Shown here: in pieces, positions 1-64,000 of the stretch
How the letters are laid out: every line of letters begins with the position of its first letter
Numbering within the stretch: the first letter of the stretch is position 1
NCBI GenBank assembly: GCA_963555705.1
Contig: OY743190.1
Location: 38,422,929 to 38,486,928 of the forward strand
From: Ligustrum vulgare
Lineage: Eukaryota > Streptophyta > Magnoliopsida > Lamiales > Oleaceae
Length of the DNA stretch: 64,000 bases
Direction of reading: 5' to 3'
The notes under the pieces: model-generated
What the model saw: the letters and a program-made list of their open reading frames with translations, nothing else
What the model was told of the DNA's origin: nothing
Database searches by the model: none
Position numbers and translations under genes: made by a program

Positions 1-1649
1 TTCTCCAAATGATTCGTCTAGCCAAGAAAATTAATTCAATTAGTATTTTCGAAATAATAAAAAAATTAAAGTGATAAAAATAAAATATAGGGATTTAAAC
101 GAAAATTTAAGGAAGACTAAAATTTAAAAGTTTAGGGACTGAATTAGGCTTTTCGAAAATAATAGGGCTGATTGAAAGAGTTCATGACTGCAGGGACCAA
201 TTTGTTACGTATTGAAATCTTTGAAACCGAATTAAAACATTTCAAATAACAAGGGCTCAAATTTCACACGTTTTAAAAACGAAAGGGACTGAATTACAAC
301 TTTTCGAAAATTTGGGATTTAAAAGAAATTAACAATATCATTAAAACCCAAATCAATACTCTCTCTCTCTGTATTCAAGTTTCAGAGGAGGGAGGTGGCG
401 ACGGGGCATCGTAGGTCACACCCACCGGTGTCCTTACGCTGGCTCGCAGGCGGTGGCAGTGCCGCCATTACTTGGCGACGACGGATATGGGTAGGGCATT
501 GCGAAATAGAAAATTTATTGGGCTGATTTTGGTGCGAAGGACAGGGGCGAGCGGGGTTGGGAGATCGTGCGTTTTTGGGTTTTCCGGTGAAGAAATACCG
601 GCAATGAAGGGGCGGAGTTCAAGGTAAGGCTCTTGGGTAAATTGATTCTTGGTTTTGGGTTTTGGTTTGGGGAAGATGATGTGGTTATAGTAGTTGGGAA
701 GTGGCGGCTTGGAGTGGTGGTTCTTGGGAACGAGGGGCAGTAGGTAGTGGCTGGTTTAGTGGCATTATAGTTGGCTGTAAATTTGTTGTGGTTGGATTGA
801 AGGTGATTTGAATCGATTTTGAGCGGTTTTGAAACTGGGTTCGGCTGGGTGTTGAATTCCAGCCAGCAATGGAGGTGCTTGGTTGCTCGATGGTGTTTGA
901 GGTTCTGCAGATTCTGGTTCGACTGATTGATGATTTGTGATGGTGTTTTTGGGAAATTTGTGGCAGCTTGAAGTTGAATTGGTGGTGTTGTGGAGGTTTC
1001 CAGCCATTGTTGATTTCGTGCAGTGGTGCCAGAGGTGATGGTTTGAACGACGGAGGTTCGGTGGTTGATTTGGAACTGTGGGAATTCGTGTGCAACTATT
1101 GTGAGGCTCGAGAGCTTACCCAGAAGCTGATGCTTTGTGTGATTCCTTGGCTGTGTGAGGGATTGTGTTAATAAACATAGGTTGCTGACTTAATTTTGGT
1201 AGATTAGGGCAAAACTTGTGATTTATGGAAAGATTGTGATATCCATGTTGTATGGAATGAGGAGGTGAAGTTGGAAGGAAATCGGTGATTTAGTTTCCCA
1301 AAAAAATTGATTGGCTTGATTTTGGAGATTTGATATAATCTTGCTGAATTATGAAACTAAGCAATGTGAGGGAGAAGCATGAACAGGATTGTGAATTTGG
1401 GCTTGAAGCTTGAGCTTGGGATTAAGTGCTTGGCCCAAAGAAAATTATTAAATTTTGGCTAAAGCATAAATATTGATATTAAACTATTTTAAATAAAATT
1501 TGGAAATTGGGCTGTGATTAAAAATAAATAAAATTTCAATTAAGAATTTTGGCTAAACGAATATTCTTTTAAAATAAATGAGATGAGTCGCAGCGACACG
1601 CCTTCATAATATTTTATTTAAAAGTAACGAAAAATCCCCGGTCGCTACA
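1..1649 (-). repeat. 3' LTR of the Tekay-like element (partial)
   Basis: Positions 1-1649 align end to end with 10732-12354 of the right-hand LTR, with scattered substitutions and small indels. The inner edge on the plus strand ends in gtcgctaca, so on the element strand the LTR starts TGTAGCGACC. About 670 bp of the outer part is missing because the window begins inside the LTR. Short open frames here (for example 685-1095 and 968-1171) have no recognisable product. Confidence 0.9.
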
Positions 1650-1650
1650 A

Positions 1651-1664
1651 CCCTACCCCCTTAA
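1651..1664 (-). promoter_or_regulatory. Polypurine tract of the Tekay-like element
   Basis: On the minus strand a purine-rich run containing GGGGGTAGGG lies directly before the LTR start TGTAGCGACC. This is the expected primer for plus-strand DNA synthesis. The pol stop codon overlaps it. Confidence 0.75.
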
Positions 1665-2939
1665 AATAATTTCGGCCTCGAAATTTAAACTTACTTGTTC
1701 TAAAATATCTGGATACTTAGCCAGAATTTCTTCTTCTTTCTCCAAGGTAGCCTCATCGCTACCCTGTTTACCCCACTGGACTTTGACTAGCGAAATTTCT
1801 TTATTTCTTAAGACATGGACTTTTCTATCGATAATGCACCTTGGTGTCTTCTCATAAGATAAATTCTTCTGAATTGAAATTGACTGATAGTTCACCACAT
1901 GACTGGGGTCGTGAACATACTTTCTCAATAACGAAATGGGAAAGACATTATGCACCGCTGAGAGCTCGGGTGGCAATGCCAAGCGATAAGCCACATTTCT
2001 CACTTTCTCCAATATTTCAAATGGTCCGATAAAACGAGGTCTTAATTTCCCTCTCTTGCCGAACCTAACAACACCCTTCATAGGGGCTATCTTCAAGAAC
2101 ACTTTCTCTCCAACCTCAAACTCTAAATCTTTTCTCCTTCGGTCGACATAGCTTTTCTTTCTATCTTGAGCGGCTTTAATCTGCAGTCTGATTTTCTCGA
2201 TAGCCTCTATAGTCCTTCCAATTAATTTTGGGCCTAATAACTTCCTCTCGCCAACCTCATCCCAATATACAGGCGATCGACATCTTCGCCCATACAGTGC
2301 TTTGTATGGTGCCATACCAATGGTAGCCTGAAAGCTATTATTGTAAGCGAACTCCACCAATGGTAAGTGAGTCTCCCAATTTCCGCTCAGGTCTAGAACA
2401 TAGGCTTTGAGCATATCCTCCAACGTCTGAATTGTGCGTTCAGATTTCCCGTCCATTTCATGATGGTAAGCGGTACTAAAATTTAATTTAGTCCCCATAG
2501 CCACGTGTAAACTCTTCCAAAACCTCGAGGTGAATCTCGGATCCCTTTCTGAAACAATAGACACTGGAACTCCGTGAAGTCGAACGATCTCCTTGACATA
2601 AATCTGGGCCGAGTGATCTACACTGAGAGTCATTCGCACTGGAAGGAAATGGGATGACTTTGTAAGTCGGTCTACAATAACCCAGATGGCGTCATGCCCT
2701 CTTACTGTTCTTGGTAAACCTGTCACAAAATCCATGGCAATTTTCTCCCATTTCCATTCTGGTATGTCCAAAGGATTTAACAATCCTGATGGCCTCTGGT
2801 GTTCAGCCTTGACTTGTTGGCAAGTCATACATCGTGAGAAAAATTTCGCAATACATCCCTTCATGTTCCTCCACCAGAATGTTTTGCGCAAATCACGATA
2901 CATTTTCGTTCCTCCTGGGTGAGCTGCGTAAGGTGCCAA
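1653..2939 (-). pseudogene. Ty3/gypsy integrase with chromodomain-like C terminus
   Basis: A 428-residue open segment of the pol polyprotein. It has the end of the zinc-binding HHCC domain (CMTCQQVKAEH), the integrase core with the first Asp in MDFVTGLP, the second Asp in SERDPRF (the family usually has Asp before Arg at this point) and the Glu in SERTIQ. The normally conserved stretch before that Glu is altered to YHHEMDGK. The C-terminal GPFEIL module and a chromodomain-like tail (VKVQWGKQGSDEATLEKEEE) follow. In the element it would join viral DNA to the host chromosome. It is separated by stops from the RNase H segment upstream, so no full polyprotein is made. Confidence 0.88.
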
Positions 2940-2969
2940 ATGAGCTTCCTCTAAAATTTCATTCCTGAT

Positions 2970-3734
2970 CTATTCATCTTTCGATACACAAAGGCGACCC
3001 TTGAACATAAGCGCTTTGTCAGTTGCGATCTCAAAGCCTATTTGCTTCCTAGTTCCAACTTCCATTCTGATCTTTTCTAAGAATTTATCTGCTTCCTGAG
3101 CCGTCACAATTCTACTTCTCAAATCTGGCTTAACTGTCAAATTTGCCAATCTGCTAGAACTTTGTCTTGCTAGGGTTCTCACTTCAATTCTCAGGTTCTG
3201 AAAATCTCGAATCAATCGTTCTCGTACTGTTCCCAAAGCTGATAATTGTCCAGTATCCTTCGTACTCAGTGCATCTGCAACTTTATTAGCTTTACCCGGG
3301 TGGTAAAGAATGGTGCAATCATAATCCTTTACCAGTTCCAACCATTGACGTTGTCTCATGTTCAACTCCTTCTGAGTGAAGAAGTACTTGAGACTCTTAT
3401 GATCAATGTAAATTTCGCATTTACTCCCATATAAATAATGTCTCCAGATTTTCAAAGCATGTACAATTGCGGCAAGCTCTAGATCGTGTGTCGGGTAGTT
3501 CTCCTCATATGGTTTCAATTTCCTTGAAGCATAGGAAATCACTTTACCCTTCTGAATTAGCACACATCCTAATCCATGCTTGGAGGCATCACTATAGATA
3601 AAAAAAAAACCATCCGATCCGTCAGGTATTGCTAACACCGGCACTAAAACCAGTCTATTTTTCAGTTCTAGGAAACTTCGTTCACATTGATCTGTCCACT
3701 GGAATTTCACTCCTTTCCATGTCAACTGAGTCAT
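2970..3734 (-). pseudogene. Ty3/gypsy RNase H and connection segment
   Basis: Open pol segment that begins after the RT thumb ([16 protein letters not shown]) and includes RNase [46 protein letters not shown], then a segment ending [10 protein letters not shown]. The catalytic Asp/Glu positions look preserved. It degrades the RNA strand of the RNA:DNA hybrid during reverse transcription. A connector to the integrase zinc-binding domain follows. Stops at both ends separate it from RT and from integrase. Confidence 0.88.
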
Positions 3735-3742
3735 TGGACCAG

Positions 3743-4396
3743 CTATCTTAGAGAAACCTCTATGAATCGTCGGTAGTATCCGGCCAATCCCAAGAAGCTT
3801 CTCACATCACCAGCGTTCGCTGGTGTTGTCCGATTAGTCACCGTCTCCCCCTTGGAAGGATCAACCTCAATGCCATTTACTGTGACGATGTGACCCAGAA
3901 AGCCTATCTTCTCAAGCCAAAACTCACATTTCTTGAATTTGGCGTACAACTTTTCTGCGCGTAGTGTCTCCAATACAATCCTTAAATGTTCTGCATGTTG
4001 TTGTGCGTCTTTGGAATGGACCAAAATATCGTCGATAAACACAATGACGAACTTATCCAGATACTGGTGGAAGACTCGTTTCATCAAATCTATAAATACT
4101 GTAGGTGCGTTCGTAAGTCCGAATGGCATTACTGTAAATTCATAATGCCCATATCAAGTCCTGAACGCTGTCTTTGGTATATCAGCGGACTTGATCTTCA
4201 ACTGGTGGTAACCAGACCTCATGTCCATTTTTGAGAATACGACAGCTCCTTTTAGTTGATCGAACAAATCTTCAATCCTGGGAAGGGGATACTTATTTTT
4301 TATCGTCAGCTTGTTAAGCTCTCGACAATCGATGCATATCCTCATGCTACCATCCTTCTTTTTCACAAATAGGACAGGTGCTCCCCATGGAGACAC
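3743..4396 (-). pseudogene. Ty3/gypsy reverse transcriptase (broken)
   Basis: Two open pieces, 4154-4396 and 3743-4129, separated by a stop. The first has [27 protein letters not shown] and the first catalytic Asp in [12 protein letters not shown]. The second has MPFGLTNAP and the active-site box [11 protein letters not shown] (the family usually has YxDD or FIDD), then [12 protein letters not shown]. It would make cDNA from element RNA. Inactive as it stands because of the stop near 4152. Confidence 0.88.
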
Positions 4397-4450
4397 ACTC
4401 GGCCTAATAAAACACTTCTCTAGTAGCTCTTCCAGCTGAACTTTTAATTC

Positions 4451-4600
4451 TTACAATTCCTTTGGTGCCATGCGATACGGAGCTTTCAAAACAGGGGCAA
4501 CTCTCGGCACGAAATCAATAATAAACTCTACTTGCCTATCAGGCGGAGTGCCTGGTAGGTCGTCTGGAAAAACATCATTGAACTTGCACACAACTAGTAC
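4451..4600 (-). pseudogene. Pol segment between protease and RT, cut by a solo LTR
   Basis: Minus-strand segment with FPDDLPGTPPDRQVEF and PYRMAPKEL, which is the conserved lead-in to gypsy RT. The frame is interrupted at 4600 by the family D solo LTR; the protease continues on the other side from 7310. Confidence 0.8.
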
Positions 4601-4989
4601 TGTAAGACCGCTTTTCATTTCTCGTGCAATTTTAAATTTCACGTAATATTGTGATGAATGTTATTATAAATTATGATTTTATGATCTTTAATGTTTATAA
4701 TTGGAATTATTTTGCAGTGGAAGAACTTGGACGCCGGCTCGATCAATGTACCAATTTGAAAGTTTATAAATTGGTTATTTTAATTATTTACGTGCAATTC
4801 TATGTGATTAATTGTTTTATTGCCTAAGCATGTTATTTTCTATTTTTATTATGCCAATTGGAAATTTGGGGGGGAAGTTTAGTGTCAATCGAGGGTAAAT
4901 AGAACTTATAGACTTACTTAAACAAAAGAGGAGATTTGAGGGACTGAATTTTCAAATTTCAATAGATTAAAAAAACCTAACCCTAACAT

Positions 4990-4992
<3 letters not shown>

Positions 4993-5044
<52 letters not shown>
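4993..5044. repeat. CT microsatellite, about 26 units
   Basis: An uninterrupted run of TC dinucleotides in the family D solo LTR, followed by further CT-rich sequence and by AC (about 5199-5217) and AT (about 5269-5287) runs. The open frame across it on the minus strand (Arg/Glu repeats) is an artefact of the run. Confidence 0.95.
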
Positions 5045-5046
<2 letters not shown>

Positions 5047-6469
5047 ACCCGATACCTCTCTCGCTCTCAGCTCCCTCATCTCTCCGTCTCTCTCCCTCGG
5101 CTTCTCCCTTCGCGACGCCGGTCACCACCACCACCGGTAGTAAGCCTCCCCCCTCTTCCCCTTTCTCTTCAAGATACACACACGAACCGTGCGCGCGCGC
5201 ACACACACACACACACGGTTTCACACAATTCCACTCACACACACATCCATAATTCGATATACACATGTATATATATATATATATATAAAACGTATGTATG
5301 CACCATATATGTATAAATTCAGATTTATGGGTTAATTGCAGATTTTAAGTTTTGTTAATTTTCGAATTTTACCTTAAATTAAGGAGTTAATGATGTTATG
5401 TGTGTGAGTATTGATGTATGGGAATGTGTATATTGTTATGTATGTATAAGTATATGTAAATATATAAATTTTGAATTTTTGGTGTGAGCATATGTATATA
5501 TTCAAATTTTGGCGATAAAAAATAAAATTTTCAGACTTGGGACTCATGAAATTTTGATTTAATTGATGTGATATAATATCAAATTTGAGGCTGAATGTAT
5601 GTATATATGATCATGTATATGTATATGAATATTTAAACGACATGTGTAATTTTGAAACTTTGAGATAATAATGACATGTGTAATTTTGAAACTTTGAGAT
5701 AATAGTATAAAAGAGTAAACCTTAACATTTAAGGAACAAGTTAGTTTAAGTTGAAGTTATGTTCAAAGTTATAAATTTTTAGTTCAAGATCATTTTTGAA
5801 TAAGTAATGCTTGGCTTTGATTTGTGAAATTGATAAGTAAGATTTCAAAATTTGTCCTTGAGCTTAATGTATTACTTCGAATATGATATTATATGTGGTG
5901 TTAAATGTGTTTGTTATATCATGAGTCACATAAAAGTCTCGACCTCATTTAAGAGTGTTAAATGTGGTTTTTCACTAAAAGTCATATTTTTTTAATGAAT
6001 GGAAATTAATTAGGAGAAACGGTACATTGACGTCGCGGGCAACCAAGACTTCCACCTACATATTAAGCAAAGTAACTACTGAGGACTACAGGTAAGTAAA
6101 CTTCCCCCTGTTTTTATAGAAGCTGAATGTAAATGTGAAATGTGTAAATGACTGTCTTGCAACTTACTTGCTTTGATGAATTTAATTTACTTTATGAAAG
6201 TATATATTGAGAAGAATGTTCAAGCATGCACATTATCATGTCATTGCATCATCAAGCATGCATTGGCATCGAAATTGGGAAGTCAAATGTTTTTAAATGA
6301 AAGAAATGTGTCAAAGTGCAAGTTTGTTCAAAAGTTATGTATCCCAAGTTTTTTAAGGATGAATGTGTGTACTTCTAGTTCATGAAAGTTGCGAGTGGGA
6401 AATGGGGCGCAGGGGACCGGCGTACCCGAATTAAGTCACTTTGCGACGGAATGTTCAACCGTTTACGGT

Positions 6470-6540
6470 GGACTGTTAAACCGCTTTGCGGTGGGAAAGT
6501 GAATGTTAAACCGCTTTGCGGTGGAAATGTGAATGTTAAT
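6470..6540. repeat. 30-bp tandem repeat with ACCGC-TTT-GCGGT hairpin
   Basis: Two clear units of about 30 bp plus a diverged one, each holding the palindrome accgctttgcggt. The same minisatellite occurs at about 50630-50705 and, with three clean units, at about 55765-55856 in the other two family D LTRs. Confidence 0.85.
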
Positions 6541-7309
6541 CTGGTTCCAAATAAGAAATTGCTCACTGTTATCTGATTGACTAGAAGTTACATTAAGTGA
6601 GCTCGCGATGGAAATGAAGTGAAAGTTTTGAAATGTTAAGTGAAAGTTTGAAAAGTTTGAATGTTCTGGAAAGTAAAGAAAAAAAAGGGGATACATATAT
6701 GGAAATTTTTTTAAAGCATTCATTTCATAAGCATGCATTCATGCATAAAGTTTACTTACTGAGCTTTAGCTCACCCCAATCCCTCCCCATAATTCAGGTG
6801 ATGAAAGTTAGATGATCAGAGGAGAACACTTGGCGGCTGACTCCGACAGTACCCGTTGTCGCCTTACTTAATAAAGTTAAATTTATTCAAGTTATCATTT
6901 AAATTTATTCCTTAATTCATTATTATTGATAATTTTTTGGTTGAAGTTAGTTTTGATTAAGTATGGGTGACGTATTAGAGGTTAAATTACCTCTTATTTC
7001 ATTCGTCAATGTCTGTTGATATTTTGGAAAATCTTATGCTTGAGGAGTTGGGGAATGAATGAATTGGTTTTGGCGATGATGAATGTGATTGAGATGTGAT
7101 TGATGCTTTCAATTTTTAAAATGGTGTTGATGTCCCTCTACAGGTTGGCTATGTCCAATTTATAGAGGAGACTCTGCTGAAATTTCTGTAAAATTTTATA
7201 ATACAAAAATGGAAATTTTAAATGTGTAAACGTTCTAAATTCCGCATATAATGTGAATGGAAGTTAACACGCCTAGTTTAAGCATTTAAAATTGGGGTGT
7301 TACAAGTAC

Positions 7310-7860
7310 TGACTCCAAATTGACCTCTTCAGAAAGCTTGCCTTGAAGATTAACTAGATAACCCTGACAGTTTCCTTTGGTAAGTATCTTCTCGGCTTGC
7401 AAGGCCGAGATAAGGCGAGGAAGTGCTTTAACCTTCGACTCATAAAATCTGAATACTTCATTCCCATTCTTCCGAAATACAACCTCTTTCTAATGACACA
7501 TGATCACAGCATGGTTGGAACTTAGCCAGTCCATACCCAGAATAATGTCAAAGTCCTTCATCAGAATAATATTCATGTCGGCTTCAAGCACCGTTCGATC
7601 GAAATCTATCCGTACGGCCTTGACTACCCTATCGGTGTCAATAATTCCTCCTCATGGCAAGCTTACCTCAAGTACGCTACCAGTTGTTTCACCCACCAAA
7701 TTTAGTCTAGTTAAACATGCATCAGATATAAATGAATGCATTGTACCCGAATCTATTAAGACATATACAGGAATACCGGAGACAGATAATATGCTTGTGG
7801 TTACGTTAACCTTATTAATTAGAGAAATGTATGTGTACTAAAGTTAAACAAGATAGATAT
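7310..7860 (-). pseudogene. Ty3/gypsy aspartic protease
   Basis: Reading the minus strand gives LIDSGTMHSFISDACLTRLN (active-site Asp-Ser-Gly near 7745-7753) followed by a segment ending ILGMDWLS, the two hallmarks of gypsy protease. The domain would cleave the Gag-Pol polyprotein. It contains stops, and the downstream part is displaced across the solo LTR at 4601-7304. Confidence 0.75.
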
Positions 7861-8471
7861 ATGAATATCATATTAACTGGTGTACCTGCAATTACGTCGG
7901 AGTCATCAATAGTATCCATAGGAAAAACTCTGGCCTTCCCTTTTTTGTTCTGATCAATGTTTTTCTTTTGGTCAGAACCCCGAGCAGTCGTAGCATTGCA
8001 ATCAGGTGCAAAATGTCCCGGTTGGACACACTTGTAACAGACTCTTTTGCCAAAAAGACATTCCCCTTTGTGCATCTTCTGGCATTTAGGACATGGAGGG
8101 GTGTAACTAGTCATCTGGCCTCGGGTAGGTCTTCGGGTAGGTCCTGTATTTGGCCTCTTGTTGGATGTTTGATTTCTATTCTGATTATGATTAGGACCAT
8201 GCCACTTCTGTTTACCCTGATGTCCCTGGTTGTTCTGGTTTCCTTGGTTGCCAGTCTTCGCCCAAGCATAGGACACAACCTGAGCTTTCTTCACAACCTC
8301 TCGGTAAGTGGGTAATTCATGTGAGCCAACAATTTGTCTGATATCTGAGCGCAGACCCCTCTCGAAATGGTGTGCTTTCTTAGCTTCGGTCTCCACCAAA
8401 TGTGGAGCATATCGTGATAGTTCTTCGAACTTTCGTTCATAATCAGTGATGTCCATTTCACCCTGAACCAA
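7860..8471 (-). pseudogene. Gag C-terminal half with tandem zinc fingers
   Basis: Open segment starting with a retrotransposon gag motif (MDITDYERKFEELSRYAP) and running through a basic Asn/Gln-rich linker to a cysteine array: CPKCQKMHKGEC, then a CCHC knuckle CYKCVQPGHFAPDC. The CxxC-xxxHxxxC finger before the knuckle is typical of Tekay/Del gag. It would bind element RNA in the nucleocapsid. Stops separate it from the gag core upstream. Confidence 0.88.
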
Positions 8472-8573
8472 ACGTAGAAATTCGATCTCCTTGTGATCTC
8501 GGAGGGCTTATGGGAAGAACTTGTCTTTGATCTCTTCCTTAAACTCTTCCCAAGTCAAAGCTTCCTGCTCAGC

Positions 8574-8810
8574 CTAAGTCCTCGTCCGAGATGCGGACTC
8601 CCACCAGAAGCTGGCCCGGCCTACCAACATAAACTCTGCACAAGAGACCTTCTTATTCTCAGGACACGAGATGTGCTTAAAAATCCTCTCAATTGTCTGT
8701 AACCATTCTTCCACCGCCAATGGACCATTCCCGCCATCAAAAGTGGGCGGGCGATATCTCCTGAATTGTTCGATGATTGGTACCGAGGAACCTGCACGTG
8801 TCTGCCTCAA
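8574..8810 (-). pseudogene. Gag core (retrotransposon gag domain)
   Basis: Carries FRRYRPPTFDGGNGPLAVEEW, then WLQTIERIF and a segment ending ASFWWES, the conserved capsid core of chromovirus gag. The frame is broken at both sides (8471-8574 and upstream of 8810). Confidence 0.85.
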
Positions 8811-9145
8811 ATCCTACATGGCCTGAAGTAGGTCCCTGATGATAGTGGTCTAGGATGTGGGGCCTTGTTCCGTGTATGCCTGTTTTGAGGTAGCCCAGTC
8901 TGTTATGCCTATGTTAATACGTCTAGCCATATCCCTTAAATGGAAACAACAAAATATGTTCATACTTTCTCGATGGAAATGTTTAAGCAAAACATAGCAC
9001 ATAATCCACTCCAATGTAGGCAAAGACAAAAGATGAAACTTCTCATTAATAATTTTAAATTTCCTTCAAGTGAGGTTACAAATTGTAGAAACGTCAATAC
9101 TTGAATAAATAAAAATGCTAGACAAAATCCCATCTATCATATATT

Positions 9146-9685
9146 CTACATTTTTGGTGGCGGCATGGAAGATATTGATCCTAGTGTGCCGGGGGTATAA
9201 TCTGGTGCGCCCAGGGTTATACTCGACGAGTCAATGGTATACCCCGATGAGCCAGGAGTATAGTCTGGTGCACCCGAGGTCATACTGGGAGAGTCTAAGG
9301 AATAACCTTGTGAGCCAGGAGTACAATCATATGTGCCTGACTCAGCGTCAGGTATCTCAGCCGGTTCCTCTTTGTCGTTGGATATGATAATGATTTCTAG
9401 TACTGGTACTGGAGCAAGGGCTCGGTAGCGATCCCAATGCACCACCAATTCGTCGCAGACGGTCTGGAAGCTCACATCCTCTCCCAAACGTCCCTAGACA
9501 TCCCTATCGAACTCGTTTTCCAAGTCTCCCTGACCTTCTGGAAATGTTGATATAAGATGGCTAATAGATTGAGCGTCAGTCACCCTAATCCCACTAGCTA
9601 TAGCGTCGTGTCGTATAGCGCAAAAGCGAAGAATATGGTTTGATATCCCATCAATTGGTGCCATGTCTAAAATCCAATTATGCAA
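9146..9685 (-). pseudogene. Gag N-terminal region with tandem peptide repeats
   Basis: Two open pieces (9494-9685 and 9146-9487). The likely gag start is the ATG whose complement is at 9662-9664 (MAPIDGISNHI). The second piece has about three imperfect copies of a 20-residue unit around DYTPGSxGYxxDS, rich in Gly, Ser, Thr and Pro, ahead of the capsid core. No enzymatic function. A stop separates the pieces. Confidence 0.6.
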
Positions 9686-10044
9686 AGTCCAATTAGGGTT
9701 CTATTATTCATTTAAATTTAAGGACAAAATATTTTATGAAAAACATCATTTAAATCTGTACTAATTCCCATTATGCTCCAAATCTCGTTTCTCTCTTCTC
9801 ATTATTTTGGATACTAGTTTTCTAATTCTTTCTCGTCTTCTCATTATTTCTCATCTAAATCTCAAAACAATTTATGCTCAAGTATCAGAAATAAATAAAT
9901 AAATAAAATAAACATGCTAAACTTCGTTACCTTCGGAGTCGGCGGAAAAATGATGGCAATGGCAAAAAGTCGTCAAAATATTATTTATTATTATTTTAGA
10001 AAAGTCTTTTAAAGATTTTTACAAGTCTATAGAAATGTAGACCC
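9686..10044 (-). other. 5' untranslated leader of the Tekay-like element
   Basis: Non-coding stretch between the gag start and the PBS. The same leader, diverged, is recognisable in element A (about 29130-29580) and element B (about 42080-42430), which links those cargo elements to this lineage. Confidence 0.7.
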
Positions 10045-10056
10045 GCTCTGATACCA
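10045..10056 (-). promoter_or_regulatory. Primer-binding site (initiator tRNA-Met)
   Basis: On the minus strand this reads TGGTATCAGAGC, the complement of the 3' end of plant initiator tRNA-Met, three bases inside the 5' LTR. Confidence 0.9.
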
Positions 10057-10059
10057 CGC

Positions 10060-12354
10060 TGTGACGCCTCGAGTTACGTGAATCCCAAAACGCCACTCCT
10101 ATATTTAAAAACTAACTCTGGAAATAAATTTATTGCGGGAAAATAATTAATTCCCAACACAATCAAATTTATTGATTGTAATTTTTTTGCAACATAATTT
10201 AATTAAAATAAATAATTTGGCGAAATTCATGAAATTCTGAAATTTCAACACAATTTAAATAATGGAGTTCACAAATAAAACACGACTTTAAAATAATTTC
10301 TTTTTATGGTTTTCCAATTACTCATCATTCTCCTCCTTCTCCGAAATCTGCAAAATTTGTTAAAAACAACGGGTGAGCATTTCTAAAAGAAATACTCAGT
10401 AGACTCATCTACAATAATTAATCTACAGAATAATTGAACAGGTAATCATGCAAATATTACAGTGATATTCTCAAATTCTCATCATAAGCATCACATAAGG
10501 AGTGAAAATGAATATATTCTCGTCTCATGCAATAAAGCATATAAGTCATGACAAAATTCTCAATTTATCTCATAAGAGATATTCTCGTCTATTCTCATGC
10601 AATTAAGCATATAATCACATAAATCCACATAAAGACATGCAATTATAATCTAAACTAGTTAGTGGAGACGAGTCTACCTCAAACTTAACGAGTTCACAAA
10701 AGTGGAGTGGGCAAGTACGTCAATCTCTTAATTCTCCAAATGATTTGTCTAACCAAGAAAATTAATTCAATTAGTATTTTGAAAATAATAAAAAAATTAA
10801 AGTGATAAAAATAAAATATAGGGATTTAAATGAAAATTTAAGGAAGACTAAAATTTAAAAGTTTAGGGACTGAATTAGGCTTTTCAAAAATAATAGGGCT
10901 GATTGAAAGAGTTCATGACTACAAGGACCAATTTGTTACGTATTGAAATCTTTGAAACTGAATTAAAACATTTGAAATAACAAGGGCTGAAATTTCACAC
11001 GTTTTAAAAAAGAAAGGGACTGAATTACAACTTTTCGAAAATTTGGAATTTAAAAGAAATTAACAATATCATTAAAACCCAAATCAATACTCCCTCTCTC
11101 TGTTTTCACGTTTCAGAGGAGGAAGGTGGCGACGGGGAGTCGTCGGTCAAGCCCACCGGTGTCCATACACCGGCTCGCAGGCGGCGGCAGTGCCACCATT
11201 ACTTGGTGGCGACGGATATGGGTAGGGCATTGCGAAATAGAAGATTTATTGGGCTGATTTTGGTGCGAAGGACAGAGGCGAGCGGGCTTGGGAGATTGCG
11301 CGTTTTTGGGGTTTCCGGCAACGAAGGGGCGGAGTTCAAGGTAAGGCTCTTGGGTAAATTTATTCTTGGTTTTGGGTTTTGGTTTGGGGAAGTTGATGTG
11401 GATATGGGAGTTGGGAAGTGGCGGCTTCGAGTGGTGGTTCTTTGGAACGAGGGGCAGTAGGTAGTGGCTGGTTTAGTGGCATTATAGTTGGCAGTAAATT
11501 TGTTGTGGTTGGATTGAAGGTGATTTGAATCGATTTTGAGCGTTTGTGAAACTAGGTTCGGCTGGGTGTTGAATTCCATCCGGCAGTGGAGGTGCTTTGT
11601 TGCTCAATGGTGTTTGAGGTTTTGCAGATTCTGGTTCGACTGATTGAGGATTTGTGATGGTGTTTTTGTGAAATTGGTGGCAACTTGAAGTTTAATTGGT
11701 GGTGTTGTGGAGATTTCCAGCCATTGTTGATTTCGTGCAGTGGTGGCTTGAACAACGGAGGTTCTGTGGTTGATTTGGAACTGTGGGAATTCGTGTGCAG
11801 CTATTGTGAGGGTCGAGGGCTTACCCAGAAGCTGAATCTTTGTGTGATTCCTCGGCTATGTGAGGGATTGTGGTAATAAACATAGGTTGCTGACTTAATT
11901 TTGGTAGATTAGGGCAAAACTTGTGATTTATGGAAAGATTGTGATATCCATGTTGTATGGAATGAGGAGGTGAAGTTGGAAGGAAATCGGTGATTTAGTT
12001 TCCCAAACAAATTGATTGGCTTGATTTAGGAGATTTGATATAGTTTTGCTGAATTATGAAACTAAGCAACGTGAGGGAGAAGCATGAACAGGATTGTGAA
12101 TTTTGGCTTGAAGCTTGAGTTTGGGCTTAAGTGCTTGGCCCAAAGAAAATGATTAAATTTGGGCTAAAGCGTAAATATTGATATTAAACTATTTTAAATA
12201 AAATTTGCAAATTGGGCTATGATTAAAAATAAATAAAATTTCAATTAAGAATTTTGGCTAAACGAACATTCTTTTAAAATAAATGGGATGAGTCGCAGCG
12301 ACACGCCTTCATAATATTTTATTTAAAAGTAACGAAAAATTCCTGGTCGCTACA
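10060..12354 (-). repeat. 5' LTR of the Tekay-like element
   Basis: 2295 bp, plus-strand ends tgtgacgcct and gtcgctaca. The inner edge abuts the PBS; the outer edge abuts chromovirus RT. 10732-12354 matches 1-1649. On the strand opposite to gag-pol there is a CT-rich stretch and then a splice-donor-like AAG/GTAAGG near 11340, at the place matching 624 of the other LTR. Confidence 0.9.
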
Positions 12355-12359
12355 AAAGT

Positions 12360-12800
12360 GATGAGCCTAAGACAACATGTATCACTCGATACGGCTCATT
12401 CGAATGGTTGGTGATGCCTTTTTTCTTAACCAACGCCCCGACCACATTTTGCACTTGGAGGATCATGCAAAACATCTCCGAACGGTATTCCAAGCATTGC
12501 GGGAAAACGAGCTATACATCAAGAAGGAGAAATGTTCCTTTGCCCAGGAGGAGGTACATTTCCTTTGACATATCATTGGCCATGGGTACTTAAAGATGGA
12601 TTAAGCAAAGGTGAAGGCAATCAAAGAATGGGAAGCACCAACCAAGGTAACCGAACTTCGTTTCTTCCTTGGTCTAGTTAATTATTATCGGAGGTTCATC
12701 CAAGGCTACTCGGAAAGGGCAGCTCTACTAATAGACATATTGAAGAAGAATAAGCATGGAGTTGGTCCGAGAAGTTTTAAGAGGCCTTTGATGATTTGAA
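12360..12800 (+). pseudogene. Chromovirus RT with catalytic box deleted
   Basis: Fragments in shifting frames: FEWLVMPF, TNAPTTFCT, HAKHLRTVFQALRENELY, then a segment ending [18 protein letters not shown]. Between TNAPTTFCT and the HAKHL helix about 20 residues that normally carry the YxDD active site are absent (near 12446-12458). The upstream RT was removed by the Tekay-like insertion at 12354. Confidence 0.8.
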
Positions 12801-12824
12801 GAAGGTCGGGATGGGGGAACCGTT

Positions 12825-13217
12825 TTGGCATTACCGGAATTCACCAAGACCTTTGAGGTACAAACGGATGCCTCGAACTTTGCTATGAGGGGAGTACTAA
12901 TGCAAGAAGGGCATCAAATTGCTTTTGAAAGTTGCAAGCTCAACGATACCGAGCATCGGTATACAATGCAAGAAAAGGATATGACGGCTATTATTCATTG
13001 CCTATGGGTGTGGCGTCATTATTTGTTGGGCTCTAAGTTCATTATCAAGATAGATAATGTCGCTACTAGCTACTTCCAATCACAAAAGAAGCTAACTCCT
13101 AAGAAAGCACGTTGGCAAGATTTCTTAGCGGAGTTCGACTATGTGATGGAGTACAAGCCGAGAAAGGAGAACGTTGTAGCCGATGCTTTAAGTAGGAAGG
13201 CAGAGCTTGCAGCATAA
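12825..13217 (+). pseudogene. Chromovirus RNase H
   Basis: A 130-residue open frame: FEVQTDASNFAMRGVLMQEG, HRYTMQEKDMTAIIHCLWVW, KIDNVATSYF and KENVVADALSRK, which are the ordered RNase H landmarks with Asp, Glu and two Asp. It follows the RT fragment and precedes integrase. A stop after 13217 breaks the polyprotein. Confidence 0.85.
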
Positions 13218-13351
13218 GCCAAGCCAAAAGGACATTACTTGATTTAATTCGAGAAGGCATGGATCATGATCCCTTGGCTAAGGAGTTGGTAAAAGCTGCC
13301 CAAGAAGGAAAGACGTGACGGTTTTGGGTAGAGGACGACCTACTCTACACT

Positions 13352-14263
13352 ATGGGGCAGCGTATCTATGTTCCTAAATGGAACAAATTGCGGTGGGATA
13401 TTATCAGGGAGTGCCATGACACAAAGTGGGTTGAACGAGCCTACTATTGGACGCAAATGAAAGACATGGTGGAGCTCTATGTGAAGACTTGTCTCATGTG
13501 CCAACAAGACAAGGTGGAAACAAGGTCACCAACAAGTTATTTGGAGCTTCTACCAGTCCTAGAGTGTCCATGGGACTCTATTACCATGGACTTCATTAGT
13601 GCCTTGCCTAAGTCCGAAGGGTTCGGGTCAATAATGGTGGTGGTTGATCGATTCTCAAAGTATGGCATGTTCATCCCAGCCACTAAAGATTGCACTGTAG
13701 AAGAAGCAGCAAGGCAATTCTTCAAGAATGTGGTGAAGTATTAGGGGTTTCCGCGAAGCATAATAAGTGATCGAAACCCCCGATTCACGGGTCGGCTATG
13801 GATGGAGTTGTTCAAACTCCTAGGCTCGGACCTACACTTCTCTAAAAGCTTTCAACCGCAGACCGATGGACAAACCAAACGGGTGAATGCTTTGTTGGAA
13901 TGCTATCTTCAGCATTTTGTAAGTGCCAATCAAAGAGATTGGGTCAAGCTCCTGGATATAGCTCAATTTTCCTACAACTTACAAAGGAGTGAAGCCACGG
14001 GGAGGAGTCCATTCGAGTTGGCAACAGGACAACAACCACTGAAGCCCCACACTTTGTCCACTTCCATTGAAGGAGGGAAAAGTCCCAGAGCATACAAAAT
14101 GGCTAAGTCATGGGAGGAACATGCCAACTTAGCCCGCTCTTGTTTAAACAAGGCACGGAGGCGCATGAAGAAGTGTGTAGATAAGAAGAGATGGTCGTTG
14201 GAGTTTAAGGTTGGCGACCAAGTCGTTGTGAAAATATTACCTCAACAATTCAAGGAGTACTGA
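13352..14263 (+). pseudogene. Chromovirus integrase (stop codon, catalytic Glu changed)
   Basis: Zinc-binding domain end CLMCQQDKVE, core with MDFISALP (first Asp), a TAG stop at 13742-13744, then the second Asp in SDRNPRF and QTDGQTKRVN. In that last motif the family has Glu where Lys is seen, so the third catalytic residue is lost. 13802-14263 continues with the LLGSDLHF and ATGRSPFELATGQQP regions. It once inserted the element; now inactive. Confidence 0.85.
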
Positions 14264-14266
14264 AGT

Positions 14267-14611
14267 GTGCATAAATGCTTGGTACGGAGATATGAAGGGC
14301 CGTTCCCGGTGATAGCTAAGGTTGGCAAGATATCTTATCACCTTGACGTACCTAGAAATTTAAAGATTCATCCCATCTTCCATGTAAGCATGTTGAAGCC
14401 TTATCATGAAGACATGGAAGACCCTAGGCGAGGAGAGTTACAACGGGCACCTCCAATTGCGACTAAGTCATTTGATAAGGAGGTTGATAAGGTTCTAGCA
14501 GATCACATTGTTCGAAGGAGTGGAGTACCTCCTTGCCCGCAATTTTTGATCAAATGGAAGGGATTTCCCGAGTCCAAAGCAACATGGGAGACTCAAGAAG
14601 ACTTGTGGTAG
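14267..14611 (+). pseudogene. Integrase C terminus with chromodomain
   Basis: GPFPVIAKVGKISYHLDVP is the integrase C-terminal module, HPIFHVSMLKPYHED follows, and the last 40 residues form a chromodomain (FLIKWKGFPESKATWE). Such domains direct chromovirus integration to modified chromatin. A stop (TGA) at 14261-14263 separates it from the integrase core. Confidence 0.85.
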
Positions 14612-14657
14612 TTAGAAGACAAGCTAAAGCAATACGCGGTGATGAGGGTGTCGCCCA

Positions 14658-14673
14658 AATAGGCGGGGGAGAA
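14658..14673 (+). promoter_or_regulatory. Polypurine tract of the Galadriel-like chromovirus
   Basis: Purine-rich aggcgggggagaa lies immediately before the LTR start tgttacgacc. Confidence 0.75.
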
Positions 14674-15194
14674 TGTTACGACCCGCTCGATGTTGGCACA
14701 AGAAGATTGAGAAATCTAAAATGGTGACGACTTGAGGCTAACCGGAATATTCTAGATTCCTCAAGTGCATCGTAGGACATTCTAAGAGAATTGCAAGTCC
14801 TACATTTGGTAGATTATTCTAGATAATCCTAGGGTATTCTTTGTATATTTTAATGTAGATATTATGCTGGAGAATTCTAGAGACGGATTGTAGACCGTTA
14901 GATCAAATTGATCTTAGCCATCCATTTGAGGAGGCTAGTAGTATAAATAGGTGGTAGGTTCATTTGCTTTGCTCCAAGAGAGTGAAGTTGTAAAAGAGAG
15001 TTGTAAAGAGTGTCCTTATTCAATACAAAGCTTTCTTTGTAAGTTCTCGTGTTCCTTCCTTTTTCCTTTCTTAAGTGTTCTACTATGAGCCTTTTCTTAA
15101 CATCAACGCCAATCGGGGAGGCTGACTTAGTGTGATTGCCGCGGAGCGGAAGTTGAAGACACTAAGGCCGCACGGTTCTTAAAGGAAATCAACA
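14674..15194 (+). repeat. 3' LTR of the Galadriel-like chromovirus
   Basis: About 521 bp, from tgttacgacc to aaatcaaca. It contains a TATA-like tataaata near 14942. The 5' LTR is not in the window, so the outer boundary is estimated from the TG..CA rule. Confidence 0.6.
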
Positions 15195-16370
15195 AGTCCA
15201 TTTGAGCAAATACAACTTTAGGAATCAAATACCAAAAGTGAATACTACACTGAAATAGTGAATCATAACACTTTTTACACAAGTTAAAAATATCCTAATT
15301 TCAACTTGTGCAATATTCTGCATAGTAATAAAAATCAATCTTAATTGTTTTCAATTGAATAAAAGATAGAAATAATGTAATTAAACAAAGAATGTAATGT
15401 AAAATATTTGGATGGAAAGTAGTTTGAAAAAATATTTGTGAGTAAAAAATGATTTGAGAAATTGTATTATTTATAAACTTGTTTACAAATAAGTTTACCA
15501 ACATTAATCATACACAAGGAATTGTAAATTCACCCGACTAATGATCAACCTCCACGTGGTGATAATAATACATTAAATTCAATGGATTTGATACATATAC
15601 ATGCATGCAGATTGAGAAAAGTTTGACAACATGTATGATTTGCAAAACCTTATTATTTCACACATCACGTAAACCCACATCAACATCCACAAATTTGCTA
15701 CTCATTTTTTAGTCACATTTTTTTTGTAAAATACTATGTACAAATAACAATCTAAATTCAATCAATATTCCCCAATCACAATGTCCACTTAACAAAGATA
15801 GAGCGAACTATAACAGTTAAGGCTGTGTTAAAAGCATAGATCCTCCCTTTTTCTCCATAGATTAGATTAGATGCTCAATAGTTTGGTTCATTTATTCATT
15901 ACTTTCGAAGTCGAATAATAACACGGATGCATGTTACTTTCCCAGTCTACTTGGAGGAGAAACTCGTAAAGTGTAAATAACGAAAGTTGATAGCACACGA
16001 TGGGGTCAGGCTCATGTTCCGAAAAAATTCACTTTTTCTCTTTTATATTTTTGGAAAGATTTGATAGAATACCAATGCTTCCTATCTGGGGGAGTTTTCC
16101 TTTTTGTCTTTTGTGGGAAAATTTGTTCCTTCCTTTCATTACAATATTTTGCTCTATTTTAGAGAGAAGGTAATCATTACACTAAAATACGGCTTTATAT
16201 TTATGACACCCTTCGATTCACTTATCATTTTAATAAATAATACGACAAAATTTAATTTTTTTGCTTGCAAGAACACTAGATGTCTACATCAAAGTGCCCG
16301 AGCTTGCAGGGTTAGCCTTAGTCGTTTTAGTGTCACACCTGAGCAAATTTTGAGAAAATGATTTAGTTTT
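15195..16370. other. Unrecognised AT-rich sequence
   Basis: About 1.2 kb without a convincing coding frame, LTR end or repeat structure. It may be flanking genomic DNA or an old decayed element. Confidence 0.5.
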
Positions 16371-16375
16371 CAAGT

Positions 16376-18699
16376 TGTTTGTGTTTGATAATCGCAAGTG
16401 TACGATATTGTTAACAAGTAATAAAGTAGACTTTGAGTCCGGGTTGTCGATCTCACAGAGACTACTTAATTCGTTATAAATTTACTTTGATCAAGAGAAT
16501 TTCTAGAATAAACCAAAAACTAACTAAGAAAATATATTGCGAGAAAATCCAAAAATGACAATAAAATTGAGATATAATGAAATAAACAATTCAATTATAA
16601 TAAAAGTAGAAATTTAAAACTAAAAGCAACTAATAAAGCAGGAAATAAAGTGGCGGGTTTTCTAACAATTAAATGAATATCAGGACTAACGATTTTGAAG
16701 TAATGTTCTAACTTAATTTCTCATGTCAAGTTATTTTCTAAAATAGCATTTGATCGAATTTATACATGTATTTAATTTACCTCTCTCGAGTTCAAATTAG
16801 GCTTATTTAACTAAGTCAACCATGTATCTCCACAGCGGGTTAGAGTCCTTCTTAACTAAATGCATTAAATTATCTAGGAATTCATAAGTGATCACAAGCA
16901 ACCACAAATTCATATCTCTGTCTTTTTGTTGAAATTGTCGAATTTTATTACGTGATCTAATTGTTAACTCACCTCTCAGATTATGAAAACAATTATTAAA
17001 TCATGAATTGGTGATCAAGCAACTCAAGCATTAAGAGCAATAATAAAATCAATACATGAACATCAAAATACCAACTTGAAATTTAAAATTAAATTAAAAA
17101 CATTAAATCTACATCGTCAATCCCGATTATTAAATTAGCTACTCATGTTCTTTGGAGAAAAAACAATAATTAATGAAAATAAAACCTGGAGTTTGAAGAT
17201 TTTAAGTCCAAGTTGTTATAAAAAAATGTTGTTCAAATATAGATATCAAAGTATAAAGGTGAAAAAATTGCAAAAATTGGTTTGAAATATTGAGAACCGG
17301 TCCAAAAAGTCCAAAACCGGACCAAACAGACCAATTGGATCGAACCGGACATACCAGGTGGACCAGACAAGACTAATAGTCTGGTTAGTAATAGAACCAT
17401 GCGACCGCACGAAATTTATAAACCCGCGGTCGGGTGGTTAATATTTTTGACCGTTGGACATATTGTTCCAGATTTTTGCATACACCTTTTCATAAAAAAT
17501 TTTCACTCTTTTGTGAAGAGTTGTGTGAATCACGAATTGGGGTGATGAAATTCTATAAATAGGGATAGAATTCATGTTTTACAATACAAGATTATAACTT
17601 TCAAATTGTGATTATCAACCTCAAATTCTTGTTCTTTATACTTAGAATCTTTTTCATTGCTCTTCTTGTTCTTTGTTTCCAAGTTTTCAATTGTGCTATT
17701 TGATATTTGGTTTGAGACTTGAAATCCGCTAAAGCAATTTGCTTGGAGGCCCTTTAACATTCTCTTTATAAGAGAGTGTAAATTTAGCTTTTATGATAAT
17801 ATTATTTGCAATTCAAGTCCTTATTTCCCTTCATTATTTTTCTATTATTATCTTGATTCTTTGATTTCATTTTTTGTGTCTACAACAACAAAGCGGATAT
17901 TTCGAGAAAGGAATTTTATCAACACAAGCATCCCCTCCTTCCCAATTCAGCCGAGTCCTCTCTCTCTCTCTGTGCATAACCAGTCGGCTTCTTTAATTCC
18001 ACCAATGTTGCTGCCAACTTCTTGCACCAGCCGACTTACCTTCGTATAAATCTTCCAACCACAGCCAAGTTTATATATTCTGCCCCTTGTTTTTTGTTGT
18101 CTCCCAGCCGTCAATTGTGTATATATAATGGCAGCCTCTTGAATTTATATTTTGCCCAGCTATACCAAGTGATAAACTCCTCAAACTCTTTTCCACACAC
18201 CACACACCTCTCACCTTTTTATTTTTTCTTCCTAGTCGGCTAATAGATTCCCCTCAATTCAACCCCAGCCGACCTTTGTTTTGCCTAGCCAATTGCCTTT
18301 TGTAATTTCAAAGCCGCACACTCTCCTCATCCAGAAGTCTCCCTCAAATATATAAGGTCTTCTCCTTCTTTTTTCAATATGCCGACCACTCCAAAGCCAT
18401 AAAGGAGTCCATCTTGAATTGGTTTTTAGAATCCCAATTATACTTAGGTAGGTTTTATATTAAGGTCTCAATTTTTCCAAATAACTCAAGTTGGTCATTG
18501 AGTTAATTGCAAGCTCGGTCCTTTTGTATCCAATTGCATCCAATTATTGTGTAATTGCTTCAATTTCTCATTTTTCTTGATTTTGGAATAAAACCTGAAA
18601 TAATGATAAATAATAACAACTAAGTAGAGTTTATTCACAAGAAACAATATAATATTCTAAATTTGATAGATAAACAAGCGTATAAAAATACACTTATCA
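16376..18699. mobile_element. Solo LTR with TSD caagt
   Basis: Begins tgtttgtgtttgataatcg and ends tacacttatca, flanked by caagt at 16371-16375 and 18700-18704. It has no PBS, PPT or coding domain. The gataatcgcaagtgtacg start is seen in other plant gypsy LTRs. Short open frames inside are not supported as genes. It includes a cluster of GCCGAC cores (17983-18386). Confidence 0.7.
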
Positions 18700-18704
18700 C
18701 AAGT

Positions 18705-18962
18705 CGACATCTAGGGTTTAGATTCGACACATAGTAGATCCAGGAAATTGTTTACATGTTTAAATGATACTTTGTACTAATGAATATATTTTATAAAATA
18801 CTTTTGAACCAAGATACATAATCGTTTTGAAAAGATGATGATTACAATGATAATAAAAACTTTCTCTTTTCCATTAAGCACCCTACTACTATTGATACAA
18901 CCCTGCGAAAATGAGCTTGACACGTCATCAAACAAGGGACCACGCAGGACCCATAAGCCATA
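18705..18962. other. Short unrecognised segment
   Basis: About 260 bp between the solo LTR and the Tat-like LTR. No feature seen. Part of it could belong to the Tat LTR if that LTR begins earlier (near 18893) than assigned. Confidence 0.4.
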
Positions 18963-19563
18963 TGTGGGACCTTGTATCGGATAAGGTATATGTTCACCAA
19001 GTGTCCGCTTAGCCGAAGCTCCGTAGGTCCGGTCTATTGTTGTCCGGGGCTAATACTCCGGACTAGTGACAAGACTTGTCAGTATGTGCCAGAGAGGCAA
19101 AAAGTATGCAATGGCTGATTGATGTGACAACCCCTTATTGAGGGATGTGATGGCTGTCATGCTCCTATAGTAAATAGTGATGATTATAACCAAACTATTG
19201 GTTTACCTCTCCAATGATTAGGGGCTTGACACGTGTAAAGCATAAAACGTGTCACCGTCTAGGGCTATAACCCACTCTATAAATATATTGCTATCTTCTT
19301 CAAGGAAAAGGTTAGCAATTCAATACTTTAACTCAATAAATTACTCTCACTCCCTTTTTCTCTTTGACACACATTTATATTTCCCACATTCAATCTATAC
19401 TTGCTCAAAATGGGTTTTGACTTGAGCGTCGAAGTGCAAACGAGAGCCACCCTAGCCCTCTTTGCATGCTGATCGTTTGTCTTAATGCGCAAGAAGTCCA
19501 TATGTTCAAGAGGGAGGAGCTAAGACGTGTTGATCCAAGTCCTACCAGATTTTGTGGTCAACA
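18963..19563 (+). repeat. 5' LTR of the plus-strand Tat-like element
   Basis: About 601 bp, from tgtgggacct to gtggtcaaca. Its inner end is fixed by the PBS three bases further on. Its outer end is inferred from similarity with the opposite-strand LTR (TGTGGAGGTC at 59981). A TATA-like tataaata lies near 19277. Confidence 0.6.
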
Positions 19564-19566
19564 TTT

Positions 19567-19584
19567 TGGCGCCGCCTGTAGGAA
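19567..19584 (+). promoter_or_regulatory. Primer-binding site TGGCGCCGCC type
   Basis: tggcgccgcctgtaggaa directly after the LTR. TGGCGCCG matches the 3' end complement of plant tRNA-Asp; the Tat lineage often carries this type of PBS. Confidence 0.7.
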
Positions 19585-19639
19585 TTCACACCTTTAAACA
19601 CGAAAATCACTTGGTAAAAAGCGATCAAAAACCTGGAAA

Positions 19640-19810
19640 AAGGTCTATAACTTTGAAATACAAGTTAACTCACCTTAAAAAAGGCCTAAAATCTTTGAAG
19701 CATAAGTTTACTCACCTTAAAAAAGGTCCACAACTTTGAAATACAAGTTAACTCACCTTGAAAAAGGCCTAGAAACTTTGAAGCATAAGTTTACTATCCT
19801 TGGAAAAGGG
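19640..19810 (+). repeat. Leader tandem repeats of about 40 bp
   Basis: Alternating units around aactttgaaatacaagtta and ctttgaagcataagttta, each followed by ctcacctt and a run of A. A related array sits in the same leader position of the opposite-strand element (59150-59280). Confidence 0.85.
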
Positions 19811-19898
19811 TAACCAGTGACTCACTGCAACAATGAGTTAGAGTGATAATGATGCCAACCCTCGAAAGAGTAGAGAGGAACAGTACGGCGGCGAGGAG

Positions 19899-20375
19899 AT
19901 GCGTCTAGCAAGCCAGCATGAAAATGCCAATGAAGAGGTTCCACAACCTAATCCTCCTCGTCGGCACCGAAGTCGACGCATGCTGCGAGACATGACACAC
20001 ATGGCTGCTCAAATGTTGGAGATGCAAACGCAACAAATTGAGCAAACTGCTACCATGAATGTCTATATGGTTAGGGGATATGTGGTGAATGAACCAATAG
20101 CACAATCGCAGTACTCACAACCACATTATTCACCCTTTGATGTTGGCATCGCCTTGTACTATCATAACACACCACTGATGTATGCCGAGGTGGATTCCAT
20201 ACCCCTCCGTGAAGAGGACCCTGTGTATGAAATACCGGAAGAGCATAGCCCACCTCCTGAATATTATGGAGAAGCGGCCCACTCAAGGTCCAATAGTATC
20301 TTTAGTAGGATATGGGAATTATTCCGAGGCAGGCGGGAGGGCTGGAAAAGCCCAACACCAAGCACAAATGCCTAG
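19899..20375 (+). pseudogene. Tat-like gag, N-terminal part
   Basis: A 158-residue open frame with LRDMTHMAAQMLEMQTQQIE and MVRGYVVNEP. It is clearly homologous to the minus-strand frame at 58843-59106. No enzymatic motif. The downstream frame is broken by stops between 20375 and 20859. Confidence 0.75.
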
Positions 20376-20858
20376 GAATAGGCGTGAGTGAAGGGCCGAA
20401 GAGGCCCTTTCTAGGGGTCATGTTCCTAGAAGTAGGTATGAAATGAGGGCAGAAGGAGTGTACCCACCGACCTGTGAGCCTAGAAATAGGTGGGAGCAAA
20501 GAGCTGTAGAGGCTCACTCCCAAACTGAAGGGGATTTTCCTAACTACCAAAAGCCTAATTATGTCCAGGATTTATCACCACGCGAGTGGAACTAGCCATA
20601 GCATCCCTATGGCTAATACCATGGTGCGGTGAAATCTGACCATGACGAAAACAACAATGAACTCCCATCATATGAAATTGACGATGATAAGGAAGTGAAC
20701 CCCTTCTCTAATGATCACCTGCTGAACTACAGCGCCAGTATGGAGATGGCTCGGGCTACCCTTGTACTAAAATGCAAGGCATTGCTTTAACACTCAAAGG
20801 GAGTGTCATACGATGGTACAAAAAACTCCCGCCTAGCAGCATCCACAACTAGAGAGAC

Positions 20859-21191
20859 TTGAAAACGGCTTTTAAGAATGACTTAGTCTCCTCCAGGTCG
20901 AGCCAACTTCCCCTAAAATACCTACAAGACATAAGGCAAGGGAGAAGTGAATCTTTGAAGGATTACTTAGCTCGATTCACGGAGGAAATACACAACAGTG
21001 AAAACATCACAGAGTCAGAAATGTTCTCCGTCCTGAAAGGGGGCCTACACATGACCAGCATGTTTTGGAGAAATGTCCAGAGTCGGAAACCAAGGGACTA
21101 CAACAGCCTTATAGATCTAGTGAAGGAGGAAATAATCTCGAAAGAGATGGCGAGGGCTAGAGATAGCCAACCTCAAGAGCGGCATAACACC
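20859..21191 (+). pseudogene. Tat-like gag core, cut by element E
   Basis: A retrotransposon gag domain: QDIRQGRSESLKDYLARF, then a segment ending FWRNVQSRKP. It corresponds to 57872-58183 on the opposite strand. The last bases before the element E insertion (acacc, 21187-21191) form its TSD, and the gag frame resumes at 47352. Confidence 0.85.
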
Positions 21192-21979
21192 TGATGTGTT
21201 TCAGACTCTCGATAATCGGAGTCATAGCAGGCTTGAAGGGAAAATTTAAATATTCAAGCCAAAACAAGAATTCAACAGGTTCGACGACCTTTGAAGATCA
21301 AACTGTGTCGAAAAGAACCAGAAAATTAAGCAGCAAGCCTTTTACGGCCGTAACATTTGGAATTACGGCCGTAACACAATTATCGCAAATTTGAGCAGAA
21401 CCTTCATTACGGCCATAAAGAATATGGTCACGGCCGTAAGTCTTAAACAGAAAGTCATTTACGACCGTAAATGAGTTCATCACGGCCGTAAATTTAATTT
21501 TCGGGATTTTCGGGGATTTTGATTATTTTTCCGTTTTTTAATTATTTGTTTGCCTATTTTATAATTTTAGTCTAAATAGAATTCTATTTTGAGTAAATTA
21601 GCGACTAGGGTTTTATTTTGCTTATTTATACGTTTTTTCCATTCATTGTAATTGAGACTTCGATTTTGATATAAATAGTTTTTATTGAGGATTCAATAAA
21701 AGTTATAGGCGGATTCCTATGTTTTTCGAACTTATCAAGAATATTTCTTGTGGCGTTCAAATATCGAACTTATCAAATATTTGCTAGAATATTTGTGGCG
21801 TTCAAATCAGAGACTTATCAAGGAGATTGGGCAAATCCTTGTGGCGTTTCGAAAGTCGTGGTTCTTTATTCCGAATCGTCGAGCCATCGCGTCGTGAATA
21901 TCGGGTCATAATTTATCCGTCCAACAACAACCTGAGTTCGGAACTTTCCGGCGTTTCTTCCGCTCTTCAAATCTCATCA
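21192..21979 (+). repeat. 5' LTR of element E
   Basis: From tgatgtgttt to atctcatca. It includes six copies of a palindrome around TTACGGCCGTAA (21342-21491), a TATA-like tataaata (about 21670), an aataaa (about 21695) and three imperfect tandem repeats of a unit ending gtggcgtt (21725-21855). Confidence 0.95.
21342..21491. repeat. Six TTACGGCCGTAA-type palindromes
   Basis: Copies at 21342, 21363, 21407, 21428, 21459 and 21480, each within one or two bases of the 12-bp palindrome. The right LTR keeps the array at about 46708-46858. The copies lie upstream of the LTR TATA-like box, the usual position for enhancer-type sites. Confidence 0.9.
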
Positions 21980-21981
21980 TC

Positions 21982-21993
21982 TGGTATCAGAAC
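21982..21993 (+). promoter_or_regulatory. Primer-binding site of element E
   Basis: tggtatcagaac, which is one base off the initiator tRNA-Met complement TGGTATCAGAGC, two bases after the LTR. Confidence 0.85.
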
Positions 21994-22118
21994 TGGACTC
22001 TGAATTCAGGTTTTTCTATCTAGTTAGATTTTTATGTTTATCATCGAGTCCCATAAAAATCATCCATATCTTGTTGAGTGTTTTTTTTTCAGTTTTTTAT
22101 TGCGTTCTTCTTGTTCTT

Positions 22119-22277
22119 GAGTTTGTTGAGTCTTTAATCCAGAAAATCGTTCCAAAAAAATTTCAAAAGTGTTTGTTTTGCTTAATTCTTATCAGAATTT
22201 TGTTAAGTCTTTAATCCAGAAAATCGTTCCAAAAAAATTTCAAAAGTGTTTGTTTTGCTTAGTTCTTATCAGAATTA
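22119..22277 (+). repeat. Tandem duplication of about 79 bp in the element E leader
   Basis: The segment around gtctttaatccagaaaatcg is present twice in direct orientation (starting about 22130 and 22209). Confidence 0.85.
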
Positions 22278-22483
22278 AGTTCCGTTTGTTTTTTTCGTGT
22301 TCGTTGTCGAATTTTCAGATTTATAAAAAAAAATATTTAGTTTTTTTTATTTTTTTCAAAAATTCATCCAAAATTCAAAAAAAAGAAAAAAAAAGAAAGA
22401 GAGTCCATTCAAGAACCACTTTCATGAATTTCTTGATCCTTTGTTTATTATTCTTTTCCATTCCGTTTTACATAAATTCTATA

Positions 22484-22633
22484 ATGTCCAATTTTCAAGA
22501 AAAATATCCATCTAGAAGGGGGAATGATAATGATAAAGATCGTATGTGGAGATTTTTGAATGATGCTTTGATGAGGTTGGATAAGATAGATGAAAGGGAA
22601 GGGAAATTAAAAAAGGGGCGATCTCAAGTAAAC
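22484..22633 (+). pseudogene. Element E gag-like ORF start, cut by solo LTR C
   Basis: The ATG at 22484 opens MSNFQEKYPSRRGNDNDKD followed by a short helical charged stretch (LMRLDKIDEREGKL). Fifty codons in, the frame is broken by solo LTR C at 22634. I cannot assign a known domain; the position after the PBS suggests gag. Confidence 0.5.
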
Positions 22634-22745
22634 TGTAGCGACCAAGAATTTTTACGCATTTAATAATTATTTTAAAATTTAGAAAATCGTGTCGCTGCCA
22701 TCTCACTCATTTATTTTTCATTTTTACGTTAACGTCGTGACGCGT

Positions 22746-25700
22746 TGTAGCGCCCCGAGTTCAGTATACCCGATTCACTACGTCATTTTCTGTCTAAATT
22801 TTTCGAATAATATTTTTGCGGAAGAAATAATTGAAATTCATTTTTGGCAACATTAAATAAACTGTAATGGCCGCTAAAATTGAAAACATTTATGAAACCA
22901 TTTGAAATAGTAAATCGAACCATTAATATTGTAAAGAAATTGCCAATATCATAATTTCTCAAATAAATGAACTTCTCTAAATTATTCGATTGTTTGGAAA
23001 ATACGGAAATCATTAACGTCAAACTTTCAACCGTTCAACGATTATTGCCACCATCATTCATCGCTCGCCACCGTCTCCGAAATCTGCAAAACTGTTAAAA
23101 AGTAGGGTGAGTATTTCATGGGGAAAATACTCAGTAGACTCATCGCAAATTAATTTAATTTATAAGATGATTAAACACATAAATCCCGGCTCTTTATAAA
23201 ACGGGCATTGATAGAGCTTCTTTATAAAACGGCTCTTGATAAAACTCATATTGTGCATTACAGCACGGGACATATTTTGCAAATCATAAGCTCTTTGAAA
23301 ATAGCTCTTTGAAAACAGCTATTTGAAAACCATATACTTATAAAAACATTTTAATTATGCCAAGCATAATTTCTTTTGAAAGCATAACATAAGATAAGAT
23401 TGAAATCCTCATAAACATAGGGAGACACAAGAACTTTACCGAACTTAGGTGGCAAGAATTCTTATGCAGTAAAATCATAATAACAGTAAGTTTTCATCAT
23501 AACATAGGATAAAATCGAAATCCTCATAAATATAAGAATTTTACCGAACTTAGGTGGCAAGAATTCTTATGTAGTAAAATCATAATAACAGTAAGTTTTC
23601 ATCATAACATAGGATAAAATCGAAATCCTCATAAACATAAGAATTTTACCGAACTTAGGTGGTAAGAATTCTTATGTAGTAAGTATACCAAGCATAATTT
23701 TCTGAAATTCATAGGGATCAATTGCATCATAACATAAGATAGGATCGAAATCCTCATAAACATATGCGACAGGAATTTTACCGAACTTAGGTGGCAAATC
23801 CTCATAAACATATGGAAACATAGGAATTTTACCGAACTTCGTGGCAAATCCTCATAAACATAGGAGACACAAGAATGTTACCGAACTTAGGTGGCAAGAA
23901 TTCTTATGTGTAGCGCTACTAAAACTCCGGTCCCCTTAACATATCATAACTTATCATATGGGACCCAAAACAATCTTGGTAGATTGATTTCATAGCAATG
24001 ATCCAAAAAACATTTTCGTGAAGCATAGGGTATACTTACTTTTCGTAAAAACATAAAGTATATTTTCTTTTCATAAAAACATACTTACTTTTCATAACAT
24101 CATAAGGTATATTTACCTTTCATAAAAACATACTTGCTTTTCTTAAAAATTGACTTTCACAAGTCACATGACATTCATATGAAATCATAATTTAAATCAA
24201 TTAATAAGTGCGAGTCTACCTCAAATCCGACGAGTGCAAAGTTGAGCGGGAATGACTTCAATTTCTTTAAATTCTCCGTACGCTTCGTCTTAGCCAATAA
24301 GTCACTTTAGTATATCGAATATATAGTTCAAAATGATAAATTATATTTTGAGGACTAAAATTGATGTTTTGAAAGTTGAGGGACTAAAATGAATACTTTG
24401 AAAGTTGAGGGACTAAAATGAATACTTTTAAAACTTGGCTTAAAAGTAAATCAACAGTGACTGAAATAATAGATTTTGAAAATGAAAGGGCTGATTAAAA
24501 CTCATTTAAAACTTAAAGGACTGAAATGATAGTTTTTGAAAACATAGGGACTAATTTGAAAACCTTTTAAACTTGAGGACTAAAAGGTAATTTCCGAAAA
24601 CTTAAAATATTAAAATCAACATTTTCTCTCTCAAAACCACTCTCTGTCTCACGACCTAACCCTCTCTCACTCGCGATCGGAAAGACGGAAGAAGGTCACT
24701 GTCCGACGGAGTTGCCAGCGAATACTCCGGCGCAGGTGCGGCGAACTGCGGGAGGGGTGGTAGACTAAGTTTTTATGCGGTTTAGGTGCGAGATATAGCT
24801 AAACCGAGGCTTGGAGTTCGCGATTGGGTTTTGAGATTCCGGCGAAGGGAGCAGCGCTTGAGGTAAGTAACTGGTTTACGTTAAATCCTGGGTTTTTGGT
24901 TTGGATTTTGAGTGTTTGATTTATGATAGTGGGCAGAGTTTGGTGGTTGGACTGCGGTGTGGTGGTTGGGTGATTTCTTGAATTGAGGGCAGTGGACTGG
25001 TGATATTCATGATGCCGTCGAGGTTTGGTTGTGGCTGCGAAGGGTTGTAAGCGGTGAATTGATTTGATTGTGGTGATTGCTTCCGGTGGAGGTTCTGGTA
25101 TTGGGGGGGAAATTCTTGGTTGTGATGATGATTGGTGATGATGAAATGTGGTGATGCAGTGACAGTGTGAATTGTGATGAAGGAGGGCTGAAGCAGATAG
25201 TGGAATTTGGCAGCTTGGTGGCCGTGACTGTGGAGGTTGCAGGGATGGTGACGGTGATTGCAGGGATGAGTTTGGTGATCGTGGAGGCAGCGTACTGATG
25301 AGGATGATGGGTGCAGTGTGGATCATTGGTGATTGGCTACTGGTTGGCAAATTTGTGAGTTGGAGGTGGTAACTTGACAGTGATGATACTGATTGCAGTG
25401 TAAATGGTTTGTGCAGTAGTTGCTAAGATGGAGATGATAATGGTGATATAGTGGGTTGAATTTGATTTCTGAATGGTGATGAAGATGTATGCTTATATAT
25501 ATTGTATTGTGGAATCTAAGTACATGGAAGTGTGAGTTGTGCCATGAGTATTGAAATGAAGATGGGGTAGATGATGATAATGATGAAGATGCTTTGCTTG
25601 TACAATTATGGTTTAATATAATGAAGGTTCGTGGCTATGGATTGATGCTGATAATAATGGAGCTGAAAAGGAATTTGTGGGTGGTGGCTATGGCTTAGAA

Positions 25701-26040
25701 AATTGACTAACTTTGATTAAGAAATGTATTTAAAACAGATATATTTTGGACTGAAAATAAATCTGAGAATGGATGAATTTTGAGATAAAAATTGAATTAC
25801 ATATTTTGGACTTAAAATAATTTAATAAGGAATATTGGAATTAAAATGATTTTGAAAATGATACTTTAATTAAAATAATATAATTATAGAAATTCGGATT
25901 TTAATTTAAAATCGAACAAATTCGATATTTCTTGACTTGGCTAGACGAATTCGTCGCGGCATAAATTTCAAAACAATAGCGACTCAATTTTCTAAATATT
26001 AAAATAATTATTTATTGCATAAAAATTCTGGGTCGCTATA
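22746..26040 (-). repeat. 3' LTR of element A
   Basis: Plus-strand ends tgtagcgccc and gtcgctata. On the element strand the LTR therefore starts TATAGC and ends CTACA, a TA..CA pair rather than TG..CA. It contains tandem repeats of about 105 bp (23395-23910). A splice-donor-like GAG/GTAAGTA lies at 24863 on the cargo strand. Confidence 0.95.
23395..23910. repeat. LTR tandem repeats, about 105-bp period
   Basis: Repeated blocks containing ttaccgaacttaggtggcaa and gaaatcctcataaaca. The same array is at 30246-30761 (element A 5' LTR) and, shortened, at 36360-36815 and 43080-43540 (element B). Confidence 0.85.
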
Positions 26041-26054
26041 ATCTTACCCCCTTA
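26041..26054 (-). promoter_or_regulatory. Polypurine tract of element A
   Basis: On the minus strand TTAAGGGGGTAAGAT abuts the LTR start TATAGCGACC. Confidence 0.8.
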
Positions 26055-26280
26055 AAAATAATTTCGTCCTCGAAATTAAACTTACTTAATCTTATGATTT
26101 CTGAATACTTAATCAGAATCTCTTCTTTCTCTTATGTAGCATCATCGCTACCATATTTAACCCAACCATATTTAACCCACTGGACTTTGACTAAATGCAT
26201 CACTTTGTTTCTTAAGAACATGGACTTTTCTATAGACATATGTGTCTACTCATAAATTCTTCTGAATAAAAATGAAAATT
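26055..26280 (-). pseudogene. Remnant of Tekay-like pol 3' end in element A
   Basis: The plus-strand text from aatttcgtcctcgaaatt through ccactggactttgacta to aaattcttctgaat parallels 1665-1880 of the Tekay-like element (integrase C terminus and chromodomain-like tail), with deletions. It shows that the element derives from an autonomous gag-pol ancestor. Element B retains less of it. Confidence 0.8.
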
Positions 26281-26930
26281 CCCAATCGTATGTGATATTT
26301 CATCATATCTTGTATTACTCATGTAACCTGTCACTTATCATCGTATCATGTGACCTCAAATATTCGTATATATCTCTAAAATTTCAACAAATCTTTACTG
26401 ACATATCATATCATAATAAATTTTTCCTTTCTTATCATCGAAAATTCCCAAAATAATCAAAGAATTACCTGAATATTCTCTCTACGTAATATACCCAAAC
26501 ATATCAACATAATATTATCAACTTATCTTTCCAATATTTGTAACCCAAAAATTCAGTAAACAAATATCTCTCAAAACTAAGATTCTATACTTAAATGTCA
26601 CCACATTTCCTGCAAAGTATTTCTTTCACTTGTATATACGTATGAATTCTGATTCAATACGGTACTCATTTTACTTTCCACGTATCATCACACTATACCA
26701 TGATTATCATTATTAAAACAAAATATCAGTACCCATAATCCAAGAAAATATTCCAAATCTCCAATCAAATCTCCTTTATCGATAAAATTTAACAGCGCAT
26801 TACTTCTTGTCTCCTCTTTTCATTAAAATAATCCTGCGCTTTCTTGCTGGTCACAACATCACGCGGATTCACTCAGATCCTTTACGCTTTTAAATAGTTC
26901 ATGCTGGGAAGAGGTTAGATTCATCAAACA
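26281..26930 (+). other. Non-coding segment upstream of the cargo ORFs (element A)
   Basis: About 650 bp of AT-rich sequence largely shared with element B (about 39055-39708), with no ORF. It holds a TATA-like tttaaata at 26888-26895, about 36 bp before the ATG at 26931. Whether it comes from the element or from the captured source cannot be decided here. Confidence 0.5.
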
Positions 26931-27482
26931 ATGGATATCATCCTTTCTAACATTCGCAAGTATTATTCCAATCTTCCTATGAATGATCTGAGAAAGATCT
27001 ATAGAATAAGACTCGAAAGGTTGAGGTTGCTGATGACTCATGGTATTCCAGAAGATGTTCGCTGGTTGATCGAAGCAAAGGTTCGACTATCTGGTGAATT
27101 ACCATCAACATTTCCAAAGCACATGCCTGGTTTAGGCAAAAGCACGTTTGCAAAGAAACGAAGAGCAAAAAGACTGGGTGGTTGCTACAAATGTGCTCGT
27201 TGGAACTGTAATACTCGTTGCAAATCAGTAGGATATTCTTCTACTAATCGGGATGATAAAATCGAATTCATAAAGGGTGGACTGAGTAAAGAGTCTTTGG
27301 ATGATATTCGACTGACTCTTGAGACGTACCCAAGTGGTTATGTACAACGTGAACTTCTCTCCTTATACGCTCAGTTTAACGAGGACAAAAATCGTTATAG
27401 TCTCCAAAATATAATATCGAAAGATCCTGTTTGCCAGTCTGTTTTACAAAATGAGGCTTCTGGCAGTTCAGCAATGATATAA
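26931..27482 (+). CDS. Cargo ORF 1: basic four-cysteine protein resembling viral nucleic-acid-binding proteins (element A)
   Basis: A 183-residue intact ORF. Residues 1-65 look helical. Residues 70-82 form a basic run (KSTFAKKRRAKRLGGCYKC begins at 70). Cys85, 88, 93 and 97 give a C-x2-C-x4-C-x3-C cluster, and the last 85 residues are charged without a known motif. The order 'Gly-Lys-Ser-Thr, Arg/Lys run, Cys pair' is that of carlavirus-type cysteine-rich nucleic-acid-binding proteins, but this protein is longer and its cysteine spacing differs, so the assignment is tentative. It lies 290 bp upstream of LOG on the same strand, antisense to the retrotransposon, with its own tttaaata box. Alternatives: an unrecognised plant zinc-finger protein or a retroelement-specific protein. 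Confidence 0.6.
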   Translation: MDIILSNIRKYYSNLPMNDLRKIYRIRLERLRLLMTHGIPEDVRWLIEAKVRLSGELPSTFPKHMPGLGKSTFAKKRRAKRLGGCYKCARWNCNTRCKSVGYSSTNRDDKIEFIKGGLSKESLDDIRLTLETYPSGYVQRELLSLYAQFNEDKNRYSLQNIISKDPVCQSVLQNEASGSSAMI

Positions 27483-27772
27483 GGTAAATCTTTTTAAAAT
27501 ATTTTGCTGCTTTCTTTCACGCGTTTTGGAAATAAAATATATTTTTCTTTTCTCGAGGTTTGATAAAGCTGGAAATAAATCACCGAAAGGTGATATCTTT
27601 GATAAAATAGTCAAAAGTTGGCCGATTTTGTCAAAAAGTGAATCTTTACTTTTTCAGAATCAATCAAAAACAGTAAATTTTTTTCCGGCTTTAAATAGCC
27701 AAACATATTTCATAGTTCAGGCATCCCAAAATCACATCTTCTTCGTAAGTTTTCCCTTCTTTACTATCAAAG
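27483..27772 (+). promoter_or_regulatory. Intergenic region with TATA-like box before LOG (element A)
   Basis: 290 bp. ggctttaaatagcc, an almost perfect palindrome around tttaaata (27690-27697), lies about 75 bp before the LOG ATG. The same core (gcttttaaatag) precedes cargo ORF 1. It could be a promoter for each gene or, if the source was an RNA virus, a repeated subgenomic start signal. Confidence 0.45.
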
Positions 27773-28426
27773 ATGGAAGCACCAAAACTTCGACAAATCA
27801 AAACTATTTGTGTATTTTGTGGATCAAAAGTAGGGAAAGGTTTCGGTTATCTAGAAGCGGCTGTAGATCTTGGAAAGAAACTGGGGGAAAAAGGTATCAC
27901 TCTTGTGTATGGGGGTGGTAGCAGTGGTCTAATGGGTTGTGTTTCCCAATCTGCTCTTGCAGAGAAATCAAAAGTAATCGGTGTCATACCTGTCCCTTTG
28001 GTAGATGTTGCAGGCAAAACACGAGGGCATGAAGTTCAAACCTTATTCATCCATGAACGCATAACTTGTATGCTATATGGTTCTGATGCCTTTATAGCCC
28101 TGCCCGGAGGTTTTGGTACCTTAGAAGAAATCTTTAACATTACCTCGTGGGCTCAACTAGATCTCCATACTAAGCCTATTGGGCTTCTGAATGTTAACAA
28201 TTTCTTTGATGGTTTGTTAACCTTTCTTGATTATGCTGTGGAACAGTGATTCATCTCTCCATTTTCCAGAAGGCTTCTTATTTCTGCTCCTACTATTGAT
28301 GAACTACTGGATAAGCTGCAGTCATATATCTCAATACAAGATCCAGCAGGGGTTAAGATAGATTGGTCACAAGGAAGGGGAATCAAGCGAAAATGGAGTC
28401 CGGTTAATGTAAACTTAACTCTTTGA
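27773..28426 (+). pseudogene. LOG: LOG-type cytokinin riboside 5'-monophosphate phosphoribohydrolase, nonsense copy (element A)
   Basis: The same 218-codon frame as the intact copy at 40601-41254, but codon 159 is TGA (28247-28249) where element B has GGA. The product would stop after 158 residues, losing the C-terminal helices. Both signature motifs are before the stop: GGGSSGLMG (47-55) and PGGFGTLEE (111-119). LOG enzymes release active cytokinin bases from nucleotide precursors in the cytosol. Apart from the stop there is one replacement (Phe92 here, Ser92 in B); other differences are silent. No introns, unlike typical plant LOG genes. Confidence 0.92.
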
Positions 28427-28435
28427 ATCTTAGAA

Positions 28436-28655
28436 TAGGTGGGGGTAGAGTACGGAGTATTCTCACTCTCGAGACACCCCTCCATTTACTAGGATTTCCT
28501 TAATGTTTAAATCTTGTGTGTACTTCAAAGATCCAAGGTGGTAGATTACGGAGTATTCTTACTCTCGAAACACACCTCTTTGAAGGTTTTCTCTTTATAT
28601 CCTCAAAAGATCAGAGGTGGTAGGATACGGCTACTCCGGAAACACATCTCTCATT
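28436..28655 (+). repeat. Three hairpin repeats after LOG (element A)
   Basis: Units at 28436-28483, 28535-28580 and 28613-28655. Shared core GGTGGTAGnnTACGGAGTA, then an ACTCtCGAaACACacCT-type arm, giving outer GGTG/CACC and inner GAGTA/TACTC pairing. The third unit is shorter. Conserved in element B. Confidence 0.8.
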
Positions 28656-28724
28656 CTGAGGATCTTTCCATGTTTTTCTCTTATGCTTTCGTGTGTTTCA
28701 TGTATTTCCTTTCCAGTGTGACTC

Positions 28725-28800
28725 TTGTGTGTTCTCCTTATGAGAAAATAATAAAATCTCTGCTATCAGCTACTAAATCTCGTTTGTGATGTAAATGAAC
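28725..28800 (+). terminator. Possible polyadenylation region after the cargo (element A)
   Basis: TG-rich cttgtgtgttctcc is followed by aataataaaat (about 28747) and then tcgtttgtgatgt, an order that fits a plant 3' end signal. Inferred only. Confidence 0.4.
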
Positions 28801-29581
28801 TTGCATGTCTAAACTTAATTCCTTTAGTAGATGCTTATCATATTATGCTCTTAATTCCAAATGATAAAATTCTGGATAGAGTCTCCCTTGTAATTTGGAC
28901 TTATCCAAACCATAAGCATACTTCATAACTCACAATAATAAATAACTCCACATTTGATCACAACGATCTAAAAATATTGAAAATGATTCCAACACTTCAA
29001 TATCATCAAAAATATCCCATAATTCAATTCATAATTCCTCAACATAGAAATTTCAAATCATATTTTTCAATATCATAATATCACTTATAATCTTAACATA
29101 TAATCAAATTCTTTCCGTTGACTTCTCTTACTTAGTGCCATGTCTAAAATCAATTATGCAAAGTCCATCTAGGGTTCATCATTTCTAACTCGAGGACAAA
29201 AATTATTTAAAAATCATTCTTAAATCATATTATTCCCATTATGCTCAACACTCGTTTTCTTTCTAAAAAAAAAATTCTCATAATCATACATTAAAGCATA
29301 TAAGTTATGACAAAGCATAACAACATCATTATTTTCGAAGAAATACATTCTTATTTCTCATAAATCATAAGTATCCGAAATACTCTTCATTCTTTCTCAT
29401 AAATCAATAAAATGAGTATTCGAAATACTGAAATAACTTTAAACATCATAAACTTCTTTACCTCGGAGTTGGTGGAACGAATGATGGCAGTGGCAATCTT
29501 CATCAATAAAATTTTATAATGGAAAATATTTCTTGAAAATTCTTTTTGAAAATTTTTTCCAGTCTACAGAAACGCAGACTA
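28801..29581 (-). other. Element A internal region: leader and gag-start remnant
   Basis: No ORF. The part from about 29130 to 29581 parallels the Tekay-like leader (9658-10044), including tgccatgtctaaaat (former gag start), aaagtccat and ttacctcggagttggtgga. Confidence 0.7.
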
Positions 29582-29594
29582 GCTCTGATACCAA
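29582..29594 (-). promoter_or_regulatory. Primer-binding site of element A
   Basis: On the minus strand TTGGTATCAGAGC, complementary to initiator tRNA-Met, two bases inside the 5' LTR. Confidence 0.9.
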
Positions 29595-29596
29595 CT

Positions 29597-32500
29597 TGTA
29601 GCGCCCCGAGTTCAGTATACCCGATTCACTACGTCATTTTCTGTCTAAATTTTTCGAATAATATTTTTGCGGAAGAAATAATTGAAATTCATTTTTGGCA
29701 ACATTAAATAAACTGTAATGGCCGCTAAAATTGAAAACATTTATGAAACCATTTGAAATAGTAAATCGAACCATTAATATTGTAAAGAAATTGCCAATAT
29801 CATAATTTCTCAAATAAATGAACTTCTCTAAATTATTCGATTGTTTGGAAAATACGGAAATCATTAACGTCAAACTTTCAACCGTTCAACGATTATTGCC
29901 ACTATCATTCATCGCTCGCCACCGTCTCCGAAATCTGCAAAACTGTTAAAAAGTAGGGTGAGTATTTCATGGGGAAAATACTCAGTAGACTCATCGCAAA
30001 TTAATTTAATTTATAAGATGATTAAACACATAAATCCCGGCTCTTTATAAAACGGGCATTGATAGAGCTTCTTTATAAAACGGCTCTTGATAAAACTCAT
30101 ATTGTGCATTACAGCACGGGACATATTTTGCAAATCATAGGCTCTTTGAAAATAGCTCTTTGAAAACAGCTCTTTGAAAACCATATACTTATAAAAACAT
30201 TTTAATTATGCCAAGCATAATTTCTTTTGAAAGCATAACATAAGATAAGATTGAAATCCTCATAAACATAGGGAGACACAAGAACTTTACCGAACTTAGG
30301 TGGCAAGAATTCTTATGCAGTAAAATCATAATAACAGTAAGTTTTCATCATAACATAGGATAAAATCGAAATCCTCATAAATATAAGAATTTTACCGAAC
30401 TTAGGTGGCAAGAATTCTTATGTAGTAAAATCATAATAACAGTAAGTTTTCATCATAACATAGGATAAAATCGAAATCCTCATAAACATAAGAATTTTAC
30501 CGAACTTAGGTGGTAAGAATTCTTATGTAGTAAGTATACCAAGCATAATTTTCTGAAATTCATAGGGATCAATTGCATCATAACATAAGATAGGATCGAA
30601 ATCCTCATAAACATATGCGACAGGAATTTTACCGAACTTAGGTGGCAAATCCTCATAAACATATGGAAACATAGGAATTTTACCGAACTTCGTGGCAAAT
30701 CCTCATAAACATAGGAGACACAAGAATGTTACCGAACTTAGGTGGCAAGAATTCTTATGTGTAGCGCTACTAAAACTCCGGTCCCCTTAACATATCATAA
30801 CTTATCATATGGGACCCAAAACAATCTTGGTAGATTGATTTCATAGCAATGATCCAAAAAACATTTTCGTGAAGCATAGGGTATACTTACTTTTCGTAAA
30901 AACATAAAGTATATTTTCTTTTCATAAAAACATACTTACTTTTCATAACATCATAAGGTATATTTACCTTTCATAAAAACATACTTGCTTTTCTTAAAAA
31001 TTGACTTTCACAAGTCACATGACATTCATATGAAATCATAATTTAAATCAATTAATAAGTGCGAGTCTACCTCAAATCCGACGAGTGCAAAGTTGAGCGG
31101 GAATGACTTCAATTTCTTTAAATTCTCCGTACGCTTCGTCTTAGCCAATAAGTCACTTTAGTATATCGAATATATAGTTCAAAATGATAAATTATATTTT
31201 GAGGACTAAAATTGATGTTTTGAAAGTTGAGGGACTAAAATGAATACTTTGAAAGTTGAGGGACTAAAATGAATACTTTTAAAACTTGGCTTAAAAGTAA
31301 ATCAACAGTGACTGAAATAATAGATTTTGAAAATGAAAGGGCTGATTAAAACTCATTTAAAACTTAAAGGACTGAAATGATAGTTTTTGAAAACATAGGG
31401 ACTAATTTGAAAACCTTTTAAACTTGAGGACTAAAAGGTAATTTCCGAAAACTTAAAATATTAAAATCAACATTTTCTCTCTCAAAACCACTCTCTGTCT
31501 CACGACCTAACCCTCTCTCACTCGCGATCGGAAAGACGGAAGAAGGTCACTGTCCGACGGAGTTGCCAGCGAATACTCCGGCGCAGGTGCGGCGAACTGC
31601 GGGAGGGGTGGTAGACTAAGTTTTTATGCGGTTTAGGTGCGAGATATAGCTAAACCGAGGCTTGGAGTTCGCGATTGGGTTTTGAGATTCCGGCGAAGGG
31701 AGCAGCGCTTGAGGTAAGTAACTGGTTTACGTTAAATCCTGGGTTTTTGGTTTGGATTTTGAGTGTTTGATTTATGATAGTGGGCAGAGTTTGGTGGTTG
31801 GACTGCGGTGTGGTGGTTGGGTGATTTCTTGAATTGAGGGCAGTGGACTGGTGATATTCATGATGCCGTCGAGGTTTGGTTGTGGTTGCGAAGGGTTGTA
31901 AGCGGTGAATTGATTTGATTGTGGTGATTGCTTCCGGTGGAGGTTCTGGTATTGGGGGGGAAATTCTTGGTTGTGATGATGATTGGTGATGATGAAATGT
32001 GGTGATGCAGTGACAGTGTGAATTGTGATGAAGGAGGGCTGAAGCAGATAGTGGAATTTGGCAGCTTGGTGGCCGTGACTGTGGAGGTTGCAGGGATGGT
32101 GACGGTGATTGCAGGGATGAGTTTGGTGATCGTGGAGGCAGCGTACTGATGAGGATGATGGGTGCAGTGTGGATCATTGGTGATTGGCTACTGGTTGGCA
32201 AATTTGTGAGTTGGAGGTGGTAACTTGACAGTGATGATACTGATTGCAGTGTAAATGGTTTGTGCAGTAGTTGCTAAGATGGAGATGATAATGGTGATAT
32301 AGTGGGTTGAATTTGATTTCTGAATGGTGATGAAGATGTATGCTTATATATATTGTATTGTGGAATCTAAGTACATGGAAGTGTGAGTTGTGCCATGAGT
32401 ATTGAAATGAAGATGGGGTAGATGATGATAATGATGAAGATGCTTTGCTTGTACAATTATGGTTTAATATAATGAAGGTTCGTGGCTATGGATTGATGCT

Positions 32501-32891
32501 GATAATAATGGAGCTGAAAAGGAATTTGTGGGTGGTGGCTATGGCTTAGAAAATTGACTAACTTTGATTAAGAAATGTATTTAAAACAGATATATTTTGG
32601 ACTGAAAATAAATCTGAGAATGGATGAATTTTGAGATAAAAATTGAATTACATATTTTGGACTTAAAATAATTTAATAAGGAATATTGGAATTAAAATGA
32701 TTTTGAAAATGATACTTTAATTAAAATAATATAATTATAGAAATTTGGATTTTAATTTAAAATCGAACAAATTCGATATTTCTTGACTTGGCTAGACGAA
32801 TTCGTCGCGGCATAAATTTCAAAACAATAGCGACTCAATTTTCTAAATATTAAAATAATTATTTATTGCATAAAAATTCTGGGTCGCTATA
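29597..32891 (-). repeat. 5' LTR of element A
   Basis: 3295 bp, same length as 22746-26040. The differences I see are single substitutions (for example ccactatc versus ccaccatc, ggttgcg versus ggctgcg, aaatttgga versus aaattcgga). Outer flank is cgcgt. Confidence 0.95.
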
Positions 32892-32896
32892 CGCGT

Positions 32897-35723
32897 TTGT
32901 CTAGCCAAGTCAAGAAATATCGTATTCGTTCGATTTTAAATTAATTTTCGAATTTCTAAAAATATATTATTTTAATTAATTATTTAAAGTATTATTTTCA
33001 AAATCATTTTAAATTCCAATTTTCCTTATTTAAATTATTTTAAGTCCAAGTACGTAATTCAATTTTATCTCAAAATTTATTCTTAAATTTATTTTCAGTC
33101 CAAAATATATCAATTTTAATTCCATTTCCTAATCGAAGTTAGTCAAATTTTTAGTTAATTATCATAAATTTAATCCTACCATCAATCCCATAAGATTCCC
33201 AAACTTGGCATCATAATTTTTCTATAAATTATGCACCTATTTCTAATTCATTTCCACCTAATTGTCCACTATCCTATTCTATAATACCTAATCAGTACAT
33301 ATATTTCTCTTCTTCCCCATCACAACTCACGTCCCCCACATTTGGTCATTTCCTTCTTTATTACTCTTTCCACCTCACTATACCATCACCAAAACATCTT
33401 TAACATGGACACACAAAAACACCATCATTATCATCATCAACTCCACCTCATTTCCAACCCATACTCCATCACTTTCATCCTCACACTTCCACCTAACACA
33501 ATCTCACCAAATTCCCATCACCTATATCATCATCATCACCCAACCGAGACTACAACCAACCTACACCATCTCCATCAATCCAATTCAATCCACCATTTCA
33601 CCACTTCATCATCCTCAGCACCTGCACCTTTATCGCCGAAAGCCATAGCCTCCACTATATCATTTTCACCCAATCAGCCTGACCAAGAACATCACCATCC
33701 CCACACATCCTCTGCTTGAACTTCATTCATAAACCAACAACTACCCCATTGGTAACATCCAACTTCACTGCCTCCTTCCTAATCCACCACAATACGGCCA
33801 ACCACCATCAACACTGTCAAAGCTGACCCAAGAACCAGATTTTGAATCCATGAAAACACTGCTTTCAGTCCACCAGCAGCTACCAATTCACCAAGTATAT
33901 ATTCATCACCAAAACGACAAATTCTGATATCCTGCAACAACCATCACCAAACAAAGTTCCAACAAATCAATCTGCAACCAAGGACAAATCAAACCATTAT
34001 CATCAATGTCAATACCACCAGTTCACTGCCAAGCCAACCAACCTCACCACTGCATTCCACCATAAACACCATCATCAACCACCACCGAGCCACCCACAAT
34101 TCCAGCAGTTAAACCACAATACCACCAGTTAGCCAATCATCAGCTATGCCACGACCCTTGCATCATCCTCACCAACCAGCTGCAACCACAGTTAGAACCA
34201 CCACAGCGCCACCATCGCAATCACTACAAACGAACCTCGAACCCGCACACTGCCCATTTTCGTTTAATATCCAAACGAGCCCCAAATTCAAAAACAAAAC
34301 CCAAAGAAAAACCCATGAATCAATAAGTTTATTTCTTACTTCAACCACCACTTCGTCGGAGCTATCGCCGGAAATCGCCCCACCTTAAGCCGCAATTTTA
34401 CCTCAGTTTTTGCACCCAACCTCGCATATGAACCCCAAATCAGAACTCCCATCCTTTTCCCGTCGCTCGCCGCACCTTACGTCTATGTTTCGCCGGCGTT
34501 CCACCGGCTGTAGATCGGAGCTTCGGATTTTGTCTTCGCCGAACTCTCTCTTCTCTGATACGATACGAAAATGGTATTGATGGAGAGAGAGTAATATGAT
34601 ATTTTGAAATATATGAATATATTATGATTTTGATTAATTGCATATGATAGCCCAAGTTTTAAAAGGTTTCAATTCGGTCCCTAATCTTATTATATTTTAA
34701 AAGAACAGTTTCTTAAGTTTTTAAATAAGTTTTAATCAGCCCTTTCATTTTAAAAATCTATTATTTCAGCCCTATAATTAAATATTTCGTTTTTAAGTTT
34801 CAACTTAAGTTTTTGAAAAATTTACATTTTAGTCCCTCAAGTTTGAAATGTATTCATTTTGGTCCCTTAACTTTCAAAGTATTCATTTTAGTCCCTCAAA
34901 TTTCAAAAGTATTCATTTTAGTCCCTCACCTTTCAAAAGTACTCATTTTTGTCCCTCACCTTTCAAAAGTACTCATTTTAGTCCATCAACTTTCAAATCA
35001 TCAATTTCAATCCTCAAATTGTAAATTATCATTTTAAACTACAAATTTCAAAAGACTAATGTACCTTATGGGCTAGACGAAGCGTACGGAGATTTGAAAG
35101 ATTGAAGTCATTTCCCGCTCAACTATGCACTCGTCGGATTTAAGGTAGACTCGCCCCACTAATTGATTTATATTATAATTGCATGTGTTATGTGGATTTG
35201 TGTGATTTTATGCTTAATTGCATGAGAAAAGAATATCTCTTTTGAGATAAAGAATTATGTTATGCTGGGCATAACTTATCTGCTAGCCAAGAAAAGAAAA
35301 GAATGTGTTCATTTGCGTTCACTATGTGATGCCTATGAATAAGAAAAGAATGTCACTACATTATTTGCATAGTTTCTTGTCCAATTATCTTGTAGATTAA
35401 TTATTGGCGATGAGTCTACTGAGTATTTCATTTTGAAATGCTCAACCCGTTATTTTAACAATTTTTGCAGATTTCGGAGACGGTGGCGAGTGATGGGCAA
35501 TGACGGAAAATTACAAATTGATATTTTTTTAAAAGTCGTGAGCTTTGAAATAATTATTTCATTTTATCAAGAATTATCATTTTTATAAATTTGTACGAAT
35601 TTACTTATTCCATTTGAATTATCGCTAAACTTTTATTCAATAAATGCAATATTTAATATTTAGTCATTTTCCGCAACAAAGTTTATTCAAGAATTTAGAA
35701 AAGTGACGTTCCTGCGCTCCTAG
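32897..35723 (+). repeat. Solo LTR C, middle piece
   Basis: Reverse-complement relative of the A and B LTRs, running from ttgtctagccaagtc to ctgcgctcctag. The frames at 33342-33719 and 34146-34388 (His/Pro/Thr-rich) come from the low-complexity part of the LTR and are not credible genes. Confidence 0.85.
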
Positions 35724-38700
35724 TGTAGCGCCCCGAGTTCCGTATACCCGATTCACTACGTCATTTTCTGTCTAAATTTTTCGAATAATATTTTTGCGGA
35801 AGAAATAATTGAAATTCATTTTTGGCAACATTAAATAAACTGTAATGGCCGCTAAAATTGAAAACATTTATGAAACCATTTGAAATAGTAAATCGAACCA
35901 TTAATATTGTAAAGAAATTGCCAATATCATAATTTCTCAAATAAATGAACTTCTCTAAATTATTCGATTGTTTGGAAAATACGGAAATCATTAACGTCAA
36001 ACTTTCAACCGTTCAACGATTATTGCCACCATCATTCATCGCTCGCCACCGTCTCCGAAATCTGCAAAACTGTTAAAAAGTAGGGTGAGTATTTCATGGG
36101 GGAAATACTCAGTAGACTCATCGCAAATTAATTTAATTTATAAGATGATTAAACACATAAATCCCGGCTCTTTATAAAACGGGCATTGATAGAGCTTCTT
36201 TATAAAACAGCTCTTGATAAAACTCATATTGTGCATTACAGCACGGGACATATTTTACAAATCATAGGCTCTTTGAAAATAGCTCTTTGAAAACAGTTCT
36301 TTGAAAACCATATACTTATAAAACATTTTAATTATGCCAAGCATAATTTCTTTTGAAAGCATAACATAAGATAGGATTGAAATCCTCATAAACATAAATA
36401 GACACAAGAACTTTACCGAACTTAGGTGGCAAGAATTCTTATGCAGTAAAATCATAATAACAGTAAGTTTTCATCATAACATAGGATAATATCGAAATCC
36501 TCGTAAACATAAGAATTTTACCGAACTTAGGTGGCAAGAATTCTTATGTAGTAAGTCATAATAACAGTAAGATCATAATAACAGTAAGTATACCAAAACA
36601 TAATTCATGAAATTCATAGGGATCATTTCCATCATAACATAAGATAGGATCGAAATCCTCATAAACATACGCGACAGGAATTTTACCGAACTTAGGTGGT
36701 AAATCCTCATAAACATATGGAAAGGCAGGAATTTTACCGAACTTAGGTGGTAAATCCTCATAAACTTATGGAGACACAGAATTCTACCGAACTTAGGTGG
36801 TAAGAATTCTTATGCGTAGCAATGATCCAAAACATATAAAACATTATCGTAAAAACATAGGGTATACTTACTTTTCATAAAACATACTTAATTTTCTTGA
36901 AAATTGACTTTCACAAGTCACATGACATTTATATGAAATCATAATTTAAATCAATTAATAAGTGCGAGTCTACCTCAAATCCGACGAGTGCAAAGTTGAG
37001 CGGGAATGACTTCAATTTCTTTAAATTCTCCGTACGCTTCGTCTTAGCCAATAAGTCACTTTAGTCTATCGAATATATAGTTCAAAATGATAAATTATAA
37101 TTTGAGGACTGAAATTGATGTTTTGAAAGTTGAGGGACTAAAATAGATATTTTGAAAGTTGAGGGATTAAAATGAATACTTTTGATAGTTGAGGGACTAA
37201 AATGAATACTTTTAAAACTTGAGCTTAAAAGTAAATCAGCAGGGACTGAAGTGATCAGATTTTGAAAATGAAAGGGCTGATTAAAACTCATTTAAAACTT
37301 AAGGGCTGAAATTAAAAAGATTTAAAGCTGAAAGGACTGAATTGAAACAAATTAAAACTTCAGGACTATAGTTGCAAATTTCCGAAAATTAAAATATTAA
37401 AATAGATTATTCTCTCTCTATCACTACACTCTCTCTCTCGTCATTTCTCTCAACTGGAAGGTTCAGAGGCGATGAGAGCACGCGAGGCCTCTCACCCATT
37501 TCCGGCGCTACAACCGGCGATTGGCCGGCGGAACGTTGCCGCATGGTGGCGGCAAGAGGCGGCCAAGGAGTGTTTCAAATTTGAGGGATTGGTTGCGAGT
37601 TTTGAGTGCGAAACCGTGTGCGATCGTGGCTTGATTTCACGATTTTCCGGCGAGTTTACCGGCGGTCGAGGTAGGTAAGTATTTGGGATAACTTATTCTG
37701 GGTTTTCAGTTTTGATTTTGGGTTTGATTTTGGTACAACTTTATACTGAATTGGAGTTGGACAGTAGGCGGTTTGTGGGTGGCGTGTGACGGTTTGGGAA
37801 ATGGTGGTGGTTGCGCTACAGCAGTGTTGGTGATGGATATGGACGGTGCTGCAGTTGGTTTGATTTGAGGTTCGATTGATGGGTGGTGACTGTGGTTGAG
37901 TTAATTTCCGGTGATGGTTTGATCGATGATAAAATGATGAATACTGTGGTTGATTGCAATGAGGTGAGGGTGATTCAGCAGTGATGGTGTCTGCTTGATC
38001 AAAATTGGTTGAGGCAGTGTTTGGTTTGTTCGATTGGGAGTCATGGAGATGATTTCTTGAATTGAGCAGTGCATTGATAGTGAATTTGCTGTGAATTGGT
38101 GGTGTCCGGTGATGATGATGCTGATTTGAAAATGATGGTGAATCAACAGCTTTGGTGAATTGGATGTTTAACATTACCCTTTTGTTGATGGTTGGAGACT
38201 GATTGCAGATTGAGCTGCACTGGGGTGGTGAGGATGGAAGGCAACATCTGTGGTGGCTGCATTGGTGGTTGCAGCATAGGTGCTTATAGAAATGGCCGGT
38301 TTTGGAGTTGAGGCAAAGCTTGTGGATTGATGATGATTATAGTGATTGTCGTGATGGTGATTTATTGGAGAGAAAAGTGGGAGACATGGGGAATAATTAG
38401 TTGGTTTGGTGATGATGATGTCTTGAGGATGAAAGTGCTCAAAAGGAAAGAAAAAAAAGAAAATAAAATGATTAATGGGAACATGGGGAATATGAGTAGA
38501 GTAGGTGCTTAATAATGTAATAAAGATGAAAAACGTGGGAAGTAATCCATTGAAAATTAGACTAATTTTGATTAAGAAATGTGTTTAAAACAGATATACT
38601 TTGGACTGAAAATAATTTGAGAATAAATAAATTTTTGAGATAAAATTGAATTACGTATTTGGACTTGAAATAATTTGAATAAAGAAAATTGAGATATTTT

Positions 38701-38934
38701 AATAAATTTGGAATTAAAAATGATTTTGAAAATAATACTTTGAATAAATAATTAAAATAACATAATTTTAGAAATTCGGATTTTAATTTAAAATCGAACA
38801 AATTCGATATTTCTTGACTTGGCTAGACGAATCCGTCGCGGCATTAATTTCAAAATAATAAATGAAATAGTAGCGACACAATTTTCTAAATATTAAAATA
38901 ATTATTTATTGCATAAAAATTCTGGGTCGCTATA
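35724..38934 (-). repeat. 3' LTR of element B
   Basis: Plus-strand ends tgtagcgccc and gtcgctata (TA..CA type on the element strand). It holds shortened tandem repeats at 36360-36815. A 68-codon frame at 37472-37678 precedes AG/GTAAGT at 37675 on the cargo strand, the counterpart of the donor-like site in A. Confidence 0.95.
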
Positions 38935-38948
38935 ATCTTACCTCCTTA
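38935..38948 (-). promoter_or_regulatory. Polypurine tract of element B
   Basis: On the minus strand AAGGAGGTAAGAT abuts the LTR start TATAGCGACC. Confidence 0.75.
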
Positions 38949-39708
38949 AAATAATTTCGTCCTCGAAATTAAACTTACTTAATCTTATAATTTCTGAATA
39001 CTTAATCAGAATCTCTTCTTCTTATCATCGAATATTCTCAAAATAATCAAAACAATTCCCAATCGTATGTAAAAATTTCATCATATCTTGTAGTATTCAT
39101 GTAACTTGTCACTTATCATCGTATCATGTGACCTCAATTATTCGTATATATCTCTAAAATTTCAACAAATCTTTACTGACATATCGTATCATAATAATTT
39201 TTTTTCCTTTCTTATCATCGAAAATTCCAAAAATAATCCAAGAATTACCTGAATATCTTCTCTACGTAATATACCCAAACATATCAACATAATATTATCA
39301 ACTTATCTTTCCAATATTTGTAACCCAAAATTCAGAAAACAAATATCTCCCAAAACTAAGATTCTATACTTAAATGTCACCACATTTCCTGCAAAGTATT
39401 TCTTTCACTTGTATATACGTATTAACTCTAATTCGATACGGTCTCCAATTCACTTTCCACGTATCAACACACTATACCATGATTATCATTATTATAACAA
39501 AATATCAGTACCCATAATCCAAGAAAATATTCCAAATCTCCAATCAAATCTCCTTTATCGATAAAATTTAACAGCGCATTACTTCTTGTCTCCTCTTTTC
39601 ATTAAAATAATCCTGCGCTTTCTTGCTGGTCACAACATCACGCGGATTCACTCAGATCCTTTACGCTTTTAAATAGTTCATGCTGAGAAGAGGTTGAATC
39701 ATCAAACA
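38949..39708 (+). other. Non-coding segment upstream of the cargo ORFs (element B)
   Basis: A short pol 3' remnant (to about 39025), then AT-rich sequence matching 26281-26930. TATA-like tttaaata at 39668-39675, about 35 bp before the ATG at 39709. Confidence 0.5.
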
Positions 39709-40260
39709 ATGGATATCATTCTTTCTAACATTCGCAAGTATTATTCCAGTCTTCCTATGAATGATCTGAGAAAGATCTATAAAATAAGGCTCGAAAGATT
39801 GAGGTTGCTAATGGCTCATGATATTCCAGAAGATGTTCGCTGGCTGATAGAAGCAAAGGTTCGACTATCTGGTGAATTACCATCAACATTTCCAAAACAT
39901 ATGCCTGGTTTAGGCAAAAGCACGTTCGCAAAGAAACGAAGAGCAAAAAGACTGGGTGGTTGCTACAAATGTGCTCGTTGGAACTGTAATACACGTTGCA
40001 AATCAGTAGGATATTCTTCTACTAATCGGGATGATAAAATCGAATTCATAAAGGGTGGACTGAGTAAGGAGTCTTTGGATGATATTCGACTGACTCTTGA
40101 GACGCACCCAAGTGGTTATGTACAACGTGAACTTCTCTCCTTATACGCTCAGTTTAACGAGGACAAAAATCGTTATAATCTCCAAAATATAATATCGAAA
40201 GATCCTGTTTGCCAGTCTGTTTTACAAAATGAGGCTTCTGGCAGTTCAGCAATGATATAA
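39709..40260 (+). CDS. Cargo ORF 1: basic four-cysteine protein resembling viral nucleic-acid-binding proteins (element B)
   Basis: A 183-residue intact ORF; the ATG at 39709 is chosen because it matches the element A copy (an upstream in-frame TTG is not a credible start). It has the same basic run at 70-82 and Cys85/88/93/97 cluster as the A copy, all unchanged. By eye the two copies differ at 17 codons, 11 of them silent; the six replacements lie outside the basic and cysteine region. Function unknown; nucleic-acid binding is inferred from composition and from the resemblance to carlavirus-type cysteine-rich proteins. Next gene: LOG, 340 bp downstream. Confidence 0.6.
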   Translation: MDIILSNIRKYYSSLPMNDLRKIYKIRLERLRLLMAHDIPEDVRWLIEAKVRLSGELPSTFPKHMPGLGKSTFAKKRRAKRLGGCYKCARWNCNTRCKSVGYSSTNRDDKIEFIKGGLSKESLDDIRLTLETHPSGYVQRELLSLYAQFNEDKNRYNLQNIISKDPVCQSVLQNEASGSSAMI

Positions 40261-40316
40261 GGTAAATCTTTTTAAAATATTTTGCTGCTTTCTTTCACGC
40301 GTTTTGGAAATAAAAT

Positions 40317-40398
40317 ATATTTTCCTTTCTCGAGGTTTGATAAAGCTGGAAATAAATATATTTTCCTTTCTCGAGGTTTGATAAAGCTGGAAATAAAT
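40317..40398 (+). repeat. 41-bp tandem duplication between the cargo ORFs (element B)
   Basis: The unit starting tatattttcctttctcgagg is present twice in B and once in A. It lies upstream of the tttaaata box (about 40518) and changes the spacing of the LOG upstream region. Confidence 0.9.
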
Positions 40399-40600
40399 AT
40401 TAAATCGCCGAAAGGTGACAGCCTCGATACGATAAAAATATTCAAAAGTGGGCTGATTTTGTCAAAAGTAAATCTTTACTTTTTCAGAATCAATCAAAAA
40501 CAGTAAATTTTTCCGGCTTTAAATAGCCAAACATATTTCATAGTTCAGGCATCCCAAAATCACATCTTCTTCGTAAGTTTTCCCTTCTTTACTATCAAAG

Positions 40601-41254
40601 ATGGAAGCACCAAAACTTCGACAGATCAAAACTATTTGTGTATTTTGTGGATCAAAAGTAGGGAAAGGCTTCGGTTATCTAGAAGCGGCTGTAGATCTTG
40701 GAAAGAAACTGGGGGAAAAAGGTATCACTCTTGTATATGGGGGTGGTAGCAGTGGTCTAATGGGTTGTGTTTCCCAATCTGCTCTTGCAGAGAAATCAAA
40801 AGTAATCGGTGTCATACCTGTCCCTTTGGTAGATGTTGCAGGCAAAACACGAGGGCATGAAGTTCAAACCTTATCCATCCATGAACGCATAACTTGTATG
40901 CTATATGGTTCTGATGCCTTTATAGCCCTGCCCGGAGGTTTTGGTACCTTAGAAGAAATCTTTAACATTACCTCGTGGGCTCAACTAGATCTCCATACTA
41001 AGCCTATTGGGCTTCTGAATGTTAACAATTTCTTTGATGGTTTGTTAACCTTTCTTGATTATGCTGTGGAACAGGGATTCATCTCTCCATTTTCCAGAAG
41101 GCTTCTTATTTCTGCTCCTACTATTGATGAACTACTGGATAAGCTGCAGTCATATATCTCAATACAAGATCCAGCAGGAGTTAAGATAGATTGGTCGCAA
41201 GGAAGGGGAATCAAGCGAAAATGGAGTCCGGTTAATGTAAATTTAACTCTTTGA
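40601..41254 (+). CDS. LOG: LOG-type cytokinin riboside 5'-monophosphate phosphoribohydrolase, intact (element B)
   Basis: 217 residues, the usual LOG length, single exon. It hydrolyses cytokinin nucleotides (such as iPRMP) to the free active base and ribose 5-phosphate, in the cytosol. Visible: VFCGS (14-18), GGGSSGLMG (47-55), Arg96 in HERITCM, and the signature PGGxGTxxE as PGGFGTLEE (111-119). Near Arg96 most plant LOGs have a Lys-Ala-Glu sequence; here Ile-Thr-Cys is found, so activity should not be taken for granted. A tttaaata box lies about 76 bp upstream; three hairpin repeats and an AATAAA-like signal follow. Antisense to the retrotransposon and bracketed by its LTRs, so it is cargo, not a host locus. 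Confidence 0.93.
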   Translation: MEAPKLRQIKTICVFCGSKVGKGFGYLEAAVDLGKKLGEKGITLVYGGGSSGLMGCVSQSALAEKSKVIGVIPVPLVDVAGKTRGHEVQTLSIHERITCMLYGSDAFIALPGGFGTLEEIFNITSWAQLDLHTKPIGLLNVNNFFDGLLTFLDYAVEQGFISPFSRRLLISAPTIDELLDKLQSYISIQDPAGVKIDWSQGRGIKRKWSPVNVNLTL

Positions 41255-41263
41255 ATCTTAGAA

Positions 41264-41482
41264 TAGGTGGGGGTAGAGTACGGAGTATTCTTACTCTCGA
41301 GACACCCCTCCATTTACTAGGATTTCCTTAATGTTTAAATCTTGTGTGTACTTCAAAGATTCCAGGTGGTAGATTACGGAGTATTCTTACTCTCGAAACA
41401 CACCTCTTTGAAGGTTTCTTTATTTCCTCAAAAGATCAGAGGTGGTAGGATACGGCTACTCCGGAAACACATCTCTCATTCT
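41264..41482 (+). repeat. Three hairpin repeats after LOG (element B)
   Basis: Units at about 41264-41310, 41364-41408 and 41440-41482, matching the array in element A. The first starts only about ten bases after the LOG stop codon, so they would be in the 3' untranslated region of a LOG transcript. Confidence 0.8.
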
Positions 41483-41549
41483 GAGGATCTTTCCATGTTT
41501 TTCTCTTATGCTTTCGTGTGTTTCATGTATTCCTTTCCAGTGTGACTCT

Positions 41550-42430
41550 TGTGTGTTCTCCTTATGAGAAAATAATAAAATTTCTGCTATCATCTACTAA
41601 ATCTCGTTTGTGATGTAAATGATCTTGCATGTCTAACCTTAATTCCTTTAGTGGATGCTTATCATATTATGCTCTTAATTCCAAATGATAAAATTCTGGA
41701 CAGAGTCTCCCTTGTAATTTGGACTTATTCCAAACCATAAGCATACTTCATAACTCACAATAATAAATAACTCCACATTTGATCACAACGATCTAAAAAT
41801 ATTGAAAACGATTCCAACACTTCAATATCATCAAAATATCCCATAATTCAATTCATAATTCCTCAACATAGAAATTTCAAATCATATTTTTCAATATCAC
41901 AATATTACTTCCTTTCATACCTTAATTGGCTCAAAAGTTACTCATACTTATAAATATATGCCATAAATCATATTCCCAAAATTTATTCACAAAGCCAAAC
42001 TTCATAATAAATTTCTCTTCAACATAGAGGCATAATAAATTAACTCAACATAATATCCATTACTTAATTCTCAATAAAATCATATTATTCCCATTATGCT
42101 CAACACTCGTTTTCTTTAAAAAATTTCTCATAATCATACATTAAAGCATATAAGTTATGACAAAGCATAACAACATCATTATTTTCGAAGAAATACATTC
42201 TTATTTCTCATAAATCATAAGTATCCGAAATACTCTTCATTCTTTCTCATAAATCAATAAAATGAGTATTCGAAATACTGAAATAACTTTAAACATCATA
42301 AACTTCTTTACCTCGGAGTTGGTGGAACGAATGATGGCAGTGGCAATCTTCATCAATAAAATTTTATAATGGAAAATATTTCTTGAAAATTCTTTTTGAA
42401 AATTTTTCCAGTCTACAGAAACGCAGACTA
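41550..42430 (-). other. Element B internal region: cargo 3' end and element leader
   Basis: aataataaaat (about 41571) is the possible polyadenylation signal of the cargo. After that comes AT-rich sequence without ORFs. The last 350 bp match the Tekay-like leader and end at the PBS. B has sequence at about 41910-42080 that differs from A. Confidence 0.6.
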
Positions 42431-42443
42431 GCTCTGATACCAA
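42431..42443 (-). promoter_or_regulatory. Primer-binding site of element B
   Basis: On the minus strand TTGGTATCAGAGC, the initiator tRNA-Met complement, two bases inside the 5' LTR. Confidence 0.9.
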
Positions 42444-42445
42444 CT

Positions 42446-45400
42446 TGTAGCGCCCCGAGTTCCGTATACCCGATTCACTACGTCATTTTCTGTCTAAATT
42501 TTTCGAATAATATTTTTGCGGAAGAAATAATTGAAATTCATTTTTGGCAACATTAAATAAACTGTAATGGCCGCTAAAATTGAAAACATTTATGAAACCA
42601 TTTGAAATAGTAAATCGAACCATTAATATTGTAAAGAAATTGCCAATATCATAATTTCTCAAATAAATGAACTTCTCTAAATTATTCGATTGTTTGGAAA
42701 ATACGGAAATCATTAACGTCAAACTTTCAACCGTTCAACGATTATTGCCACCATCATTCATCGCTCGCCACCGTCTCCGAAATCTGCAAAACTGTTAAAA
42801 AGTAGGGTGAGTATTTCATGGGGGAAATACTCAGTAGACTCATCGCAAATTAATTTAATTTATAAGATGATTAAACACATAAATCCCGGCTCTTTATAAA
42901 ACGGGCATTGATAGAGCTTCTTTATAAAACAGCTCTTGATAAAACTCATATTGTGCATTACAGCACGGGACATATTTTACAAATCATAGGCTCTTTGAAA
43001 ATAGCTCTTTGAAAACAGTTCTTTGAAAACCATATACTTATAAAACATTTTAATTATGCCAAGCATAATTTCTTTTGAAAGCATAACATAAGATAGGATT
43101 GAAATCCTCATAAACATAAATAGACACAAGAACTTTACCGAACTTAGGTGGCAAGAATTCTTATGCAGTAAAATCATAATAACAGTAAGTTTTCATCATA
43201 ACATAGGATAATATCGAAATCCTCGTAAACATAAGAATTTTACCGAACTTAGGTGGCAAGAATTCTTATGTAGTAAGTCATAATAACAGTAAGATCATAA
43301 TAACAGTAAGTATACCAAAACATAATTCATGAAATTCATAGGGATCATTTCCATCATAACATAAGATAGGATCGAAATCCTCATAAACATACGCGACAGG
43401 AATTTTACCGAACTTAGGTGGTAAATCCTCATAAACATATGGAAAGGCAGGAATTTTACCGAACTTAGGTGGTAAATCCTCATAAACTTATGGAGACACA
43501 GAATTCTACCGAACTTAGGTGGTAAGAATTCTTATGCGTAGCAATGATCCAAAACATATAAAACATTATCGTAAAAACATAGGGTATACTTACTTTTCAT
43601 AAAACATACTTAATTTTCTTGAAAATTGACTTTCACAAGTCACATGACATTTATATGAAATCATAATTTAAATCAATTAATAAGTGCGAGTCTACCTCAA
43701 ATCCGACGAGTGCAAAGTTGAGCGGGAATGACTTCAATTTCTTTAAATTCTCCGTACGCTTCGTCTTAGCCAATAAGTCACTTTAGTCTATCGAATATAT
43801 AGTTCAAAATGATAAATTATAATTTGAGGACTGAAATTGATGTTTTGAAAGTTGAGGGACTAAAATAGATATTTTGAAAGTTGAGGGATTAAAATGAATA
43901 CTTTTGATAGTTGAGGGACTAAAATGAATACTTTTAAAACTTGAGCTTAAAAGTAAATCAGCAGGGACTGAAGTGATCAGATTTTGAAAATGAAAGGGCT
44001 GATTAAAACTCATTTAAAACTTAAGGGCTGAAATTAAAAAGATTTAAAGCTGAAAGGACTGAATTGAAACAAATTAAAACTTCAGGACTATAGTTGCAAA
44101 TTTCCGAAAATTAAAATATTAAAATAGATTATTCTCTCTCTATCACTACACTCTCTCTCTCGTCATTTCTCTCAACTGGAAGGTTCAGAGGCGATGAGAG
44201 CACGCGAGGCCTCTCACCCATTTCCGGCGCTACAACCGGCGATTGGCCGGCGGAACGTTGCCGCATGGTGGCGGCAAGAGGCGGCCAAGGAGTGTTTCAA
44301 ATTTGAGGGATTGGTTGCGAGTTTTGAGTGCGAAACCGTGTGCGATCGTGGCTTGATTTCACGATTTTCCGGCGAGTTTACCGGCGGTCGAGGTAGGTAA
44401 GTATTTGGGATAACTTATTCTGGGTTTTCAGTTTTGATTTTGGGTTTGATTTTGGTACAACTTTATACTGAATTGGAGTTGGACAGTAGGCGGTTTGTGG
44501 GTGGCGTGTGACGGTTTGGGAAATGGTGGTGGTTGCGCTACAGCAGTGTTGGTGATGGATATGGACGGTGCTGCAGTTGGTTTGATTTGAGGTTCGATTG
44601 ATGGGTGGTGACTGTGGTTGAGTTAATTTCCGGTGATGGTTTGATCGATGATAAAATGATGAATACTGTGGTTGATTGCAATGAGGTGAGGGTGATTCAG
44701 CAGTGATGGTGTCTGCTTGATCAAAATTGGTTGAGGCAGTGTTTGGTTTGTTCGATTGGGAGTCATGGAGATGATTTCTTGAATTGAGCAGTGCATTGAT
44801 AGTGAATTTGCTGTGAATTGGTGGTGTCCGGTGATGATGATGCTGATTTGAAAATGATGGTGAATCAACAGCTTTGGTGAATTGGATGTTTAACATTACC
44901 CTTTTGTTGATGGTTGGAGACTGATTGCAGATTGAGCTGCACTGGGGTGGTGAGGATGGAAGGCAACATCTGTGGTGGCTGCATTGGTGGTTGCAGCATA
45001 GGTGCTTATAGAAATGGCCGGTTTTGGAGTTGAGGCAAAGCTTGTGGATTGATGATGATTATAGTGATTGTCGTGATGGTGATTTATTGGAGAGAAAAGT
45101 GGGAGACATGGGGAATAATTAGTTGGTTTGGTGATGATGATGTCTTGAGGATGAAAGTGCTCAAAAGGAAAGAAAAAAAAAGAAAATAAAATGATTAATG
45201 GGAACATGGGGAATATGAGTAGAGTAGGTGCTTAATAATGTAATAAAGATGAAAAACGTGGGAAGTAATCCATTGAAAATTAGACTAATTTTGATTAAGA
45301 AATGTGTTTAAAACAGATATACTTTGGACTGAAAATAATTTGAGAATAAATAAATTTTTGAGATAAAATTGAATTACGTATTTGGACTTGAAATAATTTG

Positions 45401-45657
45401 AATAAAGAAAATTGAGATATTTTAATAAATTTGGAATTAAAAATGATTTTGAAAATAATACTTTGAATAAATAATTAAAATAACATAATTTTAGAAATTC
45501 GGATTTTAATTTAAAATCGAACAAATTCGATATTTCTTGACTTGGCTAGACGAATCCGTCGCGGCATTAATTTCAAAATAATAAATGAAATAGTAGCGAC
45601 ACAATTTTCTAAATATTAAAATAATTATTTATTGCATAAAAATTCTGGGTCGCTATA
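42446..45657 (-). repeat. 5' LTR of element B
   Basis: 3212 bp; equals 35724-38934 except for one extra A in a homopolymer near 45180, as far as I can read. Outer flank cctag. Confidence 0.95.
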
Positions 45658-45743
45658 CCTAGGAACTCGGGGCGTTACATAAATCGTAGTGATGAGAGTC
45701 ATTATAGGCGTGATCCTAAACCTAGGGATAGAATCGGGGTTAA

Positions 45744-46487
45744 GAGAGGAGCCAAATTGATCCAAAAGCAATTTTGAAAATTCAAAAAGAAATTTATGAG
45801 GAAAGATTGAGATGTGAACGGGAGGCAGAACGAAAATATTTGGCTAAATTGCGAAAGAGGGAGGAGAAACGAAAGGCGGTGATTAAATGGTTAGAAGAGA
45901 GTAAAAATCATGTTGAGCCTCGGGATATGAAAGTTGAAAGGAAGGAGGGAGGCTTGAGACATGAATTAGTTGAAGAGACCCCGAACTTTGTGGCAGGAGT
46001 TGAAAATGTGGAGTTAGGTGAACAAACTCCAAAATTTGATGAGGAATTGGAAGTTGGGGTAGAAGTTCAAAATTTGGGCTTTGAATTGGTAGATCCACAT
46101 TTAAATACCATTGAGGGAGTGCATGAAATTAGTGATAAAAATCTGGACGTAGAAGATGTGGTTGAATTTGAAAGTAAAAATTTTGAAAAGGTGGTTGAAG
46201 ATGCAAAGGAAGAACGAGGTAAAGAGGAGGGCCTCGTGGTTCTTAAAGAAGAATTGGAGATGGTGATTAATCATGGATACAAGGATCCATACCTTGTACC
46301 TCATGAAACTAACGTTCCCCTCCCCTCCCCATTCTATTTAATTCTTTCTTACAGGTTAATGGTAGTGGAAATTTGGGCAACACCACCAATGTCCAAAGGT
46401 GTTTCAACTTCAAGTCATTCACGTGACCCCCGTTGTAGAATATTTTTGGTTGATCATGTGCAATGGCAAGAGAAATTTTCCGTTTGA
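45744..46487 (+). pseudogene. Element E internal charged coiled-coil-like ORF
   Basis: Open from 45744 without an early ATG. The first 60 residues are strongly charged and helical (IYEERLRCEREAERKYLAKL and RKREEKRKAVIKWLEES), then come acidic Glu/Val-rich repeats, and the end DPRCRIFLVDHVQWQEKF is unrelated. It is the downstream part of the element E interior after the C/A/B nest. No known domain recognised; it could be gag-like or a captured fragment. Confidence 0.45.
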
Positions 46488-46544
46488 TCCAGGAGATGAA
46501 GTGAAACAACATGAACAAAGCTATGATTCAGGACGAATCATCCT

Positions 46545-46558
46545 AAAGAAGGAGGGTA
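46545..46558 (+). promoter_or_regulatory. Polypurine tract of element E
   Basis: aaagaaggagggta directly before the LTR start tgatgtgttc. Confidence 0.85.
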
Positions 46559-47346
46559 TGATGTGTTCCGGACCCTCGACAATCGGAGTCATAGAAGGCT
46601 TGACGGAAAAATTTAAATATTCAAGCCAAAACAAGAATTCAACAGGTTCGACGAGCTTTGAAGATCAAATCCTGTCGAAAAGAACCATAAAATTAAGCAG
46701 CAGGCCTTTTACGGCCGTAACATTTGGAATTACGGCCGTAACACAGTTATCGCAAATTTGAGCAGAACCTTCATTACGGCAGTAAAGAATATGGTTACGG
46801 CCGTAAGTCTTAAACAAAAAGTCATTTACGGCCGTAAATGAGTTCATCACGGCCGTAAATTTAATTTTTCGGATTTTCGGGGATTTTGATTATTTTTCCG
46901 TTTTTTAATTAATTGTTTGCCTATTTTAGAATTTTAGTCTAATTAGAATTCTATTTTGAGTAAATTAGCGACTAGGGTTTTATTTTGCTTATTTATACGC
47001 TTTTTCCATTCATTGTAATTGAGACTTCGATTTTGATATAAACAGTTTTTATTGAGGATTCAATAAAAGTTATAGGTGGATTCCTATGTTTTTCGAACTT
47101 ATCAAGAGTATTTCTTGTGGCGTTCAAATATCGAACTTATCAAATATTTGCTAGAATATTTGGGGCGTTCAAATCAGAGACTTATCAAGGAGATTGGGCA
47201 AATCCTTGTGGCGTTTTGAAAGTCGTGGATCTTTATTCCGCATCGTCGAGCCATCGCGTCGTGAATATCTTGTCATGATTCATCCGTCCAACCACAACCT
47301 GAGTTCGAGACTTTCCTGAGTTTCTTCCGCGCCTCGAATCTCTTCA
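46559..47346 (+). repeat. 3' LTR of element E
   Basis: 788 bp, the same length as 21192-21979, with roughly 45 substitutions by eye, including changes in the palindrome array (46708-46858). Ends atctcttca followed by the TSD acacc. Confidence 0.95.
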
Positions 47347-47351
47347 ACACC

Positions 47352-47972
47352 GGACTTCAGCCCAGAGTGAATCCAGGAACTGGAGGTAATAAGAACCAGT
47401 CCGGGAATTGCCGCAGGGGCAGGTCAAGTCCGTTTTTGGGGTTCGGATCCAGTTATGCATCTGAGATTACGGAGGCCATTCCTAGCTTGCACTCTGCATT
47501 ACTTGTAATTGCCCCTTCTATCGATCCAGAAGGAGCAGGTGGAAGCCGAGGCATTAACAGCCAATAATTGGGTCATATTGTGCCTACCGTTGGTACTACA
47601 GACATGAAACAGAGGACTACAACGAGGTACATATGTTGTCTAATTAGAAGGCCCATGAAAGAAATGGAGGCAACTGTACCCCGATTAGAGGAAGGCCAAA
47701 CAGGCGGAATGATCAAAGGTTCAACTGGGCTGATCGAAGGGACAATAAAAGGAATCTCCAGAGGGGAGGGAATCATAACCGTCAAAGGGAACGAAGCCTT
47801 AGCAGGAACAAACCCCCGGTACCTGATAAGAATATTAGGGAATTGCCCCATCCTCCACATGATCCACCAATATGTGATATCGACACAATATTTGGAGGGT
47901 CCTATCCAGGTGGGAGTACAAACAGCTCTCAAAAGTGATACATCAGAGAGTCCAAAGAGCCCGCCAACATGA
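47352..47972 (+). pseudogene. Tat-like gag, C-terminal part resumed after element E
   Basis: 47367-47567 has GNKNQSGNCRRGRSSPF and ASEITEAIPSLHSAL, matching the opposite-strand segment 57523-57765. 47568-47972 continues in other frames and matches 57099-57416 (ILGNCPILHMIHQ and ESPKSPPT). Frameshifts and stops throughout. No clear zinc knuckle. Confidence 0.75.
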
Positions 47973-48349
47973 ATTATCTCATAAATTTACATCCTGCTGA
48001 GACCTTGAGGATGGAGCAAATCACTTTCATCCTGGACGATGCAATGGAGGTGCATTTCCCACACAATGATGCACTGGTAATTAGGATGGTGGTAACAAGA
48101 AATGGACTGTCCTGGATGTTGGTGGATGATGGTGCCTCGGTAAATGTGATTTACGGGGTAACCTATGACAAGATGGGGATTAGTACCCCACTTATCCCAG
48201 TTCCAGACCTCATATATAGCTTCACCGAGGATAACATTGTCCCCAGAGGATCCATAATCCTTATGACCAAGGTGGGGCAGGCACCAACCATTTCTAGGAT
48301 ACATATGGAATTCTCGGTCATAGATGGTTTTATTAATGGCTTCGACCTA
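47969..48349 (+). pseudogene. Tat-like aspartic protease, truncated
   Basis: FILDDAMEVHFPHNDALVI, then MLVDDGASVNVIYG with the Asp-Gly-Ala active site, then GSIILMTKVGQAPTISRIH. The domain is cut near 48349 where the sequence switches to the opposite-strand integrase. Matches 56597-57070 on the other strand. Confidence 0.85.
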
Positions 48350-48562
48350 CCCATTCTCTTGTGGATGATGTGGAGATGAGAATAATTTGCAGATTCCCAA
48401 ATCATCACACAACTCTTCAACCCTTCTGTTTTTGAACTGTTTCACATTGTCACTCACCAAAGAGTATGGAACCCCGAACCTACAGATAATGTTCTTCCAA
48501 ATGAACTCGAAAGTATTTGCTTTAGTGATCCTCATCAGGGGTTCTACCTCAACCCATTTCAA
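48350..48562 (-). pseudogene. Tat-like integrase core, truncated
   Basis: KWVEVEPLMRITKANTFEFI, CRFGVPYSLVSDN (second Asp) and FSSPHHPQENG. The family continues with the third catalytic residue (Glu) a few positions later, and this is where the sequence ends at the junction with the plus-strand element. Confidence 0.85.
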
Positions 48563-48681
48563 CCCATTTGGTGAAGTAGTATATCACAACGATTGCGAAG
48601 TAATTGTTAAAGTGCCTCGGGGCATAGGATCAATAATATGGATTCCCCACTTCACAAAGGGCCAGGGGATAGTTACCACCA

Positions 48682-48824
48682 TCAACTTATGATGCAGTTG
48701 ATGCGGTATGGTGACCTTTGACATTTGTCACATCTTCGAACGAAGTCATGAGAGTCCTTCCGCATAGTTGGCCAAAAATACCCCTGTTTCAGGGCTTTTC
48801 GAGCCAAAGATAATGCTCCAGCAT
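48682..48824 (-). pseudogene. Tat-like integrase zinc-binding domain, second half
   Basis: GALSLARKALKQGYFWPTM and DFVRRCDKCQR, the CxxC part of the HHCC finger. Its first half lies at 51470-51560 on the far side of the family D solo LTR. Confidence 0.85.
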
Positions 48825-51464
48825 TGTAAGACCGCTTTTTATTTTTACTTGCAATTTTAAATTTCACGTAATATTCATGTGAATGTTATTGTAAATTATA
48901 AATTTATGATCTTTAATGTCTATAATTTGAATTATTTTGTAGTGGAAGGACTTGGACGCCGTCTCGATCAATGTGCCAATTAAAAAGTTTATAAATTGTT
49001 TATGTGCAATTCTAAGTGTGATTACTAACGTTATTTATTAGTCTTTCTATTTTCTATTTAATTAAGTTGAAAGTGGCCTAAATTTTGTAAAATGGAAATT
49101 GGGAAAAGTTTAGCGACACTTTGAATTTTATTTGAGGGCTATGGATTTAAATTACCAATGTATGAGAGTCGAGTGACTGATTTGCAAATTAACAAGGTTT
49201 ACATTTAAACCTAGCCTATTTCCCTTAATCTCAACCTCCCTTAGCCTCACCCGACACTCTCTATCCCTCAACCTCTCATCTCCGACCCCATCGTAGCGGC
49301 CTACTCTCGGGCCTCATCTCCCACGGACACCGCCATCGCCAGCCCCCACCAATGGTAAAGCACCTCCTTCATTCCTCCCTCATGCGGCCACACGCGACAC
49401 ACTCTCACGACTGCACACAGTTGCACACATCACACACACACATTTCACACACACAAACAAACATAGTCAAACACACGTATATATGGAGTTTACATAGAAT
49501 TTTATGTATATATATTACCTATATGTGGAATTTTCAGATTTTTGACTTGTGAAAAACCAATTTCCAGATTTGGGTAATATGTATAATTGTATGTATCTAT
49601 ATAATGACGTGAATAATTAACAAAAATGGGTAAATGAATTGATTGTATATGTGTGTATACGAGTAATTTTCAAAATCCCAGGAACTATGTACTAGTTTGG
49701 TTAATTGATATTTTAAGATTGATTTCATATTATAATGGTCAATTTTCATAATTGAAAATTTTAAGAGTTTAGGTTACTTTGATTGAATTTTTAGTGTAGA
49801 TTTCGAATTTAAAACTTGTTAATTTCAGATTTAAGAATTTGTTATTTTGGTTAATTTTAAAATTTAATTGAAATATTATTTGAGAAATTCATATTTTATA
49901 ATGATTAAAATGGTAAATTGATATTTTTTAAAGTTTGAGTTAAGTTAAATATTTTAGTTTGAGTTTGAATTAAAAGATGAGAAACTTTCTAACGTGGATT
50001 GAAATTTATCTCTTATTTTCGAATATGGTTTTATGTGTTTTGGTTATTATGTAAAGTCACGTTTGGTTTGGTTTAAATTGAAGTTTTAATCTGGATTAAT
50101 GTGTGATTAGTATTAAAATGAATAACGAATGTGTTTGTGAACTGAAAGTTATACTTTTTGACGAATGGAAATAATTAGGACATTTGGTACATTGATGTTA
50201 CGGGCAACCAAGATACTTCCACTCATAATTTTAGACGGTAAATACTAAGAACGTCAGGTAAGTAAACTTCCCCTATTTTCATAGAAGTTAAATGTAAATG
50301 TGGAATGTGTAAATGACTGTTTGCAACTTACTTGCTTTGACGAATTTCATTTACTTTATGAAAGTATATATTATTACGAAGAATGTTCAAGGATGCACAT
50401 TATCATGTCATTGCATCATCAAGCATGCATTGACATCGAAATTGGGAAGTCAAATGTTTTTAAACGAAAGAAATGTGTCAAGGTGCAAGTTTGTTCAAAA
50501 GTTATGTATCCCAAGTTTTTAAGAAAGAATGGGTGTACTTCTAGTTCATGAAAGATGCGAGTGGGAAATGGGGCGCGGGGGACCGAAGTACCCGAATTAA
50601 GTCGCTTTGCGACGGAATGTTCAACCATTTTATGGTGGACTGTTAAACCGCTTTGCGGTGGGAAAGTGAATGTTAAACCGCTTTGCGGTGGAAATGTGAA
50701 TGTTAATCTGGTTCCAAATAAGAATTGCCCACTTTTATCTGATTGACTGGAAGATACACCAAGTGAGCTCACGATGGAAATGAAGTGAAAGTTTTGAAAT
50801 GTTAAGTGAAAGTTTGAAAAGTTTGAATGTTCTGGAAAGTAAAGTAAATGGGGATACATATATTGAGTTTTTAAAGCATTTCATGTCATAAGCATGCATT
50901 ACATGCATAAAGTTTACTTACTGAGCTTTAGCTCACCCCAATTCCTCCCCCATATTTCAGGTGATGAAAGTTAGATGATCTGAGGAGAGCGCTCGGGGGT
51001 AGACTCAGACAGTACCTGCTGTCACCTTTATTAAATAAAGTTAAATTTACTTAAGTTATCATCCAAATTATTTCTCGTTCACTTTACTGATTATGGTTTG
51101 GTTGAAGTTAGCTTCAAATGAAGAATGGTGTCGCATTAATGATTTAACTACTTACTATTTCATTTGTCAATGTCTATTGTTTTTTGAAATTTTATGTTGA
51201 GGAGTTTGGGGATTGAATGAATTGGTTTTGGCGATGATGAATGTGGTTGAGATGTGGTTGATCTTGTTTAAATTATTATGTCGGTTATGTTGTCTCTCTA
51301 TAGGTTGGTTAAGTCCAATTTATAGAGGAGACCTTGCCGAAATCTTTGTAAAATTTTATAATAGATAAATGAAAATTTTAATGTTTAAACGATTTATTTC
51401 CGCATATAATGTGAATGGAAGTTAACACGCCTAGGTTTTAAATTTTTAAACTTGGGGTGTTATA
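48825..51464 (-). mobile_element. Solo LTR, family D copy 2
   Basis: Begins tgtaagaccg and ends ggggtgttata (terminal CA changed to TA), flanked by a perfect TSD agcat (48820-48824 and 51465-51469). 2640 bp, inserted in the integrase zinc-binding domain. Orientation inferred as for copy 1. Confidence 0.9.
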
Positions 51465-51469
51465 AGCAT

Positions 51470-51791
51470 GGTTTCCACAAATACCCTCATGTATTTCCCT
51501 CAATATGTACTGTCCGTCTTCCGGTCCAACACATCGCAGCAAATGAGAGGTGTAACTCCGCTTATAGAGTAAACCATCGAGACGGACAAAATTGGCGGCA
51601 TACCTTTGTAAGGTTTGAGCTTCTTCTGACTCATCTGGTAGAGTTTGATACTTTAAGTAGGCCAAAATAGGAGTCATCAAAGAATTCTCTTCTTCTATCA
51701 CCAACACCTCTGCCCCTAGTTCAATGGAGGAGACCGCTAGATGTTTGATTGGTACCATATTGAAGAGCTCAGTGTCTTTATTACTTGCCAA
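51470..51791 (-). pseudogene. Tat-like linker and integrase zinc-binding domain, first half
   Basis: YAANFVRLDGLLYKRSYTSH and ILREIHEGICGNHAYNTPSL carry the two His of the HHCC finger. The finger continues at 48824 downward after the nested LTR. Confidence 0.85.
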
Positions 51792-51879
51792 TTTTGATAA
51801 GGCGTTGCGTGGAATTCTCAGTCCTGAGAATGTGGAGTAATTAGAATTTTTCGAAATGGGCCGTTAGATCCTTCACTTT

Positions 51880-52210
51880 CTTCAAGTATGCAATCATAGC
51901 CCATTCCTTGGCAGAAAATTGCCTTTAACTTGGCTCACAACAAGTTGTGAGTCACTGTTCACCACCAATGATTTGATTTTCAGAGCTATTACAATCCTTA
52001 GTCCATCCAAGAGTGCTTCGTATTCTACTACATTGTTTGAAGCTTTAAAGCCATATCAAACCATGCTATGCAACTTATGTCCCTCTAGGCTTACCAGTAT
52101 TACTCCGACGCCAGATCTCCCTTCAGTAGAGGACCCATCAGCAAATAGCCTCCACTCATGGTTGTCACCACATTCTCAATCATCTCAACCTCGGGTGGAT
52201 GCGTAAATTC
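51880..52210 (-). pseudogene. Second (archaeal-type) RNase H of the Tat-like element
   Basis: On the minus strand: LFADGSSTE (first Asp), [24 protein letters not shown] (Glu) and [14 protein letters not shown] (Asp). These are the ordered landmarks of the extra RNase H found in Tat/Ogre elements. Frames are interrupted by stops. Confidence 0.75.
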
Positions 52211-52414
52211 AACTATGAAATATGCTAATGCTTGGCCCTTTACAATTGTCCGGGGCACATACTAGAGGTCGTACTGACTAATCTCTACAACTCACTTCAT
52301 TAACCTTCTAGACACATTCAGTTTCTGTGAGACTTGTCTCATAGGGAAATTTGTAAGTACTCAGATCGAATGTGACAAAGTAGGGGCGGAGTTTACAAGC
52401 CGCTGTGATTAACG

Positions 52415-52651
52415 CTAAAGCGAGTTTCTCATGTCTGGGTAGCGCGTTTCGACGTCCAGCATGACTTTACTTACATAATACAGCAGAAGCTGACTCCCAT
52501 TCTCTTCTCTAATCAATACTAAGCTAACAACCTCCTTAGAAATAGCTAGGTAAAGAAGAAGTGGTTCACCGACCTTTGGTTTAGACAATAGGGGTTCTGT
52601 CCCAAGAACACTTTCAACTCGGAAAAATCTTGTTCGCATTCCTGTGTCCAC
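52415..52651 (-). pseudogene. Tat-like retroviral-type RNase H, N-terminal part
   Basis: KVGEPLLLYLAISKEVVSLV, then a segment with YYVSKVMLDVETRYPDM. It follows the RT thumb and precedes the second RNase H at 51880-52210. Confidence 0.8.
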
Positions 52652-53524
52652 TGGAACATCATCCCCCTTTTAAGACCTTGAAGAAAGGTAAACACTTGTT
52701 AGTGGACTTAGAGACGAATCGGCCCAAGGCAGCAACCCTTCTAGTTAAGCTTTGCACTTATTTAGGGCTTCGGGGCGAACGCATGTCGAGCAAAGCTTTG
52801 ATTTTATCCGGATTAGCTTCAATTCCCCTTCTATTTACCATGAAACCAAGAAACTTTCCAGATGCTACCCTGAAGGCACACTTCGTAGGGTTAAGCTTTA
52901 TTCGATACTTTCTTAGTTTATCAAAAGTCTCTGATAAATGGTGAACTTGTTATGAGGCGACCATAATTTTTACTAGCATATCATCCACATACACTTCCAT
53001 GGTGTTTCCGAGTTACTTTGAGAACATTTGATTCACTAACCTTAGGTAGGTAGCCCTTGCATTTTTCAATCCGAAGGGCATGGCCCTATAACAATAGAGC
53101 CCCCTGTCCGTAATAAACGAGGTGTGCTCCTCATATAATTTATGCATGGGGATCTGATTAAATCCGGAGTATGCATCCATAAAGCAATGCCCCACCGTGG
53201 ATTCAACTAATTGATCAATCCGAGGAAGCGAAAAACTGTCTTTGGACATTCTTGGTTTAAATTTGAGAAATCAATTCATATCCGCAGCTTTTCGCTTTGC
53301 TTAGGGACCAAAACAGGGTTCGAAACCCACTTAAGATAACGAGATTCTCTAATGAAATCATTTTTCAGTAACTTCGATACCTCCTCTTTCAAGGCCTCAT
53401 ATTTTTTCGGACTTATTAGCCTTCTCTTCTGCCTACGCCCAGGAAGTCTCGGATAAATTTGGAGCCTGTGACAGGCTATCTTAGTGTCAATTCCAACCAT
53501 ATCATCGTGTTTCCATGCGAACAC
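52652..53524 (-). pseudogene. Tat-like reverse transcriptase
   Basis: 53276-53524: LKNDFIRESRYLKWVSNPVL, then PKQSEKLRI. 53013-53249: DAYSGFNQIPM (first catalytic Asp) and AMPFGLKNARATYLRLVNQM. Near 52984-52995 the minus strand reads EVYVDDMLV, so the YVDD box is intact. Stops between the pieces. Confidence 0.85.
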
Positions 53525-53596
53525 ATCGAGGTTTTGGAGCGGAAAGCTTTTCAGCTGCTCTTTGTATTCAACCGATGAATCCTGCCCAATCTTTAA

Positions 53597-53871
53597 CTAC
53601 TTCATTGGGTCGTTTGGATCAACACAGAAGTATTCCAGCTTTTTAGGAGGGGTAGTGCAACAATTATCACCTGTCATTCTTGGATCCAGATCTGTCGGTT
53701 CTTCTTCGTGCACCATTGTAACATCTTCATCTGCGACAGGTCTTGCACCCAATTTTTCAGGGTCTGAAACAGACTCGGCCATTGCCACATCGCTAATCAT
53801 ATTGATGGTTCGGTCTTGGAACTTTCCGATAACGTTTGTGTAACAAGACCGTGACTCTGTCTGACTACCCC
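53597..53871 (-). pseudogene. Tat-like protease-RT linker, cut by a solo LTR
   Basis: SQTESRSCYTNVIGKFQDR, then an acidic stretch. The matching upstream protease part lies at 56629 onward, beyond the family D solo LTR. Confidence 0.75.
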
Positions 53872-56623
53872 TGTAATACCGCATTCGATTTACATGCTTT
53901 CTTGATTTTCACGTAAAGTTTATGTTAATATCAGTATGAATGATTTAACTAATATTATGGTTATTATGGTTTTATTTGAATTATTTTGCAGTGGAAGGAC
54001 TGGATTCCGTCTCGATCAATGCACCAATTAAAAGTTTATAAATTGTTATTTTAACAGTCTACGTGCAATTTATGTGATTAATTAAACTTATTTCCTAGGC
54101 ATGCTAATTTCTATTTTTATTGTGTTAAATTGAAGTTGGGAAAGGTTTGGTGACACTTTGGAATTTTATTTGAAAGTTATGAACCTAAATTACCAATTTG
54201 AGAGTTGAGGGACTAAATTGCAAGTTATCAAAAGTTAAACACTTAACCCTAACCTAAAAGAAACCTCACACTCTCATACCCCTCTCTCTCACGCCGCGTC
54301 TCTCTCTCTCTCTTCGCGATCTCTCCCTCTCGCACTCTCGGTTCTCTCTTCCATCGCCACCCTCACCCGCGATCTCCCTCTAGGCGACGGCGACCTCAAT
54401 CGCCGGCCATCACCACCACCACCACCGGTAGTCTTCCCCCTTCTCCCTTTTCTCCTCACGCACACACACCACCCGCGCACACACACACACACGGTTCCAC
54501 GCGATTTCACACACACACACCCCCATAATTCGATACACACATGTATATATGTATAAATTCTATTTAAATAATGTATGAATACACTTGATATGCATAAATT
54601 CAGATGTTGCAGATAATTTCAGATTTGTAATTTTGTTAAATTTTCGAAATTAACCATGATTATAGGTAGGTGTAAGTTCTGTGTATGTATATATTGATGT
54701 ATGTGTATGTATATATTGATGTATGTGTATATTTGTATATTTCAAATTTTCAGATTTTAGACTTGTTTAGATTTCGAATTTTAAATTGTTTATTTGAGAT
54801 GTTAGACAATGTGTATGTGGTGTGTGTATATATATATATATGTATATATATATATGTGTGTGTGTGGGTGTATTGATGATTTTGTAACTTAGTTAAATAT
54901 TTGGTTAAGTTGAATTATGAAGACAATTTTCAGATTTAAAATTTTTGGAAAATACTCTGTTAAAATTTGAGTTAGTTAATTAAGGTTATGTTATTCTGGG
55001 TAAATTGAAAAATTTGAGAATTTTCATGTATTGGTCTAAATGGCTTTAGTCATATTAACTGGTTAATTCTTAGATCTTTATATATGAATCCAATTGTTAA
55101 CCAATGGACCAATGGTTAGGTTAATTTTTCGAATTTGATTAGAATTAAGAAATTAGTTAATTGCTTGTTGGTAAAGTTTGTAATAAATGGTTTTATGTGT
55201 TGTGGTTATTATGTAAAGTCACACTTGGGTTAAATTGAAGTTTTAATCTCGGTTAATGTTTGATTAGTATTAAAGTGAATAATGAATGTGTTTGTGAACT
55301 GAAAGTTATTCATTTTGGCAAATGGAAATAATTAGGACTTTTGGTACATTGACGACACGGGCAGTCGAGGCTCCTCCACTTGCAAATCAAGAAAAACGGT
55401 AAATATTAAAGACATCAAGTAAGTAAACTCCCCCCTATTTGCATCAAAGTCGAATGTAAATGTGAAAGTTATGTGTAAATGACTGTCGTGCAAATTACTT
55501 GCCTTGATGAATTGCATTTACTTTAGGAAAACATATGTTATTGAGAAGAATGTTCAAGTATGCACGTTACATGTCATTGCATCATCAAGCATGCATTGAC
55601 ACCGAAATGAGAGAGTCAAATGTTTTCATGAAAGGAATGTGTCAAAGTGCAAATTTTTGTCAAAAAAGTATGTATCCCAAGTTTTTGAAAGAATGGGTGT
55701 ACTTCTATGTCATGAAAGGTGCGAGTGGGAAATGGGGCGCGGGGGACCGGCGTACCCGAATGTAATGTTACACCGCTTTGCGGTGGGAAAGTGAATGTTA
55801 CACCGCTTTGCGGTGGGAAAGTGAATGTTAAACCGCTTTGCGGTGGAAATGCGCATGTTAATCTGGTTCCAAATAAGTAATTGCCCACTGTATGCTGATT
55901 GACTAGAAGTTACATCAAGTGAGCTCACGATGGAAATGAATTGAAAGTTTTGAAATGTTGAATGAAAGTTGAAAAGTTTGAAAGTTCTGGAAAGTAATGT
56001 AAATGGGGATACATACACGGAATTTCGAAAAGCATTCATGTCATAAGCATGCATTCATGCATACAGTTTACTTACTGAGCTTTAGCTCACCCCAACCCCT
56101 CTCCAATATTTCAGGTGATGAAAGTTAGATGATCAGAGGAGAACACTTGGCGGCTGACTTCGACAGTACCCACCGTCGCCTTAATTAATAAAGTTAAATT
56201 GATTCAAGTTGTCGTTTAAATTTATTCCTTCATCTATTGTTATTGGTAATGTTTGGTTGAAGTTAGTCTTGATTACGTATTGGTGACGCAATTGAGATTA
56301 AATTTCCTCTTAATTCTTTTGTCAATGTCGTTTGATATTTTGAGAAATCTTATGATTGAGGAGTTTGGGAAATGCATGAATTGGTTTTGGCGATGATGAA
56401 TGTGATTGAGATGTGATGGATGTTTTAAATTTTTAAATGGTTTTTGATGTCCCTCTACAGGTTGGCTATGTCCAATTTATAGAGGAGACTCTGCCGAAAT
56501 TTTTCTAAAATTTTATAATAGATAAATGAACATTTTAGTCGTGTAAAGGATTTAAATTCCGCGTTTAATGTGAATGGAACTTGACACGCCTAGGTTTTAG
56601 ACTCTTAAACTTGGGGTGTTACA
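53872..56623 (-). mobile_element. Solo LTR, family D copy 3
   Basis: Begins tgtaataccg and ends ggggtgttaca, with perfect TSD acccc (53867-53871 and 56624-56628). 2752 bp. It holds three clean units of the ACCGCTTTGCGGT minisatellite (55765-55856) and AC/AT runs. Inserted in the protease-RT linker. Confidence 0.9.
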
Positions 56624-56628
56624 ACCCC

Positions 56629-57070
56629 TAACAGTAGCTACACTATATTCAGTTGGGAATTTCATACAAATATACTTTTTGTGAGTTACGGTCCCCAGAT
56701 CAATTAGGCTCGGCCTTCTAATCGGACCATGATATGAGGAGATTTTATCCGCGATTAGGAACTCCATCGGCATCTTAAAGAGATTTGGCGCCTTTCCTAC
56801 CTTGGTCATAAGGGTTATGGATCCTCAGGGAGTTATGCTATCCCCTGTGAATCCATATATGGGATCTGGGACCGGAATGAGGGGGGTACTAATTCCCGTT
56901 TTGTCATATGTTATCCCGTAAATCACATTTACTAAGGCACCATCATCCACAGCATCCGGGACAAACCATTCCGGGCTACCACCACCCGGATTACTAATGC
57001 ATCATTATGCGAAAAATGCACCCCCACCGCATCATTCAGGGTAAATGTGATGGGTTTTGTCTTGGAAGTC
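56629..57070 (-). pseudogene. Tat-like aspartic protease
   Basis: MTKVGKAPNLFKMPMEFLIA and KYICMKFPTEYSVATVRG, preceded (right side) by a DDGALVNVIYG-like active site near 56930-56950. Broken by a stop near 56830. Confidence 0.75.
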
Positions 57071-57098
57071 TCGGCAGGATGTGAAATTATGTGACAAT

Positions 57099-58183
57099 TC
57101 ACGTTAGCGGGCTCTTTGGCCTCTCTGATGTACCGCTTCCGGGAGTTGTTAGTACTCCCACCCAGATGGGGCCCTCCACATATTGTATCGATCTCATGGA
57201 TTGGTCAATCATTCGAAGGATAAGGCAGTTCCCTAACACTCTTATCATGCACTGGGTGTTTGTTTTGGTCCTGGCTTCGCTCTCTTTGACGACTGTCATT
57301 CCTCCTTCTCGGAGGATTCTTTCCGAAGTCCCTCCGATCAGCTCGATTGAACTTTTAACCACCTGGCTTATTTGGCCTTCCACTGTTCGAGGCAAAGCTT
57401 CCGACTTTCCTTTCATTGGCCTTCTGATCTACCAAGACCTAAATCTCTCTACACTCCTCCATCGCATGCCCATAGTGTCTATGATAAGCGCAATATGCCC
57501 CAATCATAGGTTGCTTTCCTTTTCAGATTCCATCTTTTCCTTCCGGAGAAATGGTGGGATTTGCTAAGGGTAGTGCAGAGTGCAAATTGGGAATAGCTTC
57601 TGTGATTTCCATCGCGTAACTAGATCTGGTCCCTGGGAATGGGCTTGGTCCACCTCCACGATGGTTTCCGAACCGATCCTTATTACCTCCTTTTCTTTGT
57701 GTCGCTCTAGGCTGGTACCCAGTGTTATATCTCTCATGAGGGTGGTTATCTCTGGCTCTCACCATTTCTTTTGATATGATTTTTCTCCTTGTTCAAATCT
57801 ACCAGGCCATTGCAATTCCTCGATTTCCTGCTTCGGACATCTCTCCAAAACATACTGGTCATGTCTAAGCCTCATTTTAGGGCAGAGAAAATTTCCGCAT
57901 CCGTGATGTTCTCACAAATATGCATTTCTTCCGTGAATCGAGCTAAATAGCCTTTCAAAGATTCATCCCTTCCCTGCCTCAGATCTTGAAGGCGTTGGAG
58001 TGGGAGTTGGCCTAGCCTAGACGAGACGAACCCATTCTTGAAGGCCATTTTCAAATCTCTCCAACTGTGGATACTACCTGGAGGGAGTTCTTTGTACCAC
58101 CGTATCGCATTTCCATCAAGTGTTAAGGAAAAGGCTTTGTTTTTTAGCACAGGAGTGGCTCCGACTATTTTCCATGCTGGCAC
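57099..58183 (-). pseudogene. Tat-like gag, core and C-terminal part
   Basis: 57872-58183 is the gag core: AFSLTLDGNAIRWYKELPPG, FKNGFVSSRLGQLPLQRLQD, LRQGRDESLKGYLARFTEEM. 57523-57765 and 57099-57416 continue with Arg/Gly-rich and Ser/Pro-rich segments in broken frames. Homologous to 20859-21191 and 47352-47972 on the plus strand. Confidence 0.8.
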
Positions 58184-58251
58184 GGTAGTTTAATAGGTGA
58201 TTGTCAGGGTCACCTCTCCCGGAGTACTTTGTTATCTCCGAAATTTCGAAG

Positions 58252-59106
58252 TCAGAGGGCACTCAACACCTCATCGTTGTCTAATTCATAAGACGGTAAT
58301 TCATTGTTTTCGTCATGGGTGGAATTCACCGTGCCATGGTATCGGCCATGGGGTGGCTGAGTATGGCTCCACCTTCGTGGTGATAAAGCTCGGCCATAAT
58401 TTGGCCTTTGATAGGTAGGCGGATCCCCTTGGGTTTGGGAGCGAGCCTCTTCAGCTCTTCTCTCCTGCCTATTTCTAGGCTCATGGGTCAGTGGGCGCAA
58501 TTCTGCCATCCCTACTTCATAACTATCTTTAGGCATACGACTCCGTGAAAGGACTTCTTCAGCCCTTCGCTCCCGCCTATTCCTAGGCATTTGTGTCTGA
58601 TGCCGAGCTTGTTCGGCCCGGCTTCTTTGTTTGCATCTGAATAATCCCCTTATTCAGCTAAAGATGCTATCAGACCTTAAGGGTGAAGTTTCTCCCTGAT
58701 AGTCAGGGGGTTGAACTTGTTCTTTTTGTACTGCATACACCAGGTCCTCTTTGCTGTGAGGAACAAAATCCACCTCGACATACATTGGAGGTTCGTTGTA
58801 ATAATATGATGCAGTGCCTGCGTCAGAGGGTGAGTAATGTGGCTACAAGTAATGCGATGGCATCATCGGTTTGTTTACCACATACCCTCTAACCATGTAG
58901 GAATTCATTACAGTAGTTTGCTCAATTTTTTGCTTCTGCCTTTCCAACATATGGAAAGCCATGCGTGTCATATCCTGCAGCATCGACAGTTTTGGTGCAG
59001 GTTGGGGAACCCCTTCATTGGCGTTCTCATGAGGTCCTTGCGGCATTCTCACCACCATATTGTCCTTCCCTACTCTTTCAAGGGTTAACATCATTATCAC
59101 TCCCAC
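58252..59106 (-). pseudogene. Tat-like gag, N-terminal part
   Basis: 58843-59106 has QDMTRMAFHMLERQKQKIEQ and SYMVRGYVVNKP. 58252-58590 contains two copies of a PRNRxERRAEEA unit (a similar repeat is in the plus-strand element near 20370-20520). Broken by stops in between. Confidence 0.75.
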
Positions 59107-59149
59107 TCATGGCTGTAGTAATTTTTGCACTGTCCTTTTTTTCAAAGGT

Positions 59150-59280
59150 AAATGAACTTATATTCCAAAGTTTTAAGGCCTTTTTCAAGGCGAGTAAACT
59201 TATATTTCAAAGTTTTAAGCATTTTTCAAGGCAAGTAAACTTATATTTCAAAGTTTTAAGCCTTTTTCAAGGCTTCTTGT
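59150..59280 (-). repeat. Leader tandem repeats of the minus-strand Tat-like element
   Basis: Three units around aacttatatttcaaagtttt, then aagcctttttcaaggc. Counterpart of 19640-19810. Confidence 0.85.
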
Positions 59281-59317
59281 AACTTTTTACCGCGTGATTT
59301 CGTGGTTAGAAGTGTGG

Positions 59318-59335
59318 TTCCCACAGACAGCGCCA
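59318..59335 (-). promoter_or_regulatory. Primer-binding site TGGCGCTGTC type
   Basis: On the minus strand TGGCGCTGTCTGTGGGAA, close to the plus-strand element's PBS at 19567, three bases inside the LTR. Confidence 0.7.
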
Positions 59336-59338
59336 AAA

Positions 59339-59981
59339 TATTGACCACAAAATCTATTAGGACCTTGGATCAACATGTCTCAGCTCCTCTCTCTTGGACA
59401 CGTGGATCTCCTGCGTACTAGGAAAAACGATCGGTTTGCAAAGGGGGTCAAGGTGGCTCCCGTTTGTACTCCGATGCCTAAGTTAGTACCCATTTCAAGT
59501 AAATAAGAATTGGGTGCGGAAAATATAAATTTGTAAACGAGAGAAATGGGAGTGAGATTTTATATATTGAGTTTCTAACGTTTTTCTTGGAGATAAATGT
59601 GTTCTATTTATAGCTAAAATTGTTGTTCCAGATGGTGACATGTGCCATACTTTACACGTGTTGCACCCATGGCCGTTGGAGAGGTAAACCAATTACAGGG
59701 ATGTAATCATTACTATCTTCTATAGGGGAGGGGCACCTATCACATCCCCTGTAAAGGCGCTGTCTCATCAAGCCACAGACTGCAAGGAGAGTCACATCTT
59801 TCTGACACATTGACTAGTCCCATCACCGATCTGATGAACCACCTCGGATTGAATCAGCTCGAAACAACCAGTTCGGCGATGAAGGCGTCGGATAATATTT
59901 CACCTCGACAATTCATTAACCCATGAGGCCCTAGGTTCTATGCTTTGCTGGAACCCATTAGGTCTCGTATGGACCTCCACA
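59339..59981 (-). repeat. 5' LTR of the minus-strand Tat-like element
   Basis: About 643 bp; plus-strand ends tattgaccac and gacctccaca. It shares blocks with the LTR at 18963-19563 (such as the gggactagt region) but is well diverged. Outer boundary estimated from TG..CA and from the resumed Athila-like gag. Confidence 0.65.
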
Positions 59982-60007
59982 AGTAACGTGTTGGGATTAT
60001 TTTAGGC

Positions 60008-60484
60008 ATGCTCGCAACTGATGCCATTCAACAAGTCCCTGTTTATGCTAAATTTCTTAAAGATTTGTGCACAGTGAAGAGAAAGCTAGCTGTTAAGAAC
60101 AAGACATTTTTAACTGAACAAGTGAGTTCTATCATACAATGCCAAACTCCTCAAAAATTTAAAGATCCTGGTTCTCCAACAATTGCTTGTATGATAGGGA
60201 CTACTCGTATTGGTCATGCCTTACTTGATATAGGTTCAAGTGTGAATCTTTTGCCTTTTAGTGTGTATACACAACTTGGTCTAGGTGAACTTAAGCCCAC
60301 TCCCATGGTTTTAAAATTAGCAGATAGATCTATTAAGATGCCTAAAGGGATAATTGAGGATGTTTTGGTTCAAGTTGATAAATTCTATTATCCAGTTGAT
60401 TTTGTTATTATTGATGTTCAAAATAAACCTAAAACTTCCCCCAAATCCCTGTTATTCTTGGTAAAACATTTCTTGCAACATTAA
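60008..60484 (+). pseudogene. Athila-like gag end and aspartic protease
   Basis: AIQQVPVYAKFLKDLCTVKR is the gag tail. The protease has ALLDIGSSVNLLPFSVYTQL (Asp-Ile-Gly active site) and a segment with KLADRSIKMPKGIIEDVLVQ. The frame stops just after VIIDVQ. Confidence 0.85.
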
Positions 60485-60489
60485 ATGCT

Positions 60490-61247
60490 TTGATAAATTG
60501 TAGGAGTGGTATTTTAAAGTTGACTTTTGGTAATATGACTTTAGAACTTAACATTTTCAGTGCTTGTAGGAAACCAAAAGATTTTGATGAAGTGCATGAA
60601 GTTAACATGCTAGAAGAGTTGCTAGTTGAGTTAACAGATCCTGATGAGCAACCTAAGCTAAATTTCGAATTGGACAGCATTGAAGGCTCTTCAAAAAGTG
60701 CAATAACAGCAGCTATAAGAGCTTGGCAGCCAAGCATTGAGCCTCTAAATATCAGCCAGACACCCATGTAGATGCATTTTTGGGACCCAATGAATCATAC
60801 CCATTGGTAATATCCTCTACTCTTACTTTTGATCTTGCAAAGATGTTAAAAGTGTTGAATGATCATAGATCTGTAATAGCTTAGACTATAGCAGATATTA
60901 AGGGAATTAGTCCTTTAGTGTCTACTCATAGAATTTTCTTAGAAGAAAATGCTAATCCTTCAAGGGAGTCTGAAAGAAGGCTAAATCCTAATATGAAAGA
61001 GGTTGTTAAAAATGAAGTTTTAAAATTACTTGATGCAGGTATCATATATCCTATTGCAGACAGCAAGTGGGTAAGTCCTACTCAGGTAGTTTCTAAGAAA
61101 ATTGGGGTTACTGTTGTTGAAAATGAACAAGGAGAAATAATAACTAAAAGGGTACCCGCTAGTTGGAGAATGTGCATAGATTATAGGAAGTTGAATTTCA
61201 TGACCAGAAAGGACCACTTCCCTTTACTATTTTTAGATAAGTGCTAG
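60490..61247 (+). pseudogene. Athila-like protease-RT linker and RT N terminus
   Basis: 60490-60771 is an acidic linker. 60918-61247 has LKLLDAGIIYPIADSKWVSP, TQVVSKKIGVTVV and the WRMCIDYRKLN RT start. Stops separate them. Confidence 0.85.
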
Positions 61248-61655
61248 AAAGAGTTGCTAGGCATCTGTTTTATTATTTCATTGATGGTTTTTCAGGGTAT
61301 CATCAAATTGAAATAGCAATAGATGACCAAGAAATAACTAATTTTACTTGACCTTTTGGGACATTTGCTTTTAAAAGAATGTCGATTGATCATCGTAATG
61401 CCCCAACAACTTTTCAAAAAATGCATGCTTAGTATATTCAGTGACACGATAGAAATTTTTTTGGAAGTGTTTGTGGTTCATGTATATGGTGATTCATTTG
61501 AAGATTGTCTAACAAACTAGAAAGCTATTTTTTGCAGGTGTGAGGATAAGCATATATAATTTCTGCTAAAGGCATGGAAGTAGACAAGGCAAAAGTAGAT
61601 TCAATTTCTAGGTTTCCTATTCCTTTAACTGTTAAAGATGTTCGATCATTTTTAG
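61248..61655 (+). pseudogene. Athila-like RT palm, heavily decayed
   Basis: Fragments such as FSGYHQIEIA and RFPIPLTVKDVRSFL are readable across frames. No intact YxDD is seen. The sequence is interrupted at 61655. Confidence 0.65.
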
Positions 61656-62790
61656 TGTGACCCCAAAACTCGTCATTTAATAAATAACATTTATTTGAAA
61701 ATTTGGATAAAATTTAAAAAATTTGGCACGCATAATCTTAGATGTCGACATGAAAGTGACTGAGGCTGCACTGTTGAGTTGGTGTCGACACCCATCATAG
61801 TTTTGGTGTTGAGATCTAGGGTTTTGGTGTTGACACATAATAATCAAAAGCATCAATTTACTTGAAATATTAGTTAAAACCAACATAAAACATATTACTT
61901 GACAATTTATAAAAACTTAGTATAGTCTAGTTTTTAGGAAGAGATTACAAAACATCTCAAAACTTTCTCTTCCTTGTTTTAACAAAATTTAACTAAAAAC
62001 AAGTTACATTACTCGATTTCCTCACTAGGAAAATCATCGGAGTATTCATACTCCATAGTGACCCTATCATAGAAATCTACATAAAAGTGAGAATCCAGAA
62101 AACGAGATAAAGCAGGAAAGTCATGGTATGCCTGCCATGTGTGGATTTCGGTTACATACATATAATATCACCCATTTGATTACTTGATCCATTCCTGAGA
62201 GATCACTTCAAAGTTGTCAAAGTGCAGCATCTACAAGTTGGAAACATTGAAAACATGAATTGATAATTCAATGAGTAATTTGATACACATGCAAGTATTT
62301 TATTCAAAATTATGATTTCAGGGCCCGATTATAGATTATCTCATCTACCCTAAAGCGCTTAATAATTTATACAACATGGATATCGATTAATAGCCATTAT
62401 AAACATGTTATTTAGGATTTCATAATCATCTAGGACTTCTAGATCCTGTCATCTTTCCCCCTATTCGACTCCAACAAGGTTACTAGATCACCATGTCGAT
62501 CGTCGAAGCCTTGGAGTCGCAAGGTCCTCACAACACACATCGATATCCCAACACATACCTTGACTACCGAGGGGCTAGAGTTCAAATCTATAATCTTTAC
62601 AAAAATATTTCTTTAATAAATCATATTACATTCCATATCATCAATATGCATCAAAAGCATTTTATCAAATATTCAACTTTGCACATAAGTAACAAGTAAA
62701 GTTTATCGAATACTCACTGTTTTGATGATTTACCTAACAACCTAAAATTCATAAATTTACTTCATATTATAATCATAACTGAAAATAGAA
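61656..62790 (-). mobile_element. Probable LTR (truncated), unrelated to known neighbours
   Basis: Starts tgtgaccccaaaactcg, which resembles the plus-strand left edge of the Tekay-like LTR (tgtgacgcctcgag), and contains aatactcactgttttgatg as in those LTRs. No right boundary or TSD could be fixed. No ORF of note. Confidence 0.45.
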
Positions 62791-62799
62791 CAAGAATAG

Positions 62800-64000
62800 A
62801 TTGTCTCCCGGATTTGGTTTCACCAATATTGGAGGAGTTCCCAAATATTCCTTCAGTTTCCTGAAGGTGAATTCACATTCTTCATCCCATCTGAACTCCT
62901 TATTTCCTCTGAGAGTCTTGAAGAAGGGAAAACATTTATCTGTTTCCCTTGACATGAAATGGCCCAATGCTGCCACTCTACTCGTAAGTTTCTGCACTTC
63001 CCTGATGATCTTCGGAGGTTCCATTGATGTAAGGGCCACAATTTTATCTGAGTTAACTTCAATACCCCGCTGAGTGATCATGAATCCTTAAAATTTATCT
63101 GAGCTTACTCCGAAAGCACACTTGGCAGGATTTAACTTCACCCGATGTTGTCTTAATGTACAGAATATGTCCTCCAAGTCAGTTATGTGGTCATTCTTTC
63201 TCGAGCTCTTTACGACCATGTCATCAACATAAATTTCGATGTTTAGCCCGATGTGTTTGAAGAAGACCATGTTTACCAATCTTTGGTAAGTAGCTCCTGC
63301 ATTCTTTAATTCAAAATGGCATGACTTTATAGAAATATATCCCTTCATCAGCCATGAAGGAAGTTTTATCTTGATCTTCGTGCGCCATTTGAATCTGATA
63401 GTATCCAAAGAATGATTCGAGGAAACTGTAGAGTTCAGAACTTGATGTGGAGTCCACCAATCTGTCAATTCAGGGATGAGGATAACTGTCTATTGGACAT
63501 GCTTTGTTTAAATCTGTAAAATCTATGTAGACTCGCCATTTTCCATTCGGCTTCTTGACCAATATCACGTTGGCTAGCCATTCTGGATACCATAATTCCT
63601 TGATGAACCCTGCTTTCAAGAGCTTATCTACTTCCTCATTTATTATTTGCCTTCTTTCAGTAGCAAACTACCTTCTTCATTGTTTTACAGGCTTCTTGTC
63701 TGGGATGACATTAAGCCTATGTTCAACAAGTGCGGGGTCAATCCCGGGCATATCCTCTGCGCTCCATGCGAATATGTCAATGTTTCTTTTCAAGCATTGC
63801 GACAGTTCTTCCTTCATTGATTTGGGAAGTTCTTTCCCAATCATGAAACTTTTTTTCTTCAAAAATTGGAACTTCTTTCAATTCTTCCACTGGTGACATA
63901 CGTTCTTCCGCAGGAAGTTCAATTGACATCAGATATGTTTTACCCTTTCCATTGTAGTTGATGTAACAACTTCTAGCCATTGCTTGATTACCCTGTACTG
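62800..64000 (-). pseudogene. Tat-like pol fragment, minus strand, cut by window end
   Basis: Right to left: 63677-63980 linker (KSMKEELSQCLKRNIDIFAW, then SAEDMPGIDPALVEHRLNVI), 63088-63468 RT with IYVDDMVVKSSRKNDHITDL (catalytic YVDD intact), 62773-63081 RT thumb and RNase H start (LGTPPILVKPNPGD). It stops near 62800 where the LTR-like sequence begins. The frames contain stops. Confidence 0.85.

Follow-up and report, generated by a model that had tools for sequence, protein, structure and literature searches.

An antisense pair of NABP and LOG-like genes carried by two non-autonomous LTR retrotransposons

Extra genes that are antisense to the element and placed beside its 3' LTR have been described in the plant retrotransposons Grande, RIRE2 and Retand, where they are called aORF-3R; the Grande aORF encodes a nuclear protein and possesses its own promoter (PMC7264820, PMC11963269). 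In the excerpts of these papers, the origin and function of most additional, often antisense, open reading frames (ORFs) of plant LTR elements are described as unknown (PMC7264820), and an unknown virus is conjectured as a possible ORF source in the Retand study (PMC11963269). LOG-like (YgdH) domains within Ty3/gypsy elements of Citrus and Populus have already been published (Alvarado-Marchena et al., 2022, PMC9289625). Outside plants, the excerpted work on LTR elements of bdelloid rotifers describes ORF3 types that occur across retroelement classes, and an env that stems from paramyxoviruses (PMC5408684). In this study, we analysed a 64-kb stretch of DNA (the window) in which two elements, A and B, both carry a NABP gene and a LOG-like gene. 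The features are as follows.

1..12355, minus strand: element E, a chromovirus-like gag-pol element whose left LTR is truncated by the window edge (gag 7818-8507; RNase H 2973-3806; integrase 1656-2969; PBS 10045-10056)
21192..47346, plus strand: outer element D, which encloses C, A and B (LTRs 21192-21979 and 46559-47346; TSD ACACC; PBS-like TGGTATCAGAAC at 21982)
22634..22745, plus strand: left piece of solo LTR C, older and related to A and B (other pieces 32897-35723 and 45663-45679)
22741..22745 and 32892-32896: perfect 5-bp TSD of A, CGCGT
22746..32891, minus strand (own sense strand): element A, a complete non-autonomous LTR retrotransposon with LTR pair, TSD, PBS and PPT
22746..26040, minus strand: 3' LTR of A (element orientation)
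26041..26053, minus strand: PPT of A, AAGGGGGTAAGAT
26048..26254, minus strand: decayed integrase C-terminal tail of A, related to the integrase of E (tblastn)
26931..27482, plus strand: NABP gene of A (Viral_NABP/Carla_C4), 183 aa, antisense to the element
27773..28249, plus strand: LOG-like gene of A, premature stop after codon 158
29582..29593, minus strand: PBS of A, TGGTATCAGAGC
29597..32891, minus strand: 5' LTR of A (element orientation)
35719..35723 and 45658-45662: perfect 5-bp TSD of B, CCTAG
35724..45657, minus strand: element B, a complete non-autonomous LTR retrotransposon with LTR pair, TSD, PBS and PPT
35724..38934, minus strand: 3' LTR of B (element orientation)
38935..38947, minus strand: PPT of B, AAGGAGGTAAGAT
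39709..40260, plus strand: NABP gene of B, 183 aa from ATG
40518..40526, plus strand: TATA-like TTTAAATAG upstream of the B LOG gene (pattern match only)
40601..41254, plus strand: LOG-like gene of B, full-length, 217 aa
42431..42442, minus strand: PBS of B, TGGTATCAGAGC
42446..45657, minus strand: 5' LTR of B (element orientation)

The position of both genes, antisense to the element and beside the 3' LTR, is that of the aORF-3R genes; unlike these, for which the excerpts report TRP28, SMC and a few other domains, the genes here code for NABP and LOG, and their carrier lacks gag-pol (PMC7264820, PMC11963269). A LOG-like domain within a Ty3/gypsy element is shared with Citrus and Populus, which corrects an earlier, sequence-only reading; what differs from those descriptions, as excerpted, is the NABP partner, the antisense LOG, the non-autonomous carrier, the pocket changes and the C-terminal tail (PMC9289625). 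With the rotifer elements the locus shares accessory genes, one of them of RNA-virus type, that are common to several retroelement groups, although the genes and the hosts are others (PMC5408684, excerpt). No description of the NABP-LOG pair, its antisense placement or the LOG tail was found in the literature searched. Steinbauerova et al. (2011) reportedly noted a similarity to LOGL4 in two Athila-like elements. To our mind there is an even chance that the antisense NABP-LOG pair is an accessory module of the retroelement, acting in the steps proposed below.

Elements A and B are structurally complete, as had been claimed, with LTR pairs, perfect 5-bp TSDs, PBS and PPT all in their proper places. 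The two LTRs of A show 5 mismatches in 3296 aligned columns, those of B one 1-base indel and 0 substitutions in 3212 columns. We take the common PBS to be of the initiator-Met type. The element sense strand is the minus strand, since PBS, PPT and integrase tail lie on it, and the same three features rule out A and B as plus-strand elements; both cargo ORFs are on the plus strand in A and in B, and the cassette is thus antisense to the element. Further TATA-like boxes were detected at 26889, 27690 and 39668, by pattern match only. A third copy of the cassette genes was not found in the 64-kb window (tblastn). With regard to structured RNA, there was no Rfam match in 22000-46000, and the folding z of the cassette 3' region was -0.32.

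Element E is related to the A/B shell, with a homology of 74% on the PBS side and 73% on the PPT side. A and B were searched for gag and pol with four queries (E gag, E RNase H, E integrase and the integrase of L025, a contig described below), of which only the tail of the E integrase matched significantly. In A, the match corresponds to residues 372-438 of the E integrase (51% identity, E-value 2.7e-10, tblastn), is decayed and adjoins the PPT; in B it is a mere stub (E-value 0.02). The earlier statement that the elements have no gag-pol therefore holds in that no functional gag-pol was found, and needs amending for the decayed integrase tail beside the PPT. A Chromo match in E stays below the curated cut-off (E-value 0.0016 for the tail alone, 0.036 for the whole ORF), and Tekay/Del is presumably the label for this chromovirus-like lineage. 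Judged by these homologies, A and B appear to be the shell of a chromovirus-like gypsy element that was stripped of gag and pol, except for the integrase tail of A.

The first cargo gene, previously called zinc-finger-like, matches by profile the Viral_NABP/Carla_C4 family of carlavirus-type cysteine-rich proteins (CRPs), a group of nucleic-acid-binding proteins of the carlavirus/vitivirus type. Both profiles lie above the Pfam gathering cut-offs (Viral_NABP 23 bits, Carla_C4 20.9 bits) in A (30.6 and 27.0 bits) as well as in B (30.9 and 26.9 bits). A generic plant zinc finger was considered and rejected, as the window copies match only these two profiles. In a scan of 34 members of the plant NABP family, Viral_NABP was detected in 33 and Carla_C4 in 31 at E<=0.01, and SHQ1 as an additional weak match in two. 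As in the CRP/NABP of carlaviruses, allexiviruses and mandariviruses, the profile goes together with a basic stretch and, after it, a Cys finger; unlike the viral CRPs, as far as the excerpted description goes, the protein is encoded by a plant retroelement, is 183 aa long and has a conserved C-terminal part beyond the Pfam match (PMC12172455). The predicted model is poor (pLDDT 53.7), so that the viral kinship rests on sequence profiles; a profile search for a PDB relative gave none, with one match at an E-value of 0.73. No NABP relatives were found in IMG/VR viral contigs. The search yielded 352 NABP relatives, and the best 120 that were listed represent asterids and rosids, with none from Reevesia among these best 120 of 352. 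In L025, a 3.3-kb contig, NABP directly follows a gypsy integrase in sense orientation, above the Viral_NABP cut-off and with a Carla_C4 score of 20.4 bits against the cut-off of 20.9. Its remaining kilobase holds no LOG, hence the NABP-LOG pair is not obligatory.

If NABP started out as a gene of retroelements or plants and was later taken up by flexiviruses, the viral label would invert history. The large and conserved plant family, which reaches beyond the Pfam match, argues for this order of events. It nevertheless appears doubtful to us, because CRPs are known from Alphaflexiviridae as well as Betaflexiviridae (PMC12172455, excerpt) and because the plant copies here are repetitive and lie inside retroelements in A, B and L025.

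The second cargo gene is full-length in B, as the sequence-only reading had stated, and in A the homology runs on to 28423 past the premature stop. The predicted model of the B protein (pLDDT 83.5) has its best PDB match in 2a33 (At2g37210; TM 0.95 by target length), and like plant LONELY GUY enzymes the protein keeps the fold, an intact PGGxGTxxE motif and the catalytic Arg and Glu. It differs from them in an identity of about 50%, the replacement of Lys100 and Glu125, a basic/LxLxL-type tail and a gene that is a single ORF. At the prenyl-site positions Met96/His97/Lys100/Glu125/Trp129, B has Ile/His/Ile/Asn/Trp and thus departs from the canonical set. LxLxL is the core of the EAR motif, and the tail of the B protein, VNVNLTL, is a degenerate form of it. 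The excerpted description of residue roles (PMC4979012) places Lys100 at both the adenine and the prenyl site, and Glu125 at the prenyl site.

Similar changes are seen in most listed relatives of the gene. The search gave 7230 LOG relatives, and the best 120 listed, which were collected by homology and may lie partly outside retroelements, represent asterids and rosids; Reevesia accounts for 38 of the 120 rows, with locus tags from 16 chromosomes. Host genes may be among them, e.g., those for the Lys-bearing proteins of Xanthoceras. Lys100 is kept in 8 of these 120 and Glu125 in 7 (lost in 112 and 113), while catalytic Arg99 is present in 112 and Glu122 in 118; a canonical control, which its query biases toward the LOG1/3/4 type, has all four residues in 120/120. 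A strict LxLxL tail occurs in 92/120 listed relatives (absent from 28) versus 0/120 canonical LOGs of that same biased control, and shuffling of the last 20 residues gave 4 of 120 on average and never more than 9. Three consecutive Lys/Arg occur within the last 20 residues of 82 of those 92 and of 0/120 canonical LOGs. In IMG/VR, 24 LOG-like loci of at most 41% identity (53 residues) were detected, which we take to be LOG-like proteins of prokaryotic viruses. With its relatives in a number of eudicot families, the gene has the look of a diverged lineage and not of a freshly captured host LOG, a further correction of the earlier reading.

If the LOG-like protein was an ordinary cytokinin-activating enzyme, the element would be a mobile source of active cytokinin. 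The LOG fold, the PGGxGTxxE motif and the catalytic Arg and Glu of B are in line with this possibility. The earlier label of a cytokinin-activating gene seems rather unlikely to apply, however, since B has Lys100->Ile and Glu125->Asn, since these two pocket residues are missing from nearly all listed relatives and present in all canonical LOGs, and since the tail of most listed relatives is basic/EAR-like.

Linkage of the two genes was also seen elsewhere, as NABP continues into LOG in 3 of the 120 listed NABP proteins (P0017, P0019 and P0022; Orobanche gene models). Apart from this, contigs of equal size turned up for NABP and LOG rows at 8723 (P0012/P0141) and 4511 (P0015/P0220), a hint of linkage; shorter coincidences of this kind may be chance. 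Between A and B, the NABP genes differ by 6 nonsynonymous and 11 synonymous changes (p=1.8e-4) and the LOG genes by 2 nonsynonymous, one of which is the stop, and 6 synonymous changes (p=0.0035), both p values being from a simple binomial on site numbers. This excess of synonymous change, the unusual tail in common and the relatives with conserved motifs across several eudicot families make it quite improbable that the module is passive cargo, i.e., a LOG retrogene of the host plus a stray viral gene that were acquired via template switching and do nothing for the element. In favour of passive cargo, LTR retrotransposons are known to capture genes (PMC7264820, excerpt), the LOG of A is already broken, NABP and LOG are each a single ORF here, and the non-coding cassette DNA shows about the same similarity between A and B as the coding DNA does.

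A and B stem from recent, separate insertion events within one non-autonomous element family, and the cassette common to both has moved at least twice, as had been claimed. Both sit at different points of the single solo LTR C (TSD TAAAC/TAAAT, one mismatch). A segmental duplication of one insertion, which the closeness of A and B and their common cassette might suggest, is refuted and has next to no probability, as the outer flanks, checked as the earlier reading had advised, show no duplication, the TSDs and the sites within C differ, and LTR identity is 83-91% between the elements (main aligned pieces) versus >99.8% within each.

We return to the accessory module. NABP-LOG would be an 'effector' module that is exchanged between gypsy lineages and maintained by selection, with each gene driven by its own TATA-type promoter. 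NABP would be nuclear, like viral CRPs, and might bind nucleic acid and either damp silencing or activate growth genes. The LOG-like protein would enter the nucleus and bind a purine nucleotide; its tail may recruit TOPLESS-type corepressors, or the protein may still free a cytokinin-like base. This would favour cells that are dividing or de-repressed, where the element is able to replicate, and E-type elements would provide gag-pol in trans. As B holds intact copies of these two small genes, each step is testable in a model plant.

More broadly, and tentatively, plant gypsy elements might carry an old, exchangeable module of NABP and a LOG-derived effector, a silencing suppressor or transcription factor of RNA-virus type together with a nuclear purine-nucleotide sensor or cleaver that recruits corepressors, acting on host silencing and on cytokinin/meristem programmes; A/B-type elements would spread by trading it for borrowed gag-pol. 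Here, one antisense ORF clearly matches the profile of a protein family from RNA viruses, and the gene paired with it is related to a hormone enzyme and shows a specific, testable remodelling. If the proposal is true, transposons act on plant hormone and silencing pathways with virus-style effectors, and the relatives in several flowering-plant families suggest that mobile elements may keep such genes as tools on their host.

The window is plant-like DNA (37% GC) in which LTR elements are nested inside one another. Two non-autonomous LTR retrotransposons, A and B, sit in the older solo LTR C, which lies in turn inside the outer element D.

21192-21979 and 46559-47346: LTRs of D, the outermost layer around A, B and C (LTR identity 94.3%, TSD ACACC, PBS-like TGGTATCAGAAC)
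22634-22745, 32897-35723 and 45663-45679, plus strand: solo LTR C, inside D, about 2.96 kb (TSD TAAAC/TAAAT, one mismatch)

A entered C 112 bp from its start (minus strand, TSD CGCGT) and B 17 bp from its end (minus strand, TSD CCTAG). The LTR pair of A shows 5 mismatches over 3296 columns and that of B a single 1-base indel over 3212 columns, whereas LTRs of A and B are 83-91% identical in their main aligned pieces. Because the sites and TSDs are separate and LTR identity is far higher within than between the pairs, A and B are independent, recent insertions into C and represent two subfamilies. The sequence-only reading had raised segmental duplication of one insertion, with identical outer flanks, as an alternative; the flanks differ, A and B lie at opposite ends of C, and this origin is ruled out on the same evidence.

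Both insertion sites (22741-22745 and 35719-35723) fall within palindromic hexamers (ACGCGT and CCTAGG), and C, which is related to A and B, was the target of both, each in the orientation opposite to C; either pattern comprises two cases only. Long open frames on the minus strand of the LTRs (24802-25422 in A, 37659-38336 in B) are rich in His, Pro, Ser and Thr, differ from each other, lie in an LTR stretch that does not align between A and B, and had no Pfam match. Three solo LTRs of a different family, all with perfect 5-bp TSDs, were also observed at 4601-7304 (AGTAC), 48825-51464 (AGCAT) and 53872-56623 (ACCCC), the first of them inserted in E, in the stretch separating gag from RNase H.

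The orientation of A and B and their relation to E can be read from the following features.

29582-29593 (A) and 42431-42442 (B), minus strand: PBS
26041-26053 (A) and 38935-38947 (B), minus strand: PPT
1-12355, minus strand: element E, with gag (zinc knuckle), RNase H and integrase domains

Adjoining the PPT of A, the minus strand encodes a degraded version of the C-terminal 67 residues of the E integrase ORF (51% identity, E 2.7e-10); B retains only a stub (E 0.02). E and A also share a PBS-side and a PPT-side segment (74% and 73% identity), and the integrase tail of E, used alone as query, gave a weak, sub-threshold Chromo match (E 0.0016). The minus-strand PBS and PPT, the integrase tail and the E-like segments thus mark A and B as gutted gypsy shells, probably of chromovirus-like type, with both cargo genes on the opposite, antisense strand. 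In keeping with the earlier claim that A and B lack gag-pol, four gag/pol queries (gag, RNase H and integrase of E, integrase of L025) found none of it beyond this tail or stub. Presumably, shell and E belong to the Tekay/Del lineage.

As proposed from the sequence, A and B carry the same two-gene cassette; its genes, an NABP and a LOG-like gene, are adjacent on one strand. Both NABP ORFs (183 aa) match Viral_NABP (PF05515) and Carla_C4 (PF01623) above curated cut-offs; at E<=0.01, 33/34 and 31/34 scanned members of the plant family match these profiles, respectively. In the alignment, a basic stretch (KKRRAKR) preceding a Cys finger is conserved, and so, to a high degree, is the C-terminal part. 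The protein search returned 352 relatives; named sources among the best 120 were Orobanche, Striga, Populus, Acer and Xanthoceras, with no Reevesia NABP. A tree of the listed proteins places the copies of A and B beside those of Orobanche and Striga (support 0.90; next larger clade 0.95). In three Orobanche gene models among the 120 listed proteins, the NABP continues into the latter portion of a LOG (49-56% identity to the LOG of B).

The genome-contig search gave one NABP locus, the 3330-bp contig L025.

194-1594: gypsy integrase ORF (rve and H2C2 domains)
1787-2347, same strand as and 3' of the integrase: NABP, 67% identical to that of B

This NABP scores above the Viral_NABP cut-off and just below that of Carla_C4. 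The rest of the 3330 bp holds no LOG, so NABP also occurs without LOG. Since the L025 integrase is only 25% identical to that of E, NABP seems to reside in two distinct gypsy lineages, with sense orientation in the L025 type and antisense orientation in the type of A and B. The integrase end VNGHRLKP we take to be Athila/Tat-like. L025 (1-3330) resembles a plant gypsy retrotransposon and comes from a GTDB species genome titled Nomurabacteria MAG, where it is probably plant contamination.

The full-length LOG claimed for B was confirmed: its protein has 217 aa and a predicted LOG fold (pLDDT 83.5; best match 2a33, At2g37210, 51% identity, TM 0.95 by target length), while the copy of A stops after codon 158. 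Reevesia pubescens accounts for 38 of the best 120 of 7230 relatives, its locus tags spanning 16 chromosomes; other named sources are Diplodiscus, Populus, Xanthoceras, Diospyros, Primulina and Parasponia. Canonical LOGs were the best 120 of 7997 hits to At2g37210. A midpoint-rooted tree was built from 157 proteins, omitting four of the 120 relatives, which exceed 232 residues, and 80/120 canonical proteins. In it the 40 canonical proteins all fall in a single clade (support 1.0), and 113 of 117 non-canonical ones, including that of B, lie on the opposite side (support 0.905); the other four, three Lys-bearing Xanthoceras proteins and one listed relative, P0161, join the canonical side.

Catalytic Arg99 and Glu122 are kept in 112/120 and 118/120 of the best relatives, but Lys100 and Glu125 in only 8/120 and 7/120; all four occur in 120/120 listed canonical LOGs. 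PMC4979012 assigns Lys100 to both the adenine site and the prenyl site, and Glu125 to the prenyl site. These pocket changes argue for an altered specificity or a non-enzymatic role of the LOG-like protein, with cytokinin production putative. LxLxL, the core of EAR repression motifs, lies within four residues of the C-terminus in 92/120 listed relatives versus 0/120 listed canonical proteins (200 shuffles of the last 20 residues: mean 4, maximum 9 of 120), and in 82 of these 92 the final 20 residues include three consecutive Lys/Arg, again versus 0/120. The tail of the B protein, VNVNLTL, is a degenerate LxLxL. KKRK resembles a nuclear signal.

Between A and B, NABP has 6 nonsynonymous and 11 synonymous changes (NG86 dN 0.014, dS 0.097) and LOG 2 (one a stop) and 6. 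The synonymous excess is significant by a simple binomial against site numbers, uncorrected for transition bias (p=1.8e-4 for NABP, 0.0035 for LOG, 2.3e-6 together). The cassette's non-coding DNA is roughly as similar between A and B as its coding DNA; nucleotide identity by itself is therefore no sign of constraint. Downstream of LOG in A, three imperfect repeats whose cores are TACGGAGTATTCT-like were spotted by eye at 28430-28660; the predicted folding of this stretch is no more stable than that of shuffled sequence (z -0.32), and Rfam gave no match.

Steinbauerova et al. reportedly described Athila-like elements with LOGL4 similarity in 2011, before LOG/YgdH domains were published in Citrus and Populus gypsy elements (PMC9289625), which resemble A and B in holding a LOG-type domain. 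The screen of 121 angiosperm genomes in that paper used reverse transcriptase as marker, so that elements like A and B would escape it. Among the papers listed by a literature search with thin coverage of subscription journals, none described NABP paired with LOG, Carla_C4 genes carried by plant retrotransposons or the LxLxL/basic tail of the LOG-like proteins.

A TTTAAATAG box lies 5' of each cassette gene, 41-42 bp before the NABP start and 83 bp before the LOG start, and may serve each as its own promoter. A promoter of its own is reported for the antisense gene of the element Grande (PMC7264820). PMC12172455 describes flexivirus cysteine-rich proteins as silencing suppressors, and that of Chrysanthemum virus B as a transcription factor that causes hyperplasia. 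In the proposed mechanism, E-type elements would supply gag-pol in trans, and the products of both cassette genes would be nuclear and influence silencing, transcription or cytokinin status.
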